From Pseudonocardia hierapolitana (lineage in GTDB: Bacteria; Actinomycetota; Actinomycetes; Mycobacteriales; Pseudonocardiaceae), in NCBI RefSeq assembly GCF_007994075.1, contig NZ_VIWU01000001.1:3224001-3288000 (forward strand): DNA of 64,000 nucleotides, given 5' to 3'. The translations under genes were made by a program, and so were the position numbers. The notes below the pieces were generated by a model. The model had not been told where the DNA came from, ran no database searches, and was given only the letters and a program-made list of their open reading frames with translations. Shown here piece after piece: positions 1-64,000 of this stretch (its first letter is position 1; every line of letters starts with the position of its first letter).

Positions 1-797
1 GCGGCGACTTCGTGCGCGCACGGTCGCTCGCCGCCCGCGCGGAGGGGCGGGTGCCGGCACGCGGCACCGGGCGGGTCGCCTATCCCGGCGACGTCCTCGC
101 CGATGTGGCCCTGTACGAGGGCGATCCCGCCTCGGCCCTGCGGCACTACCGCGGCGAGGTGGAGCGGGCCCGCCGCGACGAGGACCCGATCCGGCTGGTC
201 TGGACCCTCTACTACGTCGCGGTGTGCCACGCCGTCCTGCGCGCCCCGGAGGACGGGTTGCCCGCCGCGGAGGAAGCGGTGCGGGTGGCGGACCCGACCG
301 CCAACCCGACCGCGCGGTCGATGGCCCGGTACGCGCTCGGCCTGGTGCTCAAGAAGTCCGACCCGAACCGCGCGCTCGCGCTGTTCGACGAGGCGGGCCG
401 CCTCGCCGCGTCGGTGCGCAACTTCTGGTGGCACGGCATCGCGCTGATGGAGAGCGCCGCCACCCGGGCCGTGCACGCCGATGCGGCGCGGGCGTGCCGC
501 GACTTCCTCGACGTCCTCGACCACTGGGAGCGGGTCGGCGACTGGAGCCAGCAGTGGATCGCCCTGCGGTACGTGGCGCGCCTGCTGGCGCGCGGCGGCG
601 CCGCGGAGGACGCCGTCGCGCTGCACGCCGCGCTCGTCGCAGCGGGCAAGCCGTCCCCGCTCGACGCGGCCCGCCTGGCCGACCTCGCCCGTGCTGTCGG
701 CGACGAGCGGTACGCGGACGCGACGGCGATCGGGTCCCGGCTCTCCGGATCGGCGGTCGTGGCACACGCGCGCGCAGCGCTCGCCCACCACGGCTGA
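1..797 (+). CDS. C-terminal part of a TPR-rich protein, truncated by window edge
   Basis: The reading frame is open from the first base, so the true start lies outside the window. The visible ~264 residues are Ala/Arg/Leu-rich helical hairpins (for example YEGDPASALRHYRGEVERAR, and later the ALGLVLKKSDPNRALALFDEA stretch) typical of the tetratricopeptide tail of large actinobacterial ATPase/BTAD regulators. No ATPase or DNA-binding domain is visible here, so the assignment to such a regulator is inference from the tail alone. It ends with TGA at 795-797, about 90 bp before the methyltransferase gene. Confidence 0.7.
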   Translation, partial: GDFVRARSLAARAEGRVPARGTGRVAYPGDVLADVALYEGDPASALRHYRGEVERARRDEDPIRLVWTLYYVAVCHAVLRAPEDGLPAAEEAVRVADPTANPTARSMARYALGLVLKKSDPNRALALFDEAGRLAASVRNFWWHGIALMESAATRAVHADAARACRDFLDVLDHWERVGDWSQQWIALRYVARLLARGGAAEDAVALHAALVAAGKPSPLDAARLADLARAVGDERYADATAIGSRLSGSAVVAHARAALAHHG

Positions 798-884
798 CCA
801 GCGCATTTCACGTCCGTCGAAACAACGCCGATGCGACGGCGCCCAGGCTTGCAGCTCCCTGGAACCCAGCTTTGTGAGGACAAT

Positions 885-1706
885 ATGACCAGGACCGTTC
901 AGGACGCCGACCGCGAGCTCAAGGCCAAGCACCGGGCACTGTGGGCGTCGGGCGACTACCCCGCCGTTGCGGCGCAGCTCATCCCCGAGCTCGGTCCCGC
1001 GCTGGTCGAGGCCACCGGCGTACGGGCGGGCCAGCGAGTGCTCGACGTCGGTGCGGGCTCCGGCAACGCGGCCATCCCGGCCGCCGCCACGGGCGCCGAC
1101 GTCACCGCGTCGGATCTGACACCCGAGCTCTTCGCCGCAGGCAGGCGGATCGCCGCCGAGCGGGGCGTCGACCTGACGTGGACCGAGGCCGACGCGGAGG
1201 CCCTGCCCTTCCCCGACGACACGTTCGACGTCGTCATGTCCTGCGTCGGGGCCATGTTCGCGCCGCGGCACCAGACGGTCGCCGACGAGCTGGTCCGGGT
1301 GACGCGCCCCGGCGGGACCATCGGCATGATCAACTGGACGCCGCAGGGGTTCATCGGCAACCTCTTCGCGACGATGGGGCCGTACGCGCCGCCACCGCCG
1401 CCCGGCGCGACCCCGCCACCGCGATGGGGCGACGAGGAGCACGTCCGCGCGCTGTTCGGCGACCGGGTCACCCCGCTCGAGATGCGGCGCCGGACCGTCC
1501 GCCTGGACCACCTCACCGATCCGACCGAGTTCCGCGAGTACTGGAAGCGCACCTACGGGCCGACGATCGCCGTGTACAAGTACAACGCCGACCGACCGGA
1601 GCGGATCGCCGACCTCGACCGCGAGTTCCTCGAATTCCTCACCACCTGGAGCACCGGCGCCGGATGGGAGGCCGAGTACCTGCTCGTCACCGCCCGGAAG
1701 CCGTGA
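885..1706 (+). CDS. class I SAM-dependent methyltransferase
   Basis: A 273-residue protein with a clear SAM-binding Rossmann start (motif I VLDVGAGSGNAAIPAA near residue 50), the acidic end of strand 2 (DVTASDLTPE), and the Methyltransf_11/UbiE-type post-motif FDVVMSCVGAMFAP. The C-terminal half (WKRTYGPTIAVYKYNADRPER) resembles small-molecule methyltransferases of actinobacteria. ATG 885 is chosen because GAGGA lies just upstream; an in-frame upstream start would add a non-conserved Arg/Pro-rich leader. It is followed one base after its stop by the acyl-CoA-dehydrogenase-like gene, so the two are translationally coupled and may modify the same metabolite. The substrate cannot be read from the sequence. 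Confidence 0.85.
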   Translation: MTRTVQDADRELKAKHRALWASGDYPAVAAQLIPELGPALVEATGVRAGQRVLDVGAGSGNAAIPAAATGADVTASDLTPELFAAGRRIAAERGVDLTWTEADAEALPFPDDTFDVVMSCVGAMFAPRHQTVADELVRVTRPGGTIGMINWTPQGFIGNLFATMGPYAPPPPPGATPPPRWGDEEHVRALFGDRVTPLEMRRRTVRLDHLTDPTEFREYWKRTYGPTIAVYKYNADRPERIADLDREFLEFLTTWSTGAGWEAEYLLVTARKP

Positions 1707-1707
1707 G

Positions 1708-2847
1708 ATGACGACGACGGCAACCTCGCCGCTCGCCGCCCTCGGGCTACTCGTCCCGCGCATCGAGCAGACCAGGGCGGCGAGTGCCGCGCAGCGGCGG
1801 CTTCCCGACGAGCTCGCCCGAGCCATGGCCGAGGCCGGGCTGTTCAACCTGCTCGTCCCGCGCGCGCTCGGCGGGCTCGAGCTCGACCCCCTCACGGCCG
1901 CCGACGTGGTCGAGGCCGCGTCCCGGGTCGACGGCTCGGCCGGATGGGCCGTCATGATCGGCGCCCAGTCCGCGTGGTTCGCCGCGTTCCTGCCGCCGCC
2001 GGTCGCGGAGCAGGTCGTCGGCCGGCCGGCGGCGACACTGGCCGGCGTGCTGCGCCCGGGCGGCCGCGCCGTTCGGATCGACGGCGGCTACCGGGTGAGC
2101 GGGAAGTGGAGCTTCGCGAGCGGCTGCACGTACGCCGATCACCTGTACGGGACGTGCGTGATCGAGCGGCCCCGCGCCCTGCGGCTGGTCTACGTGCCCG
2201 CCACGGCGGCGACGGTGATCGACACGTGGCGCTCCGTCGGGCTGCGTGCCACGGGCAGCCACGACTTCACGCTCCAGGACGTCACCGTTGCCGATGACTG
2301 GACGCTGCCGATGCCGGCGCTGGGCACGGCGCCGCACGACGGGCCGCTGTACCGCGACGGCTACCAGAACCTCGCCTTCGTCCTGCAGGCCGCGCAGGCG
2401 CTCGGAGTGGCCCGTGGCGCGCTCGTCGCGTTCACCGAGCTCGCGGCGGACACGACGCGCTGGCTGAGCGGGGCGGCGCTGCGGGACCGGCCGATGGTGC
2501 AGATCACGACGGCGCGAGCCGAGGCCAAGGTCGCCTCGGCCCGGGCATGGCTGCGGGAGACGGTCGCGGACGTGTGGGCCACCATCCTGGCCGGCGACCC
2601 GCCCGACCCGCAGCAGCGGATCCGGGTGCGCCTCGCGATCACGCACGGGATCTCGGCCGCGGTGGGAGCGACCGACGTCCTGCAGCAGGTCGCGGGCGCG
2701 GTCGCGGTGCCGGAGGACCACCCGCTGCAACGGCGGTTCCAGGACCTGCGCACCGCCGCAGCACACGTCCAGGCCGCGCCGAGCATCTTCGAGCTGACCG
2801 GCGGGCTCCTCCTCGGCGCCGACGTCCCGCCGTCCGCGCTCCTGTGA
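1708..2847 (+). CDS. acyl-CoA dehydrogenase-fold flavoprotein (possible FMN/FAD monooxygenase)
   Basis: A 379-residue acyl-CoA-dehydrogenase-fold protein. The N-terminal helical domain has the family pattern ELARAMAEAGLFNLLVPRALGG, the middle beta domain has GGYRVSGKWSFASGCTYAD, and the C-terminal helical bundle ends with FQDLRTAAAHVQAAPSIFELTGG. The WSFASGC segment and lack of the dehydrogenase catalytic Glu region fit the HsaA/HpaB-like group-D monooxygenase branch (family knowledge) better than a true beta-oxidation enzyme. Its ATG lies one base after the methyltransferase stop, so the pair forms one transcription unit. A flavin reductase partner is not visible nearby. Confidence 0.75.
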   Translation: MTTTATSPLAALGLLVPRIEQTRAASAAQRRLPDELARAMAEAGLFNLLVPRALGGLELDPLTAADVVEAASRVDGSAGWAVMIGAQSAWFAAFLPPPVAEQVVGRPAATLAGVLRPGGRAVRIDGGYRVSGKWSFASGCTYADHLYGTCVIERPRALRLVYVPATAATVIDTWRSVGLRATGSHDFTLQDVTVADDWTLPMPALGTAPHDGPLYRDGYQNLAFVLQAAQALGVARGALVAFTELAADTTRWLSGAALRDRPMVQITTARAEAKVASARAWLRETVADVWATILAGDPPDPQQRIRVRLAITHGISAAVGATDVLQQVAGAVAVPEDHPLQRRFQDLRTAAAHVQAAPSIFELTGGLLLGADVPPSALL

Positions 2848-2919
2848 GCCGGAGATCTCCGTCTCACGAACTGGGACTTCCTTCGATATGACCGGACATT
2901 GTGGTGCACACTTGCCGTG

Positions 2920-3294
2920 ATGAGCAGTCCGGTGGCGTCCCGTCGCTTCCCGCGCTGGGTGTTCGGCGAGGGCAGCGAACCCGATCCGAGGTTCACGCTC
3001 GCCAACGAGCGCACGTTCCTCGCCTGGATCCGCACCGCGCTCGCCCTGCTCGCCTGCGGCATCGCGCTCGAGGCCGTCGCCCCACCGATGCAACCGCAGC
3101 TCCGGCTCGCGGCGTCCGTGCTGCTGATCGTCCTGGGCCTGCTGACGCCGGTGCAGGCGTGGTTCGCCTGGAGCCGCGACGAGCGCGCGATGCGGAACGG
3201 CAGGCCGCTGAGCGCGCCATCGCTGATGGTCCCCCTGACCGTCGGGACGGCGATCACGGGCCTGCTCCTCCTGGCAGCGCTGCTGCTGCGATGA
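2920..3294 (+). CDS. DUF202 family small membrane protein (YidH-like)
   Basis: A 124-residue protein with the DUF202 signature PRFTLANERTFLAWIRTALALLACGIALE, then two further hydrophobic segments (about residues 66-85 and 104-122), giving three predicted membrane helices. The function of DUF202 proteins is unknown. ATG 2920 is chosen because the family motif starts about 25 residues later; a GTG three bases upstream is an alternative. The stop overlaps the start of the next DUF202 gene (ATGA), so the two are translationally coupled and probably form a hetero-oligomer. Confidence 0.85.
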   Translation: MSSPVASRRFPRWVFGEGSEPDPRFTLANERTFLAWIRTALALLACGIALEAVAPPMQPQLRLAASVLLIVLGLLTPVQAWFAWSRDERAMRNGRPLSAPSLMVPLTVGTAITGLLLLAALLLR

Positions 3295-3635
3295 CAGACG
3301 GCGGCCGGATCTTCGATCCAGGACTGCAGCCGGAGCGCACCGCGCTGGCGTGGCGGCGCACCGGCCTGGCCGTGGCCGTCGGGGCGATCGCCGGCACTCG
3401 CGTGCTCTTCCCGACGCTCGGCGCGGGAGCCGTGGTGGTCGGGCTGCTCGGGCTGGGCCTCGCCGCGCTGCTCGTCATCGGGTCGACGCGGCGAGCGCGC
3501 CGGGCACAGGCCTGCCTGCTCGAGGAGGGCAACCTGGTCTCCGGTCCGGGCGGGCGCCTGATCGCGGCGGTCTGCATCGCCTGCACGTCCGTCGGCGTCG
3601 CGGCGCTCGCTGTGGTGGTGGGTGCCCACCTATAG
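3291..3635 (+). CDS. second DUF202 family small membrane protein
   Basis: A 114-residue protein beginning at an ATG that overlaps the previous stop (ATGA). It shows the shorter DUF202 form: RIFDPGLQPERTALAWRRTG followed by three hydrophobic segments and a short Arg-rich loop (STRRARRAQ). The pairing of a longer and a shorter DUF202 gene is a common actinobacterial arrangement. The 3' end overlaps the convergent deaminase gene by six bases. Confidence 0.85.
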   Translation: MTDGGRIFDPGLQPERTALAWRRTGLAVAVGAIAGTRVLFPTLGAGAVVVGLLGLGLAALLVIGSTRRARRAQACLLEEGNLVSGPGGRLIAAVCIACTSVGVAALAVVVGAHL

Positions 3636-4646
3636 CGCGGCGGCGTACTCCTCCAGCTCGGCGAGGTAGCGGGCACGCTGCTCGTCCGGCAGCCAGGCGA
3701 TCTCGAACGCGTTGCGTTCCAGCTGCACCAGCTCGGCCGGGCTGAGGTCGACGGCCCTCGCGAGGGCGAGCAGGTTCTCCGCCACGTAGCCGCCGAAGTA
3801 GGCCGGGTCGTCGGAGTTGACCGTGACGCGGACACCCTCGCGCAGCAGCCCGGCGATCACCGGCGCCTTCATGTCGCCGGTGACGAACCCGTTGGAGATC
3901 GGGCAGCAGGTGAGCCCGGTGCCGCGCTCACGCACGACCTGCAGCAGCCGCGGGTCCTCCACGACGTTCGTGCCGTGGTCGAGGCGCTCGACCCGGATGT
4001 CCTCGAGCGCCTGCCGGATGTGCTCGGTGGTGTTCTCCTGGTCGATGTCGCAGTGCATCGTCAGATGCAGCCCCTCGTCCCGGGCCTTGGCGAAGACCTC
4101 CGCGAACTTGGCGGGCGGGTTGCCCCGCTCGTCGGAGTCGAGACCGAGGCCGACGATCAGATCCTTGAACGGCAGCGCCGCGTCCAGCGCCTCCATCGCG
4201 TTGGCGGCGGGCAGGTCCCGGACGATGCACATGATCAGGGCGCCGGCCACGCCGAGGTCGCGCTCGACGTCCTGCAGAGCGCGGTGGTAGCCGCGGACCA
4301 CGGCCTCGAACGACACCCCGCGCCCCATGTGCACCTGCGGATCGAAGAACACCTCCGCATAGCGGACGTTCTGCGACGCCGCCCGCACGAGGTAGGCGTG
4401 CGCGAGGTCGTAGAAGTCCTGCTCGGTCACGAGCACGTCCATCGCCGGGTAGTAGACGGCGAGGAACGAGGCCAGCGAGTCGAACCGGTAGGTGGCCCGG
4501 ACCTCCTCGACCGTGCTCTGCCCGATGTCCACCCCGTTGCGCTCGGCGAGGGCGAGCTTCAGCTCCGGCTCCAGGGTGCCCTCCAGGTGCACGTGCAGCT
4601 CGCACTTGGGCAGGCCGGCCACGAACTCGCTGAGTTCCACGTCCAT
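3630..4646 (-). CDS. add: adenine/adenosine deaminase family enzyme
   Basis: A 338-residue metal-dependent purine deaminase. Motifs in order: ELHVHLEGTLEPE (HxH zinc ligands), YAEVFFDPQVHMGRG, LTMHCDIDQENTTEHIRQA, RLDHGTNVVEDP (catalytic His region) and VTVNSDDPAYFGG (zinc Asp pair). The HLEGTLEPE, FFDPQ and HCDID forms match the adenine-deaminase (Aah1-like) branch more closely than classical adenosine deaminase, so adenine to hypoxanthine is the likelier reaction; the split is inferred. Start at 4646 sits right before the conserved N-terminus; longer in-frame starts would overlap the giant gene. It begins 56 bp downstream of the giant gene stop on the same strand and could be read from that transcript, though nothing links its function to it. 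Confidence 0.85.
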   Translation of the reverse strand: MDVELSEFVAGLPKCELHVHLEGTLEPELKLALAERNGVDIGQSTVEEVRATYRFDSLASFLAVYYPAMDVLVTEQDFYDLAHAYLVRAASQNVRYAEVFFDPQVHMGRGVSFEAVVRGYHRALQDVERDLGVAGALIMCIVRDLPAANAMEALDAALPFKDLIVGLGLDSDERGNPPAKFAEVFAKARDEGLHLTMHCDIDQENTTEHIRQALEDIRVERLDHGTNVVEDPRLLQVVRERGTGLTCCPISNGFVTGDMKAPVIAGLLREGVRVTVNSDDPAYFGGYVAENLLALARAVDLSPAELVQLERNAFEIAWLPDEQRARYLAELEEYAAAL

Positions 4647-4702
4647 GCACGCATCGTGCTCCACCGGTCGATCTGCGGTAAGCCTCGATCGAGCGGTCCG
4701 GC

Positions 4703-7700
4703 TCAGCCGCCGCCCGCGCCCGACGGCCTCCGGAACAGCCGGAACTCCTCGTGGAGCTCGACCGGCAGCAGCCGCTCCCACACCTGCTCGACGAGGTCCC
4801 TCGCCTCCTCGGAGTCGTGCCCGAGCAGCGACCTCCAGATGTCCAGGCGCGCGGCGAGCGCGAGCAGCTCCGCGTCGCTGATCGCCAGCCGCCGCCGGGC
4901 CGCCACACGCTTCATCCGGGTCGCGATCTGCGGGATCACCCCCTCGTACACGTCGTCGTTCCAGAAGGCCCGGATCTCTCGCAACCGCCAGCGGTCCGCG
5001 CGCGTGAACCCGGGCAGCTCACGGGCCAGCTTCCGCAACTCGCGCAGGGCCTCCTTCGCCTCGCGGTGCACCACCCGTTTCGGCACGTCCCGGTGCGGGA
5101 TCCGCGCGACCGCCGCCGCCCGGAACTGCTCCACGTAGGCTCGTGCCACCTCCCGCCACGCCGGCAGCTCCGCGAAGACCACGTCGACGTCGACGCCGAG
5201 GACGCGCTCGTGGTCGGCGATCAACCGGTCCAGCGCCGCCGGGTTCCCCCGGGCCAGCCGGTCGAGATCGCGCAGCGTGCGGGTGGTCAGCCAGGATGCG
5301 GGATCCGCGTCCGGGTCGGCAGCGCGCTCGGCGAGGACGGCGACGGCGTGCCGCACGTCCTTCGGGAAACCGGCGAACCCGGCCAGCACGGACTCCACCA
5401 CCTCGTGCACCGCACCCTCGGCGTCGCTCACGAACAGGTGCAGCATCCCGCCCTCCCACCGGAACCCGGCGTCGACGGCGAGCGGGCGCAGCGTGGGGTC
5501 CTCGACCCGCACGTCCAGCCCCCGCCACACGAGCGACGGGATCGGCAGCCGGCGCAACCGCCGGTCGTCCAGCAACAGCCGACGCGTGACCAGGACGAAC
5601 GTCTTGAGCACCCGCCGCGGGTCGTCGTGGTGGTCCGGCCCGCTGCGGCGGGTCCGCCGCTGCACCCACTCCCCGAACCGGCCCGTCCGGTCGAACAACA
5701 AGGACTGCGCGTCCAGCAGCACCCGGCTGCCCGTCCTCTCACCCGGCAGCCGAACCTCGACGGACAGGGCCGCGGCCAGCTCGTCCCGGCGCTCGAACGT
5801 CATCTCATCGCCACGCAGCGCGGGCGCCAGGTCCTCCTCCGGCATGTGCGATCCCGGCGGCTTCCGCGCACCCGGTGGCCCGCTGGTCTCGTGAGCCGCC
5901 GGAGCGGCCGGCTCCAGGACGTCCCCGGTGTCCGTTCCCCGCGCGGCGTGAGCGTTCGGGCGCCGGAGAGCATCCACCACGACCTTGATCCCGATCAGGA
6001 CCAGTGGGAACGCGGCGAGTCCGAGCACGGTCGCGGCAGCGATCTCCCAGCCACCGATGAGGCCCGACATCGCGACGCCGCCCACCAACGACAGCGGGTT
6101 GAGCCGCAACCCGCTCCACCGCTCATCGCGGCTGCCGACGCGGCGGACCGCGTGCTTCCGACCGACCTCTCGCAGGGTGTCGTCTTCTCGGACCGCCCCG
6201 CGCAGGACCGCCTTCGGAACGCCGAGAATGCCCATCAGCCGGCGGTAGGTGAGCTCGCCCTCACCGACGACCGTGCTGATCTGGCCACCGAGATCCGCGA
6301 TGTCCAAGACGTCGATCCGCACCGGCGTGCCATCGGGCAGGGACATCAGCTGCGGCCGCAGCTGGCGACTACCGATGCCCCGGTTGGTCAACCGATCCAA
6401 CATCCGGATGTTCGCCGCCGCATCCTCGCCGCCCAACTGGAGCTCGTGAACGTGGTCCGGGTCCATCAGCTCCGTCACCCGGCGAACCAGGCGCGCGGCG
6501 TGCTCCGGGTTCCACGAACCGATCACCGTCGTGATCCTCGTGACGAGGTCTGCGGTGTATCGCCTGGTGACGCTCGGGTCGCGGGCAACCGGGTTCTTCG
6601 CCTTGTGGAGCCGGCCCGCGTCGCCGAGTCGCAGCAGCTCCTCCGCCTTGCGCCGGAACTCGACCCGCGGCATCCCCTTCTCGCGCCAGATCCACACCGT
6701 GGCCGCTGCCGGCGGCGGGGAGCGCGCACCGCCGGCGCCGGTCATCGGCCGCGGCGCCCGGGGCGCTACCCAGCCGAACCACTCGGCAGCGATCGGCGCG
6801 GCATCAGCGTCGTGCCGGGGACCGATGTGCTCGGGGTACTCGCCCAGGTGGAACTCCACCTCGTGGATCAGCAACCGGTCCCACCACGCCTGAACCCCCT
6901 CGGGGTCCAGCGCGAAGCGCCCCGCGACCTGCTCGGCCACCGCCCGGGTGATCACCACCGCCCTGCGCTCGGCCCACCCGAACGCGATCACGCCCGGCAC
7001 CGGGAATTTCCCGTCCCGGACCAGCACCTCCACCCCCGGCGGAGCACGCGGCAGCGCCAGGGTCAGCTCCTCCAGCGGCGTCATCGACCGCCGCGAGCCA
7101 CGCAACGCCCGGACCAGCCGATCGCGTTGGGGGTCGGTCAGCGGGTGCTCGGCCACCGCGCCACCGGTGGCCACGATCCCGCCCGCATGTTCGGGATCCA
7201 GGCGCAGCGCCGCATCGTTCCGGGAACGCGGCCGCCGCCGCGCAGCGACGGCGGCCGCGGCTGCGACCGCCAGCCCACCGGCGACCACTACTCCGAGACC
7301 GCCCGAGGCGGGACCGGGCACCCAGGACCGGGCCACCGCCGGCGCGGCCAGCGGCCCCACCAACACCGCGACGACCAGCACCGCCAGCACCGCGACCCGC
7401 ACCAGCCACCTGCGCAGGCCGGACGACCGATGCTCGGGAACGGTCGATGCGCGCGCCGGCGGACCGCGCGGAGTCACCGCATGCCGCAGGACGGAAGGGA
7501 TCCGCGGTGGCGCGGTGCCGACGACCGGACGCCCCGCACCGGCCCCGTCGCCGCCCGGCAGCGGGACTTCCGGCCCGCCTGGCTCCACCTGCACCGACCC
7601 GGCACCAGCGGGCAGTACCTCGACCCGCCCCACCTCGCGCGCCAGCGGGGCGTACTCGGGGTGATCCGCCAACCAGGTCTGGAACGCCGACCAATCCCAC

Positions 7701-10700
7701 CCGTCGCGAGCCACGATGTCCGATACCGACAGCCGTCGGGTGTACTCGACCGTAGCGTCGACCAACCCGAGCGCGGCCTGTACCTCGAGGGGGTCCAGCG
7801 AGCTCGCGAAGATCCGCAGCTCGAAGGTGTGCTCGTTCTGGACGTTGATCGCGCGGTACCGGGAGTCACCTCGCCCGCCGGCGGCGTAGTGCCTGACCGC
7901 ACGCCGGTCCGACTCGGTGAACGCCGCCCAACGGTCCGACTTCCGCCGTGCCAGCGCCGTCACCCGGTCCCGGTTGCGGTGCAGCAGCTTCATCCACCGG
8001 TACACATGCGCGGGAGACTCGAAGGCGGCGCGACTGACGTGCACGTGCAACCCCACACCGGCCCCGTCGCCGCCCAACCGTTCCAGCTCGGCCAGCATCG
8101 CCCACGGAAAGTTGCGCATCGCCCAGGCGTAGGACATGGGGTGGGTGACGATCTCGAAACCATCGTCGATGGAACCGTCGCGCTTGAGGTAGCCCAGAAC
8201 CCCCAGGTACCGGGCCGCGAGCTCGGTTGCCGCCGCCCGGGCGCGCTCCGGAACGTTGATCTCCAGCTCCAGGCCGAGGTACCGCGGGCCCGTCCCGAGG
8301 AACACCGGGCGCGGCTTGTGGCGGTAAGCGCGCACCACGGCGTCGACCAGCATCGCCCCCCGGTTGAGCACCAGGTAGTTCTCACCGGTCCCGGTGGCCG
8401 TGAAGACGGCGTCGATGCCGTTCAGCGCGGCCCACACGGCGAGATCGGCCAGCAGACCCGCGATCGCCTCCCATTGCTCAGCGGAATCACTGCCCGTGCT
8501 GCGTGCGGCCTGTGCCGCCCGCTCGAGCGCCGCGATGTCCGCCGCGCGCCGCCCGACCGCCGCCGACAGCTCCAGCACCGTCGCGTCGGAACGCAGATGG
8601 GCCACGGCGTCGCGGCGCAGTGGCCGGAACGGGTTCGGCAGCAGAACGGCCCCGCGGTCCGATCCGGACGTCGCCGCGTCCGCGCCGGAGCGACTGCTGG
8701 CCAGCCCGACGAAGGGCCGTTCGCCCGTCCCGAACAGCTCGGCCCACTCCGCGGCCTGCTCCCCGTCGATCCCGTCGTGCATCGGCAGGTGCCCCGCCGC
8801 CCGCAGGTCCCCCGAGTCGGCCGGTTCCGCGACGGTCGACCAATCCGACATGCCCTGTGCATCCAGCACCGCCCGCAGCGCGTCGTCCGGCGAGAGGGTG
8901 GCGAGTTCGAGCAGGAACGCCCGGTTCCATTCGCCGATCCGGGTGCGGCGCTGTGCCGCGCCGCCGCGACCGTCCGGCGGGCCACGCGCCAGGTTCGGGA
9001 GCTCCTCGCCGGGCAACGGACGGGCGCCCCGATCGGCGGCAGGCAAGCGCGTGACGGCCTCGTGGTCGCCGAGCGCGAACTGGCCGGCTGCGGGTGCGGA
9101 TGGCGACCCGTCACCACGAGCGGGCAGCGGTCCGACGTCCGGCCGCTCGTGGCGATGGGTGGTGTGGCCCGACGCGCGGGAGCCACCCGGCTCCGGGCCC
9201 GCACGCGGGCGCTCGCCCCTCGCGCTGCCGGAACTGCCCGGCGCGGGCGCGGTGGAACCGGCGGCCCGCACGGTGGCCAGGAACGCCGCGATGAGCTCGG
9301 ATCCGATGAAGTGGGCAGGTCCTGACGGGTTCCCGTAGCTCTGGACGCCGGCCACCGCGCCGTCGCCGTCGAGTGCCGGCCCACCGGACGCGCCGGTGAG
9401 GCCGGGAGCGGCCACGGTGAGGTGCACACCGCCCGCTCGCACCGGGCCGTGGCCGACCAGCCACTGGCCTGCCGGGTGGCCCGCGTAGGCGAGCTGGGCA
9501 CCCACCGGCACCGGCGTGCTGCGCAGCCGGGCCACCGGGCGGCTCAGGCCGGGCACGGTGAGCAGCGCCAGGTCGACCAGACCGTCCGCGAGCGGCGCAC
9601 CGGCCTCGGCGGCGCTGGCCACCGACCGCGCGGCCAGGTCCGCGTACGCCCCGAACTCGGCGGCGCGCCGCGTCTCGACCGCGGTGACCGGGAGCCCGTC
9701 GACGCGCAGCGTGCCGGCGTCGACGTCGGCCGCGTGCGCGACGGTCAGCACCGTGTCCGGGGCGACGACCACGCCCGTCGCGATCGCGTCGAACGCGCCG
9801 ACCTGCCCGGTGATGCCCACCACCGAGGCCAGTGCCTCGGTGACCGCCTCCGACCGGCTGGCGGCCTGGACGTCGTCGAGGTGGTGGTTGACCAGCTCGC
9901 CGCGCCAGGTCACCAGCGTCAACCGGGAACCGGCCGCTGCGCCGCGGTACACGCGCAGTTCGCCGATCTCCACGATCGGTGCGCCCGCCGTCCGCCATGC
10001 GGCGGCGACCAGCTCGAACGTGGGGACATCGCGCCACTGCGCCGGCTCGTGGGCCCGGTGCAGGTGGCGCAGGTCGTCGAGGCGGTGGACGGCGTTCGCC
10101 AGCGGGTCGAGACCGAGCCTGCGGTCTCCTCCGTAGTGGCGGCCGACGATGTACAGGTCGCGGTCGGCGTCCCGGACGGGCCGGGTCAGCCGCAGGGCCG
10201 GGTGGCCGTCGCGGCTCGCCCACCGGAATCCCGCGCCGACGGCGTGACCGAGGGCCACCCGCTCCGGGACCCGCTCGACGAGCTGCGGGCGGGCGGCGAC
10301 GAGTCGACGCAGCCGACGGCTGCTCGGCAGCGGCATGGCCTGTACCGCAGGCTCCGGCAGCTCGGGATCGACGATGCGGACCAGCTCGCGCTCCGCGATC
10401 AGCGCGCGAGCCGAGCTGGGCAGTCGATCCGCAGCGGCCAACGTGGCGGGGTCGACGAAGACGGAACGGACGCCGGTGTGGTCCTCGGTGACGAAGTACA
10501 GCAACGCGAGCTCGCGGTCGCCCGGCCGGGTCAACCGGTCGAACCGCCGCCGAAGCCCCGGCAGCACGTAGACCCGCACGCCGTGCGCGGCCCATCGGCC
10601 GCGCGGGTCGGCACGCCGGTACGCCTCCCCGCCTGCGTCCAGCGGTGCGCCGGGCTGCGCGTGGTGCAGCTCCCGCACCGCCCGCTCGGCCGTGGCCCGC

Positions 10701-13700
10701 TCCGGGTCGGTCAACGCCACCGGCTTCGCATCGGGGACCGTGACGGCGATCGCGCCGCTCCGCGGCCGCGTGGAGGGGATCCGCGGTGGGTTCATCGCGG
10801 TCATCACCGCGACGGTGAGGTCGTCGCGGCCGCCCGCGGCCCGAGCGGCCTCGGCGAGGCGGGTGGCGGCCTCGGCCGGATCGGTGATCGATGTGCGCCC
10901 GCCCGGAACCGTCTCGGTGAGGGCTGCGGCGAGATCGCCGGCGGTGGGCAGGTACCGCCAGAGACCGTCGGTGGCCAGCACGAGCAGGCCCGGTCCGGTG
11001 CCGGGGGGCCTGGTGACGGTCGGCTCGGGCCGGTAGTCGCCTGCCGCCCAGCGGGTCATGATCCCGCCGTCGGTGATGTCCCCGCCGCGGGAGTGGTCGA
11101 CGGTCAGCTGACCGCCGGCCTGCCCCGGGGTGAGCGGGACGAAGTAGGCGCGGGCGGTGCCGACGTGGCTGATCGTGACCTTTCCGTCGGCGCCGCGGTA
11201 GGCGGCCAGGTAGGCCACGGCCCCGTGCCCGGACTCGGGCGTGTACCGCATCGTGAGGGCGTCCAGGCCGGCCTGGTGTGCGTCGCGGAGCGCCTGCTCG
11301 GCGCCGCGGCCGGCCCGGTCGGCGCGGGTGAGCTCGGCGCGGAACGCGGTGGCGAACTCGATGGCCGCGAGCTGTGAGTCGGGGTAGCTGAACACGCCGT
11401 CCACCACCAGGGCCACCCGGTCGCCGTTCGGGAGCGTGACGAGCGCGGCCGCGTCCTGGTTCGTGCGGTTGCCCAGGCCGCGCCGGGTGGCGGCGGCCAT
11501 GCCGGGGCCGGTGGTCTCGTCGTCGCCGTGGGGGTGGGCGATCCAGTCCCGATGCGGGACGACCGGCCCTCCCCGCACCTGCGCGGGCGCCGATGCCGGC
11601 CTGTGGACCACGTCCTCGTGGCGGGAGCGCAGGTTCTTGGCCGCGAGGCGGGCCTTCTCCATCACCTTCCAGCCGCCCATCGTGCGGTAGAGCTGGGTGG
11701 CCCACGCGTAGTCGCGGTCGATGTCGTGGCGCTGCAGGAGCAGCCGGGCCTCGGCCAGCGCCGCCTCGCGCTCGGGACCGGAGTGCAGGTGGTCGAGCCG
11801 GGCGGTGGCGGCGGCGAGCTCCTCGGCGATCTCGCGCAGCCAGTACTCCGCGGGCGGCGGCAGCGGGTCGGAGTCCGGCGCGTGCGGACGGGCCTCGTCC
11901 GCGGGGCGCAGGGTCCGGTCGACCTGGTGCGGGTAGGACCCGACGGCCGCCGTCGCGTCGACGGCGCGTTCGCGGGCCTCGGCCAGCCGCGCGTACACCT
12001 CGACCTCGATGGCCCGCGCGGCGTGCAGGAGGTCGGTCGCCTCCGGCCGCAGCGACCGGCCGGGACGCTGGTCGGCGAGGAACTCACCGGCCCGCAGTGC
12101 CCGGAAGTAGAGCCGGTCGGCGGCGTCGGTCCCACGCAGGTGGCCGCGCAGCAGGCGGCGCTGCTGGCCGGGCACCACCCGGTGCCGCCAACGCGCCACG
12201 ACGGCATCGCGGACGGCGGCGGCGAACCGGATCGGAGCCGCGGGGTGATCGGCCGGGAGCGGCCAGTCGCGCCTACCGGCCCCGTGCCACAGCACGTAGC
12301 CGAGCCCGGCCACGCGCCGCCAGGCGCCGCCGAAGTCGTCGAGCCAACCGTCCTGCCAGTGGCTGAACGCCAGCCGGCCGTCTCGCAGCACGACGTGCAG
12401 CGCGGCCACCGCGTCCCGCTCGGCGGCCGTCACGCCCGCGGGCCCGAGCCGGTCGACGGTGAGCGGCGCGAGCTCGGCCCCACCCGGCAGCGCGGCCGCA
12501 TCCGAGCGCATCGCGTGCCGCAACCGGGGGCCGGCCTCGCGCCACAGCGTGATCAGCTCGGCCGTGGCGCGGTAGCCCTTCGTGGCGTCGCCCTCGAGCG
12601 CGCCCGTCTCGGCGAGCGCGGCCAGCGCCTCCGCCCAGCCGGTGCCGCCGTACCGCGCCTGCAGCTGGTCAGGGGTGGCCGAGCCGCGCCGGCCGGTGAG
12701 CAGGAGCAGCCGCTCCAGCAGGGTGGCCGGTGCGCGGTTCGGCGGGGTGCTCGTCGCGCGGGCCATCGCCTCGCGCCGGCGTTCGCGGTTCCAGCTCCGC
12801 TGCGTGCGGCTGTGCTCGGCCTCGACGGCCAGCAGCGCCGCGGACCCCACCAGCCGCATCCCGGCCTCGAGCTGCCGCATCTCGGCCAGCCGCTCACGGC
12901 TCGCGGCGGGCTCCCTGGCCGCGATCGCGAGCTTCTCGGTGTCCGCGCCGTCGCGGACGCTGCGCGCCCGCTGCTCGGCCAGCTGCGCGACCGCTTCGAG
13001 GGGCTCGCTGCGCGGCTTGCTCACGCCCCTCAGCTGGAACTCGAGGGCTCGCAACGCCGCACGGGCCCGCCGCAGGTTCGCGTTGTCGCGCTGGTTGTTG
13101 TCCAGGTAGTGCTGCTTGATCAGCTCGAGCAGCTCCCGCCGCGGGCCCTCCAGGTACGTCGACCGCAGCTCGTTGCGCTTCTCGAGCGCGTCCGCCAGCC
13201 GCTTCGCCCACACCCGGCTCGACGGCGCGGGGGTGGCCGCCGGGTCGGGCTGCGCACCGGTGAACCTCGCCCACAGCTCCTGCGACAGCATCCGCTGGAA
13301 GTCGAGGACCCCGGCGTCGGCGCCCCGGCCGTCCCGGCGCAACCGGTCGGCGACCCGCTTCAGCGCAGCAGGGTCGGCCGCGAGGATCGGCACCACCAGC
13401 TCGACCGTCTCGACGTGGTGGTCCCTGCGCCGCTGCGCCTCACCCCGCTCGCGCGCCAACGCATCGTCGATCTCCGCGACGTCCGGCAACGCCTCCCACT
13501 CGTTCAGCGGCTCGTGGAGCGACGAGGTCATCCGCGCCCACATCGCCTCGGCGAGGTCGTGGGCGAGGCCGCGGTCGAGGTCGCGACCGGTCAGGTCGAA
13601 CCGGCCGAGAACGCGGTTCAGGTCCCGCTGGTAGGCCTGCACCCGGTGGTGCATCCGGCCGCCGGTGAGCAGCGTCCACCGCGGGGCGCGGCTCGGCTTC

Positions 13701-16700
13701 CGCAGGTTGCGCGAGCTGCGGAAGCCGTAGAAGCCGTTGCGGAACTCGTCCGGGTCCCGCCACAGCTTCCCGACCAGCCAGACCGAGGCCGCCATCACCG
13801 CGAACCGCGCGAGCACGACGGCGAGCGAGTTGTCGTTCGCCAGCACCCACGCCCGCTCGACCCACGCCAGGTTGATCACGACCGCGGAGAGCCCGGCGAG
13901 CACCGGGTCCAACGCCTTGCGCCACAGCAGGCGGGTGTCGACCGGCGAGAAGTTCTTGTAGTCCAGCCACGCGATGTACCAGCGCCGCTGCCGCTCGCTG
14001 TCGCCCGTGCCCGCGGCGGCGTTCTTCTGCTCCTGCTGCGCCTTCCGCTTCGCGTACGGCGCCATCAGCCTGCCGACCCAGACGTTGACGTACTCGGCGA
14101 TCACCGTGGGCGAGGCGTAGACGAACGTGGCGATCACGACCGCGTTGATCAGGTTGCTGACCGCTCCCGGAGCCAGCCCGTTGCCGAGCAGGCCCAGCAC
14201 GAACGTCACGGCCGCCGACAGCGACCCGGACACGAGCGCCTTGATCACCCGGGTCCGGCCCGTGTCCTTCTTCTGCAGGATCGCGTTGGTGATCCCGACC
14301 GCGATCGCCATGGCGATCGGCACCAGCCACCACGGCCCGGTGACCAGCTGGAAGGCCCGCACGAGGCCGAACCCGGCGGTGAGCACGTACGCGGCGACGG
14401 CCGACCCCCACGCGGCCAGCCGCGGCCGGGTCTGCATCCCGGACGCCTGGTTCGCGTACTGGCGCCGCAGCACGTAGCGGAACACCAGCCCGGCCGTGAC
14501 CAGCGGCACCAGGAGCGCCTTCACCCCGAGCAGGCCCGGCTGGTTGGCGAACACCGGCCACAGCTGCTCGAGGCGATCCGCGAGCGGCCCCGCACCGAGC
14601 ACGGCGCCCGCGCCGGCGAGCGCCCACGTCCCGAAGCGCACCGCGTGCGCGCGCAGCCCCGCCGAGAACGCCTTCCACGGCGGGCCGCGGGCCTGCTTGG
14701 GCATCCACATCGCACGCGCCGCCGCCAGCAGGCCGGCCGCCGCGACGATCGACCCGATCGGGACGGTCACCGCGCCGGCCGCCACTAGCCCGACCAACCC
14801 GCCTGCCGCCAGCCCGACGCCCGCGCCCACCACGTACCCGGCGACCCGCACCCGGCGTGTCCGCAGCCGCTCGCTCACCGGAACGTCCAGGCCGAGCCTC
14901 GTCCGCAACCGCGTCCGATACCCGGCCGCGCCCCGGCCCCGCTCGGCCCGGACCATCCGGCGAGCCGCCCGGGCCGTCGCCACCCCTGCCCCGACCGCGC
15001 GCTCCACGGCCTCGGCCCTGCCCGCGGCCAGCGCCCGCTCGGCGGCACGGTGCGCCGCGAGCGCATCGGCCAAGGTCGGGTGTGCCTCGAAGAACGCGAC
15101 CTGTACGCGGGCGATCGCCAGGTCGAGCCCGATGCCGTTCTGGAGGGGCTCGGCGATGCCACGCCGGGCCGCCCGCACGAGCATCCGGCGGACGGCCCGC
15201 TCGGGCAGCCCCAGCGTCCGCGCGATGCGCTCGGCCAACTGCTGGCCGGTCAGCCGCATCCCGGGCTGCGTGGCGTTGAGCGCGGCCAGCCAGCCGATCC
15301 AGCCGAGCTGCTCCGTGGTGATCCCCCTCGCCGCCGCCCGGCGCTCGTGGCGCAGCAGCCGCGCGGTTACGCCGACGACGGCCCGCAGCCTGGCCACGCC
15401 CCGGATCTGCGCCCGCAGCACGCGCCCGGCCCGGACGCGATCGGTGAACCGGCGCCACCCCCGGCCCAGCCCGCCGACGGCCACCAGCGCCCGGGCGCCG
15501 ACGGCCGCGGTGAACGCCCGCCGCCGCTCGCCGACCCACCGGCCCGCGCCGCGCACGCCCTCGACCACGGCCCACCACCCGGACGCGATCCGGGCCCCGA
15601 TCTCGTGCGCCGCATCCCGCAGGGTGGGCGGCGAGACCGGGAGCGCGGCGATGTCGGCCCGGGACAGGCCGGTCGCGCGACGCACGGTGCCCGGCCGGAC
15701 GCCTGCGTCGCGCGCGTCCCGGGCCGCCCTCAGAACGTCCGTCCGGGCCTCGATCCGGGTCCGGACCAGCGTCTGCGCCGCCCCGTCCCAGTGGGCGAGT
15801 GCCGCGCCGAGGTCGGCGGAGCGCACCGTCACCACGGCCCGCGTCACCGCCAGCAGCTCGGCCGCCGACAGCACCGGGGCGGCGAGGGGCGCCGGGAGCG
15901 GCGCCGCGGCGGTCAGGTCCGGGTCGGCCAGCCGCGCGCGCACCCGCTGCGGGTGCAGCGCGAGCGCGCCCGCCAGGTCGTCGACGATCTGGTCGTCGGG
16001 GCGTCCCAGATGCCGCAGCCGCTCGGCGAGCGGGACGACCCAGCCCAGCCGGACCTGCAGCTCCTGCTCGTGCCGGCGCGTGGCGTCCTGCGCGGTCGCC
16101 TCGGTGTTCTCGGCATCCGTCACCCGGGCCCGTGCGTCGGAGACGTCGTCGCGGAGCTTGCGGACGGCCTCGCGCCGACCGGGCCACCACCAGACCCCGG
16201 CCGCCGCGAACGCACCCGGCTCGGCGACCCCGTACCGGATCGCGGCGAGCGTCGCCACGAGCCCGCCGGTGAACAGCACGACCGCCCCGGCCGTGCGTGC
16301 GGTGAAGAGGCGCTTCCACCACGGCGGGCCGCGCGACCGCGCCTCGGGCTCGCCCGCGCGCGGCCCGGCCGTCCGCATCCCGGCGCTGCCACCGGAGCCG
16401 GCCGGCGGCGTCGACGGCCGCTCCGGCCCCGTACCGGTCGGGTGGGACCCGCCGCCGGTCACCGGCCCACCACCGGTCGCCGACGGGCCCGAGCCGCGGC
16501 CGGGGCTCCCGCCCACGATCGCGCGGACCTGTTCCGGGGTCAGCCCGGTGAGCCCGGCGATCCGTGCCACCGGGACGCCGCCCGCGGCGGCCGCTCGCAC
16601 CGCCGCCTCCAGCGTCCTGATGCGCTCCGCCTGCCGCTCGACCAGCACCCGGTTCGCCTCGTCGACGCCGTCGGCCGCGGCCCGCAGCAGGCCCTCGAAC

Positions 16701-19700
16701 CTGGCCAGCTCGGCGATCAGCCGCTCCAGCCGCTCCTCGAACGATCCGGTCGGCTCTCCCAGCCCGGCGGCGTCCACCGGCACGGTCCGGTCCGTGGCGT
16801 ACAGCCGGACCTCGGCCCGGTCCACGCCGAACAGCCGCGCCACCACGGCCTCCCGCACCCCGTCGACGCCGGGGCCGGACCCGGCGTCGGGACCGCCGAA
16901 GAGCCAGCGCACCGCGGCCCGCTGCCATGCGGCGAGGTCGGCGTCCCGCGCGGCCAGCCCGGCCCGCGCCGCGGCCAGGTCCGACCGGCCGGTCCGCACC
17001 GGGTCGTCCAGCCCGGCCAGCACGGACCGCAGCTCACGGACGGCGGCCCTGCGTCGCATGCCTGCGGCGAAGGCTTCCCGACGTTCGTGGACCAGATCGC
17101 GCACCCGCGCCGACCAGCTGACGCCCTCACGGCGCGGCTCGGCCCCGCGAGTCCGGTCCTGCGGGTCGCCGTGCCCGGCCCGGACGAGCTCGTCCAGCGC
17201 CATGAGCGCGGCCGTCCGGGAGACCGGGTTGACCGCGGGCGCGCGGACGGGGCCGATCCCCGCGTGCGCGACGAGCACCCCCGGGCGGTGCGGGCCGGCA
17301 TGCGGCGTACCCGGGGCCTCGCCGCGCAGGATCGCGAACCGGTCCAGGCCGACCAGCATGCGGAGCTCGTCGAGGAGCTCGGCGGTGATCGGCTCGTCCG
17401 ACATCGGCGGCAGGCCTGCGGCCGCTGCGAGCGCATCGGCCAGCTCGCGGTGACCCCAGTCCCGGCTCGCCGCAGCCTCCGCCCCACGCGCGCCGCCGAG
17501 GTCCGCGTCCTGCGACGCCGCCGCCTCGACGACGCCTGCCTCGGCGAGCTCCGACCAGCTCATCCCGAGCAGGTCGGCCAGTTCCGTCTCGCGCGCGAAC
17601 ACGTCCGTCGCCTGCTGCACGTGCTGCCGGAACCGCTCCACATCGGCGGGCGTCATCGGGCGTTCCCGCAGTGCCCGCGCCGGGATCAGCGCCGCGAGCC
17701 GGTCGGCGGCGAGCGCGTGCTCCTGCGAGGTCGGGTAGTGCTCCACCTCGAAGCGCAGCGCGTCCTCGCGGGCCTGCAGGTACTGCTCCGCGGTGAGGCC
17801 GGGCACCGGCTCGGCGCCGCGCAGGGCGTCGAGGTGGTGCAGGTCGACGCCGGCCGGGTTGGCCGGCAGCGCGGGGAGCTCGGCGAGCTGGGCGCCGCTC
17901 AGCACGGAGGCCACGTGGTCCCCGCGGTGCGAGCCGTGCGGCGCCGCGGCCAGGCGCGCGTTCGCCGCCACCTCGGCGTCGTGGCGCACCAGGTCGAACA
18001 CCGCGTCGGCCGCGGCCCCGTCGATCCGTCCCGTGACCTCGGCCGGCCCGCGCTCGGCCACGAACTCGACCGGCGCGTGCTCGGCGACCAGGCGGTCCTC
18101 CCACGAGCGGTGGATCCGCGTCACGCCGTGTTGGCCGTTGCGGCCGGAGCGCCCGCGCAGCTGGCCCTCGATGCGGGCGTTGCGCGGGGTGCCGACACCG
18201 ATGACGTGCAGACCGCCGCCCTCGACGTCGAGCAGCGCGAGCTCCTCCGCGACGTGCGTCCTCGCCCACCTCGTGGCCCGCGCCCTCGCCGCGGCGTAAC
18301 CGTCCGTGCCGCTCGCGAGGTCCGGGTGGAAGCGCTGCATGAACTCGGCGACGAGGGCCTCGACCGAGCCGCCGAGCTTGATGTCGCGGGCCCGGCCCGC
18401 CATGTCCGTGGCCACCGTGACCGCGCCGCGCCGCCCGGCGTGGGCGATCACCTCGCTCTCGCGCGCCCGGTGCATCGCCTTGGCCGTGATCATCCGGGGG
18501 ACGACGCCGTGCTCCCAGAGCAAGCCCTCCACGATCAGCGCCTCTGCGACGCTGCCGACCCGGATCAGCACCGGGAAGCCCTTCGCATGGGCCTCGAGCG
18601 CATCCACCAGCGCGGCATGGCGCGCTTCCGCCGCCGTCCTGTGGTTGACCGGGTCGTGGTCGACGCGCTTCGAGCGCCGGAACGGCTCGATGTGGACGAC
18701 GAGCTTGTCGTAGGTAGCGCGGAACTGCCCGCGGCCCGCCTTGCCACCGACGGTGCCGGTCATCCCGGCCCACCCGCTCTCGGCCAGCAGCTCGCGCACC
18801 GTGATCGAGTCGATGGTCCGCGACGGGGGACGGACCCCGTCCCTGCCGAGCTCCTTCAGCTCGACCGCCTCGTGCAGACCGTCGCTCAACCGGCGCCCGT
18901 ACAGCGGCCGGTTGTCCTCGGCCAGCAGGACGACCTCGCCGGACTCGACGAGGTAGTCGACGTCGCGCTTCAGCCCGTTCCTGGCCTTGAGCGCGTTCTC
19001 CACCCGCTGCCGCAGCGCGGCCCTCGCCTCGGGCCCGAGCGCGCCGCCACCCAGCTCGTCGAGCCGGCCGTCCAGCCACTCCCGGCCGGCCTCGGTGAGC
19101 CGGAACGTGCGCGGGTGGTAGTGCCCGTTCGGGTTGTCCCGCGTCGCAGGCGCCAGCACGTCCGCGTCGGCGATCCGCTTCGCCCACGTCATGTCCGCGA
19201 GGGCCGGCTTCGCACCCTTGATCTGCTCGCTCAGGATGAACGGCGCGACGTCGTCGAGCAGCAGCTGGTCGACCTCGTCGAGCAGCCTCCAGGCGGGGGC
19301 CCTCCGGTCGCCGGTACCGCCGCTGCGGTCACGCAGGACGCCGAACGCCTCCTCGCTGAGCGCACCCATCTTGATGTGGGCCCGCTCGACGGCCGCCCTG
19401 CCCTCGCCCGACCGCTGCGCCGTGTCCAGCTCGACCGTCAGCCCGAGCGGCTTGGCGATGCGCTTGACCTGCTTGTACGCATCCCAGGCGTAACTCTCGT
19501 TCGGGCTCAGCCACTGCACCTGCCCGCGGGCTCGCCCTTCGAGCAGCGAGCGGGCGACGATGGCGACCGCACCCGTGAGGGTCTTGCCTTCCCCGGTGAG
19601 CATCTCGACCACGCGGCCGTCCCGCGCGAGCGCGACGGCACCCATGATCTGGCCCTTGCGGGGCTTCTTGGCCGGGTCGACCCGGCGCGCCACCTCACAC

Positions 19701-22700
19701 GCGATGGCGACGCACTCGACGACACCGTCCTTGAACGATCGTTCTCCGTTCTCGACCTGCTGGGCAACCTCCTCGGAACGTGCGGTCAGGTCGTCGTAGG
19801 ACTGCTTCTTGAAGCCTCGGAGGTAACCCCGGACCTTCTGCCAGTCGGCCTTGTACTGCTCGCGGGACTGGCGCCACTGCTCGAGCGCGTCACGCAGTGC
19901 GCTTCGCTTCGCGGCGGGAGGGGGCACGCCGCCGAGGTGGTTGCCGTCCATCGTCCCGGGCGCCCCCGGGTTGCCGGGATCGGGCGAACCGACCGTTCCG
20001 GCCGGGCGGTTCCCGCCGCTCCCGACGCCGCCCGCGTCCTGCTCGGCTCCGCCCTGCGGGCCGCTCGGGCGCTTGCCGCCCGCGCTCTGACCGTTCGGCG
20101 CCACCGGCAGCGCCTCGTGTCCGGGACCGCCCGGGATCACCGGGTCGGACCGGGGCGCGCCGGGGGCCGGACCGCCCGGTCGCTCGGCGCCGGCCTCGCG
20201 CGCACCGGTCTGCGCTTCGTCGGCCGAACGGGCGGGCTGCTGCGGTGCGTCGGGATCGCGCGCCCCGCCGCGGCCGTCCCCACCCGCGTGCGGTTCGGGT
20301 TGCGCCGGCGCCTCCGGCCCGGCCCGGCCGTCGCCGATCGACGACGCGTAGGGCTGCTGGGCCGCCGGCGCCACGTCAGGGGCGACCCCGCCGGCCTGCT
20401 CGCCGCTGACCACCCGCTCGCCGTAGCTGAAGCCGTCGACGTTGCCCTGCTTGACCTGCTCGAGGAGCACGGCCCTCTGCAACAGGGTCAGATCGTCGCC
20501 GAGCCCGGCCATGAACTCCTCGGCCGTGACCTCGGACTTGCCGCCCATCGCGCGGGCAGCCCGTCCGGAGTTCGCCACCGGATCCGTGCCGGGCTCGGCC
20601 ACCGGCGTCGGCCGGTACGTGACGTACCCCTGCTCGCCCGCGGCCCTGCCCTGCGCCTCGGCCGGCTGCTCGGCGAGGACCTCGGGGAGCGCCTCGTCGC
20701 CCCGGCTCATGGTCGGATCGGCCGCGCCGCCGCGGGCCTGGTTCGGATCGGTGAGCGGGCCGTTCTGCGCCGCGGGCTGCGACGCCACGAGCGGCCGTGT
20801 CGCCGAGTCCGGCTGCGCCTCGCGCGTCGGCCGGTAGCTGATCTTGCCGTCGCGGAGGGTGAAGCCGCGCAGGTCGCCGTCCTTGATCAGCTGCACGATC
20901 TCGGCCTTGGTGCGCTTCGAGGTGAAGCGTCCGAGTCCGCGCTGGAACTCCTCGACGGTGACCTCGCCCCGCCGGGCCATCGCCTTCTCGGCCATGACCA
21001 TCTCGGGCTTCCTGGCCGCCTCGACCGCGCGCAGGGCGGCTCGCGCCTCGGCCCTGCTGACCCCGGTCTCCCGCACGACCTCGGAGACGGTGGGCCGGCC
21101 GCCTGCCCGCGCCGTGAGCTGGCCGACCCTGCTCAGCAGCGGCCCCATCGGGGCTTCCTGCAGCGCGAAGCGCACCTTGCTCCTGCTGATGCCGAGCTCA
21201 CGGGACAGCTCGCCGACCGACGGCCGTCGCCCGCCGCGGAGCGCGGTCATGTCCATGATCTGCTGGTTGATGCCCGGGACGGAGCCCTGGAGCCTGCCCT
21301 GCCGCCAGCTCGCGACCCTGTTCCCGGCGATCTTGACGCCGCCGCCCAGCAGGCCGAGCGCACCGATGCTGGTGTCGATCCAGAACTCCCTGCGCTGCGC
21401 CGGGCTGAGCGTCTCCCAGTCGCGGATCGCGGTGTAGGTGGAGTGGACCATCTGGCCGCCCATGACCACGCCGCCGGTCACGGCCGCGGCGGTGCCGCCT
21501 GCCTGCACCGCGCCCGCCGCCTTGAGCGCACCGATCTTGGCCACGAGCGAGCCGCCGCCGACCAGGAGCGAGGCCCCCGCCGTGATCCACAGGGACCTGG
21601 CGGTCGGGTCCGACCAGCTCGTGTCCTGGTTGTGATTGCCCCGGGCGATGAGCTCGCCGCCCGCGGTGGCGCCCATCACCACGGCACCCGAGACGAAGGA
21701 GACGGTCGCGATCGTCGACGCCGTCGCGGCGAGGGCGGCGGCACCGAGCGGCGCACCCACACCGGAGACGATCAACGCGACGCCGCCGACCACCATGAGC
21801 CCCCGGCCGACCCAGATACCGGCCGTCTTCCACGCCGGGTCCTCGTGCCCGTCGACCTCGTGCAGGCGGCCGGACTCGCCGATCTCGGCGTCGAGGTCCG
21901 CCACCATCAGCACGTTCTGGTCGTCGGCGAGCGAGTTGTACTGCTGGTAGTCGCCCCAGTCGTCGTAGATCCCGCCCTCGGCGTCGACCAGTCTCGTGGT
22001 GCCGTCCTCGCCCCGGACCCGGAACAGGACCGTCTCCATGGGGTAGCCGTCGTCGGGCTTGTTCGGGTCCTGGATGTAGAGCTGGATGATCCCGACCTCG
22101 CCGGCTTCGCCGGGATCGACGGCGCCCGCGTTCTCCCCGCCGATGCTGCGGATCGCGTCGAGCGCCTTCTGGATCTTCTCCTGGTCTCCCTCGTTCAGCC
22201 GGCCGAGCAGGCTCTCCATCGTCTCCGGGTCCACCGCCCGGATCGTGGAGAGCTGGCCCTCCTGCTCAGCGGCCGTGAACTCCGAGGCCCAGTTCGCGAT
22301 CTCGTCCCGGTCCCGGTGGTGGTAGAACTCCCGCACCTTGTCGTCGGCGTAGTCGTAGTAGCCGGGCGAGTTGATCGCCGAGTTGAAGACGTAGACCATG
22401 TCCGCCCGGCCGGACGACGGCAGCGAGAGCAGGTGCCGCGCCTCGTCGTTCGGGTTCTCCCGCCACACCAGCTGCCCGTCGAGGTCGCGGAAGCTGGAGT
22501 CGTGGGCGACCGTGTCGTAGGACAGGCCGGTCACGGAGGCGAGCTTCCCGAACGTCTCGCCGAGTGCCTTCTCCTGCGGGTCGTCGGAGCTCGACAGCCT
22601 CGTGACCAGATCGTTCAGGTCGGTCTGGAACGCGTTCAGCCGCTCCAGGTTCCCGGCCATCACGGACTCGTCGTTGTTCCTCGCGATCCCGATGTCGAAC

Positions 22701-25700
22701 TCCCGCAACCGGGCCACGTCCGGCGCCACGCCCGGCAGGTTCGCGTTCTTCACGAACGTGCCGAGATCGACCTGGACGCCGGAGATCGTCTTGCTGTCGG
22801 CGTTGATCCCGGCTTCCAGCTCCTCCACGCGCCCGACGTCCGCCTGCGTGGCGCCGTGCTCGAGCAGCCAGTCGACCTGCATCTCGAGCGAGAGGGTGCG
22901 CCTGCGCAGGTCCTCCTGGTGGCCGATCAGGGCGTACCCGGCGAGGCGGCTCGCGTCGCTCTGGGCCTTCTGCGTGGGGGTGAGCTCGATGTACGGCACC
23001 CCGTCGGCGATCGCCCTGGCCTTCTCCTCCGGGTTGGAGACGATGACGTTGCCGTGCTGGTCGAGCGGCTGGCCCTTCCGGTTGACGCCGAGTGCCTCCT
23101 GCAGCTCGGTGCTGCCCTCGATCAGCGACCGCACCTCGAGGTCGGCCGGCAGGTTCGGGGCCTCCGCCGCGCTCCTGGCCTGCTCGTCGATGAACGGGCG
23201 CTGGTACTGCATCGTCGTCAGCGCGTTCGCGATGCCCCGGTTGAGCGCCATCCGCTCGGCCCGGATGTTCGCCTTCTCGATCAGCGCCAGCTCGTCGGCG
23301 TACTCGCTCGGCGAGAACGTCCCGTTCCGCAGCGCCTCGTCGATCCGGCCGGTGGCCTGCTCGAGCTCGGGCAGCATCCCGAGGTAGGTGTTGGTGTCGT
23401 ACCGGTTGTCGGCGTCGGCGTTGACCGCGCGCGCCGAGGCGAAGTCCTTCTCGGTGTCCGTCAGCGGGCGCAGGGCCGAGTCGTAGAGCTCCCGCTGCTC
23501 CTCGGTCAGGTTCGCGTACGCTGCCGCGTCGAGCGGGGGCAGCGGGTCGCCCACCTCGTAGCCGAGCGGGGCGAGGATCTCGGCGAGCATCCGGTCGGCC
23601 TCGGTGCCCCGGTACTCGCGCCGGTACCCGGGGTCGATCAGCGGCATCCAGCCCGGCGTGACCTCCCCGCGCCCCTCCGTCCGCAGATCCTCGCGGTTGG
23701 ACACGCACCCGTCGACCCCGACGCCCGAGCCGCAGGACCAGCCCTCGTTCAGGCCGTACTTCTCGGGGTCGGTCTTGTTCGGGTACAGCAGCACGACCGG
23801 GTTGCAGCGGTCCGACCCGCGGCACTCCAGCTTCGTGACCTGCCCGTCGGAACCCATCGTCTCGCCGAGGCAGGCACCGCCGCTGCCACCGAGGTGGCAG
23901 GTCATGAACCCGTAGTTGCCGTTCTGGTCGCGGTAGCCCTGGGTGAACCTGCAGCCCTCGCCACCGCAGTACGCCGGGTCGCCCTCCGGGGTGAAGCTCG
24001 TGATGTTGCCGTCGCCGATCATCCGGACCTGGAAGTAGCCGGCCGGGTACTTGCTGGTCCAGTCGCCGCCGAACTCGTCGTGCATCTCGCACATCTCGGA
24101 GCACACGCGCTGCGTCGGATCCACCCCGCCGGGGTTCTGCACCGTGCAGATGTCCTGGCAGTGCTCCAGCGAGACGCCCTCGTTGCCCGGGACGGTCTCC
24201 GTGCAGAACCCGACGCAGTGGAAGCTGCCGCCCCGGCCCGGCTCCAGCTCGGTGATCGCCTTGACCCCGAAGCTCTCCAGCGAGCCCTGCACGAACTGGC
24301 CGGTGTCCTCGGAGATGCTGCCGTGGCTGAAGAAGCGGTCGTTGTGGTTGGTGATCGTGCGGCCGTCCGGGAGCGTGATGTCCCCGGTCTGCCCCTGCAC
24401 GTCGTAGATGCCGGGGGCGAGCACGCGGTCGTCCGGGCCGTACGTGGGCGTGATCAGCGAGACGTTGTTGCCCGGGCCGTCCTCGAAGTTCGCCCCGTCG
24501 CCGTAGGCGTTGACCACCACGCCCTCGGCCGAGACGAACGTGCTCCTCCCGGTGCCCGCGATCCGGAACGTGGCCTGGCCCGCCTCGGTGGCACCGAACT
24601 TGACCCACGCCGCGTTGCTGGTCAGCTCGTCGAACCCGGGTGCGTCCGGGTTGTGGTCGGTGACGACGGGCGGCAGGTCGATCTCGGGCCCGCGGTAGAC
24701 GACGCCGCCGAACACCTCGCCGTCGAACGGCGCGCGCGGCCGGTCGACGATCCGCAGCGTGGTGACGCCCTGGCTGTTGGTGGGGTTGACGTCGGCGCTC
24801 GCCCCGGTGCGGCCGTCGGTGACGCGTCCCCGTCCGCCCATCCACACCTGGGTGTCGCCCTCGGCGTCCTGGCTGATCTGCGCCGAGTACTCGCCGCTGA
24901 CCTCGTGGCGGCGCGAGTCGGTCGGGCTCACCGTCACGGACGCGCCGTAGGTGGTGCGCGAATCGGCTGCGTCCGGCGTCCAGGTGGCCTGTGCGCCGCC
25001 CGCGTCCCCGAACGTCCTGGTTCCGTCCGGGCCGACCGGCAGGGCGTCGATGCAGGCCGCGTCGCAGGTCCGGGCCTCCTCCCCGCGGTCCTTGACGACC
25101 ATGATCCGGTTGCCGTTCTCGTCGACCCCGGAGAACGACCCCGTCTCCTCCGGGCCCATCGCCGCGACCTCGTCGGCGGTGAGGGTCGCGGCGTCCTGCT
25201 GCGCCTGCCAGATCTCCTTGCCGGACGGCACGAGCTGGGTGAACACCGGGGTGGACATCGACTGGCGGAAGTTCGAGCAGTCACCGGTGCAGCCGACGTC
25301 GTTGCCGCTGCGGTAGAGCCCGCAGCCGTTGCCGGTGGAGCCGGAGCAGTCGCCGAAGCGGCGGGCGTTCCAGATGCCGCCGGGGTCCTCCCACGTCTGC
25401 TGCTGCGTCCAGCTGATGTCGAACTCGATGTGCGCCGCGTAGTACTTGCTGCAGTGCGCGTCGTTCGAGCAGGCGACGCTGGTGCTCGGGTTGCCGTACT
25501 GGTCGATGCTGGCGTCGGCGAACACCCAGCCGCCGCTCGCGCCCATCGCACCGCCACCGGAGTCGCTGGCGCGGGCGTAGGCCCACGACCCCGACGGGTG
25601 CGAGGCGTAGTCCGAGACTCTCACGCTCCAGTGGTGGCTGCAATCGGTGCCCGAGCTGCCCTGGCAGGACGCGGAGGCCTGTGCGAACCCGTCCTTGCTC

Positions 25701-28700
25701 TCGGCCGACGCGCTCGTGGCGACGTACCCGCCCCCCAGCCCACCGCTGCCGAACCCGACCGCGTCGGCGGTGGCACCGGGGGCGCTCGCGTGACTCTCGG
25801 CGCGGTAGGAGAAGGAGCAGGTGACGCCGGTGCCGGAGCAGGACGCGGACGCCTGCGCCACACCGTTCGCAGGGTCGACCGATGCGCTGGTCAGAGCCTG
25901 GCCCGACCCGATGGTGCCGTGACCAGCCGCGACACCCTCGGCGTGGACACCGGGGCCGCTCGCCCTGCTCTCGGCGCGGAACGAGAAGGAGCAGGCGACG
26001 CCACTCCCGGAGCAGGACGCGGACGCCTGCGCCACACCGTCCGCAGGGTCGACCAACGCGCTCGTCAGCGCCTCGCCGGTCCCGGTGGTGCCGTGACCAC
26101 CCGCGACACCCTCGGCGTGGACACCGGGGCCGCTCGCCCTGCTCTCGGCGCGGAACGAGAAGGAGCAGCTGCCCCCATCGGTGGCCGCGCAGCCGGCGCC
26201 GGCGAGGGCGTACTCGGCGCTCGCCGCGACCCGGCTCGAGCTCGCGCACTCCCCTCCCGCCGCGGCCGTGCAGTCGGAACGGGACACGGCCGTGTTCGTC
26301 CCGTGCGGCGAGGCGGCCGCGGCGCGGCCCTCGGTGTGCGTCGTGCAGCCGGTGCCGGCGCAGCTGGCGGTGACCTCGGCGAAGTCCTTCGCGGCCGAGC
26401 CGCCGGTGCCCGCGGTGCACGTGCCGGAGGCGGCGCAGGTCGCGGTGGCGGAGGCACGGACCCCGTCCGCGCCCACCGCGCTGGAGTCGGAGGACACGCG
26501 GGTGGCGCAGCCGGTCTCGCTGCCGTTGTCGCAGGCGACCGAGACCCACGCGCTGGTGCTCGCGAACCGCTCGTCCGGTGTGGCGTCCGCGGGCGACGCG
26601 GAGACGGTGGTCCCGATGCTGATCTGCGCCTGGCACGCCGTGGTGCCGTCGCAGCGGGTGTCGCCGGTCGCCGTGCTGACGGCCCGTTGCCCCTCCGGTC
26701 CGGCGACGGCCCTGGAGGTGCCGGTCACGGACCCGGTGCAGCCGGCCTCGGGGCAGACGATCTGCGAGGTGGCCTGTCCACTCCCGGAGATCCCGGGGAC
26801 GGCCTTCGCGTCCTCGCCGTCGCCGGTGACCTGGCCGGAGTCGCGTCCGGTCGTGGTGGTGGCCTCGCTGGCGGCCACGCAACCGGATGCCGCGGCGGTG
26901 CAGGTCGCGGTCGTGGTCGACTCGCCCGGCACCCCCGACGTGGCCCCGGTTGTGGCCGCGGTGCAGCCCGGTCCGGTGCACTCCGCCATCGCCGACGACT
27001 GCGACAGGGCTGCGGGCGCGTCCGCCACCGGCTTCGCGGCCAGCTCGGCGGCCTCGGTCGCCGCCTTGCGCGCCTCGGCCGCGACCTTCGCGGCGTCGGC
27101 GGCGGTCTTCTGTTGTGCTGCGGTCGCACCCTTCCGGGCGGCGACCCTGGCAGCCTCCGCGGCGAGCTGCTCGGCCTCGACGGCCTGCTGCTCAGCCTGC
27201 TTCGCTGCGTCGTTCTGCTGCTCCGCGACGATGTCGGCCACGACCTGGCCGGATCCCGCACTGGAGTTGGTCTGCGCCTGGCAGCCCGACCGGCCGCTGG
27301 TGCAGGTGGCGCTGCTGGTGGAGACGCCCTCCGGTGGGCCGCGGGCCCCGTTGCCCTGGTTCGGGGTGGTGGGGCCGTCGCTGCCCGCTGCCGAGCTGCG
27401 GACCGTGCCGGTGCACGCGGTGCTTCCCGCGCAGTCCAGCGTGGCGGCGACCATCGTCCAGCTCGAGGCGCCCGGAACCGTCGGAGCACCCGAGTTCGCG
27501 CTCGATCCCGGCGCCGTCGGCGCGGGCGGCACCGCCGGCTGCTCCTGCGACTGCTCGGCAGGCGCCTGCTCACCGGTGGTCTCCGACGTGACCGTGGCGT
27601 TCGCCGTGGACCGGGCCTGCACCAGCGGCGCGATCACGTTCGCATCCGGGCCCGAGGAGGCACCCGAGTTGGTGACCGCCTGGCACACCCCACCCGACAC
27701 GCCCTCACACGATCCCTCGGACCGCGAGCCGCGCGGGTCGGCCGACACACTCGGGTCGGTCGCGGACGCCGCGCTGGTGACCTTGCCCGTGCAGGCCGCC
27801 TGGCCCTCACAGACCAGCACCGCACCCGCCGCCGAGGCCGCCGACGGACCCGCCGGCATCCGCGCGGTGTTGACCTGCTGCGCCTGCCCCTCGGCCCGGG
27901 GGCCGGACAGCGCCAGCGCCGCACCCGGACCCGTGGACGCCGTCGACACCGACCGCACCTCGCAGCCACCCGTGCCACCGGTGCAGGACGCGATGCCCTC
28001 CGAGGTCCGCGGCTTCCCGCCCGCCACCGCGCCGTCCCACGCGCTGGTGGTGGTGCGCACCGAACCGGAGCAGGCCGTTCCCGCGTCACAGGCCAGGCTC
28101 GCGCTCGACGACGAGGTCGAGGACGGCCCCGACAGCGACTGGCCCGGCAGCGGCTTCCCGGTGTTCGGGTCGATCGCCACGTAGTCGGCGGCACTCGACG
28201 CGGCCGAGCTCGTCTCCCCCGAGCAGCCACCACCGGTCACCGTGCACTCGCTCGTGGCCGACGTACCCCGCGCGTGCGGCGACACCCCCGTGTCCCGGGC
28301 GCTCGTCGAACCGGTCGCGGTGCCACCGCACTCGGTCGCCGCACCGGAGCACTCCACCGACGCGGTCGCGTGCGACACGCTCACCGGACCCGACACCGCC
28401 GCCACCCCCGACGCCGGATCGGCATCGGCCGGATCACGATCGGCCACCGTCGTGTCCGCCGCACTGCCGCAGCTGCCGCCCGCGCCGTGCACGGTGCAGG
28501 ACGAGGTGCCGGTGCTGTCCCGCACGCCTTTCACATCACCGGAGGCGCCACCCGACGTCGTGCTCGACCCCGACGCCACACACGTGGCGGCCGCACACCC
28601 GACCTCGCTGCCGGCGGTGCTGGACGCGGCCTGCTCCCGGGTGGCCTGCGACTCGCCGATCGCCGCGGCGGTCGGCTGCTCGTCCCAGGACGGCTCGGCC

Positions 28701-31700
28701 GCCCGGTCCGACACCTGCGAGCTCGACTCGACGCCGCACCCGCCGGCCTTCGCCTCGCACGTCGAGGAGGCCTTCGTGGTGCGCACCGGAGCCGCCGCGT
28801 CCCTGGTGGCCGGCGTTCCGGTCGCCGTGCCGGTGGTGGCGCTCGACGCCTTCCCGCTGCAGGTCGCGCCGTTGCAGTCCACGTTCGCCCCGGCCGAGCT
28901 CGACGCGGTCGCGTCGCCGTCGGTCAGCGCCGCCGGCCGGACCGTCCCACCGGCGAGGCGGCCGGTCCAGGAGTCCTGCTCGTCGACCTGGCTGTCCACA
29001 TCGGTGCTGCTGTGGGCCTGGCAACCACTGCCCGCCGACTCGCACGAGGCCTGCCCGGTGCTCTTCCGCTCCGCACCGGCCCGCACCCCGCTCCCGGTGC
29101 CCGCGGTGCTCACCGTGCCCGAGCCGGAGCAACCGTCGCCGCAGTCGACCTCGACCACCGCATCGCTGCTGCCCTCGGCACCGCGCGAGTCATCCTCGTC
29201 GTCCGCGCGGGACTCGCTGCGCGTCGCGCACCCGCCAGCGGAGACCGTGCACGCGGCCTTGCCGTTCGTCGCCGACCCCGCCGTGCGGTCCGCGGTCTTC
29301 GCGTCGGTGCCCGCCGTGCGACCGGCGTCCGTGCTGCTGCTCGCCGAGCCGGTGCAGCTACGGCCGCAGTCGACCTCGGCCTCGGCGACGACCTCGTCCG
29401 AGCCGTCCAGGTCCACCGAGCTCGACGTGCCGCACCCGGATGCGCCCCCGCACCGCGCCGACCCGCTCCCGGCCCCATGGCCCTCGGTCGTGGTGCTCGT
29501 CAGCCGCGCACCGTCCTCGGCGGGCTCGCGATCGGAGCGCGACCCGGAGCTGCCGCTCTCGCACGACCCACCGCCGGTGTCGCACTCCGCCGTCGCACCG
29601 TCCGGTGTCGCGACGCTCCGCTGCTCGCACCCGCTCGAACCGCCGCCGCATCGCGCCGACGCACGTGACTCCCCGTCGGCACCGCGGCTGGACGCGCTAC
29701 TCCCGCAACCGGAATCGTCACAGGACGCCTCGGCCCTGGAACCACCCGATTCCGAGGACGCACCACACCCCGAGGACACCCCGGACAGGCAGATCTCCCG
29801 ATCGGAGTCGCGCTCGCCGTCGGCGGACTCGCTCACCGACCCGCACTCCACGAACGCCCCGTCCGAACCACACCCGGCGGCCGCGCCCTCGCCGTCCAGG
29901 TCGTCCTCGGACACCGCGTCCGGGTCCCTGTCGGTGGCGTCCATCAGCTCGTCGGTGGCCTCGTAGACCTCGTCACGCTGCTTCTCGTACGCCTTGACGT
30001 TCTTCTTGTGCGCGGCCGCGGTCACCGCGCCGCCTGCGACCTTCTTCTCCTCCGCCGCCAGCTGCTTCTCGCGCTCGTCCAGCTCCTCGTGCCCGTCGAC
30101 GACCTCGTCGACCAGCTCGGCGCGATCCTCCGACAGCTCCGCCCGGTCCGCCCCGTACCGCTGCTCCAGCTCCGAGTGCTCGGCGGCCTGCTTGTCGTAC
30201 TCGGCCTTGGTGGCCTTGCCCGACGCGACGTCCTTCTTCGTCTGCTGGAGCTTCTTCTCGCTCTTGTCGACCTCGATCCGGCCCTCGATCACCCGCTCGG
30301 TCTGCTCGGCCGAGTCGTCGTGGTCCCGCTCGTCCTCGTCCTCGTCGCGGTCCTCGTCGTCCCCGTCACGCGGCGGGGCACGCGAGCGCGCGTCGGAGAA
30401 CTCCCGTGACGACAGCAGCGACATCTCGCCCGAGCAGCCGTCGCCGCCGCACAGCTGGTCGCGGTCCTCTGCGTCCGTGCCGGCCGCGAACAGCTCGGCG
30501 GTCGCCTCCCCGTCCTCGGCATCGGACTCGTCGTCGCCGCGACCGAGCGCCTTCTCCACCCGCTCGGCGTCGTCCTCCGAGACACCCGCCCGATCGACGG
30601 CGTACCGCACGGCGTCGCGCACCAGGCCTCGCGCCTCGCGGCCGACATCGTCGGCGTCGGCAGCGTCACGCGCCGGCTTCGACGCCCGCTCGACGAGCTT
30701 CCGCGCATCCTTCTTGCCGTCGTCGTCGCCCGCCGACTCGATCCGCTCCTCGCCGGCACGCCGCAGGTCCCGCGCATCGTCGTCGTCCTCGTCCCGCGAG
30801 CCGACCTTCTCGGCGAGATCCTTCGCGAGCTCCGCCCACGCGCCGGCCTTCCCGCGCTTCTCGGACTTCTCGTCATCGTCCCGGGAACCACGAGCCTCAC
30901 CGTCGGCCCGGTCTCCCGAGCGCACCTTCTCGACGAACTCCCGCACGAGGCGCCGCGTGTTCTCGGCCCGGTCGCCGCGGCGTTCGTCGGCACGACCTTC
31001 GTCGGCACGTCCCCGGTCGGCACGTTCCCGGTCGGCACGGCCCGAGCCGGCGACGCGGTCGATCAGCTTCGTGAACTCCGCTCCGGAGTCGCTGTCACGG
31101 TCCTCGGAGTCGGCTTCGTCGACCCGCTCGGACAGCTCGTCGGTGACGCGCCGGAGATCGGTGCGGGCGTTCCCGTCCTCGTCGTCGCGTCCCGACGCGG
31201 CATCGGCCTCGCGCGGCGACCGGCGCGTGCGCTCGCCCCCGTGTCCATCCGAACCGGCCTCGTCGGCCCGCTCGGTCGGTTCTTCCACGGACCGGCGCGC
31301 ATCCCGGTCGTCATCGGCGCGCTCGCGGTCCGCGGCGCTCGTGTCCTCGTCGTGGGACCGCCCGTCGGCGTCGTCGTCATCGCCTTCGCGGGCCCGCTCG
31401 CTCCGCCTCTGCTCGTCGGCGTCCTCGCCCAGCCGTTCGCGGACGATCTCCCGTACGCGGTCCCGGATGCTCTCGCCGTCGCCGCCGGATTCAGCGGCGT
31501 CACGCTCGTGGCCGCGATCGTCGGCGGACTCGTCCGCGTTCCGGCTCCCGGATCGCTCGGCGCTCCGCCGATCGTCCGCACCGTCGGCGTCCTGGCCGTT
31601 CTCCTCGCGCTCGTCGTTCGACTCGCGCCCGGCGTCACGCTTCTCGCCGTCACGCTTCTCGGGATCGCGATCGTCCCCGCGGTCTTGCTCGCGGCCCGAT

Positions 31701-32299
31701 GCACGGCGCTCGTCGCGATCCTTCTCGCGCTCGCCCTCTTCGCGGTCCCGCTTGTCGGACTTCTTGCTCTCGCCCGACTCGTCGGACTCCTCGCGCTCCT
31801 TCTTGGTTTTCTTCTCGCCGGACTTCTCCTCGTCCGACTTCTTCTCCGACTTCTCGGACTTCCTCTCGGACTTCTCGGACTTCTTCTCGTCCTTGTCCGA
31901 CTTCTTCTCGCCCTTGTCGGACTTCTTGTCGTCGTCCCCGCCCGACTCGCGGTCGTCGGAACCGTCGTCCCCGGAAGAATCGGAGTCACCGCCGTCGGAG
32001 CCGGATTCACCATCTCCACTCTCTCCACCGCCTGCGGGCCTGATGCTCCCTCCCTTCACCAGGCCCTGCTTGACGGCCGCAACGTGCATCACCGGAACGG
32101 CGACCGCCGCGGCGGCCGGGGCCGCCGTCAGGAACGCCGCTCCGATCCACAGCACCACGACGGCGCCGGCGAGCGCGCACGCCCACCGCACCGCCTGCAA
32201 CATCCGGTCCATCGGCGAGAACCGCAACCGCACGGCGACGACGTCAGGACGCAGGGCGAGGCCGACGGCCCCACCCGTACGCACTGACACCTGACCCAT
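4703..32299 (-). CDS. giant multidomain protein (~9,198 aa) with signal anchor, Cys-pair repeats, SecA-like motor, PP2C, trypsin-like protease, amidoligase and HNH domains
   Basis: One uninterrupted frame of 27.6 kb, close to a megadalton of protein. ATG 32299 is preferred because GGAG lies 8 bp upstream; a GTG upstream (32380) and ATGs at 32212 and 32203 are alternatives with weaker ribosome sites. Domain order by residue from this start: signal anchor 39-67; Lys/Glu/Asp/Ser/Arg-rich region about 87-803 with coiled-coil-like end; cysteine-pair repeats about 809-2343; unrecognised region to about 3490; hydrophobic block 3490-3660; helix-turn-helix-like units; Pro/Gly-rich linker; SecA-like motor about 4140-4747; helical region; polytopic membrane block about 5817-6177; PP2C about 6933-7169; trypsin-like protease about 7493-7679; amidoligase-like about 8000-8193; two membrane helices; HNH motif near 8615; membrane helices near 8740-8775; unrecognised C-terminus. 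It resembles polymorphic-toxin megaproteins in layout, but this domain set on one chain is not one I can name. No immunity gene is recognisable next to it. Confidence 0.85.
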   Translation of the reverse strand: MGQVSVRTGGAVGLALRPDVVAVRLRFSPMDRMLQAVRWACALAGAVVVLWIGAAFLTAAPAAAAVAVPVMHVAAVKQGLVKGGSIRPAGGGESGDGESGSDGGDSDSSGDDGSDDRESGGDDDKKSDKGEKKSDKDEKKSEKSERKSEKSEKKSDEEKSGEKKTKKEREESDESGESKKSDKRDREEGEREKDRDERRASGREQDRGDDRDPEKRDGEKRDAGRESNDEREENGQDADGADDRRSAERSGSRNADESADDRGHERDAAESGGDGESIRDRVREIVRERLGEDADEQRRSERAREGDDDDADGRSHDEDTSAADRERADDDRDARRSVEEPTERADEAGSDGHGGERTRRSPREADAASGRDDEDGNARTDLRRVTDELSERVDEADSEDRDSDSGAEFTKLIDRVAGSGRADRERADRGRADEGRADERRGDRAENTRRLVREFVEKVRSGDRADGEARGSRDDDEKSEKRGKAGAWAELAKDLAEKVGSRDEDDDDARDLRRAGEERIESAGDDDGKKDARKLVERASKPARDAADADDVGREARGLVRDAVRYAVDRAGVSEDDAERVEKALGRGDDESDAEDGEATAELFAAGTDAEDRDQLCGGDGCSGEMSLLSSREFSDARSRAPPRDGDDEDRDEDEDERDHDDSAEQTERVIEGRIEVDKSEKKLQQTKKDVASGKATKAEYDKQAAEHSELEQRYGADRAELSEDRAELVDEVVDGHEELDEREKQLAAEEKKVAGGAVTAAAHKKNVKAYEKQRDEVYEATDELMDATDRDPDAVSEDDLDGEGAAAGCGSDGAFVECGSVSESADGERDSDREICLSGVSSGCGASSESGGSRAEASCDDSGCGSSASSRGADGESRASARCGGGSSGCEQRSVATPDGATAECDTGGGSCESGSSGSRSDREPAEDGARLTSTTTEGHGAGSGSARCGGASGCGTSSSVDLDGSDEVVAEAEVDCGRSCTGSASSSTDAGRTAGTDAKTADRTAGSATNGKAACTVSAGGCATRSESRADDEDDSRGAEGSSDAVVEVDCGDGCSGSGTVSTAGTGSGVRAGAERKSTGQASCESAGSGCQAHSSTDVDSQVDEQDSWTGRLAGGTVRPAALTDGDATASSSAGANVDCNGATCSGKASSATTGTATGTPATRDAAAPVRTTKASSTCEAKAGGCGVESSSQVSDRAAEPSWDEQPTAAAIGESQATREQAASSTAGSEVGCAAATCVASGSSTTSGGASGDVKGVRDSTGTSSCTVHGAGGSCGSAADTTVADRDPADADPASGVAAVSGPVSVSHATASVECSGAATECGGTATGSTSARDTGVSPHARGTSATSECTVTGGGCSGETSSAASSAADYVAIDPNTGKPLPGQSLSGPSSTSSSSASLACDAGTACSGSVRTTTSAWDGAVAGGKPRTSEGIASCTGGTGGCEVRSVSTASTGPGAALALSGPRAEGQAQQVNTARMPAGPSAASAAGAVLVCEGQAACTGKVTSAASATDPSVSADPRGSRSEGSCEGVSGGVCQAVTNSGASSGPDANVIAPLVQARSTANATVTSETTGEQAPAEQSQEQPAVPPAPTAPGSSANSGAPTVPGASSWTMVAATLDCAGSTACTGTVRSSAAGSDGPTTPNQGNGARGPPEGVSTSSATCTSGRSGCQAQTNSSAGSGQVVADIVAEQQNDAAKQAEQQAVEAEQLAAEAARVAARKGATAAQQKTAADAAKVAAEARKAATEAAELAAKPVADAPAALSQSSAMAECTGPGCTAATTGATSGVPGESTTTATCTAAASGCVAASEATTTTGRDSGQVTGDGEDAKAVPGISGSGQATSQIVCPEAGCTGSVTGTSRAVAGPEGQRAVSTATGDTRCDGTTACQAQISIGTTVSASPADATPDERFASTSAWVSVACDNGSETGCATRVSSDSSAVGADGVRASATATCAASGTCTAGTGGSAAKDFAEVTASCAGTGCTTHTEGRAAAASPHGTNTAVSRSDCTAAAGGECASSSRVAASAEYALAGAGCAATDGGSCSFSFRAESRASGPGVHAEGVAGGHGTTGTGEALTSALVDPADGVAQASASCSGSGVACSFSFRAESRASGPGVHAEGVAAGHGTIGSGQALTSASVDPANGVAQASASCSGTGVTCSFSYRAESHASAPGATADAVGFGSGGLGGGYVATSASAESKDGFAQASASCQGSSGTDCSHHWSVRVSDYASHPSGSWAYARASDSGGGAMGASGGWVFADASIDQYGNPSTSVACSNDAHCSKYYAAHIEFDISWTQQQTWEDPGGIWNARRFGDCSGSTGNGCGLYRSGNDVGCTGDCSNFRQSMSTPVFTQLVPSGKEIWQAQQDAATLTADEVAAMGPEETGSFSGVDENGNRIMVVKDRGEEARTCDAACIDALPVGPDGTRTFGDAGGAQATWTPDAADSRTTYGASVTVSPTDSRRHEVSGEYSAQISQDAEGDTQVWMGGRGRVTDGRTGASADVNPTNSQGVTTLRIVDRPRAPFDGEVFGGVVYRGPEIDLPPVVTDHNPDAPGFDELTSNAAWVKFGATEAGQATFRIAGTGRSTFVSAEGVVVNAYGDGANFEDGPGNNVSLITPTYGPDDRVLAPGIYDVQGQTGDITLPDGRTITNHNDRFFSHGSISEDTGQFVQGSLESFGVKAITELEPGRGGSFHCVGFCTETVPGNEGVSLEHCQDICTVQNPGGVDPTQRVCSEMCEMHDEFGGDWTSKYPAGYFQVRMIGDGNITSFTPEGDPAYCGGEGCRFTQGYRDQNGNYGFMTCHLGGSGGACLGETMGSDGQVTKLECRGSDRCNPVVLLYPNKTDPEKYGLNEGWSCGSGVGVDGCVSNREDLRTEGRGEVTPGWMPLIDPGYRREYRGTEADRMLAEILAPLGYEVGDPLPPLDAAAYANLTEEQRELYDSALRPLTDTEKDFASARAVNADADNRYDTNTYLGMLPELEQATGRIDEALRNGTFSPSEYADELALIEKANIRAERMALNRGIANALTTMQYQRPFIDEQARSAAEAPNLPADLEVRSLIEGSTELQEALGVNRKGQPLDQHGNVIVSNPEEKARAIADGVPYIELTPTQKAQSDASRLAGYALIGHQEDLRRRTLSLEMQVDWLLEHGATQADVGRVEELEAGINADSKTISGVQVDLGTFVKNANLPGVAPDVARLREFDIGIARNNDESVMAGNLERLNAFQTDLNDLVTRLSSSDDPQEKALGETFGKLASVTGLSYDTVAHDSSFRDLDGQLVWRENPNDEARHLLSLPSSGRADMVYVFNSAINSPGYYDYADDKVREFYHHRDRDEIANWASEFTAAEQEGQLSTIRAVDPETMESLLGRLNEGDQEKIQKALDAIRSIGGENAGAVDPGEAGEVGIIQLYIQDPNKPDDGYPMETVLFRVRGEDGTTRLVDAEGGIYDDWGDYQQYNSLADDQNVLMVADLDAEIGESGRLHEVDGHEDPAWKTAGIWVGRGLMVVGGVALIVSGVGAPLGAAALAATASTIATVSFVSGAVVMGATAGGELIARGNHNQDTSWSDPTARSLWITAGASLLVGGGSLVAKIGALKAAGAVQAGGTAAAVTGGVVMGGQMVHSTYTAIRDWETLSPAQRREFWIDTSIGALGLLGGGVKIAGNRVASWRQGRLQGSVPGINQQIMDMTALRGGRRPSVGELSRELGISRSKVRFALQEAPMGPLLSRVGQLTARAGGRPTVSEVVRETGVSRAEARAALRAVEAARKPEMVMAEKAMARRGEVTVEEFQRGLGRFTSKRTKAEIVQLIKDGDLRGFTLRDGKISYRPTREAQPDSATRPLVASQPAAQNGPLTDPNQARGGAADPTMSRGDEALPEVLAEQPAEAQGRAAGEQGYVTYRPTPVAEPGTDPVANSGRAARAMGGKSEVTAEEFMAGLGDDLTLLQRAVLLEQVKQGNVDGFSYGERVVSGEQAGGVAPDVAPAAQQPYASSIGDGRAGPEAPAQPEPHAGGDGRGGARDPDAPQQPARSADEAQTGAREAGAERPGGPAPGAPRSDPVIPGGPGHEALPVAPNGQSAGGKRPSGPQGGAEQDAGGVGSGGNRPAGTVGSPDPGNPGAPGTMDGNHLGGVPPPAAKRSALRDALEQWRQSREQYKADWQKVRGYLRGFKKQSYDDLTARSEEVAQQVENGERSFKDGVVECVAIACEVARRVDPAKKPRKGQIMGAVALARDGRVVEMLTGEGKTLTGAVAIVARSLLEGRARGQVQWLSPNESYAWDAYKQVKRIAKPLGLTVELDTAQRSGEGRAAVERAHIKMGALSEEAFGVLRDRSGGTGDRRAPAWRLLDEVDQLLLDDVAPFILSEQIKGAKPALADMTWAKRIADADVLAPATRDNPNGHYHPRTFRLTEAGREWLDGRLDELGGGALGPEARAALRQRVENALKARNGLKRDVDYLVESGEVVLLAEDNRPLYGRRLSDGLHEAVELKELGRDGVRPPSRTIDSITVRELLAESGWAGMTGTVGGKAGRGQFRATYDKLVVHIEPFRRSKRVDHDPVNHRTAAEARHAALVDALEAHAKGFPVLIRVGSVAEALIVEGLLWEHGVVPRMITAKAMHRARESEVIAHAGRRGAVTVATDMAGRARDIKLGGSVEALVAEFMQRFHPDLASGTDGYAAARARATRWARTHVAEELALLDVEGGGLHVIGVGTPRNARIEGQLRGRSGRNGQHGVTRIHRSWEDRLVAEHAPVEFVAERGPAEVTGRIDGAAADAVFDLVRHDAEVAANARLAAAPHGSHRGDHVASVLSGAQLAELPALPANPAGVDLHHLDALRGAEPVPGLTAEQYLQAREDALRFEVEHYPTSQEHALAADRLAALIPARALRERPMTPADVERFRQHVQQATDVFARETELADLLGMSWSELAEAGVVEAAASQDADLGGARGAEAAASRDWGHRELADALAAAAGLPPMSDEPITAELLDELRMLVGLDRFAILRGEAPGTPHAGPHRPGVLVAHAGIGPVRAPAVNPVSRTAALMALDELVRAGHGDPQDRTRGAEPRREGVSWSARVRDLVHERREAFAAGMRRRAAVRELRSVLAGLDDPVRTGRSDLAAARAGLAARDADLAAWQRAAVRWLFGGPDAGSGPGVDGVREAVVARLFGVDRAEVRLYATDRTVPVDAAGLGEPTGSFEERLERLIAELARFEGLLRAAADGVDEANRVLVERQAERIRTLEAAVRAAAAGGVPVARIAGLTGLTPEQVRAIVGGSPGRGSGPSATGGGPVTGGGSHPTGTGPERPSTPPAGSGGSAGMRTAGPRAGEPEARSRGPPWWKRLFTARTAGAVVLFTGGLVATLAAIRYGVAEPGAFAAAGVWWWPGRREAVRKLRDDVSDARARVTDAENTEATAQDATRRHEQELQVRLGWVVPLAERLRHLGRPDDQIVDDLAGALALHPQRVRARLADPDLTAAAPLPAPLAAPVLSAAELLAVTRAVVTVRSADLGAALAHWDGAAQTLVRTRIEARTDVLRAARDARDAGVRPGTVRRATGLSRADIAALPVSPPTLRDAAHEIGARIASGWWAVVEGVRGAGRWVGERRRAFTAAVGARALVAVGGLGRGWRRFTDRVRAGRVLRAQIRGVARLRAVVGVTARLLRHERRAAARGITTEQLGWIGWLAALNATQPGMRLTGQQLAERIARTLGLPERAVRRMLVRAARRGIAEPLQNGIGLDLAIARVQVAFFEAHPTLADALAAHRAAERALAAGRAEAVERAVGAGVATARAARRMVRAERGRGAAGYRTRLRTRLGLDVPVSERLRTRRVRVAGYVVGAGVGLAAGGLVGLVAAGAVTVPIGSIVAAAGLLAAARAMWMPKQARGPPWKAFSAGLRAHAVRFGTWALAGAGAVLGAGPLADRLEQLWPVFANQPGLLGVKALLVPLVTAGLVFRYVLRRQYANQASGMQTRPRLAAWGSAVAAYVLTAGFGLVRAFQLVTGPWWLVPIAMAIAVGITNAILQKKDTGRTRVIKALVSGSLSAAVTFVLGLLGNGLAPGAVSNLINAVVIATFVYASPTVIAEYVNVWVGRLMAPYAKRKAQQEQKNAAAGTGDSERQRRWYIAWLDYKNFSPVDTRLLWRKALDPVLAGLSAVVINLAWVERAWVLANDNSLAVVLARFAVMAASVWLVGKLWRDPDEFRNGFYGFRSSRNLRKPSRAPRWTLLTGGRMHHRVQAYQRDLNRVLGRFDLTGRDLDRGLAHDLAEAMWARMTSSLHEPLNEWEALPDVAEIDDALARERGEAQRRRDHHVETVELVVPILAADPAALKRVADRLRRDGRGADAGVLDFQRMLSQELWARFTGAQPDPAATPAPSSRVWAKRLADALEKRNELRSTYLEGPRRELLELIKQHYLDNNQRDNANLRRARAALRALEFQLRGVSKPRSEPLEAVAQLAEQRARSVRDGADTEKLAIAAREPAASRERLAEMRQLEAGMRLVGSAALLAVEAEHSRTQRSWNRERRREAMARATSTPPNRAPATLLERLLLLTGRRGSATPDQLQARYGGTGWAEALAALAETGALEGDATKGYRATAELITLWREAGPRLRHAMRSDAAALPGGAELAPLTVDRLGPAGVTAAERDAVAALHVVLRDGRLAFSHWQDGWLDDFGGAWRRVAGLGYVLWHGAGRRDWPLPADHPAAPIRFAAAVRDAVVARWRHRVVPGQQRRLLRGHLRGTDAADRLYFRALRAGEFLADQRPGRSLRPEATDLLHAARAIEVEVYARLAEARERAVDATAAVGSYPHQVDRTLRPADEARPHAPDSDPLPPPAEYWLREIAEELAAATARLDHLHSGPEREAALAEARLLLQRHDIDRDYAWATQLYRTMGGWKVMEKARLAAKNLRSRHEDVVHRPASAPAQVRGGPVVPHRDWIAHPHGDDETTGPGMAAATRRGLGNRTNQDAAALVTLPNGDRVALVVDGVFSYPDSQLAAIEFATAFRAELTRADRAGRGAEQALRDAHQAGLDALTMRYTPESGHGAVAYLAAYRGADGKVTISHVGTARAYFVPLTPGQAGGQLTVDHSRGGDITDGGIMTRWAAGDYRPEPTVTRPPGTGPGLLVLATDGLWRYLPTAGDLAAALTETVPGGRTSITDPAEAATRLAEAARAAGGRDDLTVAVMTAMNPPRIPSTRPRSGAIAVTVPDAKPVALTDPERATAERAVRELHHAQPGAPLDAGGEAYRRADPRGRWAAHGVRVYVLPGLRRRFDRLTRPGDRELALLYFVTEDHTGVRSVFVDPATLAAADRLPSSARALIAERELVRIVDPELPEPAVQAMPLPSSRRLRRLVAARPQLVERVPERVALGHAVGAGFRWASRDGHPALRLTRPVRDADRDLYIVGRHYGGDRRLGLDPLANAVHRLDDLRHLHRAHEPAQWRDVPTFELVAAAWRTAGAPIVEIGELRVYRGAAAGSRLTLVTWRGELVNHHLDDVQAASRSEAVTEALASVVGITGQVGAFDAIATGVVVAPDTVLTVAHAADVDAGTLRVDGLPVTAVETRRAAEFGAYADLAARSVASAAEAGAPLADGLVDLALLTVPGLSRPVARLRSTPVPVGAQLAYAGHPAGQWLVGHGPVRAGGVHLTVAAPGLTGASGGPALDGDGAVAGVQSYGNPSGPAHFIGSELIAAFLATVRAAGSTAPAPGSSGSARGERPRAGPEPGGSRASGHTTHRHERPDVGPLPARGDGSPSAPAAGQFALGDHEAVTRLPAADRGARPLPGEELPNLARGPPDGRGGAAQRRTRIGEWNRAFLLELATLSPDDALRAVLDAQGMSDWSTVAEPADSGDLRAAGHLPMHDGIDGEQAAEWAELFGTGERPFVGLASSRSGADAATSGSDRGAVLLPNPFRPLRRDAVAHLRSDATVLELSAAVGRRAADIAALERAAQAARSTGSDSAEQWEAIAGLLADLAVWAALNGIDAVFTATGTGENYLVLNRGAMLVDAVVRAYRHKPRPVFLGTGPRYLGLELEINVPERARAAATELAARYLGVLGYLKRDGSIDDGFEIVTHPMSYAWAMRNFPWAMLAELERLGGDGAGVGLHVHVSRAAFESPAHVYRWMKLLHRNRDRVTALARRKSDRWAAFTESDRRAVRHYAAGGRGDSRYRAINVQNEHTFELRIFASSLDPLEVQAALGLVDATVEYTRRLSVSDIVARDGWDWSAFQTWLADHPEYAPLAREVGRVEVLPAGAGSVQVEPGGPEVPLPGGDGAGAGRPVVGTAPPRIPSVLRHAVTPRGPPARASTVPEHRSSGLRRWLVRVAVLAVLVVAVLVGPLAAPAVARSWVPGPASGGLGVVVAGGLAVAAAAAVAARRRPRSRNDAALRLDPEHAGGIVATGGAVAEHPLTDPQRDRLVRALRGSRRSMTPLEELTLALPRAPPGVEVLVRDGKFPVPGVIAFGWAERRAVVITRAVAEQVAGRFALDPEGVQAWWDRLLIHEVEFHLGEYPEHIGPRHDADAAPIAAEWFGWVAPRAPRPMTGAGGARSPPPAAATVWIWREKGMPRVEFRRKAEELLRLGDAGRLHKAKNPVARDPSVTRRYTADLVTRITTVIGSWNPEHAARLVRRVTELMDPDHVHELQLGGEDAAANIRMLDRLTNRGIGSRQLRPQLMSLPDGTPVRIDVLDIADLGGQISTVVGEGELTYRRLMGILGVPKAVLRGAVREDDTLREVGRKHAVRRVGSRDERWSGLRLNPLSLVGGVAMSGLIGGWEIAAATVLGLAAFPLVLIGIKVVVDALRRPNAHAARGTDTGDVLEPAAPAAHETSGPPGARKPPGSHMPEEDLAPALRGDEMTFERRDELAAALSVEVRLPGERTGSRVLLDAQSLLFDRTGRFGEWVQRRTRRSGPDHHDDPRRVLKTFVLVTRRLLLDDRRLRRLPIPSLVWRGLDVRVEDPTLRPLAVDAGFRWEGGMLHLFVSDAEGAVHEVVESVLAGFAGFPKDVRHAVAVLAERAADPDADPASWLTTRTLRDLDRLARGNPAALDRLIADHERVLGVDVDVVFAELPAWREVARAYVEQFRAAAVARIPHRDVPKRVVHREAKEALRELRKLARELPGFTRADRWRLREIRAFWNDDVYEGVIPQIATRMKRVAARRRLAISDAELLALAARLDIWRSLLGHDSEEARDLVEQVWERLLPVELHEEFRLFRRPSGAGGG
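6300..6640 (-). other. HNH-type nuclease motif within the giant protein
   Basis: The segment MDPDHVHELQLGGEDAAANI followed by RMLDRLTNRGIGSRQ has the DH...LQLGG.D...N...LD...NR form seen in HNH/endonuclease-VII-type toxin nucleases. It lies near residue 8615. It is not the terminal domain: about 580 residues follow, including a further membrane-helix pair and an unrecognised basic helical region. Confidence 0.7.
7720..8300 (-). other. amidoligase-like (carboxylate-amine ligase fold) domain within the giant protein
   Basis: The pattern YLGLELEINV, KRDGSI, GFEIVTHPMS, GLHVHVSRAAF, YRAINVQNEHTFELRIF matches the amidoligase family (ATP-dependent COOH-NH2 ligases found in phages and conflict systems). 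The acidic and His residues expected for ATP and metal binding are present. Just upstream (about 8330-8430) the segment GIDAVF...ENYLVLNRGA resembles the end of ADP-ribosyltransferase exoenzyme domains, but that part is only a weak resemblance. Confidence 0.75.
9260..9820 (-). other. trypsin-like serine protease domain within the giant protein
   Basis: A chymotrypsin-fold domain with a complete candidate triad: His7522 in VLTVAHAADV, Asp7576 in VDLALLTVPG and Ser7638 in GASGGPALDGDGAVAGVQS. The spacing fits small bacterial S1-type proteases. No separate export signal precedes it. Self-cleavage of the giant chain is an obvious hypothesis but is not shown by the sequence. Confidence 0.82.
10790..11500 (-). 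other. PP2C-type Ser/Thr phosphatase domain within the giant protein
   Basis: The PPM/PP2C motifs appear in order: RRGLGNRTNQDAAALV (metal Asp6949), VALVVDGVFSYPDS (DG motif), ISHVGTARAYFV (HVGDSRAY counterpart with Asp replaced by Thr), GLLVLATDGLWRYL and AAGGRDDLTVAVM (metal Asp). Metal-binding aspartates are retained, so phosphatase activity is plausible. The domain spans about 237 residues, normal for bacterial PP2C. Confidence 0.85.
13770..14850 (-). other. polytopic membrane block of the giant protein
   Basis: Residues about 5817-6177 hold eight to ten hydrophobic segments separated by short charged loops (for example GYVVGAGVGLAAGGLVGLV, KALLVPLVTAGLVFRYVL, WWLVPIAMAIAVGITNAIL, VVIATFVYASPTVIAEYV). 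An additional single helix precedes it near 16230-16295 (AVVLFTGGLVATLAAI). I do not recognise a transporter family. The block could anchor the chain or form a channel. Confidence 0.65.
18060..19880 (-). other. SecA-like DEAD motor domain within the giant protein
   Basis: All hallmark SecA ATPase motifs occur in order and spacing: Walker A GEGKT at residues 4236-4240 (within VVEMLTGEGKT); DEVD at 4341-4344 (SecA VDEVDSILID counterpart); the preprotein-cross-linking-domain block RDVDYLVESGEVVLL with YGRRLSDGLHEAVELKE; GMTGT at 4512-4516; ATDMAGRARDIKLGG around Met4633 (SecA TNMAGRGTDIKLG); and QLRGRSGRNGQHG at 4713-4725 (SecA QLRGRSGRQGDPG). The arginine fingers are present. The long helical scaffold/wing region and the zinc-binding tail of SecA appear shortened or absent. 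This is a complete motor, not a fragment, so ATP-driven polypeptide handling is a reasonable inference. Confidence 0.88.
21310..21825 (-). other. first hydrophobic block of the giant protein
   Basis: Residues about 3490-3660 hold several Gly/Ala/Val-rich hydrophobic stretches (WVGRGLMVVGGVALIVSG, then LGAAALAATASTIATVSFV, ITAGASLLVGGGSLV, and IGALGLLGGGVKIAG). Such Gly/Ala membrane blocks precede effector regions in many polymorphic toxins (family knowledge). Here the block precedes the helix-turn-helix-like units and the SecA-like motor. Confidence 0.6.
25270..29875 (-). repeat. cysteine-pair repeat region (about 37 CX(3-8)C units) of the giant protein
   Basis: About 1,535 residues in which nearly every cysteine is one of a close pair (C-x3 to C-x8, for example CGDGC, CNGATC, CDAGTAC, CTSGRSGC) flanked by Ser/Thr/Gly/Ala-rich beta-like sequence. 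Pairs recur about every 40 residues, and two types alternate: V-x-C...C-S/T-G and S-C...G-C-x3-S. Counting by eye gives about 37 pairs. One Ala/Glu/Gln coiled-coil insert lies near 27010-27240. The pattern suggests a long extracytoplasmic rod held by local disulfides. I do not recognise the family. Confidence 0.75.
25646..26167 (-). repeat. three tandem 174-bp (58-residue) repeats inside the giant gene
   Basis: Three successive 58-residue units starting at a Cys-Ser-Phe-Ser-Phe/Tyr-Arg-Ala-Glu-Ser block (residues 2045-2218). The first two copies differ at only about 14 of 174 bases by eye and share an identical run of nearly 70 bases, so they arose by recent duplication or are kept alike by conversion. 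The third is diverged, and a fourth, more degenerate unit (CSHHWSVRVSDYA...) follows downstream in the gene. Confidence 0.9.
29890..32040 (-). other. highly charged low-complexity region of the giant protein
   Basis: About 717 residues composed almost only of Lys, Glu, Asp, Arg, Ser, Gly and Ala. It opens with short degenerate KSEKSEKKSD-type repeats (near 31790-31930) and continues as mixed D/E/R/S sequence with intermittent heptad-like segments such as LVREFVEKVRSG and the long helix LVDEVVDGHEELDEREKQLA. It is probably disordered with coiled-coil patches. Only one cysteine pair (near 30445) occurs in it. Confidence 0.7.
32099..32185 (-). other. N-terminal signal peptide or signal anchor of the giant protein
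   Basis: Residues 39-67 of the giant protein form a long hydrophobic Ala/Val/Leu stretch after a positive RMLQAVRW segment, ending in an Ala-rich AAPAAAA run that could serve as a signal peptidase site. This places the following acidic and cysteine-rich regions outside the membrane, if the segment is used for export. Confidence 0.65.
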
Positions 32300-32926
32300 G
32301 ACGGACGCTCCAGAGGTTCCCCGCTGCACGCGGGAGAGGAAGGCACAACCAGAAGGACACGCGGCCGCGAACCGGCACACGGACGAACGAGGTCAAGGGC
32401 CTCGCTGCGAGTCGCGCCTGGGGCAAGCGACCCGCCGGGCAGCCCGGACCGTTCATCACGCCGCTCCCGGGGCTTCCCGTCGCGACACGTCAGCGACGAT
32501 CTGCCTCCGAGTGGGGCAGCGACGAGATTGCCGGGGGCAGTCGTACGGCAGGCAACCGGAACGTTGCCCATCGAGCGACGCCTGGGTGAACTTCCGGTGA
32601 TCCGGTCGACGCTCGCCACACGCCGCCGCCCGGGGGCTGGAGCCGGGAAGTGGGCGTTCGCCCGGCGGCCCTGCGGACCGCAGTGCGGCGGGTACGCCGA
32701 GGCGCAGTTGTTCCACGACCATCGAGTTGCGGCACGCACGCTGCGGGTCATCGGAGGCCGGACCCACTCCGGTGGAAACCCGTTCACGGCAGGAGCGGTG
32801 CCGAACGTGGATCGATCCCACTTCCTGCGTGGATCGCTGTTCCGTTCGCGGTCCCGGAGAACGCCGGAGAAAATGGGGGCCGCCGACCTCAGCGTCGACC
32901 GTTGGTGATCTGGCGCGCGAGCTGTG
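32300..32926 (+). other. 627-bp intergenic region upstream of the giant gene
   Basis: No supported gene; all frames give Arg/Pro-rich sequence with poor third-position GC bias. It should hold the giant gene promoter. A TTGACC hexamer on the minus strand (32396-32391) is a possible -35, but no convincing -10 follows. GGAG at 8 bp before the giant start is the ribosome site. No repeat, RNA gene or strong hairpin was recognised. Confidence 0.6.
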
Positions 32927-33604
32927 TCACCAGCCTCGCGCAATCCATTCGTGTACGTGGGGGCGCTCGGTCGCGACGGTGGTGTCGAGGCCGTGGCCGG
33001 GATGTATCCGGGTCCCGTCGGGGAGTTCGAGAAGCCTGCGCACCGAGTCGATGATCGTGGGAAAGTCGGAGAGCGGTGGACCGGTGAGTCCGGGGCCGCC
33101 GGGAAAGAGGGTGTCGCCGCTCAGCAGGTGGCCGTCGACGAGGAGGCTGATCCCGCCGGGTGTGTGGCCGGGTGTGTGCAGCACCCGGGCGGTGAGCGCT
33201 CCGATATGGATCTCCTGGAGGTCCTCCACCGGCGTGAAGGCGCCGTCCCACAGCCGATCCGGCGGCGCGAGCTGCGAAGGGTCGGCGGCGAGCAACCGGA
33301 CCGTGGCGGTACCGGCGTCCCAGTGCCCGTCGCGCCGGACGGTGGCCAGCTCGTGCGGCCACACCGGCGACTCGGCGGTATGAGCCAGCACGGGCACGGC
33401 CCACGCGTCGACCAGCTCGGGCACCGCCAGCACGTGGTCGAAGTGCGCGTGGGTGAGCAGGATGGCCGACACGTGCAGGTCCGCGGTCGCGGCGAGGATC
33501 CGCTCCGGCTGGTCGCCGGGGTCGACGACGAGCGCCTCGGCGCCGTCGGTGACGATCCAGCAGTTGGTCTGCAGCACCCCGACGACCAGCCTGCGCAGGG
33601 TCAT
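32927..33604 (-). CDS. metallo-beta-lactamase-fold hydrolase (glyoxalase II-like)
   Basis: A 225-residue MBL-fold protein with the metal motif THAHFDH (HxHxDH) near residue 52, VLHTPGHTPGGIS, LSGDTLF and a C-terminal HPGHG. Short length and the N-terminal TNCWIV fit glyoxalase II-like thioester or lactone hydrolases. ATG 33604 overlaps the stop of the DsbA-like gene (ATGA), so it is the last gene of a three-gene unit with the PPOX and DsbA-like genes. A role in thiol or electrophile detoxification is inferred from these neighbours. Confidence 0.85.
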   Translation of the reverse strand: MTLRRLVVGVLQTNCWIVTDGAEALVVDPGDQPERILAATADLHVSAILLTHAHFDHVLAVPELVDAWAVPVLAHTAESPVWPHELATVRRDGHWDAGTATVRLLAADPSQLAPPDRLWDGAFTPVEDLQEIHIGALTARVLHTPGHTPGGISLLVDGHLLSGDTLFPGGPGLTGPPLSDFPTIIDSVRRLLELPDGTRIHPGHGLDTTVATERPHVHEWIARGW

Positions 33605-34251
33605 CCCGCGCGCCGGAGCAGCTCGTCGTAGACGCCTGCGTCGTGGGCGTCCACGACCGGGAAGCCCTGGGCGAACGGCCCCTCCCAGTGCACCTCGATG
33701 CCCGGGTTGGTGACCGTGCTGCCGTCCGGCAGGCGGAACGTCGGACTGGCGGGGATGGCGTCCGAGCACGCGACGGCGAAGTCGGCCATGACCTGTTTGC
33801 GATGCCGCCCGTCGTCGAGCGCCGTCGTCAGCTCGCCGACGTCGACATGCGTGGTCCCGGCGGCGACGTCGAGGATCACCTGCCGGTGGCTGATCGAGCG
33901 CGACTCCGTCCAGAACGCCCTGCGCAGGGCGAGATCGAGCTCCTCCCCCGCGGTGAGGCTCTGCGCGCTCGCGGCGTGCACGGCCTCGGCGGCGAGCAGC
34001 ACGGTGTGCGGGTAGAGGTCGTCCGCGGCGGTCCACACCCGGAACCCCGCCTCGGGCTCGACCTGCCCCAGCCCGACGGCCTCGGTGTCGGTGCCCCGGC
34101 GCGGATGCGGGCCGTCGAACAGCTCCAACGGGAACGTGTGGTGCTCGATCCGCACGTCGAGCCCGAGCCGCTCGCGGGCGCGGCGCAACCGCAGCAGCCC
34201 GACGTACGCGAACGGGCACAACAGGTCGGACCACACCTCGATGGTGGCCAT
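33601..34251 (-). CDS. DsbA family (FrnE-like) thioredoxin-fold protein
   Basis: A 216-residue protein with N-terminal IEVWSDLLCPFAYVGLLRL, the FrnE-like DsbA active-site region. Only one cysteine (CPF) stands where CxxC occurs in classical DsbA. The helical insert and C-terminal GSPTF/cis-Pro region (IPASPTFRLPDG) follow the fold. ATG 34251 overlaps the upstream stop by one base (TGATG). It has no signal peptide, so it is cytoplasmic. It could act as a glutathione- or mycothiol-linked isomerase/transferase rather than a disulfide oxidase. Confidence 0.8.
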   Translation of the reverse strand: MATIEVWSDLLCPFAYVGLLRLRRARERLGLDVRIEHHTFPLELFDGPHPRRGTDTEAVGLGQVEPEAGFRVWTAADDLYPHTVLLAAEAVHAASAQSLTAGEELDLALRRAFWTESRSISHRQVILDVAAGTTHVDVGELTTALDDGRHRKQVMADFAVACSDAIPASPTFRLPDGSTVTNPGIEVHWEGPFAQGFPVVDAHDAGVYDELLRRAG

Positions 34252-34721
34252 CAGTTCTCCTCGTGCTCGGTGCCGGGCGGGTTGCTCGTGAACCGCGCCG
34301 GCTTCAGCAGCACCGCGGTGCGCCGCTCGGCGGCCATCGCGCGGTCGTACTCGTCGAGATCGGGATGCTCGCCCCCGGCGGCGACGTAGATGTCGCGCAA
34401 CAGCTGCCGCAGGTCGACCCCGGCCTGCGGATCGTCCGGCCCGGCCAGCTCGACCGGGCCGCGGACGGCCACCCATTCCCAACCCGACCGGAACACGAGC
34501 GTGGCGCGCGGGTCCGTGCGCAGGTTCCTGAGCTTGGCGGTGGCGTCGCGGGCGACGAACGCGACCGTCTGCGCGCCGGTCACCGGGTGCGGCAGCACTC
34601 CGGCGTTGACCAGGCTGACCGAGGGCGCGTCGCGGCCGCTCGTCACCAGCACCGCGAGCCAGTGCTCCGCGGCGCCGTACGTACGCACGAGGCGAAGTCC
34701 CTCTTCCGTCGTCAGACCCAT
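34251..34721 (-). CDS. pyridoxamine 5'-phosphate oxidase-fold flavin/F420 protein
   Basis: A 156-residue split-barrel protein: WLAVLVTSGRDAPSVSLVNAG, VAFVARDATAKLRNLRTDPR, ATLVFRSGWEWVAVRGPVEL. This is the PPOX-class FMN or F420-binding family of actinobacteria; the substrate is unknown. It is the first gene of the minus-strand trio, and its ATG lies only a few bases after the predicted transcription start, so the mRNA is likely leaderless. A divergent TetR gene probably controls it. Confidence 0.8.
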   Translation of the reverse strand: MGLTTEEGLRLVRTYGAAEHWLAVLVTSGRDAPSVSLVNAGVLPHPVTGAQTVAFVARDATAKLRNLRTDPRATLVFRSGWEWVAVRGPVELAGPDDPQAGVDLRQLLRDIYVAAGGEHPDLDEYDRAMAAERRTAVLLKPARFTSNPPGTEHEEN

Positions 34722-34775
34722 GTGCCGAGACGATACGGACTGCGGTCCGGTTACGTCAACGCTAGAGTCCTGGCG
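34722..34775. promoter_or_regulatory. divergent TetR operator/promoter
   Basis: A perfect palindrome CGGAC-TGCG-GTCCG occupies 34736-34749. On the minus strand it lies between a -35 TTGACG (34759-34754) and a -10 TATCGT (18-bp spacing), ideal for TetR-type repression. The -10 is only about 11 bp before the ATG at 34721, indicating a leaderless or nearly leaderless message. Confidence 0.6.
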
Positions 34776-35384
34776 ATGGACCTGCTGGCCGGTAGCGCCC
34801 CCAAGGAGCGGGCCGACGCGGTGCGCAACCGGCGCAAGGTGCTCGCCGCAGCGGCCGACCTGTTCGCGGCACGCGGCGTCGCGGGGGTGAGCATGGACGA
34901 CGTCGCCGCCGCCGCCGGCGTGGGCAAGGGCACGCTGTACCGGCGGTTCGGCGACAAGTCGGGGCTGGCCGCAGCGCTGCTCGACGAGCGAGAGACCCAT
35001 CTGCAGCAGCAGCTGCTCAGCGGCCCGCCTCCGTTGGGGCCCGGCGCGCCCGCCGTCGATCGGCTCGCCGCGTTCACGGCCGCCTACCTCGACTACGTCG
35101 ACGCGCACCTCGACGTCGTCGCGCTCTCCCAGACCGCCAGCCCCGGAGCCCGGTTGCGCACGGGCTCGCACCGGCTCTGGCGGCTGCACTGCCGGATCCT
35201 GTTCGCCGAGGCCGGGACCCCCGACCCGGACCTGCGCGCCGACGTGCTGCTCGCCGCGCTCACGGCCGAGCAGGTCCGCCACTGGCGCCACGACGAGAAC
35301 CACCAGCTCGCCGACCTCACGAAGGCGATGACGCGCCTCGTCCGCAGCCTCGCCCTGGGCACGTCCCGGGCCGAGGAGCCGTGA
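34776..35384 (+). CDS. TetR family transcriptional regulator
   Basis: A 202-residue repressor. The N-terminal HTH (ADLFAARGVAGVSMDDVAAAAGVGKGTLYRRF) is a textbook TetR_N domain. The C-terminal ligand domain has QTASPGARLRTGSHRLWRLH and is not assignable to a ligand. ATG 34776 follows the divergent promoter region directly. It probably controls the PPOX/DsbA/MBL unit and itself through the palindrome between the two starts. Confidence 0.9.
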   Translation: MDLLAGSAPKERADAVRNRRKVLAAAADLFAARGVAGVSMDDVAAAAGVGKGTLYRRFGDKSGLAAALLDERETHLQQQLLSGPPPLGPGAPAVDRLAAFTAAYLDYVDAHLDVVALSQTASPGARLRTGSHRLWRLHCRILFAEAGTPDPDLRADVLLAALTAEQVRHWRHDENHQLADLTKAMTRLVRSLALGTSRAEEP

Positions 35385-35412
35385 CGCCGCGCTCCTTCCG
35401 GCCAGGCGAACA

Positions 35413-35444
35413 CCGGAAGTCCGGATCTCCCCCTTGCGGGGGAG
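35413..35444 (+). terminator. GC-rich hairpin terminator after the TetR gene
   Basis: Two adjacent perfect inverted repeats: CCGGA-AG-TCCGG (35413-35424) and CTCCCCC-TTGC-GGGGGAG (35427-35444). There is no T-run, which is common for actinobacterial terminators. They lie about 30 bp after the TetR stop. Confidence 0.5.
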
Positions 35445-35500
35445 CTGATTCCCCCGCCGTCGGGAGGTCTGGATTCGGCAGCCGTCCGAACCTTGCCGGC

Positions 35501-36193
35501 ATGGCGACATCGAGCAACCGGTCGGTCCTTCGTCGCGCCTTGCCGCCCGGACAGCGCCGTCGACGCGATTTCCCCCGCTTCGGCCTGCCCTTTCTCGTGC
35601 CACCCCCGGTGCCGGACGACCCGATCCTCGCCGTCACCGGTGGGGTCGAGCACGAGCTGCGACTCCCACTCGGCGAGCTGATCCGGACGCTCCCCCGCGT
35701 CAGCCAGGTCGCCGACTTCCACTGCGTCGCCACCTGGACGGCCACCGACCTGCGTTGGTCAGGGGTCTCGTTCCGGCAGTTCTGGGAACAGGTGCTCGTC
35801 CCACGGTGCCGACCCGCTGCCGACGCCGTCGCCGTCATCGCCCGCGGCGCGGACGGCGTGCAGGCCGTCATCGACCTGCGCGACGCGCTCGCCGACGACG
35901 TGATGCTCGCCGACGAGCTCGACGGCCGCCCACTGGACGGCCTGCACGGCGCCCCGCTGCGCCTCGTGAGCCCTGGCCAGTACGGCTACAAGAACATCAA
36001 GCACCTCACCGAACTCGAGGTCACGCGCACGTTCCCGAAACCGGGACGGCTGCTCGGCGAACACCAGCGCGCTCGGGTGGCCCTCGAGGAGCGAGACCCC
36101 TACATGAACGCGCGGCTGTACCGCCTCATCGGCCGGGCCCTGATCCCGCCGATCCTGTGGCTGAACCGCCGATCGGCCCGGAAGGCGACGTAG
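35501..36193 (+). CDS. molybdopterin-dependent oxidoreductase (sulfite-oxidase Moco domain)
   Basis: A 230-residue single-domain protein of the sulfite oxidase molybdopterin family. The Mo-ligand cysteine lies in FHCVATWTATDLRWSGVSF, and the pterin-binding end GQYGYKNIKHLTELEVTR is intact. No Tat signal, heme or dimerisation domain is present, so it is a short cytoplasmic variant; the N-terminal Arg-rich RQRRRRDFPR is not a twin-Arg signal. A C-terminal helix (YRLIGRALIPPILWLNRRS) could dock to a membrane. Start 35501 gives the best match to relatives; the upstream extension is compositionally non-coding. Confidence 0.8.
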   Translation: MATSSNRSVLRRALPPGQRRRRDFPRFGLPFLVPPPVPDDPILAVTGGVEHELRLPLGELIRTLPRVSQVADFHCVATWTATDLRWSGVSFRQFWEQVLVPRCRPAADAVAVIARGADGVQAVIDLRDALADDVMLADELDGRPLDGLHGAPLRLVSPGQYGYKNIKHLTELEVTRTFPKPGRLLGEHQRARVALEERDPYMNARLYRLIGRALIPPILWLNRRSARKAT

Positions 36194-36437
36194 AGCAACA
36201 CCGGCGGTCGTGTGCGCCCGTCATCGAGGCCCGCGGATGTCGGGGGCCAGCCGTTCGACCTCCGCACTCGCGAGCACCGCGGTGCGGAACGCCGCAACGG
36301 CGTCGCGGCGATCGCGCGGCCGCGTCGCGATCGCCACGACGGGCCGACGCACGCCCGGATCGCAACCGGTTCGGCACATGATCCGGCGCGTCGGCCGGGC
36401 CATGCTCCCCGCAAGCGACGACGCTCCGGAGGACACC

Positions 36438-37871
36438 ATGAGCCCACACCGCACCGTGGTCCGCAACGGTCACGTCCTGACGATGGACCCCGCTCTCGGA
36501 GATCTTCCGGCAGGCGACGTGCTGATCGAGGACGGGGTGATCACGGCGGTGGCCCCGTCCCTCCCGGTGACCGACGCCGAGGTCGTGGACGCCACCGGGC
36601 ACCTCGTGCTGCCGGGCCTGATCGACACGCACCGCCACACCTGGCAGTCCCTGGTCCGCGGGATCTGCGGCGACTGGACCCTCGGCGACTACTACTTCGG
36701 CATCCGCCTGGGCATCTCCCCCGCCTTCACGCCGGACGACGTGCGGCTCGGCAACTTCTTCGGCGCGGTCGACGCGCTGAACGCCGGGGTGACGACACTG
36801 CTCGACTTCTCGCACTGCAACAACACCCCCGACCACGCCGACGGCGCGGTGCGCGGGCTGCAGGAGGCCGGGATCCGAGCGGCGTTCTGCTACGGCTTCT
36901 TCGAGAGCTCGCCGGAGGCGACCCGGTTCGGCGACCACGCGGCCCGCGTCGCGGACTACCACCGCATCGCGGACACCTACTTCGCCTCCGACGGACTGCT
37001 CACCCTCGGCGTCTCGCTGTCGGAGATCTTCGGCCTGCCCTGGGACCACACGGTCGCGGAGCTGGCCGCCGCCCGTGAGCGGAACGCCCTGCTCGTCAAC
37101 CACGCCGGGTGCGTGTTCGGCAGCGTCCTCACCACCGGGATCACCGAGATGGATGCGCTCGGCCTGCTCGGACCGGACATGGTCCACGTGCACTGCACCG
37201 CCTTCGGCGACGCGGAGTGGGAGGCGGTGGCCCGCTCCGGCGGGAAGGTGTCCATCTCCGTCGAGACCGAGCTCAACATGGGGTTCGGCCGCCCCGTCTT
37301 CGCGCGTTGCCGCCGGCACGGGGTGCGGCCGACGCTGTCCGCCGACGTCATCTCGCTGGGCAGCGGGGACCTGTGGCACGAGCTGCGGTTCGGCCTCGGT
37401 TACGCCCGCTCCGATGCCGATCTCCCCGTCAACACCGCGGGGGCGATGCCCGACGCGGTGTCGTTCACCGCCCGGGAGGCGCTGGACTGGAGCACCGTCA
37501 ACGCCGCAGACGCGCTCGGCCTCGGTGACCGGATCGGCTCGTTGACCCCCGGCAAGCGCGCCGACCTGATCCTGGTCGGCGGCCCCGCGATCGAGCAGCA
37601 CCCCCGCGTGGACCCGTACGCGACGCTGGTCTTCCAGACCACGGCCGCCGACGTGCGGACCGTGCTCGTCGACGGCCGGATCGTCAAGCGCGACGGCGTG
37701 CTGACCGGCACGGACCTCACCGCGCTGACCGGACAGGCCGACGCCGCCGCCGATCGCATCCTCGGCCGGGCCCGCGACGCCGGGCGGGCGCTCCCCGGAA
37801 CTCCCCGGGGGCCTGGGCGGCGATCGAGCCGATGGCCCGGGAGTTCCACGAGCAGGCCGTCCGGGCCGTGA
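36438..37871 (+). CDS. amidohydrolase, TRZ/ATZ (cytosine deaminase-like) family; probable 3' frameshift
   Basis: A 477-residue metal-dependent hydrolase: GLIDTHRHTW (HxH at 65/67), LLVNHAG, VHVHCTAF (His), TLSADVISLGSGD (Asp) and the C-terminal GKRADLILVGG. GGAGGA lies upstream of ATG 36438. Likely reactions are deamination or hydrolysis of a heterocycle or amide. The last about 27 in-frame residues are Arg/Pro/Ser-rich with poor GC3. A different frame from about 37799 gives NSPGAWAAIEPMAREFHEQ and continues with excellent GC3 to TGA at 37897, so a one-base indel near 37785-37805 probably shifted the end. Confidence 0.8.
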   Translation: MSPHRTVVRNGHVLTMDPALGDLPAGDVLIEDGVITAVAPSLPVTDAEVVDATGHLVLPGLIDTHRHTWQSLVRGICGDWTLGDYYFGIRLGISPAFTPDDVRLGNFFGAVDALNAGVTTLLDFSHCNNTPDHADGAVRGLQEAGIRAAFCYGFFESSPEATRFGDHAARVADYHRIADTYFASDGLLTLGVSLSEIFGLPWDHTVAELAAARERNALLVNHAGCVFGSVLTTGITEMDALGLLGPDMVHVHCTAFGDAEWEAVARSGGKVSISVETELNMGFGRPVFARCRRHGVRPTLSADVISLGSGDLWHELRFGLGYARSDADLPVNTAGAMPDAVSFTAREALDWSTVNAADALGLGDRIGSLTPGKRADLILVGGPAIEQHPRVDPYATLVFQTTAADVRTVLVDGRIVKRDGVLTGTDLTALTGQADAAADRILGRARDAGRALPGTPRGPGRRSSRWPGSSTSRPSGP

Positions 37872-37907
37872 AGGACCGGGGAGGACAGCACCCGTGAGGT
37901 GGGCAAC

Positions 37908-38855
37908 CTATACGGCTGCACCCACATCGGCCGTGAGCTGCCGGTCGATCTCCGCGGCCACGTGGGCGACGCCGTCGACTGCGCCGGGCAGCAGGTTCAC
38001 CATCTGGAAGAAGCCGTGCATCTGCCCGGGCCATCGACGGAGGTGCACCGGCACGCCGGCTCGCGCCAGGCGGTCGGCGTAGGCCTCGCCCTCGTCGCGC
38101 ACGACGTCGTGCTCTGCCGTGAGCACCACGGCCGGAGGCAGGTCGGACAGGTCGGAGGCGCCCAGCGGTGAGAGCTCGGGATGCCTGCGATCGCCTAAGT
38201 CGGGAGCGTAGTGGTCCCAGAACCAGATCATGGCCTCGCGGTCGATCATGAGCTGGTTCTGGGGGTCGAGGTAGCTCGCGGTTTCGAAATCGGCGTCGGT
38301 GACCGGGTAGACCAGCACCTGAAGGGCGAGGTCCGGACCGTCCGCCGCCTTCGCACGCTGCGCGACGACCGCGGCCAGGTTCCCGCCGGCGCTGTCGCCC
38401 GCGACGACCAGCGGCACCGGCCCGCCCGCGATCTGCTCCCGCCGCTCGTCCACCCAGCGCAGCGCGGCCCATGCGTCATCCAGCGCCGTCGGGAAGCGGT
38501 GCTCGGGGGCGAGCCGGTAGTCCACGAGTACCACCGCGGCCCGGGCGCGGTCCGCCAGCTCGCGAGCGAGCGGGTCGAAGTCGTCGAGGGTGCCGACCAC
38601 CCAGCCACCGCCGTGGTAGTAGACGATCAGCGCCCGGGCCGGTTCCCGCGGCGTGAAGATCCGGACCGTGATCTGCCCGCCGTCCACCGGCACCGTGTCC
38701 TCGGTGATGCTGCCCACCTCCGGGCCCGGCCCGTACATCTCCCTGAGGGCCGCGCCGAGGACACGGGCCTCCACCGGGGACATCTCGTGCAGGGGCTCAC
38801 CGCCACTGCTCGCCATCCGACCCAAGAAGGCCGTGGTCGCTTCGTCGAGCGCCAT
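37908..38855 (-). CDS. alpha/beta hydrolase of the HSL family (esterase)
   Basis: A 315-residue esterase. It has the HSL oxyanion motif YYHGGGWVVG, nucleophile elbow VVAGDSAGGNLAA, and catalytic Asp/His in AEHDVVRDEGEAYADRL and PGQMHGFFQM. There is no signal peptide, so it is cytoplasmic. GAGAGGA precedes ATG 38855. It is divergent from a TetR gene, and its promoter (TTGACA at 38970-38965, 16 bp, TAGCCT) is overlapped by two TetR-type palindromes, so it is very likely the TetR target. Confidence 0.9.
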   Translation of the reverse strand: MALDEATTAFLGRMASSGGEPLHEMSPVEARVLGAALREMYGPGPEVGSITEDTVPVDGGQITVRIFTPREPARALIVYYHGGGWVVGTLDDFDPLARELADRARAAVVLVDYRLAPEHRFPTALDDAWAALRWVDERREQIAGGPVPLVVAGDSAGGNLAAVVAQRAKAADGPDLALQVLVYPVTDADFETASYLDPQNQLMIDREAMIWFWDHYAPDLGDRRHPELSPLGASDLSDLPPAVVLTAEHDVVRDEGEAYADRLARAGVPVHLRRWPGQMHGFFQMVNLLPGAVDGVAHVAAEIDRQLTADVGAAV

Positions 38856-38921
38856 TGCGCATCCTCTCGTTCTTCCAGCAGGTCCACCGGAACGACTACG
38901 TGAGCGGCAGCTCCGCACGAA

Positions 38922-38976
38922 CTGGACCGTAGAGTCCAGAGAAGGCTATCGGTCTGTGCTGGACTGTCAAGTCCAG
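38922..38976. promoter_or_regulatory. paired TetR operators overlapping the esterase promoter
   Basis: Two palindromes with centres 37 bp apart: CTGGAC-N6-GTCCAG (38922-38939) and CTGGACT-GTCA-AGTCCAG (38959-38976). The second covers the -35 TTGACA of the minus-strand promoter; the first lies just past the -10 TAGCCT. The same arrangement recurs at 46457-46510. Confidence 0.75.
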
Positions 38977-38989
38977 TACGCTCGGCACC

Positions 38990-39628
38990 ATGGAACGGGT
39001 GCTGACCGCGAAGGGAACGGCCACCAAGCAGCGCATCATCGAGGGCGCGGCACAGCTGATCCGCGAGCGCGGCGTCGCCAACGTCGGCCTCGACGACATC
39101 CGCGCGGCCACGTCCACGAGCAAGAGCCAGCTCTTCCACTACTTCCCCGACGGCAAGGCCGACCTGCTGCTCGCAGTAGCCCGACACGAGGCCGACCAAG
39201 TGCTGCAGGACCAACAACCGATGCTCGGGCACCTCGCCGACTGGGAGAGCTGGCGCGCGTGGCAACAACGCGTCATCGCCAAGTACGCAGCCCAAGGCCG
39301 TCGTTGCCCACTCGCAGCGCTCACCGGCCAGCTGGGCAAGGCCGACCCGGCGACGGAAGAGATCATCACCGACCTCTACGACCGGTGGTACGGCTTCCTG
39401 CGCGCAGGCGTGGAAGCACTCCACCGTTCCGGCCAGATCGACCCCGACACCGACGTCGACAAGGCCGCAACGGCCGTACTCACGGCCGTCACGGGCGGCA
39501 CTTCGATGCTCATGGCAACCGAGCGGATCAACTACCTCGAAGACGCGCTCGACCAGGTCCTCGATGGACTGCAGCGGGCGAGGACGGCGCCTTCCGGGCC
39601 GGGGCGATCGGCCACCACATCTCATTGA
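38990..39628 (+). CDS. TetR family transcriptional regulator
   Basis: A 212-residue regulator. The HTH is QLIRERGVANVGLDDIRAATSTSKSQLFHYF (residues about 20-50), and the C-terminal domain carries the TetR_C-type CPLAALTGQLG motif. It reads away from the esterase gene, and two palindromic operators lie between them. A partial copy of its N-terminus with the same operator pair occurs at 46.5 kb, so the two loci probably share a regulon. Confidence 0.9.
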   Translation: MERVLTAKGTATKQRIIEGAAQLIRERGVANVGLDDIRAATSTSKSQLFHYFPDGKADLLLAVARHEADQVLQDQQPMLGHLADWESWRAWQQRVIAKYAAQGRRCPLAALTGQLGKADPATEEIITDLYDRWYGFLRAGVEALHRSGQIDPDTDVDKAATAVLTAVTGGTSMLMATERINYLEDALDQVLDGLQRARTAPSGPGRSATTSH

Positions 39629-39712
39629 GCCCAGTTGTGCCCTGACCGCGGCGCTGGCGGGACGCGTCGGACAGGGTGATGAGATGAGGGCGCGGTGTGG
39701 AGGTGGACGCGC

Positions 39713-40126
39713 TCAGACCGTGAGGGGCGGGGCTGCGGTGTACTCCTCGTCGGTGACCGGCTGGAGCCAGTGCACGACGTCGTGCTGATCGTCGCCTTCG
39801 TTGATCGCGAGGTGGACCATGAGCCGGTTGGGTGCCGCACCGTGCCAGTGCTCCTCGTCGGCCTCGAAGAGGACGCGGTCCCCCGGGCGGATGACCTCCA
39901 CAGGCCCTCCGCGGCGCTGGCACAGGCCTACGCCCTCGGTGACGAAGACGGTCTGGCCGAGCGGGTGGCGGTGCCAATGGGTGCGGGCGCCGGGCATGAA
40001 GTGCACCAGGTTGGCGGTGACGCGAGAAGGCGGCGGTGCTGCAGCCACAGCGTCGATGTAGACGTCTCCGGTGAACCAGTCAGCGGCACCCTTGGCGGTG
40101 TCCACGGAGCTGCGCGTGATCTGCAC
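39713..40126 (-). CDS. cupin domain protein
   Basis: A 137-residue single-cupin protein. Metal motif 1 is THWHRHPLGQTVFVTEG and motif 2 is ADEEHWHGA. The GTG start at 40126 has AAGGA 6 bp upstream; longer ATG starts would run into the XRE gene. It lies 11 bp after the XRE stop, so the two are one unit. Such small cupins often act as carboxymuconolactone- or quercetin-type helpers in reductive detoxification loci; the reaction is unknown. Confidence 0.85.
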   Translation of the reverse strand: MQITRSSVDTAKGAADWFTGDVYIDAVAAAPPPSRVTANLVHFMPGARTHWHRHPLGQTVFVTEGVGLCQRRGGPVEVIRPGDRVLFEADEEHWHGAAPNRLMVHLAINEGDDQHDVVHWLQPVTDEEYTAAPPLTV

Positions 40127-40137
40127 GAGGGTTCCTT

Positions 40138-41046
40138 CTAGTCGTCGTTCTGCGTGATGCTCTCGGGGGTCGTGGCTGTCTCGGCCGGCGCGGCCCACGA
40201 CGCGAGGAGACCGAGCCGCTCGGCGGACGGGCATCCGGGTTCGGCTGTGTAGACGAGGAGCACGAGGCCGGGTTCGGCGGTGATGGCGAGCTCCTCGTAG
40301 GCGAGGGTGAGCTCGCCGACGACGGGGTGGCGGAACCTCTTGGTGCCGGTGCCGTGGGTACGGACATCGTGGTCGGCCCAGAGTCGCCTGAACGTCTCGC
40401 TGCGGGTGGAGAGCTCGCCGACGAGGTCTTGCAGACCGCGGTCGTGCGGATCACGTCCGGCCTCGGCTCGCATGACGCCGACGCACATCTCGGCGAACAG
40501 ATCCCAATCCGGGTAGAAGTCGCGCGAGGCAGGATCGAGGAACTGGAACCGGGCCAGGTTCGGCGTGCGACCACCATCGCCGAGGACGGGCGAGTAGAAC
40601 GCTCGGCCGAGGGCGTTGGTGGCGAGGAGGTTCTGGCGCGGGTCCCGGACGAACGCGACGCCGTCGGTGATGGCCTCCAACGCCCACTGCAGGCTCGGCC
40701 GGGAGGCGGCCTTGGCCGGGGCGCGGCGCCTGGCGCGGCCCGAGGTCGGGATGCCATCGGCGGTGCGGGCGAGGTCGAAGAGGTGGGCGCGTTCGGTGTC
40801 GTCGAGCTGCAGCGCCCTGGCGAGCGCTTCCAGGACGCCGGATGAAGCGCCGGCGATCTGGCCCCGCTCGAGGCGGGCGTAGTACTCGACGCTGAGACCT
40901 GCGAGGGTCGCGACCTCACTGCGCCGCAGTCCCGGGACTCGTCGGCTCCCGGTGGTCGGAAGCCCGGCCCGGTCCGGGGTGATGCGGGCGCGGCGGGTGC
41001 TGAGGAACTCACGCACCTCCCGGCGAACGCCATGGCGGTTGTCCAC
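40138..41046 (-). CDS. XRE-type HTH regulator with MmyB-like ligand domain
   Basis: A 302-residue regulator of the actinobacterial MmyB-like family: HTH VPGLRRSEVATLAGLSVEYYARLERG (residues about 37-62), then a PAS-like ligand domain with QWALEAITDGVAFVRDPRQN and the conserved WADHDVRTHGTGTKRFRHP and LTLAYEELA. It is divergent from the alcohol dehydrogenase gene and probably controls it together with the cupin gene. A 25-bp palindrome lies between the starts. Confidence 0.9.
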   Translation of the reverse strand: MDNRHGVRREVREFLSTRRARITPDRAGLPTTGSRRVPGLRRSEVATLAGLSVEYYARLERGQIAGASSGVLEALARALQLDDTERAHLFDLARTADGIPTSGRARRRAPAKAASRPSLQWALEAITDGVAFVRDPRQNLLATNALGRAFYSPVLGDGGRTPNLARFQFLDPASRDFYPDWDLFAEMCVGVMRAEAGRDPHDRGLQDLVGELSTRSETFRRLWADHDVRTHGTGTKRFRHPVVGELTLAYEELAITAEPGLVLLVYTAEPGCPSAERLGLLASWAAPAETATTPESITQNDD

Positions 41047-41113
41047 GCCCTCGACGGTAGGCCGCAGCGAGCCGCGATCCGAGCGGCGAAGGGTTCCCTG
41101 TCAGTGCACCCAT

Positions 41114-41138
41114 CGACAGTGGCTTCCTCCCACTGTCG
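41114..41138. promoter_or_regulatory. palindromic operator between XRE and alcohol dehydrogenase genes
   Basis: A perfect 9-bp inverted repeat CGACAGTGG with 7-bp spacer and CCACTGTCG, in the 162-bp divergent region. It is the best candidate binding site for the XRE regulator. Confidence 0.55.
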
Positions 41139-41208
41139 GTGGCGCGTTCACTCGATGCGGCGGGGACGACCGCCCCGCGGACGAGTACTACGAACAGGAG
41201 CGCACCCA

Positions 41209-42228
41209 ATGCGTCAGGTCGTCATGCACGGACCCGGTGACGTCCGGGTCGAGGACCGCGAGGACCCGAAGATCATCGAGCCGACAGACGCGATCATCCG
41301 CCTGTCGGCGACCTGCATCTGCGGCAGCGACCTGTGGCCCTACCGGGGCGCCGAGCCGGTCGAGGACCAGGTCATGGGACACGAGTACGTCGGCGTGGTC
41401 GAGGATGTCGGCTCCGAGGTCCGCAACATCAAGGTCGGCGACTTCGTCGTCGGATCCTTCTGGGCCTCCGACAACAGCTGCGAGATCTGCCAGGCCGGGT
41501 ACCAGGCCTACTGCGTGCACCGGGTGCTGATGGGGACCATCGGCACCCAGTCGGAGCTGGCCCGCATCCCGCTCGCCGACGGCACCCTCGTCGCCACCCC
41601 GGGCATGCCCGAACCCGATCTCATCCCCTCCCTGATGGCGGCCTCCGACGTGCTCGGCACCGGTTGGTTCGCCGCCGAGGCCGCTGAGGCCGGCCCCGGC
41701 AAGACCGTCGCGGTCGTCGGTGACGGCGCCGTCGGACTCCTCGGCGTCCTCGCCGCGAAGCAGCTCGGCGCCGAGCGCATCATCGCGTTCAGCCGCCACG
41801 CAGACCGCCAGGCGCTGGCCCGCGAGTTCGGCGCCACCGACATCGTCGAGGAGCGCGGCGACGACGGCGTCGCCAGGGTCAAGGAGCTCACCGGCGGGCT
41901 CGGCGCCCACTCGGTCATCGAGGCCGTCGGCACCCAAGAGGCCATGATGCAGGCGATCCGCTCCACCCGGCCGGGCGGGCACGTCGGCTTCGTCGGCGTC
42001 TCCCACGACGTCGCGATCCCCGGCGACGACCTGTTCATGGCCGGTGTCCACATCCACGGCGGCCCCGCCCCCGTCCGGCAGTACCTGCCCGGGCTGGTCC
42101 AGCTCATCTGGGACCGCAAGATCGACCCCGGCAAGGTCTTCGACCTCACCCTCCCGCTGGACGAGGCGGCGAAGGGCTACCGAGCGATGGACCAGCGCAC
42201 CGCCACGAAGGTGCTGCTCACCCCCTGA
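41209..42228 (+). CDS. zinc-dependent alcohol dehydrogenase (MDR family)
   Basis: A 339-residue medium-chain dehydrogenase. The catalytic zinc site is CICGSD (Cys38) and GHEYVG (His58). The structural-zinc lobe SCEICQAGYQAYC shows three rather than four cysteines. The cofactor loop VVGDGAVGLLGVLAAKQLGA with FSRHADR suggests NADP preference. AGGAG precedes ATG 41209. The next two genes follow at 13 bp and in overlap, so it heads a three-gene unit with the cyclophilin-like and acetyltransferase genes. Confidence 0.9.
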   Translation: MRQVVMHGPGDVRVEDREDPKIIEPTDAIIRLSATCICGSDLWPYRGAEPVEDQVMGHEYVGVVEDVGSEVRNIKVGDFVVGSFWASDNSCEICQAGYQAYCVHRVLMGTIGTQSELARIPLADGTLVATPGMPEPDLIPSLMAASDVLGTGWFAAEAAEAGPGKTVAVVGDGAVGLLGVLAAKQLGAERIIAFSRHADRQALAREFGATDIVEERGDDGVARVKELTGGLGAHSVIEAVGTQEAMMQAIRSTRPGGHVGFVGVSHDVAIPGDDLFMAGVHIHGGPAPVRQYLPGLVQLIWDRKIDPGKVFDLTLPLDEAAKGYRAMDQRTATKVLLTP

Positions 42229-42241
42229 CGTCCGGAGAGCG

Positions 42242-42790
42242 ATGCCCTCGATACCCGTGTCCCGCTCGCTTCTCGCCACGGCATTGTCCGCACTCCTCGG
42301 CCTCGCCGGCGCCGGGTGCGACGACACCGGGACCGACGCCGGCCGGGCCCCGACAGGTGCGTCCTCGACGACCGGCCCCACCGATCCGCACGACCCGACG
42401 CCGACCTCCGAGAGCCCGCAGGACGATCGCTTGAGAATCGACATCACCATCGGTGAGCAGCGCTTCCACGCCACGCTCTCCGACAGCGCCGCGGCCAGGG
42501 ATCTGGTCGCCCAACTACCCGTGACCGTCGACATGACCGACCACGGCGGGGTCGAGAAGACCGGAGCCCTGCCGTCACCGCTCTCCCTGGACGGTCAACC
42601 CGAGGGCGCCGACCCCGACGTCGGAGATCTCGGCTACTACGCCCCCGGCAACGACCTGGTCCTGTACTACGGCGACCAGGCCTACTACCCCGGCATCGTG
42701 ATCCTGGGCCGACTCGACGAGACCGCCGCGCAGCAGATCTCCGCCATGAACGGCTCTGTCACGGCGACCATCGAGGCGTCCGGTGAATGA
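42242..42790 (+). CDS. lipoprotein-like protein with cyclophilin-like fold
   Basis: A 182-residue protein. The N-terminus is signal-like ([20 protein letters not shown]), with a Cys at a plausible but non-ideal lipobox, followed by a Thr/Pro linker. The C-terminal half ([20 protein letters not shown], then [20 protein letters not shown]) matches the small cyclophilin-like domain common in actinobacterial redox operons. Isomerase residues of true cyclophilins are not evident. It lies between the alcohol dehydrogenase and acetyltransferase genes. Confidence 0.75.
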
Positions 42791-43436
42791 CCGGCGCGGC
42801 GGGCGACGCGGACCGGGAGCGCCCGCTGCGCCCAGTGACAACGTGCCCGCTCCGGAGCTGCAGGACTTCCTCGACCACGTGAACCGCGGCGCGCTGATCG
42901 AAGGCGGCTCGAAGCACCACCTGTTCATGCACGGCGCAGCGCAGGACGCGCTGCGGATCGTCGCCCAGATCAACACCGGATACCGCACGCCCGAGGAAGT
43001 GCGGGAGCTGCTCGCCGACCTGACCGGCAAGCCGGTCGACGACTCGGTCGCCGTGTTCCCGCCGTTCTACAGCGAGTTCGGTAAGAACCTGACCCTCGGC
43101 AAGGACGTCTTCATCAACGTCGGATGTCGCTTCCAGGACACCGGGGGCATCACGATCGGGGACGGCTCCCTCATCGGCCACGGCAGCACCCTGACGACCC
43201 TCAACCACGGCATCGACCCCGACCGGCGGGACGACACGATCCCATCGCCGGTGACGATCGGTCGCAAGGTGTGGCTCGGCGCAGGAGTGACGATCGTCCC
43301 CGGCGTGACGATCGGCGACGGCGCGATCGTCGGCGCTGGCTCGGTCGTGACCAGAGACGTACCGGCCAACGCGATCGTCGGAGGCGTTCCGGCCAAGCTC
43401 ATCCGGGCGACGGGCTTCGACGCCTCTCCGAGCTGA
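42783..43436 (+). CDS. maltose/galactoside O-acetyltransferase-like protein (left-handed beta-helix)
   Basis: A 217-residue hexapeptide-repeat acetyltransferase. The N-terminal helical mac-type domain ([20 protein letters not shown]) is followed by hexapeptide rungs, catalytic His in TTLNHGID, and the ending [18 protein letters not shown]. The GTG at 42783 overlaps the previous stop by eight bases. A second in-frame GTG at 42843 would remove a Pro/Gly-rich leader and could be the real start. The acceptor is not predictable. Confidence 0.85.
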
Positions 43437-43685
43437 GCCCGCGCTTCTGCTGCGCCGGCACAGGCAGGCCATCCCCAGGGCAACTCGGTCCGCAGTAGGT
43501 CGGCGATCGACCAGCCGCCCGGGAGGAGGCCCGAAGTATTGAGTCCGGCTGCGCCGTCTCGGCATGACCCCGTTCGCCCGCCCTCGCCCATGCAGACCTT
43601 GATCGACCCGTTGGTCGGCCATGTGCACTGCAGACCTCTGCTACCGTGGCTCGAGGCTTTCGTGATGAAAGTTGGTGACCGCGCC

Positions 43686-44147
43686 ATGCTGGGCCGTCTC
43701 TACGAAACCGAGGACTGCTCGGTCGCACGGGCCCTCGAACTCGTCGGCGAACGATGGACACTGCTCATCCTGCGTGAGGCGATGTTCGCCGACAGCACCC
43801 GTTTCTCGCAGTTCCAGGCCAGTCTGGCGATCGCACCCAACATCCTCACGAAGCGGCTGTCCGCGCTCGTGGAGGCAGGAATCCTCCACGTCCCGCCGGG
43901 CTCACACGAGTACGTGTTGACCGCCATGGGCATGACGCTCAAGCCGGTCGTCGTAGCCCTCGCGCGGTGGAGCGACAGGTGGATCGGTGCGGGCCCGGTC
44001 CGCTTCGTGCACGACACCTGCGACACCGAGGTCGAACACCGCTTCTGGTGCGGCGGGTGTCAAGGCGAGGCTCAACCGGGCGACGTGCAGGTCCGGCTCC
44101 GCAGCGCCGAGGAACGCGAAGCCCTCGACGCCGCGCGCCTGTCGTGA
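43686..44147 (+). CDS. HxlR family transcriptional regulator
   Basis: A 153-residue winged-HTH protein. The HxlR signature MLGRLYETEDCSVARALELVGERW, then TLLILREAMF, is immediately at the chosen start, with a weak GGTGA site upstream. It continues FQASLAIAPNILTKRLSALVEAGIL and ends with a C-terminal extension with a CDTEVEHRFWCGGC cysteine set that might bind a metal. Earlier in-frame starts (43665 and 43539) are possible but not supported by family alignment. It faces the PEP-mutase-like gene tail to tail. Confidence 0.85.
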   Translation: MLGRLYETEDCSVARALELVGERWTLLILREAMFADSTRFSQFQASLAIAPNILTKRLSALVEAGILHVPPGSHEYVLTAMGMTLKPVVVALARWSDRWIGAGPVRFVHDTCDTEVEHRFWCGGCQGEAQPGDVQVRLRSAEEREALDAARLS

Positions 44148-44214
44148 GTGACTGAGGACACCGGGAAGGCGAGCCGGGCGACCGCCGCCGGAGCGCCGGT
44201 GGGGACCCGTACCG

Positions 44215-44976
44215 CTATCCCCGCAGTTCCTGGACGCTGCTCTTCAGCTGGTCCAGCGCCGCCCGGTAGAAGCGAGGCCCGTAGGACACCCGCGCCACAC
44301 CGAGCTCCCGGAGCGTGGCCAGGTCCAGTGAGCCACCGGAGTTGCCGTTCACCGGGCCGGGAAGCTCGGCGACGAGGGTGGCGACGGTGTCCTTGTCGCC
44401 CACGGCGATCGGGTACAGGCAGTCGGCGCCCGCATCCCGGTAGAGCCGGCCCCGCCGGACCGCTTCTGCGAGCCGATCGGACTCGGGGATTCCGCTGGTG
44501 GGCAGGAAGGCGTCCACCCGGGCGTTGATGACGATCGGGACCCCGGCGTCATCGGCAGCGGACCGGACCGCTGCAAGCCAGTCGGCCTGGGCGCCGGCCT
44601 CGACGAGGCCGCCGGCCCGGTTGTCGGTGTCCTCCAAGTTGCAGCCGACCGCTCCGATGTCCAGCAGCCGGTCCACCAGTTCCCGTGGTTGCATGCCGTA
44701 TCCGGCCTCGGCGTCGACGGTGACCGGCACCGACACGGCTCGTGCCACCCGGCCGGCCGCGGCGAACATCTCCTGCCACGGCGCACCCTCCCCGTCGGGA
44801 TACCCCAGCATGGCGGCGATCGCGTTGCTCGCCGTGGCCACCACGGGGAATCCTGCTTCGGCCACGATCTCCGCGCTCGCCGCGTCCCAGACGTTGGGCA
44901 GCACGAGCATCTCCCCGCTGTGCAGCTCCCGCAGCTTCTCGGCACGCGCCTTCAGATCGGCCTGATCAACGGTCAT
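44215..44976 (-). CDS. isocitrate lyase/PEP mutase superfamily enzyme
   Basis: A 253-residue TIM-barrel protein with the superfamily set: LVLPNVWDAASAEIVAEAGF, PVTVDAEAGYG, GAVGCNLEDT, VINARVDAFLP and GADCLYPIAVGD. The KKCGH-type isocitrate lyase catalytic loop is absent, so it belongs to the short PEP mutase/oxaloacetate hydrolase-like group. GGAGG lies 8 bp before ATG 44976. It may cleave or hydrolyse a 2-oxo-acid; no phosphonate genes are visible nearby. Confidence 0.85.
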   Translation of the reverse strand: MTVDQADLKARAEKLRELHSGEMLVLPNVWDAASAEIVAEAGFPVVATASNAIAAMLGYPDGEGAPWQEMFAAAGRVARAVSVPVTVDAEAGYGMQPRELVDRLLDIGAVGCNLEDTDNRAGGLVEAGAQADWLAAVRSAADDAGVPIVINARVDAFLPTSGIPESDRLAEAVRRGRLYRDAGADCLYPIAVGDKDTVATLVAELPGPVNGNSGGSLDLATLRELGVARVSYGPRFYRAALDQLKSSVQELRG

Positions 44977-45117
44977 CGAATCCTCCAAGTCGTTCGCCGA
45001 AGTGGTCACGACTCAGCCCGCCCACCACGTCGGCCCCTTGCCCTCACGCGATCCCTCCACAACGTATAGACACCGCACACTGCCGAAACTGGTCGCCGCA
45101 CCCGTCCTCCGAACCGG

Positions 45118-46350
45118 TCAGGCGGGCTCGTGAGTCGGTGACGCCTCCCCTGCCGGCTCGGGCGCTCCCTCGACCACCGGCGGCTTCAGGAAACTGGTGG
45201 CCCATGCCACCGGAACCGAGATCACGGCGATGACCAGGCCGGCGATCACGACGGATGAGGCGGTCGTCGTGCTGTCGATCGCCATACCGCCTGCGACCGA
45301 GCCGAACGCGATGCCGACGTTCGCAGCCGACGGAGGCAGCGAGGACGCCAGCGCACCACCGGGACCGGCCAGGCTCACCACCCGGTACTGCAGCGATGGC
45401 ACCATGCCCAAGGCGAAGGAGCCCCACGCCAGCATCACCAGCGCCACCAGGAACGCGATTGCGCCCACGAGGTAGAGCGCGAGCAAAGCCACCGAGGTGC
45501 CGATCGTCGCGACGATCAGGGTGCGCGCTGCGTTCCGATCCGCGAAGCGGCCGCCCGCGATCGAGCCCACCGCCGTGGCCACGCCGTAGGCCAGCAGGAA
45601 CACGCTGACCAGCGCACCGGAGATACCCGTGACGCCCTCGAGGAACGGCACGATGTAGGTCAGCGTCGAGTAGACCGATGCGAACACCAGGAACTGCAGG
45701 AACAGCATCGCGAGGACCCGGGGAGCGAACGCATACCTGGCCTGGTCGCCTGCGCCACTGGCGGCGCTGACGACCGACGGGAGCACGGCCAGCGCCGCGA
45801 TCGACGTGAGCACTGCGAACACCACGATCCCGATGAACGTGCCCCGCCAGCCGAGCGACTGCCCCAACAGCGTGCCCAGCGGCACCCCCAGCGCGCCGGA
45901 CACCGCGAACCCACCGAACACCACCGAGATCGCACGCCCCATCCGCTCCGGCCCGACGATCGTGATGCCCACCACGAACGCGACCGCGACGAACAGGCCA
46001 CCCAGTGCGCCGGTGACCGCCCGCGCCGCGACGAACAGTCCGAAGTCGGCGGTCAGCACCGGAATCAGATTGCCCACGATGCACAGGACGAGAGCAGCGA
46101 GCAGGACCGTCCGCTTGTCCAGCTTGATCGTCAGTGCGGTCAGGACCGGGCCACCGATGGACACTCCCAGCGCGTACGCCGTCACCAGCGTCCCGGCAGC
46201 GGGAATCGAGACGTGCAGGTCATCGGCGATCACGTCCAGCACGCCGACCACGATGAGTTCGGCGGTGCCCAGCACGAACGTGCCGAGGAACAGCGTGGCC
46301 AACGCCAGGTTCGTCCTGCGCCGGCTCAGCGCCGATTGCTGGGTACTCAT
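45118..46350 (-). CDS. MFS transporter, DHA1/AraJ-like efflux family
   Basis: A 410-residue protein with 12 predicted membrane helices. It begins LFLGTFVLGTAELIVVGVLD and has the conserved loop around GRAISVVFGGFAVSGALG, as in the DHA1 drug or sugar efflux branch. AGGAAGG precedes ATG 46350. The promoter (TTGACA 46504-46499, 16 bp, TAGCCT 46482-46477) is overlapped by the same operator pair as the esterase gene at 38.9 kb, so it should be derepressed by the same TetR-type ligand. The local TetR gene is only a remnant. Confidence 0.9.
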   Translation of the reverse strand: MSTQQSALSRRRTNLALATLFLGTFVLGTAELIVVGVLDVIADDLHVSIPAAGTLVTAYALGVSIGGPVLTALTIKLDKRTVLLAALVLCIVGNLIPVLTADFGLFVAARAVTGALGGLFVAVAFVVGITIVGPERMGRAISVVFGGFAVSGALGVPLGTLLGQSLGWRGTFIGIVVFAVLTSIAALAVLPSVVSAASGAGDQARYAFAPRVLAMLFLQFLVFASVYSTLTYIVPFLEGVTGISGALVSVFLLAYGVATAVGSIAGGRFADRNAARTLIVATIGTSVALLALYLVGAIAFLVALVMLAWGSFALGMVPSLQYRVVSLAGPGGALASSLPPSAANVGIAFGSVAGGMAIDSTTTASSVVIAGLVIAVISVPVAWATSFLKPPVVEGAPEPAGEASPTHEPA

Positions 46351-46456
46351 CTGAGCCTTCCTAGTGAGGTCTTCGCTGGTTCGTCTCGACGGAGATCGAC
46401 CGACCGACCCGCCGCGGCGGGCGCAGGTCCCGTCGAGACCGTGACTCGGCGAAGAT

Positions 46457-46510
46457 TGGACCTTGCGGTCCAGAGAAGGCTACCGGCGTGGGCTGGACTG
46501 TCAAGTCCAG
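46457..46510. promoter_or_regulatory. paired TetR operators overlapping the MFS promoter
   Basis: Palindromes TGGACC-TTGC-GGTCCA (46457-46472) and CTGGACT-GTCA-AGTCCAG (46493-46510) with centres 37 bp apart, the same spacing and second sequence as at 38922-38976. The second covers the -35 of the minus-strand MFS promoter; the first follows the -10. Confidence 0.75.
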
Positions 46511-46513
46511 TAC

Positions 46514-46600
46514 GCGCGCCCCGCATCGTCGAGAACGCGGAACAGCTCGTCCGGGAGCGCGGCGTGGCCACGTCCGCGAGCCGGCGCCGGCGCGCCCGTC
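46514..46600 (+). pseudogene. TetR gene remnant (N-terminal HTH fragment)
   Basis: In one frame from 46522 the sequence reads RIVENAEQLVRERGVATSAS, which matches QRIIEGAAQLIRERGVANVG of the intact TetR at 38990. The start codon, the first about 13 codons and everything after the first HTH helix are missing. The DNA identity over the shared 57 bases is roughly 80 percent by eye. It sits directly after the duplicated operators, in the position of the intact gene. Confidence 0.7.
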
Positions 46601-48305
46601 AGCACGCGGCCTGGGCCGGTGTGACCGGCACGAGCCGGCACGGCCCGCCGATGGAAGGCCGTGCCGCCTCTTCGCCGTGGCACGTGTTCGCGAGGTAGGA
46701 CGCGATCGACAGGCGGGGACGCGTGACAAGATGCGCCGCCGCCGAACGGATCGCGAGCGGCAGGCCCCCGCAGAGCCGGAGGAGCTCATCGACGGCCTCG
46801 CGTTCCGCGCGAACACGCTCGTCCCCGAGCTCCTGGCGCAACACGCGGTATGAGTCCTCCCGCCGGAGCGGTCCGAGGGACACCCCATGTGCGCCCGGTG
46901 AGACGAACAGCTCCGTCAGTTCGTGTCGAGACGTGACGATCACCCCGCACTCACCGGATCCCGGCAGCACGGCGCGCACAGCGCTTGCGCTCGGCGCACC
47001 ATCCAGCACCACGAGCAACCGTCGGCCCGCGGTCGCGCTGCGGAAGGCGGCGACGGCGTCCTCGAACCTGGACGGCACCGCGTCGGCCGGTACGCCGAGG
47101 GACCTCAGGAAGTACGCGACGACCTCCACGACCCGTCCCTCCACGTCGGTGTCGCCGCCGAGTTCTGCGTACAGCTGGCCGTCCGGGAATGCGCCGGAGA
47201 GCCGGTGCGCGGCGCGCACCGCGACCGTCGACTTCCCGATCCCTTCCGGTCCGTGCACGACCACCAACCTGGGCAGACCCTCGGGCTCAGCCGGATTCAA
47301 CGCCTGGACGATCCGGGTGGTCTCTGCTGCTCGCCCGACGACGCCGCTGGTCGCCATCGGGAGCTGGCGCAGGTCAGGCCTTGCCGGGCCCGGCGACTCG
47401 TTCGCCGAGGCGGACGCCGGGCCACCGGCCAGGATCCGCTGATGGACGCTCTGCAGCGCGGGGCCCGGGTCGATGCCGAGTTCGTCGGCCAGGAGGCGAG
47501 CGACTTCGCGGTAGGCAGCGAGAGCCTCGCCCTGGCGATGGCCGGCGTACAGCGCTCGCATCCGCTGCTCCCAGAACCGCTCGCGGAACGGGTGGCGGCG
47601 CACCAGCCCGAGGAGCTCCTCGGACAGCTCCGCATGTCGTCCGAGCTGGAGGTCGGCCTCGATGCGCATTTCGACGGCCTGCAGGTACCCCTCGACCATG
47701 CGGGGAACCACGTCCCGCTGTATGCGCTCGGAGGGCACGTCGGCGAGCGGTGGCACCGCGCGCCACAACCCGATCGCTTCTGCCAGCAGCGCCGATCCCT
47801 CTGCCCGATCCCCGGCCTCGACCAGACGCCGTCCGCGCTGTGCCAGCGCGCTGAACCGGTGCACGTCGACCTGATCGTGGCCGACGTCAAGCCGATAGCC
47901 CTCGGCGTCGGTGCGGATGACGCATCCGGTCGACTCCAACAGGCGCCTGATCCGCATCACGTACTTCTGGACCGTCGCCTTGGGATTGGCCGGCCGTACG
48001 TCGTCCCACAGCGACTCGACCAGTTCCCGCACGGACACGGTCTCGTTCGCTCGCAACAGCAACATCGCAAGCAGGGTCCGCTGTCTCCCGCCGGGAACCA
48101 GAAGGGGACGACGGTCGACAAGGACCTCCAACGACCCGAGCAACCCGAACGAAACCGCAGGCGGCGACTGCGGCAGATCGCGCTCCGACGCCCGAGCGCC
48201 CGCGCTCAGCACCACCGCCGAGCGGCTGGCGGCGTGTCGTCGGGATGCCGCGACAACTGCCGCCGGGCTCCGCTCGACCACGAACGGTCCGCGCCTCCCA
48301 CTCAC
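46599..48305 (-). CDS. SARP-type regulator with BTAD and NB-ARC domains, C-terminally short
   Basis: A 568-residue AfsR-like regulator. The OmpR-type DNA-binding domain is at about residues 52-130 (FGLLGSLEVLVDRRPLLVPGG...TVQKYVMRIRRLL), the BTAD TPR domain at about 137-285, and the NB-ARC ATPase has P-loop VVHGPEGIGKST, LLVVLDGA and GLPLAIRSAAAHL. Full-length AfsR proteins continue with winged helix and TPRs. Here the protein stops soon after the GLPLA motif in an unrelated tail (ending PVTPAQAAC), right at the TetR remnant, so it has probably lost its end. The GTG start with GGAGGGG upstream is likely but not certain. Confidence 0.8.
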   Translation of the reverse strand: MSGRRGPFVVERSPAAVVAASRRHAASRSAVVLSAGARASERDLPQSPPAVSFGLLGSLEVLVDRRPLLVPGGRQRTLLAMLLLRANETVSVRELVESLWDDVRPANPKATVQKYVMRIRRLLESTGCVIRTDAEGYRLDVGHDQVDVHRFSALAQRGRRLVEAGDRAEGSALLAEAIGLWRAVPPLADVPSERIQRDVVPRMVEGYLQAVEMRIEADLQLGRHAELSEELLGLVRRHPFRERFWEQRMRALYAGHRQGEALAAYREVARLLADELGIDPGPALQSVHQRILAGGPASASANESPGPARPDLRQLPMATSGVVGRAAETTRIVQALNPAEPEGLPRLVVVHGPEGIGKSTVAVRAAHRLSGAFPDGQLYAELGGDTDVEGRVVEVVAYFLRSLGVPADAVPSRFEDAVAAFRSATAGRRLLVVLDGAPSASAVRAVLPGSGECGVIVTSRHELTELFVSPGAHGVSLGPLRREDSYRVLRQELGDERVRAEREAVDELLRLCGGLPLAIRSAAAHLVTRPRLSIASYLANTCHGEEAARPSIGGPCRLVPVTPAQAAC

Positions 48306-48818
48306 CGTGGCACCGCCCCTCCCCGCGGCCCCTCACGGGGCCGGTGAATTCGCCACGTCGAATTCGCAACGATCGGCCAGAACCTACGTGAGGCCGTCAG
48401 CCTGGACGAGCATGTGAAGACCTGCCTTAACTCCGCAGGTCGATCGGGCTGCGCGCAACCTCGGACCCGGCCGCCCCACCTGGTCGACACGACGCCGACG
48501 GGAGCGGCTGCCCACCCTCGCCGCCGGTCGGTCCGGCACTCCGCCTCAGCCTGCATCCGACATGTGCGGTCGAGATCGGCATGGGGATGGCATCACGGTG
48601 GCAACGCCATGGAATCCCCGACTGCCAGCCTTTCGGCGGAACGTGCTGCCGCGCACCCGTCGACCTTCGGCGAGCTCCCCGATTCCACGGCCGGATCACG
48701 ACGTGTCCGAGGCACGCGTTCTCCCAGGCCTGCGGTGAAAGTTCGCTGCGGCTCTCTGTCCGCCTGGCGCGGAACCATCCCGCCCGTCAGGGCGCTCGAT
48801 CTCGAAGGAACTTCAGCA
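48306..48818 (+). other. 513-bp intergenic region between SARP and secreted-protein genes
   Basis: No supported gene. It must hold the divergent promoters of the SARP gene and the secreted-protein gene. A GAATTCGCC...GAATTCGC direct repeat pair lies near 48345-48368. No clear -10/-35 set was recognised. Confidence 0.45.
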
Positions 48819-49406
48819 ATGGCACGCCGTCCCTTCCTCCTGGCCGTTCCGATCACCGCGGCCGTCGTATCCCTCGTCGCAACGGCCGGGCCGGTCCTCG
48901 CGGCCGAAACGGCCCCGGCCGCAGGTGCCGCCGGCACACTCTCGTCCGCCCCACCTGCGGCTGAGCACGTGCGCCCGCTCCACGAGATGCGCACTCCGCA
49001 GAATTTCATGTTCTACACACTGAGCGACAACGAGGCCGAGCGGGCCGAGGAGATCCACGGCTTCACCCCGACCGGTGAGGCGAAGGGCCTCGGTCTCTTC
49101 AACAAGCGCGTCGAAGGCACCACGGCCGTGTATCGACTTCGGACCGTCAAGGAACCGAGGTCGTACATCCTCGTGACCAACGAGAACGAGCTGAACACGC
49201 TCCTCGAGGACGAGACCGACGCGTGGGAGTTCCGCCTCGACGGCGTGATCGGCTACATCTCGACCAAGGAGACTCCCGGCACGGTCGCCGTGCACCGGTT
49301 CTCCAAGAAGAACGACTGGCGACTCGCCCGCGCCTCGCGCGTCGACCTCCCGGTCGCCGGCTACAACGACGACGGCCTGCTGGGATACGCCCCCACCACG
49401 CGCTGA
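48819..49406 (+). CDS. secreted DUF5648-like protein
   Basis: A 195-residue exported protein with a Sec signal peptide: Arg-rich start, hydrophobic core PITAAVVSLVATAGPVLA, and an AxA-type cut before ETAPA. The mature part has FMFYTLSDNEAERAEEIHGF, GLGLFNKRVEGTTAVYRL and GVIGYISTKETPGTVAVHRF. These resemble the H-F-Y-T...GY...G-I...PGTVPLYR repeats of DUF5648 domains, often on secreted enzymes and adhesins. AAGGA precedes ATG 48819. Function unknown; the SARP gene is divergent. Confidence 0.75.
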   Translation: MARRPFLLAVPITAAVVSLVATAGPVLAAETAPAAGAAGTLSSAPPAAEHVRPLHEMRTPQNFMFYTLSDNEAERAEEIHGFTPTGEAKGLGLFNKRVEGTTAVYRLRTVKEPRSYILVTNENELNTLLEDETDAWEFRLDGVIGYISTKETPGTVAVHRFSKKNDWRLARASRVDLPVAGYNDDGLLGYAPTTR

Positions 49407-49436
49407 CCCTCAGCTGTCACTCACCGAGGCTCGACC

Positions 49437-49501
49437 GGCGGGCGGTGGGTGTCCGCGTGGGGGAAATCCATCGTCCCCACGCCCGACTCCCACCACCCGC
49501 C
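49437..49501. terminator. bidirectional hairpin between convergent genes
   Basis: Nested inverted repeats: outer 13-bp arms at 49437-49449 and 49489-49501 (one mismatch) and inner CGTGGGG/CCCCACG arms at 49456-49462 and 49475-49481. The hairpin lies between the secreted-protein stop and the SDR stop. Confidence 0.55.
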
Positions 49502-49561
49502 ACGTCCACGAAGTGGAGTTCGAGCCGCCCGGCCGCGAGCCCGCGATGGACCTACCCGTCT

Positions 49562-50380
49562 CTAGTCGAGGAGACCGACGAGCCCTCCCGCGGTGGTGCG
49601 CACGGCGTTGCCGGAGGTCAGGTCGATCACGGTGCCGGTGATCGCACCGGCGTGGTCGGATGCCGTGAACACGGCTGCGTCGGCGACGTCGGCGAGCGTC
49701 GGGAGCCGGCCCAGCAGCGTCACGTTCCGCGGCACGTTCGCGAGCAGCTGCTCGACGCCGACGCCCGCCGCGGCGGCGCGCCGCTCGAACAGCGCGCCGG
49801 TGTAGGAGCCGTGGGCGGGAGCGTCCGCGATCAGGTGCGGCCTCAGGCAGACCACGCGGACGCCGCTGGGCCCCAGCTCAACCGCGAGCCGCTGGGTCAG
49901 TGTCTCGATCGCAGCGCACGCGGTGCCGTAACCGAGGCTGCCTGCGTTCGCGGCCCGGGCAGCGCCCGCCGAGAGGGTCAGGATCGTTCCCGACCCACGC
50001 GCCCCCATGTGCTGCGCCACGGCCTTCGCCGTGATCAGGTTGGTCCGCAGGTAGGCCTCGACCGGGCGCATGACCTCCTCGACGGTCAGTTCGACGAACG
50101 GCGCGTCGTGCGCGAACGGGAAGGACACCGCGTTGAGGGCGACGTCGATCCCGCCCGCCTCCGCCGCCACGGCGTCGGCGTGTTCCGCGACGGCCCGCTC
50201 GTCCAGCGCGTCCACCACGGCCACGGCGGCCCCGATCTCGCTCGCCACCTCCTCGAGACGGGCCCGCGATCGTCCCGCCAGATGGACGCGCGCACCGGCC
50301 TGCGCAGACGCGCGGGCGACGGCACCGCCGACCGCTCCGCCGCCGTAGATCACCACGATCTTGTCCTTCAGCATCATCAT
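49562..50380 (-). CDS. SDR-fold protein with atypical active site
   Basis: A 272-residue Rossmann protein: cofactor loop VVIYGGGAVGGAVARASAQAG (variant of TGxxxGxG), AGRSRARL, a NAG-like ALNAVSF, and TILTLSAGAARAANAG. The catalytic motif reads YGTACAA, so the lysine of YxxxK is a cysteine. It may bind NAD(P) without classical SDR catalysis, or use a different chemistry. Start is placed at the first of three successive ATGs (50380-50372); no good ribosome site is visible. It is divergent from the sigma factor gene. Confidence 0.8.
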   Translation of the reverse strand: MMMLKDKIVVIYGGGAVGGAVARASAQAGARVHLAGRSRARLEEVASEIGAAVAVVDALDERAVAEHADAVAAEAGGIDVALNAVSFPFAHDAPFVELTVEEVMRPVEAYLRTNLITAKAVAQHMGARGSGTILTLSAGAARAANAGSLGYGTACAAIETLTQRLAVELGPSGVRVVCLRPHLIADAPAHGSYTGALFERRAAAAGVGVEQLLANVPRNVTLLGRLPTLADVADAAVFTASDHAGAITGTVIDLTSGNAVRTTAGGLVGLLD

Positions 50381-50457
50381 GGAGAGACAGACACCGAATC
50401 GCCCCGGAACTGGGCGCCGGTACCCCGCGCCAGCACCGGACGCTGATACTTCAGGTC

Positions 50458-51444
50458 GTGACAGCCGATCTGCTGAGCAGGGCACGGGCCGGCGACGGCG
50501 ACGCGTTCCGGGAGATCACCGAGCCGCACCGGCGGGAGCTGCAGGTGCACTGCTACCGGATGCTCGGCTCGCTGCAGGACGCCGAGGACGTCCTGCAGGA
50601 CACGATGCTGGCGGCGTGGCAAGGCCTCGGCGGGTACGAGGACCGGGCGTCGATCCGCACGTGGCTCTACCGGATCGCCACCAACCGGTGCCTCAACGCG
50701 CTACGTGACGCCCGCAGGCGGCCTCCGCGGGAGTGGAGCGCCCCCGACGTCGAACCGCCGGCGCCGACCCGCCTCGGCGAGGTCGTGTGGCTCCAGCCGT
50801 ATCCCGACTCCCTCCTCGAGAGCCCGGAGGCCCACCACGAGCGGACCGAGGCCATCACCCTCGCGTTCGTCACCGCACTGCAGGTGCTGCCTGCCCGCCA
50901 GCGCGCCGTGCTCATCCTGCGCGAGGTGCTCGGCTACCCGGCTGCCGAGGTGGCCACGATGCTCGACTCGACGGTCGACTCGGTCAACAGCGCCCTCAAG
51001 CGGGCCCGGGCGGCTCTGCGGCGGCCGACCCGTGAACCTGCTCCCGCTCCCGGCTCGCCCGACGAGCAGGCGCTCGTGGCGCGGTTCGTCCGCGCCTACG
51101 ACACCGGCAACGTCGAGGCGCTGGTCGCTCTGCTCACCGCGGACGCCGTCCTGTCGATGCCGCCGATCCCCTTCGAGTACCACGGCCGCGACGCCGTGGC
51201 CCGCTTCTTGGCCGACGTCGCAATGCGGCAGGGCCGGACCTTCGACCTCGTGCCGACCCGGGCCAACGGGCAGCCCGCGTTCGGGGTCTACCTCCGCGGC
51301 ACGGATGGCGCCCACCACGCACACGGCCTCGACGTCCTCACCCTCGCAGGCGACCGGATCTGCGCGATCACCCACTTCGACGCCGACGTGCTCGGGTCGT
51401 TCGGGCTACCGCGGGCGCTCACCGGCCGGCCGGACGCGCTCTGA
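50458..51444 (+). CDS. ECF sigma factor with C-terminal SnoaL-like domain (SigX5-type)
   Basis: A 328-residue sigma factor. Sigma region 2 is HRRELQVHCYRMLGSLQDAE...RTWLYRIATNRCLNALRD, region 4 is LQVLPARQRAVLILREVLGYPAAEVATMLDSTVDSVNSALKRARAAL, and a SnoaL-like domain of about 120 residues (VEALVALLTADAVLSMPPIP...ICAITHFDADVLGSFG) follows. This matches the TIGR02960/SigX5 group, in which the C-terminal domain replaces an anti-sigma factor as regulator. The GTG start at 50458 is 77 bp from the divergent SDR start, which may be a target. Confidence 0.9.
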   Translation: MTADLLSRARAGDGDAFREITEPHRRELQVHCYRMLGSLQDAEDVLQDTMLAAWQGLGGYEDRASIRTWLYRIATNRCLNALRDARRRPPREWSAPDVEPPAPTRLGEVVWLQPYPDSLLESPEAHHERTEAITLAFVTALQVLPARQRAVLILREVLGYPAAEVATMLDSTVDSVNSALKRARAALRRPTREPAPAPGSPDEQALVARFVRAYDTGNVEALVALLTADAVLSMPPIPFEYHGRDAVARFLADVAMRQGRTFDLVPTRANGQPAFGVYLRGTDGAHHAHGLDVLTLAGDRICAITHFDADVLGSFGLPRALTGRPDAL

Positions 51445-51492
51445 TCCCCCCGACAGCCACACCGGACGGTCGGGCCGAGGACTGGCACTGAA

Positions 51493-51696
51493 ATGGCAGC
51501 GGCGCACGGGATGGTGAGCCCCGGGCCGGACGCCGACCGTCCGGTCCCGGTGCCCCCGCTCTCGCCGGGGCCGGGGCATCGACGCAGGCGCCTGATCCCC
51601 TTCCAGCGCCTGTGGTGGTCGGCGAGGAAGAAGGCAGGGCGCGCTCGGGGGGCGAGGCGGCGCTGGGTGCCCCCAGCACGGGCGCCGAATCCGTGA
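51493..51696 (+). CDS. possible small cationic Pro/Arg-rich protein
   Basis: A 67-codon frame in the otherwise empty 51445-51997 interval. About 85 percent of its third positions are G or C, far better than the other frames here, and it encodes a Pro-rich half followed by a basic half (PFQRLWWSARKKAGRARGAR). There is no strong ribosome site and no recognisable family. The rest of the interval shows nothing I can assign beyond the promoter region of the DUF4328 gene. Confidence 0.25.
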   Translation: MAAAHGMVSPGPDADRPVPVPPLSPGPGHRRRRLIPFQRLWWSARKKAGRARGARRRWVPPARAPNP

Positions 51697-51997
51697 GCGC
51701 GTCCTGCCTTCCACCGACCCCGCATCGCACGTGCGCGACGGCGCTCTTATCGCTCGTCGAAACCGGGTGCGGCCGCATCCGGCCACAGGTCGGGCGCATC
51801 ATCGGTGTCCGTCATGGCCGGAAAGCCGTTCCGGCGCACGGTAGGCGGTCTACGACCACGACTTCGCGGATCACGACCTTCTCCTCGTCTGCCGATCCCA
51901 CTCGGCACCCGATGTGAGCTCGATCACATCTGACCAACGATTCGGCCCGCTCACCGGCTCACCAGTATGGACGAAGCCGACGGGAAGGATCACCGCG

Positions 51998-52657
51998 ATG
52001 CACCCCGGAACGACCAGCCCCTCTCCGCCGATCGCCGTCCGACCGCTCGGCGGGCTCGCCACCGCCGCGTCGATCCTGATCGGCATCAGCGCGGTGGCGT
52101 GGGCGACAACGACGCACATCGCGGGCTGGACCGCGTACGCCACGCTCGCGCGGCTACGGGGCGAGCCGGTCGACGCGATCGGCGTGCAGGCGACGGGGAT
52201 CGGGCCGATCAAGGCCAGCGTGATCAATCAGGGCATCGCCGTCCTGGTCGCGCTGGCGGCGGCCATCGTGTTCATCGTGTGGCTCAGCAGGGCGCGGGAC
52301 AACGCCGAGCGGTTGTCGGACCGCCCCATGAGGCTGGCGAAGGGCTGGGCGGCGGGTGCGTGGTTCGTGCCGGTGGCCAACCTGGTGCTGCCCGTGATCG
52401 TCGCGGTGGACGTCTGGCTCGCCAGCGCACCGCAGGGGCGGCCGAGCGGGGCCGGGCTGGTCGGGCTCTGGTGGACCGTCGCGGTCGGGACGTGGTTGCT
52501 GTGGCCGGTGTCCGCGCTCGCACGGACTCTCGTGCAGGACGACGGCTACTACGTCTCGGCCGTGCTGGGCACCATCCAGGGCCTGCTGACGGTCGTGGCC
52601 GCGGCGCTCGCCGTCGCCGTCATCCAGCGGATCACCCGCTGGCAGACCGCCCGCTGA
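51998..52657 (+). CDS. DUF4328 family membrane protein
   Basis: A 219-residue protein with six hydrophobic segments and the family hallmarks FIVWLSRARDNAERLS, LAKGWAAGAWFVPVANLVLP and LWWTVAVGTWLLWPVS. The N-terminus is Pro/Ser-rich and cytoplasmic. Function of DUF4328 is unknown. ATG 51998 has AAGGA upstream. It ends about 60 bp before the ArsR-like regulator on the same strand. Confidence 0.8.
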   Translation: MHPGTTSPSPPIAVRPLGGLATAASILIGISAVAWATTTHIAGWTAYATLARLRGEPVDAIGVQATGIGPIKASVINQGIAVLVALAAAIVFIVWLSRARDNAERLSDRPMRLAKGWAAGAWFVPVANLVLPVIVAVDVWLASAPQGRPSGAGLVGLWWTVAVGTWLLWPVSALARTLVQDDGYYVSAVLGTIQGLLTVVAAALAVAVIQRITRWQTAR

Positions 52658-52721
52658 CGAGATCGCGAGAAGAGGCGGACCGAATCCGTCCGCCGTAGCT
52701 GCAGGTTCCAGGGGAACTCAC

Positions 52722-53738
52722 GTGCTCCGCATCCATCTGACACCGCACGACATCGCCACACTCCGGCTGCTCCCCTCGCTCGGTCCGCTGGGGGAGACGC
52801 TCCACAGCATGACGGCCCTGCGCCGCCAGCCCGACGGCGTTGCGTTGTCCACATGGCGACGGCAGGTGCACCGCACCCTCGACACCGGACTCCGTCGCCT
52901 CCCCGCTGCGATCACGAGCGCGCACTCCCACCTCGCGCTCGCCGGCATTGCGGACGCGCGGGCCGAACCGGTGCGTCGCGAGTTCGCGACCGCGGCCAAC
53001 GCGGTCCTCGCCGCGGACCGGGACCGAACCCGGGCCCGGGCGGACGCCGACCTCCACGTCAAGCCGGCGGAGTGTCTCCGGAACGAGCTTCGTGAACTGG
53101 GCGACGAGTGCGGCATCCCGTTGCGGTTCCTGCACCAGATCTGCGCCTACCACCGATCAGCCATCGCTCCCGTCTGGGGCATCGTCCGAGCGCAGCATGC
53201 GAACGACCGGACGAGCCGGGCCCGCACCATGATGGAGCAGGGCGTCGAGGGTCTGCTGAACACATTGCACCCTCGGGTGCGCTGGAGCTCGCCGACCCTG
53301 TCCCTGCTCGACGGCACCGACGGCGAGATACACCTCGACGGCCGCGGCCTGGCGCTGGTGCCCTCGTTCTTCTTGCGGAAGCCCGTTCTGTTGCTCGATC
53401 CGGCCGCATCCGGCGCCACGGCCGTCCTGATCTACCCGATACGTCTGGACACGACACGGCTCGTGGACATCTGGACCACGACCGACGCCGAATGGGCGAT
53501 CGGGAAACTGCTCGGCCGGACCCGTGCCCAGACCCTGGCGGCGATCGCATCCGGCACCAGCACCACCGGCGACATCGCGCGACGGATCGGCGTCAGCGCG
53601 GCCGCCGTGAGCCAGCACCTCAACGTGCTCCGCGACGCCCGTCTGATCGTCACCCACCGCCACGGTGCCGACTCAGCCCATTCGATCACGGCGCGCGGTC
53701 TCGACCTGCTCGAGCGATGGGACAGCGGCTCCTCATGA
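52722..53738 (+). CDS. ArsR-like winged-helix regulator with long N-terminal domain
   Basis: A 338-residue protein. The C-terminal about 85 residues form an ArsR-type wHTH (AIASGTSTTGDIARRIGVSA, then AAVSQHLNVLRDARLIVTHR). The N-terminal about 245 residues include a DUF5937-like region (LVPSFFLRKPVLLLDP, then AVLIYPIRLD). This layout is the common actinobacterial ArsR-with-sensor form. The GTG start at 52722 has GGGGA upstream. Its target and ligand are unknown. It overlaps the convergent DJ-1 gene by six bases. Confidence 0.8.
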   Translation: MLRIHLTPHDIATLRLLPSLGPLGETLHSMTALRRQPDGVALSTWRRQVHRTLDTGLRRLPAAITSAHSHLALAGIADARAEPVRREFATAANAVLAADRDRTRARADADLHVKPAECLRNELRELGDECGIPLRFLHQICAYHRSAIAPVWGIVRAQHANDRTSRARTMMEQGVEGLLNTLHPRVRWSSPTLSLLDGTDGEIHLDGRGLALVPSFFLRKPVLLLDPAASGATAVLIYPIRLDTTRLVDIWTTTDAEWAIGKLLGRTRAQTLAAIASGTSTTGDIARRIGVSAAAVSQHLNVLRDARLIVTHRHGADSAHSITARGLDLLERWDSGSS

Positions 53739-54437
53739 GTTGCCGAGCGCGACGAGCACCTGGCGGGCGGTGTCGACGCTCGACTGCGGGTTCTGACCGG
53801 TGACGAGATTGCGGTCGACGACCACCCTGCTCCCCCACGCGGGGCCGGGCTCGACGACGGCGCCGAGCTCACGGAGCCGGGCCTCGACGAAGTACGGGAC
53901 GGCCTCACCCAGCCCGCCCTGGTGCTCCTCCTCGTCGCTGAAGACCGTCAACGTGCGACCGGCGAACGCGAAACGGCCGTCCGGGCGGAGCGCGCTGAGC
54001 AGCCCGGCGGGGCCGTGGCAGAGCGCCGCGATCACCTGTCCGCGCCCGTCCGCATCGACGAGCAGCCGCCCCAGATCGGCGTCGACGGCCAGGTCGGCCA
54101 TCGGGCCGTGCCCGCCGGGGATGTACACCGCGTCGTAGTCGGCCACCTCGACGTCGGCGAGCGACCGCGGCTCGGCCAGCTCGTCCGCGATCGTGTCGAG
54201 GTAGGCGCGGAACCGGGCCGCGTCCGCCTCCGAGACGCCACCGCGCCCGTCCAGACTGATCGGGTCGACGGTGGCCGAGGCGCCACCGGGCGTCGCGATA
54301 TCCACCTCGACGCCCGCCGCGCGCAGCACCTCGTGCGATGCGGCCACCTCCTCGGCCCAGAACCCGGTGGCGTGCGACGTGCCGTCGGCCAGGGTCAGCG
54401 TGTCGGCTCCCGTCACGACCATCAGTACTCGCGCCAT
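53733..54437 (-). CDS. DJ-1/PfpI family protein (HSP31-like)
   Basis: A 234-residue class-I glutamine-amidotransferase-fold protein. It has the nucleophile elbow ALCHGPAGL with Cys followed by His, GGHGPMADL, and the HSP31-type WAEEVAASHEVLRAAG and TGQNPQSS motifs. Relatives are glyoxalases, chaperones or isonitrile-type hydrolases. It faces the LysR gene head to head, with palindromes between the starts, and is the likely LysR target. Confidence 0.88.
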   Translation of the reverse strand: MARVLMVVTGADTLTLADGTSHATGFWAEEVAASHEVLRAAGVEVDIATPGGASATVDPISLDGRGGVSEADAARFRAYLDTIADELAEPRSLADVEVADYDAVYIPGGHGPMADLAVDADLGRLLVDADGRGQVIAALCHGPAGLLSALRPDGRFAFAGRTLTVFSDEEEHQGGLGEAVPYFVEARLRELGAVVEPGPAWGSRVVVDRNLVTGQNPQSSVDTARQVLVALGNS

Positions 54438-54504
54438 CTCTCACTCCTCGTCGTCGGTGCCTGTCGCACGCAACAACGGGACAACCCCGGCCCGGCATCC
54501 CCTA

Positions 54505-54533
54505 CGATGCGGAGCATCGATAGATCCTTCTAT
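54505..54533. promoter_or_regulatory. LysR-type operator palindromes upstream of the LysR gene
   Basis: CGATGC-GGA-GCATCG (54505-54519) followed at once by ATAGA-TCCT-TCTAT (54520-54533), the latter an ATAG-N6-CTAT LysR-like box. They lie between the DJ-1 and LysR starts. Confidence 0.5.
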
Positions 54534-54547
54534 GAATGGCGAGTTGC

Positions 54548-55453
54548 ATGATCGAGCTTCATCTGCTCGAGACGTTCCTGGAGATCTATCGCAGCGGCTC
54601 GGTGACCACCGCGAGCGCGCGTCTCGGACTCAGCCAGCCCGCCGCCAGCGCCCGGCTGGCCCGGTTGGAGGAGCAGCTCGGCGAGCCGCTGTTCGTACGG
54701 GCGGGCCGCGGCCTCTCCCCGAACGCGCGCGCCGACGAGCTCGCCGGCCGTGCCGGCCCCCACCTCGACCAGCTGCGTCACGCCCTCGATCAGGCCGGCC
54801 GGCTCGACGGCCACCGCGGCACCGTGCACATCGGCGGCGCGGGCGAGATCATGGCGGCGCGCATCCTCCCCGCGCTGGCACCGCTCGCCGCCGGTGGGAT
54901 GCGGCTGCGCGTGACGATCGGCCTGGCCGACGACCTGCTGACAGCGTTGGGGAACGCCCGCCTCGACCTCGTCGTCTCCGCCGTCCGTCCCACCCGGTCG
55001 GGCCTCGTCGCCACCCCGCTCATCGACGAGGAGTTCCTGCTCGTCGGTGCGCCCACACTCGCCCGCACGATCGACGCCGCGGCGCTGGTAACCGACCCGG
55101 TTGCCGCGCTGTCCCACCTGCCTCTCGTCGGCTACGCCGACGACCTCCCCATCGTGCGCAGGTACTGGCGCAGCGAGTTCGGCAGGCGCCCGCCCAACCC
55201 GGTCGCCGTCGTGGTCCCCGACCTGCGCGCTGTGCTCGCGGCAGTCATCGCGGGCGCGGGAGTATCGGTGCTGCCCCGGTACCTCACCGAAGCGGCGCTC
55301 GCCGCCGGCTCGGTCGAGCAGCTGCACCAGCCGCAGGTCAGCCCGCTCAACACGCTGTACCTGGCCACTCAGCGGGCAGCTCTGGAAGACCCCGCCCTCG
55401 CGCTCGTCCACCGCCATCTCCTCGAGCGCGCCCGCGGCTGGGGAACGCTCTGA
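54548..55453 (+). CDS. LysR family transcriptional regulator
   Basis: A 301-residue LTTR. The N-terminal HTH is MIELHLLETFLEIYRSGSVTTASARLGLSQPAASARLARLEEQL, and the C-terminal periplasmic-binding-like sensor runs from about residue 90 (HRGTVHIGGAGEIMAAR) to LPRYLTEAALAAG. ATG 54548 is taken because the conserved N-terminus begins there; a start 12 bases upstream is possible. It is divergent from the DJ-1 gene, which it probably regulates. Confidence 0.9.
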   Translation: MIELHLLETFLEIYRSGSVTTASARLGLSQPAASARLARLEEQLGEPLFVRAGRGLSPNARADELAGRAGPHLDQLRHALDQAGRLDGHRGTVHIGGAGEIMAARILPALAPLAAGGMRLRVTIGLADDLLTALGNARLDLVVSAVRPTRSGLVATPLIDEEFLLVGAPTLARTIDAAALVTDPVAALSHLPLVGYADDLPIVRRYWRSEFGRRPPNPVAVVVPDLRAVLAAVIAGAGVSVLPRYLTEAALAAGSVEQLHQPQVSPLNTLYLATQRAALEDPALALVHRHLLERARGWGTL

Positions 55454-55760
55454 GAGCAGTGGGCAGCGCCGCGCAGGACAGCGAGCTCGCAAGGGAACGC
55501 AGTAGGGCGCCAACACCCGCTGCATCCGCCTCCACCGCCAGCGCGATCGACACGAACGCTGCGGAGTCCACTGCGTGAACCTGGTCCAGCAGCCGGCTGA
55601 TCGGGGCAGACGGCACAGCACGTACTCGGCCGGGAGCCTCCCGGTCCGGCATCAGGGGACGGTCGCGGGCGTGCGCGTCCGCCCAGGCCCGCACCAGATC
55701 GCGGGTCTCACGGCCGAGTCGTGGTCTACGACCAACGTGGTCATGCCGCCGGCCGTCGCG
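55454..55760 (+). other. 307-bp intergenic region between convergent LysR genes
   Basis: No supported gene, repeat or clear terminator hairpin was recognised. Both flanking genes end into this stretch. Confidence 0.5.
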
Positions 55761-56786
55761 CTACGACTCGCTGGGCCGGATCGCCGCGCCGGAGCGATCC
55801 ACCGATCCACCGTCGGGTGTGCTCGCCGACCGGACCCGGAGTTCGGCGAACTCGCCGAGTCGTACCCGGACCATCTCGACGACGGCACGCACAGCCGGCG
55901 AGGGCTGACGTCCGGCGCGGGTCACCGCCACGAGCTGCCGCTCCAGTACGGGCGCGAACGGCACCGCCCTGAGGATGCCCGCGTCCAGGTCGTCCCGAAC
56001 GAACGCGTACGGGAGGATCGAGCAGTACTCTCCCCGCACCACGAGATCCCTCACCATGTGGATGGAGTCCGTGCGAGAACCGATGTCCTCCGAGACGTGC
56101 CCCAGCTCCACGCTCGAGCGCAGGAGATCGTGGAAGCCCGGGGTCAGGACCAGCCGGAGGGACTGGAGAACGCTCGGAGTGGCGTGGTCGCCGATGTCGG
56201 AGAGCATGCCCTGACTCCCGACGAGCAGCATCTCGTCCGAACCGACCGCGGTGACCGACAGGTGCGGGTTCGCGTGACCGGGCTGGTGGGTGAAGATGCC
56301 GAGGTCCAATCGCCCCTCCTCGACCCATTCCCCGAGGAACATCGGCAAAGCCTCGACGATCTCGATGCGGGCCTGCTGGTGCTCCTTGGCGAATCTCTCC
56401 TCCAGGTAACCGGCCAGCCCGGAGACGAGCGACGGCGACAGACCGAGTCGCACGGTTCCCACCAGCGATGCAGCTGCCTCCCGAACCGCCGACTTGATGT
56501 CGTCCACGTAGCCGAGAAGGGTCTGGGCCATCCCGTCCAGGCGGGCGCCGGCCAACGTCGGACGGACACCATCGGGAAGTCGCACGAGTAGCTCGACGCC
56601 CAGCTCACGCTCGAGCGCCTGGACCTGCTTGCTGAGAGCAGGCTGGCCGACGTACAGCTTGCGGGCGGCGCGGCTGAAGCTCCCCTCGCGGACGATCGTC
56701 GTGAAGTACTGGATCTGCCGGATATCCACCAGATCACCCCGTCCCGGGCGGTCGGCCGCGCCGGCGATCCGGGTGGGCGCTGTCAC
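55761..56786 (-). CDS. LysR family regulator of the catabolic operon
   Basis: A 341-residue LTTR. HTH VDIRQIQYFTTIVREGSFSR, then AARKLYVGQPALSKQVQALERELG, followed by a sensor domain (GTVRLGLSPSLVSGLAGYLEERF...YCSILPYAFVRDD) like the CysB/CbbR type. The GTG at 56786 is chosen because GGAGGT lies exactly 6 bp upstream; the minimal LTTR start would be GTG 56729. It follows the acyl-CoA ligase by 50 bp on the same strand, the last gene of the operon, and probably controls it. Confidence 0.85.
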   Translation of the reverse strand: MTAPTRIAGAADRPGRGDLVDIRQIQYFTTIVREGSFSRAARKLYVGQPALSKQVQALERELGVELLVRLPDGVRPTLAGARLDGMAQTLLGYVDDIKSAVREAAASLVGTVRLGLSPSLVSGLAGYLEERFAKEHQQARIEIVEALPMFLGEWVEEGRLDLGIFTHQPGHANPHLSVTAVGSDEMLLVGSQGMLSDIGDHATPSVLQSLRLVLTPGFHDLLRSSVELGHVSEDIGSRTDSIHMVRDLVVRGEYCSILPYAFVRDDLDAGILRAVPFAPVLERQLVAVTRAGRQPSPAVRAVVEMVRVRLGEFAELRVRSASTPDGGSVDRSGAAIRPSES

Positions 56787-56836
56787 GGCTGTACCTCCGC
56801 CACCGTAACAGATGTATTCCCATGAGGAATACGTGC

Positions 56837-58372
56837 TCAGCCTCGCCGCAACAGGAATCGCTGGATCTTGCCGCTCGGCGTCTTCGGCAGCGCCTCGACG
56901 AAGTGGACGGCGCGGGGGTAGGCGTGGCGCGAATACGTGTCCCGGACGAGGAGCTGCAGCTCGCGGGCCAGCGCGTCGTGCGCTTCCGATGGGGTGCTCG
57001 TGACGACGAACGCCTCGACGATCTCCCCGCGGACGCCCTCGGGGTCCGGCCTGCCGACCACGGCAACGTCGATGACAGCAGGGTGCGTGATCAGCACGCT
57101 CTCGACATCGAACGGACCGATGCGATACCCCGAAGCCAGGATGACATCGTCGTCGCGGGCGGTGAAGAAGAAGTACCCGTCCTCGTCCGTGCGGCCGGCA
57201 TCTCCGGTCAGGTACCACCTCCCGGCGTCGGTGAAGCGCTCGGCCGTCTTCTCCGGCGCGTCCTGGTAACCGCCGAACCAGAACAGCGGGCTCGCGGGCG
57301 CGTCCACGGCGATCTGGCCGTCCACCACCGCGGCGACGAAGCCGGGCAGCGGGTGCCCCATCGAGCCCGCCCGGATCGGCCGCACGACGTCGTCGTGCCA
57401 GTGGTTGCCGATGACCATGCCCAGCTCGGTCTGGCCGTAGTGGTCCCCGATCGGGACCCCGAACGTCGTCTCCCCCCACCCCACCACGTCCGGGGTGAGC
57501 GGCTCACCGGCGGACGAGGCGCGGCGCAGCGGGACCGGCCCGGTCGCCGCCTTGCTCATCGCCCGGTACATGGTGGGGGCACCGGCGAAGTTGGTGACGC
57601 CGAACCGCTGCATCACGGCGGTCGTCGACGCCGGGGTGAACGCCCCGCGGAACAGCAGGTTGGCCCGCCCGCCCACCATCGGCGCGACGATGCCGTAGTA
57701 GAGCCCATAGGCCCAGCCCGGGTCCGCCGCGTTCCAGTAGACGTCCTCGGCTCGCACGTCGAGCCCGTAGTGCAGGTAGCTGTGGAAGGCGGCGAGCGCC
57801 CGCACGGGGACGACGACGCCCTTCGGCTTCCCGGTCGTGCCGCTGGTGTAGAGCTGCAGGAAGGCGCCATCGCCGCCGACGGTCTCGGACGTGGTCCACG
57901 GCGCGCTGTCGCTGACGAGCCGGTCGAAGTCCGCGCCGGTCTCGAGCACGTCGACATCCTCGAGGGCGTCGAGCTTCGCCCGCTGCTCCGGCTCGGTCAG
58001 GACCAGCCGGGCCCGCGCGCTCTCGACCCGCAGCCGGATCGCGCCCTCGGCGAAGGCCGTGAACAGCGGCACGTGCACCGCACCCAGCCGCCACAGCGCC
58101 AGCAGCGTGACGACGAGTTCGGGGCGCTTGGACATCAGGACCGCCACCCGCTCCTCACGCTTCACCCCCCGGTCGGCGAGGGCGGTCGCGAGGCGGCGGG
58201 ACCGGTCGGCGAGCTCGCGGTAGGTCATCGTCGACCCGGCCAGGTCCTCGTCCACGAACCGGAAGGCGACGGTGTCCGGGTCGTGGCGGTCGCACAGCAG
58301 GGTGGCGACGTTCGCGTCGGGCGCGCCGTACTCGCTCAGCCAGCGCTCGACGGTGTCATCGACGTCCGGCAC
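56837..58372 (-). CDS. acyl-CoA synthetase (AMP-binding family)
   Basis: A 511-residue ANL enzyme. P-loop LYTSGTTGKPKG (near residue 175), A5 GDHYGQTE, A7 YLTGDAGRTDEDG, A8 GYRIGPFDVES and the catalytic lysine tail LPKTPSGKIQRFLLR are all present. It resembles medium-chain or acetyl-type synthetases (ACSM-like WNAADPGWAYGLYYG). The GTG start at 58372 has GGAGGAG 5 bp before it and overlaps the FAH-like gene by 17 bp. It presumably converts the carboxylic product of the pathway to its CoA thioester. Confidence 0.9.
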   Translation of the reverse strand: MPDVDDTVERWLSEYGAPDANVATLLCDRHDPDTVAFRFVDEDLAGSTMTYRELADRSRRLATALADRGVKREERVAVLMSKRPELVVTLLALWRLGAVHVPLFTAFAEGAIRLRVESARARLVLTEPEQRAKLDALEDVDVLETGADFDRLVSDSAPWTTSETVGGDGAFLQLYTSGTTGKPKGVVVPVRALAAFHSYLHYGLDVRAEDVYWNAADPGWAYGLYYGIVAPMVGGRANLLFRGAFTPASTTAVMQRFGVTNFAGAPTMYRAMSKAATGPVPLRRASSAGEPLTPDVVGWGETTFGVPIGDHYGQTELGMVIGNHWHDDVVRPIRAGSMGHPLPGFVAAVVDGQIAVDAPASPLFWFGGYQDAPEKTAERFTDAGRWYLTGDAGRTDEDGYFFFTARDDDVILASGYRIGPFDVESVLITHPAVIDVAVVGRPDPEGVRGEIVEAFVVTSTPSEAHDALARELQLLVRDTYSRHAYPRAVHFVEALPKTPSGKIQRFLLRRG

Positions 58373-59315
58373 GGGACTCCTCCTCGAGTCGCAGCGGGAT
58401 GACGCCGATCCCCTGCGTCACGGTCTGCCGGGTCTCCCCCAGCCCCACCCCGCTGAGGCTAACCACGTCCCCCGGCTGCAGCCAGCGCGTGAAATCCCCC
58501 AGCTCGGGGGTGTCGACGTGCTCGAGCAGGCAGCCACCGGGAACCGTGCCGGACCCGATCAGCGCCCCGGGCGGGAGATCCGTCCCCCGCGAGATGTAGG
58601 CGAGGAGCTCACCGAAGGTCCAGTCCATCTGGGCGAGCGTTCCCCTGGTCAGCTCCTCACCGTTGACCGTCGCGGACAGCTCGAGCACCAGACGCCCGTC
58701 CCGGCGGTACGGTTCGAGCTCGTCGACGGTGACCAGCGCAGGCCCCAGCGTGATGGCGCTGTCCTTGCTCTTGGCCATCCCGATGCCCTGGGCCATGTCC
58801 ATGAGCTGGTGGTCGCGCGCGGTCCAGTCGTTGTAGAGCGTGAAGCCGGCGATGTGCCCCTCGGCCCGGTGCGGGTGCAGGTCGCGGCCACCCCGCCCGA
58901 TCACGGCGCCGAGCTCGAGTTCGAAGTCGAACATCGTGGAACCCGGCGAGATCGGGACATCGTCGTACGGCCCGACGATCGCGTCCGCGTTGGCGAAGTA
59001 GAAGGCGGGGCTGTGCGACCACACCTCGGCCAACTGGTCGTCCCGGCCGAGCGCCCGGTAGCACCCGCGGAGGTGGTCGAGGAAGCACAGCCCGTCCCGC
59101 ACCGACGGCGGACGACGCAGCGGGGCGAGCAGCCGGACATCGGCCAGCCCGCGGACCTCCGCGGGCGCGCGCAGTGCGTCCTCTCCCGCCTCGGTGAGAC
59201 TGCCACTCGCCAGCAGCCCCTCCAGGGTCGTGCCCGCGGCGAGCCCTCGGACGGAATCGCCGTCGAGCACGCCGGTGCGGACGCCGTCTCCCGCCTCGTA
59301 GGTGACCCACTTCAT
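58356..59315 (-). CDS. fumarylacetoacetate hydrolase family protein
   Basis: A 319-residue FAH-fold enzyme. Metal and substrate motifs: FDFELELGAVIGRGG, GFTLYNDWTARD, DSAITLGPALVT, WTFGELLAYISRGT and IGSGTVPGGCLLE. The family cleaves C-C bonds or hydrates/decarboxylates 2-oxo acids in aromatic catabolism. ATG 59315 overlaps the MFS stop (ATGA) and has GGAG upstream, so it is translationally coupled to the transporter. Confidence 0.9.
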   Translation of the reverse strand: MKWVTYEAGDGVRTGVLDGDSVRGLAAGTTLEGLLASGSLTEAGEDALRAPAEVRGLADVRLLAPLRRPPSVRDGLCFLDHLRGCYRALGRDDQLAEVWSHSPAFYFANADAIVGPYDDVPISPGSTMFDFELELGAVIGRGGRDLHPHRAEGHIAGFTLYNDWTARDHQLMDMAQGIGMAKSKDSAITLGPALVTVDELEPYRRDGRLVLELSATVNGEELTRGTLAQMDWTFGELLAYISRGTDLPPGALIGSGTVPGGCLLEHVDTPELGDFTRWLQPGDVVSLSGVGLGETRQTVTQGIGVIPLRLEEESRAGRR

Positions 59316-60697
59316 GGCATCGCTCCTTCGAGTCCGGGCCGGCCGGCTGCTGCGGGGTCGCCGGCCTTCGAGAACCCGTGGGTCGGGCGGGCTCCTCGGC
59401 CGAGGTGGATGGGGACCCGCAGAACGACGAAAGCGGCGACGATCGTCAGGCCGCACGCGACCAGCACGACGTACATCGGCGCCCCGAGACCGACGCTCGC
59501 GACCAGCCACACCAGGATCAGGTTGAGGAAGCCGCCGAGCACCGCGACGACCAGGTTGTAGGGCAGCGAGAAGCCGGTCTGTCGCACCTCGGTCGGGAAG
59601 ATGGCAGAGACCAAGCCAGAGGCTGAGGCCGCGATCCCGCCGGCCGACAGCGCCGCGGGCAGTTGGATCCACACGGCGAGCCCGGAACCCGGTGGCAGGG
59701 TGGGGAGGACCACCAGCAGCAACACCGTGGTCACCGCGGTCGACAGACCGGCCCAGAGCAGCATCCGGCTCCAACCGAACCAATCGGCGACGTAGCCCCA
59801 TGCCGGCATGCCCAGCATGGCACCCGCGATCGAGATCAGGCTGGCGACCAGGGCCGTCGTCGAGGAGTAGCCGAGGACGGTCTGCAGGTAGGTCGGCCAG
59901 AAGTTGAAGTAGGTGACGTTCACGAGCGTCAGGGCGACGACGAGGAGGACTGCGTACCCGACCGAACGGCGATGCGTGCTGAGCACCTCACGGACAGGAG
60001 CGGCCCGACGCTTGCCCTCCTCGACGGTCTCGCGGACGAATGCGGGCGTCTCGTCGATCCTGCGGCGCAGGTAGATCGCCACGACCCCGAGCAACCCACC
60101 GACGATGAACGGAAGTCGCCACGCGAGCGAGGGCAGCTCCGGTGTCAGGTGCGTCGCCACGAGGCCGGCCACGAACGCGGCCGCCGCGCCGAGCAGGAAC
60201 CCGCTGTACGCCGTCATCTGCTGGAAGGCGCCCGCCCGCGCGACGCTGTTCGGCCGGGCGTGCTCGGTGACGAAGACCGCGGCCGCGGGGATCTCCCCAC
60301 CCACCGCACAGCCCTGGGCGACCCGCAGCAGCAACAGGAGCACCGGCGCGAGCACGCCGATCTGGTCGTGGGTCGGCAGCAGCCCGATGAGCAGCGTGGC
60401 CACCGACATGACGACCACCGTCAGGATGAACAGCCGCTTCCGCCCGACCCGGTCGGCCACCCGGGCGATGAGGATCCCGGCGACCGGCCTGATCAGGAGA
60501 CCGGTCGAGTAGATGGCGAAGGTCTGGACCAGCCTCATCGTCGGCGACATGTCCGCCGGGAAGAATGCCTGGCCGATCAAGGTCGCCACATAGAGGTAGA
60601 CGACGAAGTCGTAGTATTCGAGTGCGGCGCCCAACGAGCCCAGGCGGATGTTCCGCCTGGCCCTCCGTTCGGCCTCGACCGACGATGATTGCGTCAT
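59312..60697 (-). CDS. MFS transporter, metabolite:H+ symporter (MHS) type
   Basis: A 461-residue transporter with 12 predicted helices. The MHS-family signature ALEYYDFVVYLYVA, the loop RPVAGILIARVADRVGRKRL, and RVAQGCAVGGEIPAAAVFV are clear. Such symporters import aromatic acids, dicarboxylates or betaines. AAAGGA precedes ATG 60697, and the gene lies about 80 bp after the amidohydrolase, the largest gap in the operon, where a secondary promoter could lie. It likely imports the operon substrate. Confidence 0.9.
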   Translation of the reverse strand: MTQSSSVEAERRARRNIRLGSLGAALEYYDFVVYLYVATLIGQAFFPADMSPTMRLVQTFAIYSTGLLIRPVAGILIARVADRVGRKRLFILTVVVMSVATLLIGLLPTHDQIGVLAPVLLLLLRVAQGCAVGGEIPAAAVFVTEHARPNSVARAGAFQQMTAYSGFLLGAAAAFVAGLVATHLTPELPSLAWRLPFIVGGLLGVVAIYLRRRIDETPAFVRETVEEGKRRAAPVREVLSTHRRSVGYAVLLVVALTLVNVTYFNFWPTYLQTVLGYSSTTALVASLISIAGAMLGMPAWGYVADWFGWSRMLLWAGLSTAVTTVLLLVVLPTLPPGSGLAVWIQLPAALSAGGIAASASGLVSAIFPTEVRQTGFSLPYNLVVAVLGGFLNLILVWLVASVGLGAPMYVVLVACGLTIVAAFVVLRVPIHLGRGARPTHGFSKAGDPAAAGRPGLEGAMP

Positions 60698-60778
60698 TGC
60701 AAGGCATCCTTTGTGAGGCGCGTGGCCATCGGACAGGCCGAGGCACACGAGGCGGTGGAACCGATTCAGCCTTCTTCA

Positions 60779-62212
60779 CTAGTCGTCGAAGTCGACGGCT
60801 GCGTGCGGCCAGTTCACTGCGTTGATCAGGTAGTCGTGGGACTCCTGCACCCGGCGCCGGGCCTCGTCCAGGTCGGCGCCGATCAGCCGGCCGTCCCACT
60901 TGACGACACGGCCGTTCACCAGCACGGTGGTGACGGACTCCACCCCGGCACCCTGTACGACCGAGGCCAGCACGTTGTTTCGGGGGAAAAGATGTGGTGC
61001 CGACGCGTCGACGAGGATGACGTCGGCTTTCTTGCCCGGAGTCAGTGAGCCTGCGACATCCCCTACGCCGCAGTTGTTCGCCCCCTGCTGGGTGGCGGAC
61101 TGCAAGATCTCTCGCAGGGTCGCCGAGGCGCTCCCGGAACGGTGCTGGTCGACCCGCTGCACCAGGTAGAGCGCACGCATCTCGGCGAACATGTCGATCG
61201 CGTAGGTCATCGGATTGTCGTTGCTCAGGCCCGGCCGCAACCCCTGCTCGACCCATTCGCTGTACGGAACGCGGCCGTATCGGAACTGAGACTCGATACG
61301 GGGACACACATTCACCTGCGCCCCGTTGTCGATCACGATCTGCCGCTGCTCATGAGACAGGAAGTTCGCGTGGTTGATCGCCTCCCGCCCGTCGAAGGAT
61401 CCGTCCGCGTACAACCGGGGGAGATCCTGCTTCTCGATCCCGCTGTCGAAGGAGAACCACACATCGAGTTCTTTGCGCACTGGCAGGAGATCCGTGAGGT
61501 CGTCGAAGCCGGCCGCGAAGAGACGCATCGAGCACAGGTCGTCGTCGCCGCCGAAGTACCGGTCCCGCAACCGCCGGGCATCAGCCGGGAACGTGCCGGC
61601 CCAAGAGCCCGCACGAGGGCGTCCGATGGCGTGCACACCGCGCACGCCGGACGCGAGTAGCGCCTCGACCCCGGCATCGGAGTGCTCGGGCGAGCGGGCG
61701 TTGTGCATGTTGTCGACGACCGTGGTGATCCCGCCGTTGAGCGCGGCCAGCAGGGTGTTCAGGGTGCCCGCGTAGATGTCCTCGGGCCGGCACGCCGGAG
61801 CGAACGCCCGATGGGCGGCGTACATGTAGCTGCGACCCGAGACCGGGGCACCGCCGATGGCGTCCTCGGTGGTCTGGGGGATGTTCTCCGGGATGATCCG
61901 GCCGAGTGACCCCTCCCAGCAGTGGATGTGCGGGTCGCAGAAACCCGGCATGACGATGTGGTCACGCGCGTCGATCACGACCGCCTCCGGCGCGGAGATC
62001 AAGGCCCCGACCTCGGCGACACGGTCCCCGACGATCAGCACGTCGCCGACGGCGAAGTCGTCCACGTCACCGTCCATCGACAGCACCGACCCCCCTCGGA
62101 GGAGGATCTGCTGGGTCGCCTCCACCGACCGTCGGGCGGCATGCCGCTCGAGGAGGGCCTCGAGACGGCGCTCGGCGGACGGGTCCGGTCGCACGTTCTC
62201 GTCAGCACTCAT
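60779..62212 (-). CDS. amidohydrolase, TRZ/ATZ (cytosine deaminase-like) family
   Basis: A 477-residue metal hydrolase: MPGFCDPHIHCWEGS (HxH), GGITTVVDNMHNARSPEHSD, GREAINHANFLS (His), GLSNDNPMTYAIDMF (Asp) and GSLTPGKKADVILVDAS. The N-terminus MSADENVRPDPSAERRLEAL is an extra helix. It is related to, but clearly different from, the amidohydrolase at 36.4 kb. It starts in a four-base overlap with the SMP-30 gene stop, so the two are translationally coupled. It should deaminate or hydrolyse a cyclic amide or amidine early in the pathway. Confidence 0.88.
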   Translation of the reverse strand: MSADENVRPDPSAERRLEALLERHAARRSVEATQQILLRGGSVLSMDGDVDDFAVGDVLIVGDRVAEVGALISAPEAVVIDARDHIVMPGFCDPHIHCWEGSLGRIIPENIPQTTEDAIGGAPVSGRSYMYAAHRAFAPACRPEDIYAGTLNTLLAALNGGITTVVDNMHNARSPEHSDAGVEALLASGVRGVHAIGRPRAGSWAGTFPADARRLRDRYFGGDDDLCSMRLFAAGFDDLTDLLPVRKELDVWFSFDSGIEKQDLPRLYADGSFDGREAINHANFLSHEQRQIVIDNGAQVNVCPRIESQFRYGRVPYSEWVEQGLRPGLSNDNPMTYAIDMFAEMRALYLVQRVDQHRSGSASATLREILQSATQQGANNCGVGDVAGSLTPGKKADVILVDASAPHLFPRNNVLASVVQGAGVESVTTVLVNGRVVKWDGRLIGADLDEARRRVQESHDYLINAVNWPHAAVDFDD

Positions 62213-63126
62213 CGAACCTCGATTCCACGATTCGGAGAAACCTGGGCCAGCGGCACGTCGACCCGCCGCGACAGCAGGACCGAGTCCCGGGTGTCCGCGC
62301 GCTCGCTCTTCAGATAGCTCGGCGAGACTGCCAGGAACAGCGTGCGACCGTCCGCCCCGCCGAGGGTGACGTCGTACACCTGACCGTCGTCGACGGCCAC
62401 CTCGCCGAGCACCTCACCACCCTCGCCAACCCGCAACGCCCTGTGATGGGTGGCGTCGGCGACCCAGATCGCGCCCTCCGCGTCCCGGTCCGCGAGACCG
62501 TCCGGCGCGACGGCCACCCCGTTCAGCCTCGTGAGGGCGTCGTCTCCCACCGGCTCGTCGCCGAACTCCGCCCACACCCGCCGACCGGTGAGCGAGCCGC
62601 CGCCAGTCACGTCGAAGGCCGACATCCGGCCCGCGAAGGTCTCCGCGACGACGAGGACCTTCCCGTCGCAGATCGCGCCGTTCGGGCACGACAGCCCCTG
62701 CGCCACCACCGCCGCGGTGCCGTCGGTGGCCACCCGGATCAGCGGCGCAGGCTCGTAGGGCGCACCGTGCGTCAGGTCGAAGCCGAAGCAGCCGACCCAG
62801 CACGTCCCCTGCGGGTCGACCGCCATGTCGTTGATCTCACCCACCGCCAGGCCACTCAGGTCGGCGTGGGTGACCAGGGTGCCGTCGGGCTCCCGACGCA
62901 CGATGCGGTTGTCGAGCATCGACGCGACCAGCAGCCGTCCGTCGGGCAGGAAACCCAGGCCCGACGGCTGCCCCTCGATGGTGGCCTCGACCCGCGCGTC
63001 GGTGCCGTCCTCGCGGACGCTCAGCACCTCGTTGGCGTAGCAGTCGGACACCCACACGCGGCCCGCTCTCCACCGCGCCCCCTCGAGGAAGGACCGCTCG
63101 TCCAGTACGACGTCGAACTGGGTCAT
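62209..63126 (-). CDS. SMP-30/gluconolactonase family lactonase
   Basis: A 305-residue six-bladed beta-propeller. The metal site set is LEGARWRAGRVWVSD (Glu), GEINDMAVDPQGTCWVGCFG (Asn), LSCPNGAICDGKVLVVAET (Asn) and LNGVAVAPDGLAD...IWVADATHHRALRV (Asp). ATG 63126 is preferred because GGAAGG lies 6 bp before it; an ATG two codons earlier has no room for a ribosome site. It probably opens a lactone intermediate of the pathway. Confidence 0.9.
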   Translation of the reverse strand: MTQFDVVLDERSFLEGARWRAGRVWVSDCYANEVLSVREDGTDARVEATIEGQPSGLGFLPDGRLLVASMLDNRIVRREPDGTLVTHADLSGLAVGEINDMAVDPQGTCWVGCFGFDLTHGAPYEPAPLIRVATDGTAAVVAQGLSCPNGAICDGKVLVVAETFAGRMSAFDVTGGGSLTGRRVWAEFGDEPVGDDALTRLNGVAVAPDGLADRDAEGAIWVADATHHRALRVGEGGEVLGEVAVDDGQVYDVTLGGADGRTLFLAVSPSYLKSERADTRDSVLLSRRVDVPLAQVSPNRGIEVR

Positions 63127-63140
63127 GGTCATCCTTCCGA

Positions 63141-64000
63141 TCAGCTGGCGTCGTCGGCGAGCACGATCTCCATCGCGTCCTGCCACGAGAGGCCGACGAG
63201 GTCGGGCCGGAGCTCGGCGTACACCGCACGAATCGACTGGAACGCCCGCGACGCGTGCGACCACAGGCGGTACTCGCCGGGGTCGAAGCTGCGGTAGGCC
63301 TGTTCCAGGGGCGTACCGGCCTCGACGCACCGGGTCGCGTGTTCGAGCAGACGGGAGAGGTAGTTCCGCGTCTCACGGACACCCGAGGTGCCGGCGACCG
63401 GGCCGTGGCCGGGCACGATGACGGCGGGGTCGAGCGAGAGGATGACGTCGCAGGCCGCGACGTAGTTGGAGACCGGACCCGCCCACACGATGGGCGTGGA
63501 ACGGTGGAAGAGGATGTCGCCGGCGTAGACGACGCCGGCTTCGGGTATGTGCACGATCGCGTCGCCGCCGGTGTGCGCGGGTCCCACCGCGCGCAGTTCC
63601 ACCGCGGCGCCGCCGAGCTTGAGCGTGTGGGCACCCTCGAAGGTCTCGGTCGGGTACACCGGTCGCCAGCCCTCGTAGTCGTAGATCGACGCGCGCCATC
63701 GCGACCAGCGGCGCAACGCGGTGCCCTCGTCACCGACGTCGGCGAGGCGCCGGGGATCGACCCGCAGCGTCCGCATGCCGTCCGCGGCGGCCGTGGTCGC
63801 GACGATCCGGGCGTCGTCGAAGATCATGTTCCCGAACCAGTGGTCGCCGTCCTCGTGGGTGTTGACCACCGTCGTGACCGCGTCAGGCCCACCGAGGTCG
63901 GTGGCCGCAGCGCGAACCGCACGGGCGCGCCCGACGTCGTTCTGGGTGTCGATGACGAGCACCTCGTCACCGATCCGCACGAGGCCCGAGTTGCTCAGAC
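63141..64000 (-). CDS. metallo-beta-lactamase-fold hydrolase, cut by window edge
   Basis: The frame runs off the right end; the visible part begins LSNSGLVRIGDEVLVIDTQN, so only a short N-terminus is missing. Metal motif NTHEDGDHWFGN shows Asp where the second His of HxHxDH normally stands. PAHTGGDAIVHIP, YAGDILFHRS and VPGHGPVAG follow. A cyclase/lactonase-like hydrolase is likely. It lies 14 bp before the SMP-30 gene and is the first visible member of the operon. Confidence 0.85.
   Translation of the reverse strand, partial: LSNSGLVRIGDEVLVIDTQNDVGRARAVRAAATDLGGPDAVTTVVNTHEDGDHWFGNMIFDDARIVATTAAADGMRTLRVDPRRLADVGDEGTALRRWSRWRASIYDYEGWRPVYPTETFEGAHTLKLGGAAVELRAVGPAHTGGDAIVHIPEAGVVYAGDILFHRSTPIVWAGPVSNYVAACDVILSLDPAVIVPGHGPVAGTSGVRETRNYLSRLLEHATRCVEAGTPLEQAYRSFDPGEYRLWSHASRAFQSIRAVYAELRPDLVGLSWQDAMEIVLADDAS

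Follow-up and report, generated by a model that had tools for sequence, protein, structure and literature searches.

A giant single-frame protein family of Pseudonocardia combining a cysteine-paired stalk with a SecA-like ATPase core and a putative multi-effector payload

Very large bacterial proteins of several kinds have been described. Zhang et al. 2012 presented SACTE_5178, a giant multi-toxin of Streptomyces with 13,652 aa (PMC3482391), and the Streptomyces giants of that paper carry a payload of lethal-factor-like peptidases, caspases, ARTs and MCF1-SHE domains, whereas the one mention of SecA found there concerns Amoebophilus effectors. Stalked polymorphic toxins, among them the CDI and RHS types, combine a long N-terminal stalk and a conserved N-terminal part with a variable C-terminal part (PMC3482391). 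Among the Omnitrophota, the giant of V. archaeovorus has 39,678 aa and 42 predicted transmembrane helices, and the domains named in these giants, discoidin, laminin G and dockerin, are of adhesion types; the main text of that paper does not use the term SecA (PMC10066038). Predicted proteins of up to 85,800 aa are cited in PMC12057145, which also cites a 2023 preprint by West-Roberts.

We analyzed a window of 64,000 nucleotides from Pseudonocardia hierapolitana (NZ_VIWU01000001.1, positions 3,224,001 to 3,288,000 of the forward strand), in which a giant frame encodes a chain with the architecture of a stalked polymorphic toxin, i.e., a signal segment, a long stalk, a conserved N-terminal part and variable C-terminal enzymes. 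CDI and RHS toxins usually bear one terminal toxin with a neighboring immunity gene; unlike them, the giants carry many domains per chain and have no constant partner gene. With the Streptomyces giants, whose payload was compared by description only, they share an actinobacterial origin, some members of more than 10,000 aa and several enzyme domains per chain (PMC3482391), and with the Omnitrophota giant open reading frames, whose adhesion-type domains were likewise compared by description only, a comparable length, many membrane segments and poor annotation (PMC10066038). By analogy, these two appear to be the nearest published kinds. Literature searches, with preprints and most subscription journals outside their scope, found no paper joining a giant protein to SecA in the Omnitrophota or in Pseudonocardia, and none on polymorphic-toxin giants of Pseudonocardia. 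There is a real chance that the family is a new kind.

The giant frame and its relatives

Consistent with a preliminary description of one stop-free frame of about 9,200 residues, the minus strand from 4703 to 32380 contains no stops, giving 9,225 codons counted from the first GTG (32380). An in-frame ATG at 32299, residue 28 from the GTG, matches the start region of the relative P0002 and on this sequence comparison is the likely start, which places the giant frame at 4703..32299 (minus strand) with 9,198 aa. Residues are numbered below from the GTG at 32380, and some computed positions run 4 higher. Because frame length is weak evidence in high-GC DNA, as illustrated by the opposite strand, which has a 4,872-aa frame whose codon phase is mirrored, codon phase was tested; the third codon position was the richest in G+C in every one of the 31 bins, each of 300 codons, with a minimum of 0.84. 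P0002, a protein of 6,711 aa from Pseudonocardia sp. CA-107938, is co-linear with the giant up to about residue 7170, with an identity of 55-79% per block, and its chain stops after the PP2C domain, indicating that the domains beyond PP2C are not constant. The coding bins, the co-linearity of P0002 and the relatives in other genomes led us to reject a chance frame or an assembly error, and the giant is confirmed as a genuine, single coding frame. Homologues in which the domains form separate genes, which the preliminary description had named as the mark of a misassembled frame, were not encountered, and the relatives are single giant frames as well.

A search with a profile built from the stalk end and the tip (A3) gave matches in 23 of 62 Pseudonocardia genomes, and these matches comprise at least 60 distinct frames of at least 5,000 aa in 19 Pseudonocardia genomes, the longest having 40,943 aa. 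The frames P0002, P0003, P0005 and P0006 are assigned to Pseudonocardia by their sources. The P. hierapolitana genome itself (G000 in our labels), a single contig of 8.86 Mb, encodes two more giants with SecA-like matches, of 21,891 and 11,962 aa. The former (G000:C1:4045526-4111198) has SecA, GNAT, cation efflux, MFS, NUDIX, DUF3990 and trypsin-like matches; in the latter (G000:C1:6433591-6469476), the coding phase shifts to another frame near position 6469000 and continues there, giving a frame-shifted tail. Two shorter frames of 3,607 and 3,060 aa (G000:C1:3820088 and 3413497) contain part of the stalk-end block.

Beyond the genus, the A3 profile matched 2 of 394 genomes of the class, namely the window's own genome and one partial match of 300 aa, in a search that scored at most two candidates per genome and missed the 21,891-aa frame. 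DUF4781, discussed below, was matched in 1 of 296 genomes of the phylum, again the same genome. Among the matches listed for a SecA-module profile in 396 genomes of the phylum, with at most three candidates scored per genome, there was no giant except the frame in the window, and the other giants of its genome were not among them. The family is thus likely, but not proven, to be absent outside Pseudonocardia, as distant or fragmentary relatives may be missed. A plasmid-borne family was considered and rejected, as tblastn of the tip block against a plasmid collection found nothing. Since members occur in Pseudonocardia species including P. xinjiangensis and P. zijingensis, as named by the sources, bench work is within reach.

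Stalk, tip and SecA-like core

The preliminary description placed a signal anchor, an acidic region and disulfide-type repeats on one chain, and sequence, composition and cysteine pairing all agree with this. A signal or signal-anchor segment ending in AAPAAAA (residues 57-92; 32105..32212, minus strand) was recognized from the sequence and a hydrophobicity scan. By eye, a closely similar segment occurs in 11 of the 24 other frames, 3 of the 11 being incomplete in view, and most of the remaining frames have a different hydrophobic segment near their start. It is followed by a charged low-complexity linker (30311..32053, minus strand) with approximately 40-54% D/E/K/R in composition bins, possibly the wall-spanning region, and by the stalk (residues 644-2892; 23705..30451, minus strand), whose 92 cysteines form 46 close pairs and leave none single.

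The stalk end and the tip make up the A3 block (21293..25645, minus strand), which is wholly or partly common to many giant relatives; its tip part is whole or nearly whole in 15 of 25 frames, partial in most others and absent from 4 (G012a, G022b, P0003 and a fragment that lacks its start). Within the tip, a DUF4781 match (approximately residues 3461-3640; 21461..22000, minus strand; E = 1e-7) was found that the preliminary description did not contain. The end of this match is overlapped by a pair of hydrophobic segments behind the tip (21692..21823, minus strand), a candidate membrane-inserting hairpin that has a like pattern in part of the A3 alignment. DUF4781 was matched in the three giants of the P. 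hierapolitana genome and in P0002, P0005 and P0006, but not at E 0.001 in the 40,943-aa relative and the further giants whose slices were compared with Pfam, so that it does not characterize every member of the family. The domain has also been reported in a large HopBF1-containing protein of type III secretion clusters in Burkholderia cenocepacia (PMC12580581). AlphaFold gave poor models both for the tip (pLDDT 55) and for the SecA module (pLDDT 50), and a PDB fold search with the predicted tip gave no match at E 0.001.

The SecA-like ATPase named in the preliminary description is strongly supported. The core (residues 4175-4766; 18083..19858, minus strand) comprises NBD1, the preprotein cross-linking region and NBD2, and three Pfam models exceeded their cut-offs (SecA_DEAD, 4e-25; P-loop_SecA, 3e-32; SecA_PP_bind, 1e-11); the NCBIfam SecA match reached 6.8e-80, yet lies below the cut-off of that full-length model. 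Walker and DEAD-like ATPase motifs are kept, and the Walker A residues G, K and T do not vary across 10 aligned rows, 2 of them from ordinary SecA. In a PDB search, the module aligned to residues 65-622 of M. tuberculosis SecA1, covering both ATPase domains and the cross-linking region and ending at what we take to be the start of the SecA scaffold. The scaffold/wing half with the two-helix finger had no family match among Pfam hits up to E 0.1, the AlphaFold model of the module being too poor to judge a diverged scaffold. Compared to the SecA translocase, therefore, the module shares NBD1, the cross-linking region, NBD2 and the ATPase motifs; it differs from SecA and SecA2 in having no scaffold/wing match and in being embedded in a chain of 9,198 aa, whereas stand-alone SecA has about 800-1,000 aa. 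As to the proposal that the giant carries its own translocation motor, the module keeps the ATPase motifs and the cross-linking region but has no scaffold/wing match, and the scarcity of unpaired cysteines argues against a motor working in the cytoplasm of the producer.

The P. hierapolitana genome has a separate SecA frame of its own (1,004 aa). In a tree of 41 rows, 19 giant modules and 22 ordinary SecA sequences were parted by one branch with support of 93/99, present in 90% of bootstrap trees, although several branches are long and SecA2 sequences were included only by chance, if at all. This separation suggests that the module is not a recent copy of the genome's own SecA. A SecA-like stretch of more than 350 aa was found in 19 of 24 giant frames, several of which are cut at stretch or contig ends, and the 11,962-aa frame shows the second ATPase half alone in Pfam.

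Payload domains and gene neighborhood

While much of the N-terminal part is kept, the payload of the relatives varies as a mosaic. In the giant of the window, the membrane blocks mentioned in the preliminary description were borne out by a multi-pass block of 7 hydrophobic segments (approximately residues 5862-6204; 13769..14797, minus strand), lying inside a region common to 8 of the 24 other frames compared, one of them a near-copy. Only dense blocks were used, since hydrophobicity counts are weak, a nonribosomal peptide synthetase (NRPS) control having 15 segments in 7,999 aa compared to 17 in 9,229 for the giant.

The enzyme domains assigned in the preliminary description fared unequally. 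The trypsin-like serine protease (residues 7534-7679; 9344..9781, minus strand) matched at 6e-8, above the cut-off, with His, Asp and Ser motifs present; the triad is whole in this giant and partly lost in some of 8 aligned rows. The PP2C-type phosphatase domain (residues 6965-7193; 10802..11488, minus strand) has the aspartate motifs, an NCBIfam match at 1.6e-7 (31 bits against a cut-off of 230) and a match to the PDB phosphatase 2jfr at 1.1e-4, but the Pfam score of 20.2 bits is weak, just under the cut-off of 20.3; three of the four motifs sought were readable and mostly kept in 12 rows, the fourth being outside the block taken. For the amidoligase-like domain (approximately residues 8035-8210; 7751..8293, minus strand), the Pfam match was weak here, at 17.9 bits against a cut-off of 22, but reached 2.2e-7 in the 40,943-aa relative, and the E, H and R motifs are largely preserved in all 4 rows compared, which come from 3 frames. 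The HNH-like block (DPDHVHELQLGG...N; 6113..6715, minus strand) is recognizable by its motif and is kept in one relative, G011a, but no HNH model appeared among Pfam or NCBIfam matches up to E 0.1.

Two further payload features recur among the relatives. One, new compared to the preliminary description, is an HExxxH module (residues 8413-8541; 6758..7144, minus strand) that 12 of the 24 other frames also contain, in as many as three copies per chain, and for which no Pfam name was found; its pattern is HExx(F/H)H, often with further H and HD residues after it. The other is a C-terminal block (5105..5533, minus strand) of which the 21,891-aa frame encoded in the same genome has two copies, with weak matches in two further frames. 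Among the Pfam matches listed for other giants, in tallies that are partly counts per slice and with one set covering 25 of 42 families, were SecA, trypsin, PP2C, rhomboid, FHA, GNAT, NUDIX, DUF3990, APH, amidoligase, LysM, MFS, TauE, cation efflux and many winged-helix families. HTH-like motif repeats in the payload were dropped as a candidate feature, as a regular expression gave 0 or 1 per chain.

The giant in the window is flanked downstream by an adenosine deaminase gene and upstream by genes for a metallo-beta-lactamase-fold protein and a TetR regulator, with no cognate immunity gene immediately downstream. In a set of 86 neighbor entries from 12 regions with giants, a few of which were counted twice, some giants (G004a, G011a and several of those in G012) are directly followed by recurring small genes that have either a trypsin-like Pfam match or none. 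These are candidate partners or immunity genes but are not constant, and no constant immunity or secretion partner gene was found among the neighborhoods compared. The small genes after G004a and G011a (L044:8830-9312 and L045:1355-1966) start at the last coding base of the respective giant, are 57% identical to each other and have no Pfam match.

Cysteine partition and competing readings

The distribution of cysteine along the chain, a feature absent from the preliminary description, bears on where the giant acts. After residue 150, all 94 cysteines have a partner no more than 12 residues away; when the 92 stalk cysteines were placed at random, at most 68 were paired in 2,000 trials. The last 6,333 residues contain only two cysteines, at 4223 and 4228, which lie inside the SecA core and form a pair also seen in several relatives. 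As controls, the neighboring genes (79 cysteines in 9,231 aa) predict 54 cysteines in the payload, and an NRPS frame of the same genome, chosen for size as that genome has no large PKS frame, has 33 in 7,999 aa, of which 6 are paired, and predicts 26 (P = 1.6e-9). Pooling 24 giant frames, which are related and thus not independent trials, gave 2,150 paired cysteines of 2,170, with 20 single, and a payload of 235,171 residues with 143 cysteines, 126 of them paired; P0004 was dropped from this pool as a near-copy of G010a, several of the frames are cut or partial, and one has a shifted tail. Since ordinary SecA is itself cysteine-poor (0-5 in 12 frames, and 0 in the genome's own SecA), the SecA stretch alone proves nothing. 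An in silico study predicted even cysteine numbers in approximately 64% of exported mycobacterial proteins (PMC12421883). The best explanation of this pattern is that the entire chain, together with its motor, travels through an oxidizing space, which favors export of the entire protein over a motor that stays in the cytoplasm of the producer. The Pfam VKOR model had no match in the P. hierapolitana genome despite the cysteine-paired giants encoded there; four gene matches to Thioredoxin_4 (DsbA-type) were present.

With a probability of about one half, we propose that the giant is an exported, surface-shown stalked multi-effector whose payload would be delivered to a neighboring cell. The chain would be exported via Sec, driven by its N-terminal segment, with a stalk stiffened by disulfides; the hydrophobic segments behind the tip would insert into the target membrane, the SecA-like core would perform ATP-driven work within the target cell, which offers ATP, and might there pull or unfold the part of the chain that follows it, and the payload enzymes would act on target proteins or nucleic acids. 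This reading is supported by the single coding frame, the family with its shared stalk and tip and mosaic payload, the cysteine pattern and the kept motifs, and further by LysM matches in payload slices of other giants and by DUF4781 in the B. cenocepacia protein. The surface-anchored multi-effector of the preliminary description fits these data, its location and delivery, like the target and the job of the motor, being what we infer from them. Against this reading stand the want of a constant partner gene and of a VKOR match, the 20 single cysteines, the G012a giant with 20 cysteines in total, the poor structure predictions and a tip without a fold match, as well as the membrane blocks and signaling-type matches discussed below. 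If the chain is wholly exported, the SecA-kind ATPase core inside it would represent a novel role for such a motor and pose a testable question as to how chains of this kind cross membranes.

A narrower form of the multi-effector proposal appears rather doubtful to us, namely that of an exported, titin-sized family with its own threading motor in cis. Here the tip of the stalk would enter the target cell first, and the SecA-like core, spending ATP of the target, would then pull the string of enzyme and membrane domains across the target membrane. That the core pulls its own chain is a speculative idea.

The main rival, on account of the membrane blocks and the signaling-type domains, is a trans-envelope surface machine of the producer, with the stalk outside and the SecA-like ATPase, PP2C, FHA-type and other domains on the cytoplasmic side, serving sensing or regulated export of its own C-terminal parts. 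SecA normally acts in the cytoplasm, and the multi-pass block sits between SecA and PP2C, where it could anchor the protein in the membrane of the producer itself. Moreover, the FHA, PP2C, rhomboid, transporter and winged-helix matches of the relatives' payloads are typical of membrane or cytoplasmic signaling, and FHA, PP2C and winged-helix domains look more like intracellular signaling parts than toxins. A cytoplasmic payload is, however, difficult to reconcile with a region nearly devoid of cysteine, both in this giant and in the pooled frames, with most of the remaining cysteines paired, whereas the NRPS frame of similar size has 33; we consider this arrangement possible but unlikely.

It seems improbable that the giant is an adhesin, surface coat or predation protein of the kind proposed for the Omnitrophota giants, with enzymes that modify the producer's own surface or outside polymers. 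Its size and hydrophobic segments, of which a crude scan counted 147 in the 40,943-aa relative, recall the V. archaeovorus giant, and some relatives have LysM matches; yet both the SecA-like core and the amidoligase-like enzyme would depend on ATP, of which there is little in the extracellular space, and among the Pfam matches listed, one set of which covers 25 of 42 families, there were no polysaccharide-degrading or classic adhesin families. That no functional single protein exists, the frame being a fusion, an assembly artifact or decaying gene remnants, is highly improbable, for although at least one relative, the 11,962-aa frame, has a frame-shifted tail, and the ends of the G018, G022b and P0003 frames resemble it by eye, the coding signature fills every bin of the giant frame, independent genomes hold co-linear giant frames and the catalytic motifs are largely kept.

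Members more than four times longer than the giant of the window were likewise not part of the preliminary description. The 40,943-aa frame (G012:C3:68604-191435), which would rank with the largest known bacterial proteins provided that it is made as a single chain, has 86 cysteines in its stalk part, and it matches SecA, rhomboid, trypsin, FHA, TauE and amidoligase families. It is adjoined by two further giants (17,592 and 26,771 aa), and in one stretch of G012, frames of more than 2,000 aa fill 287 of 320 kb.
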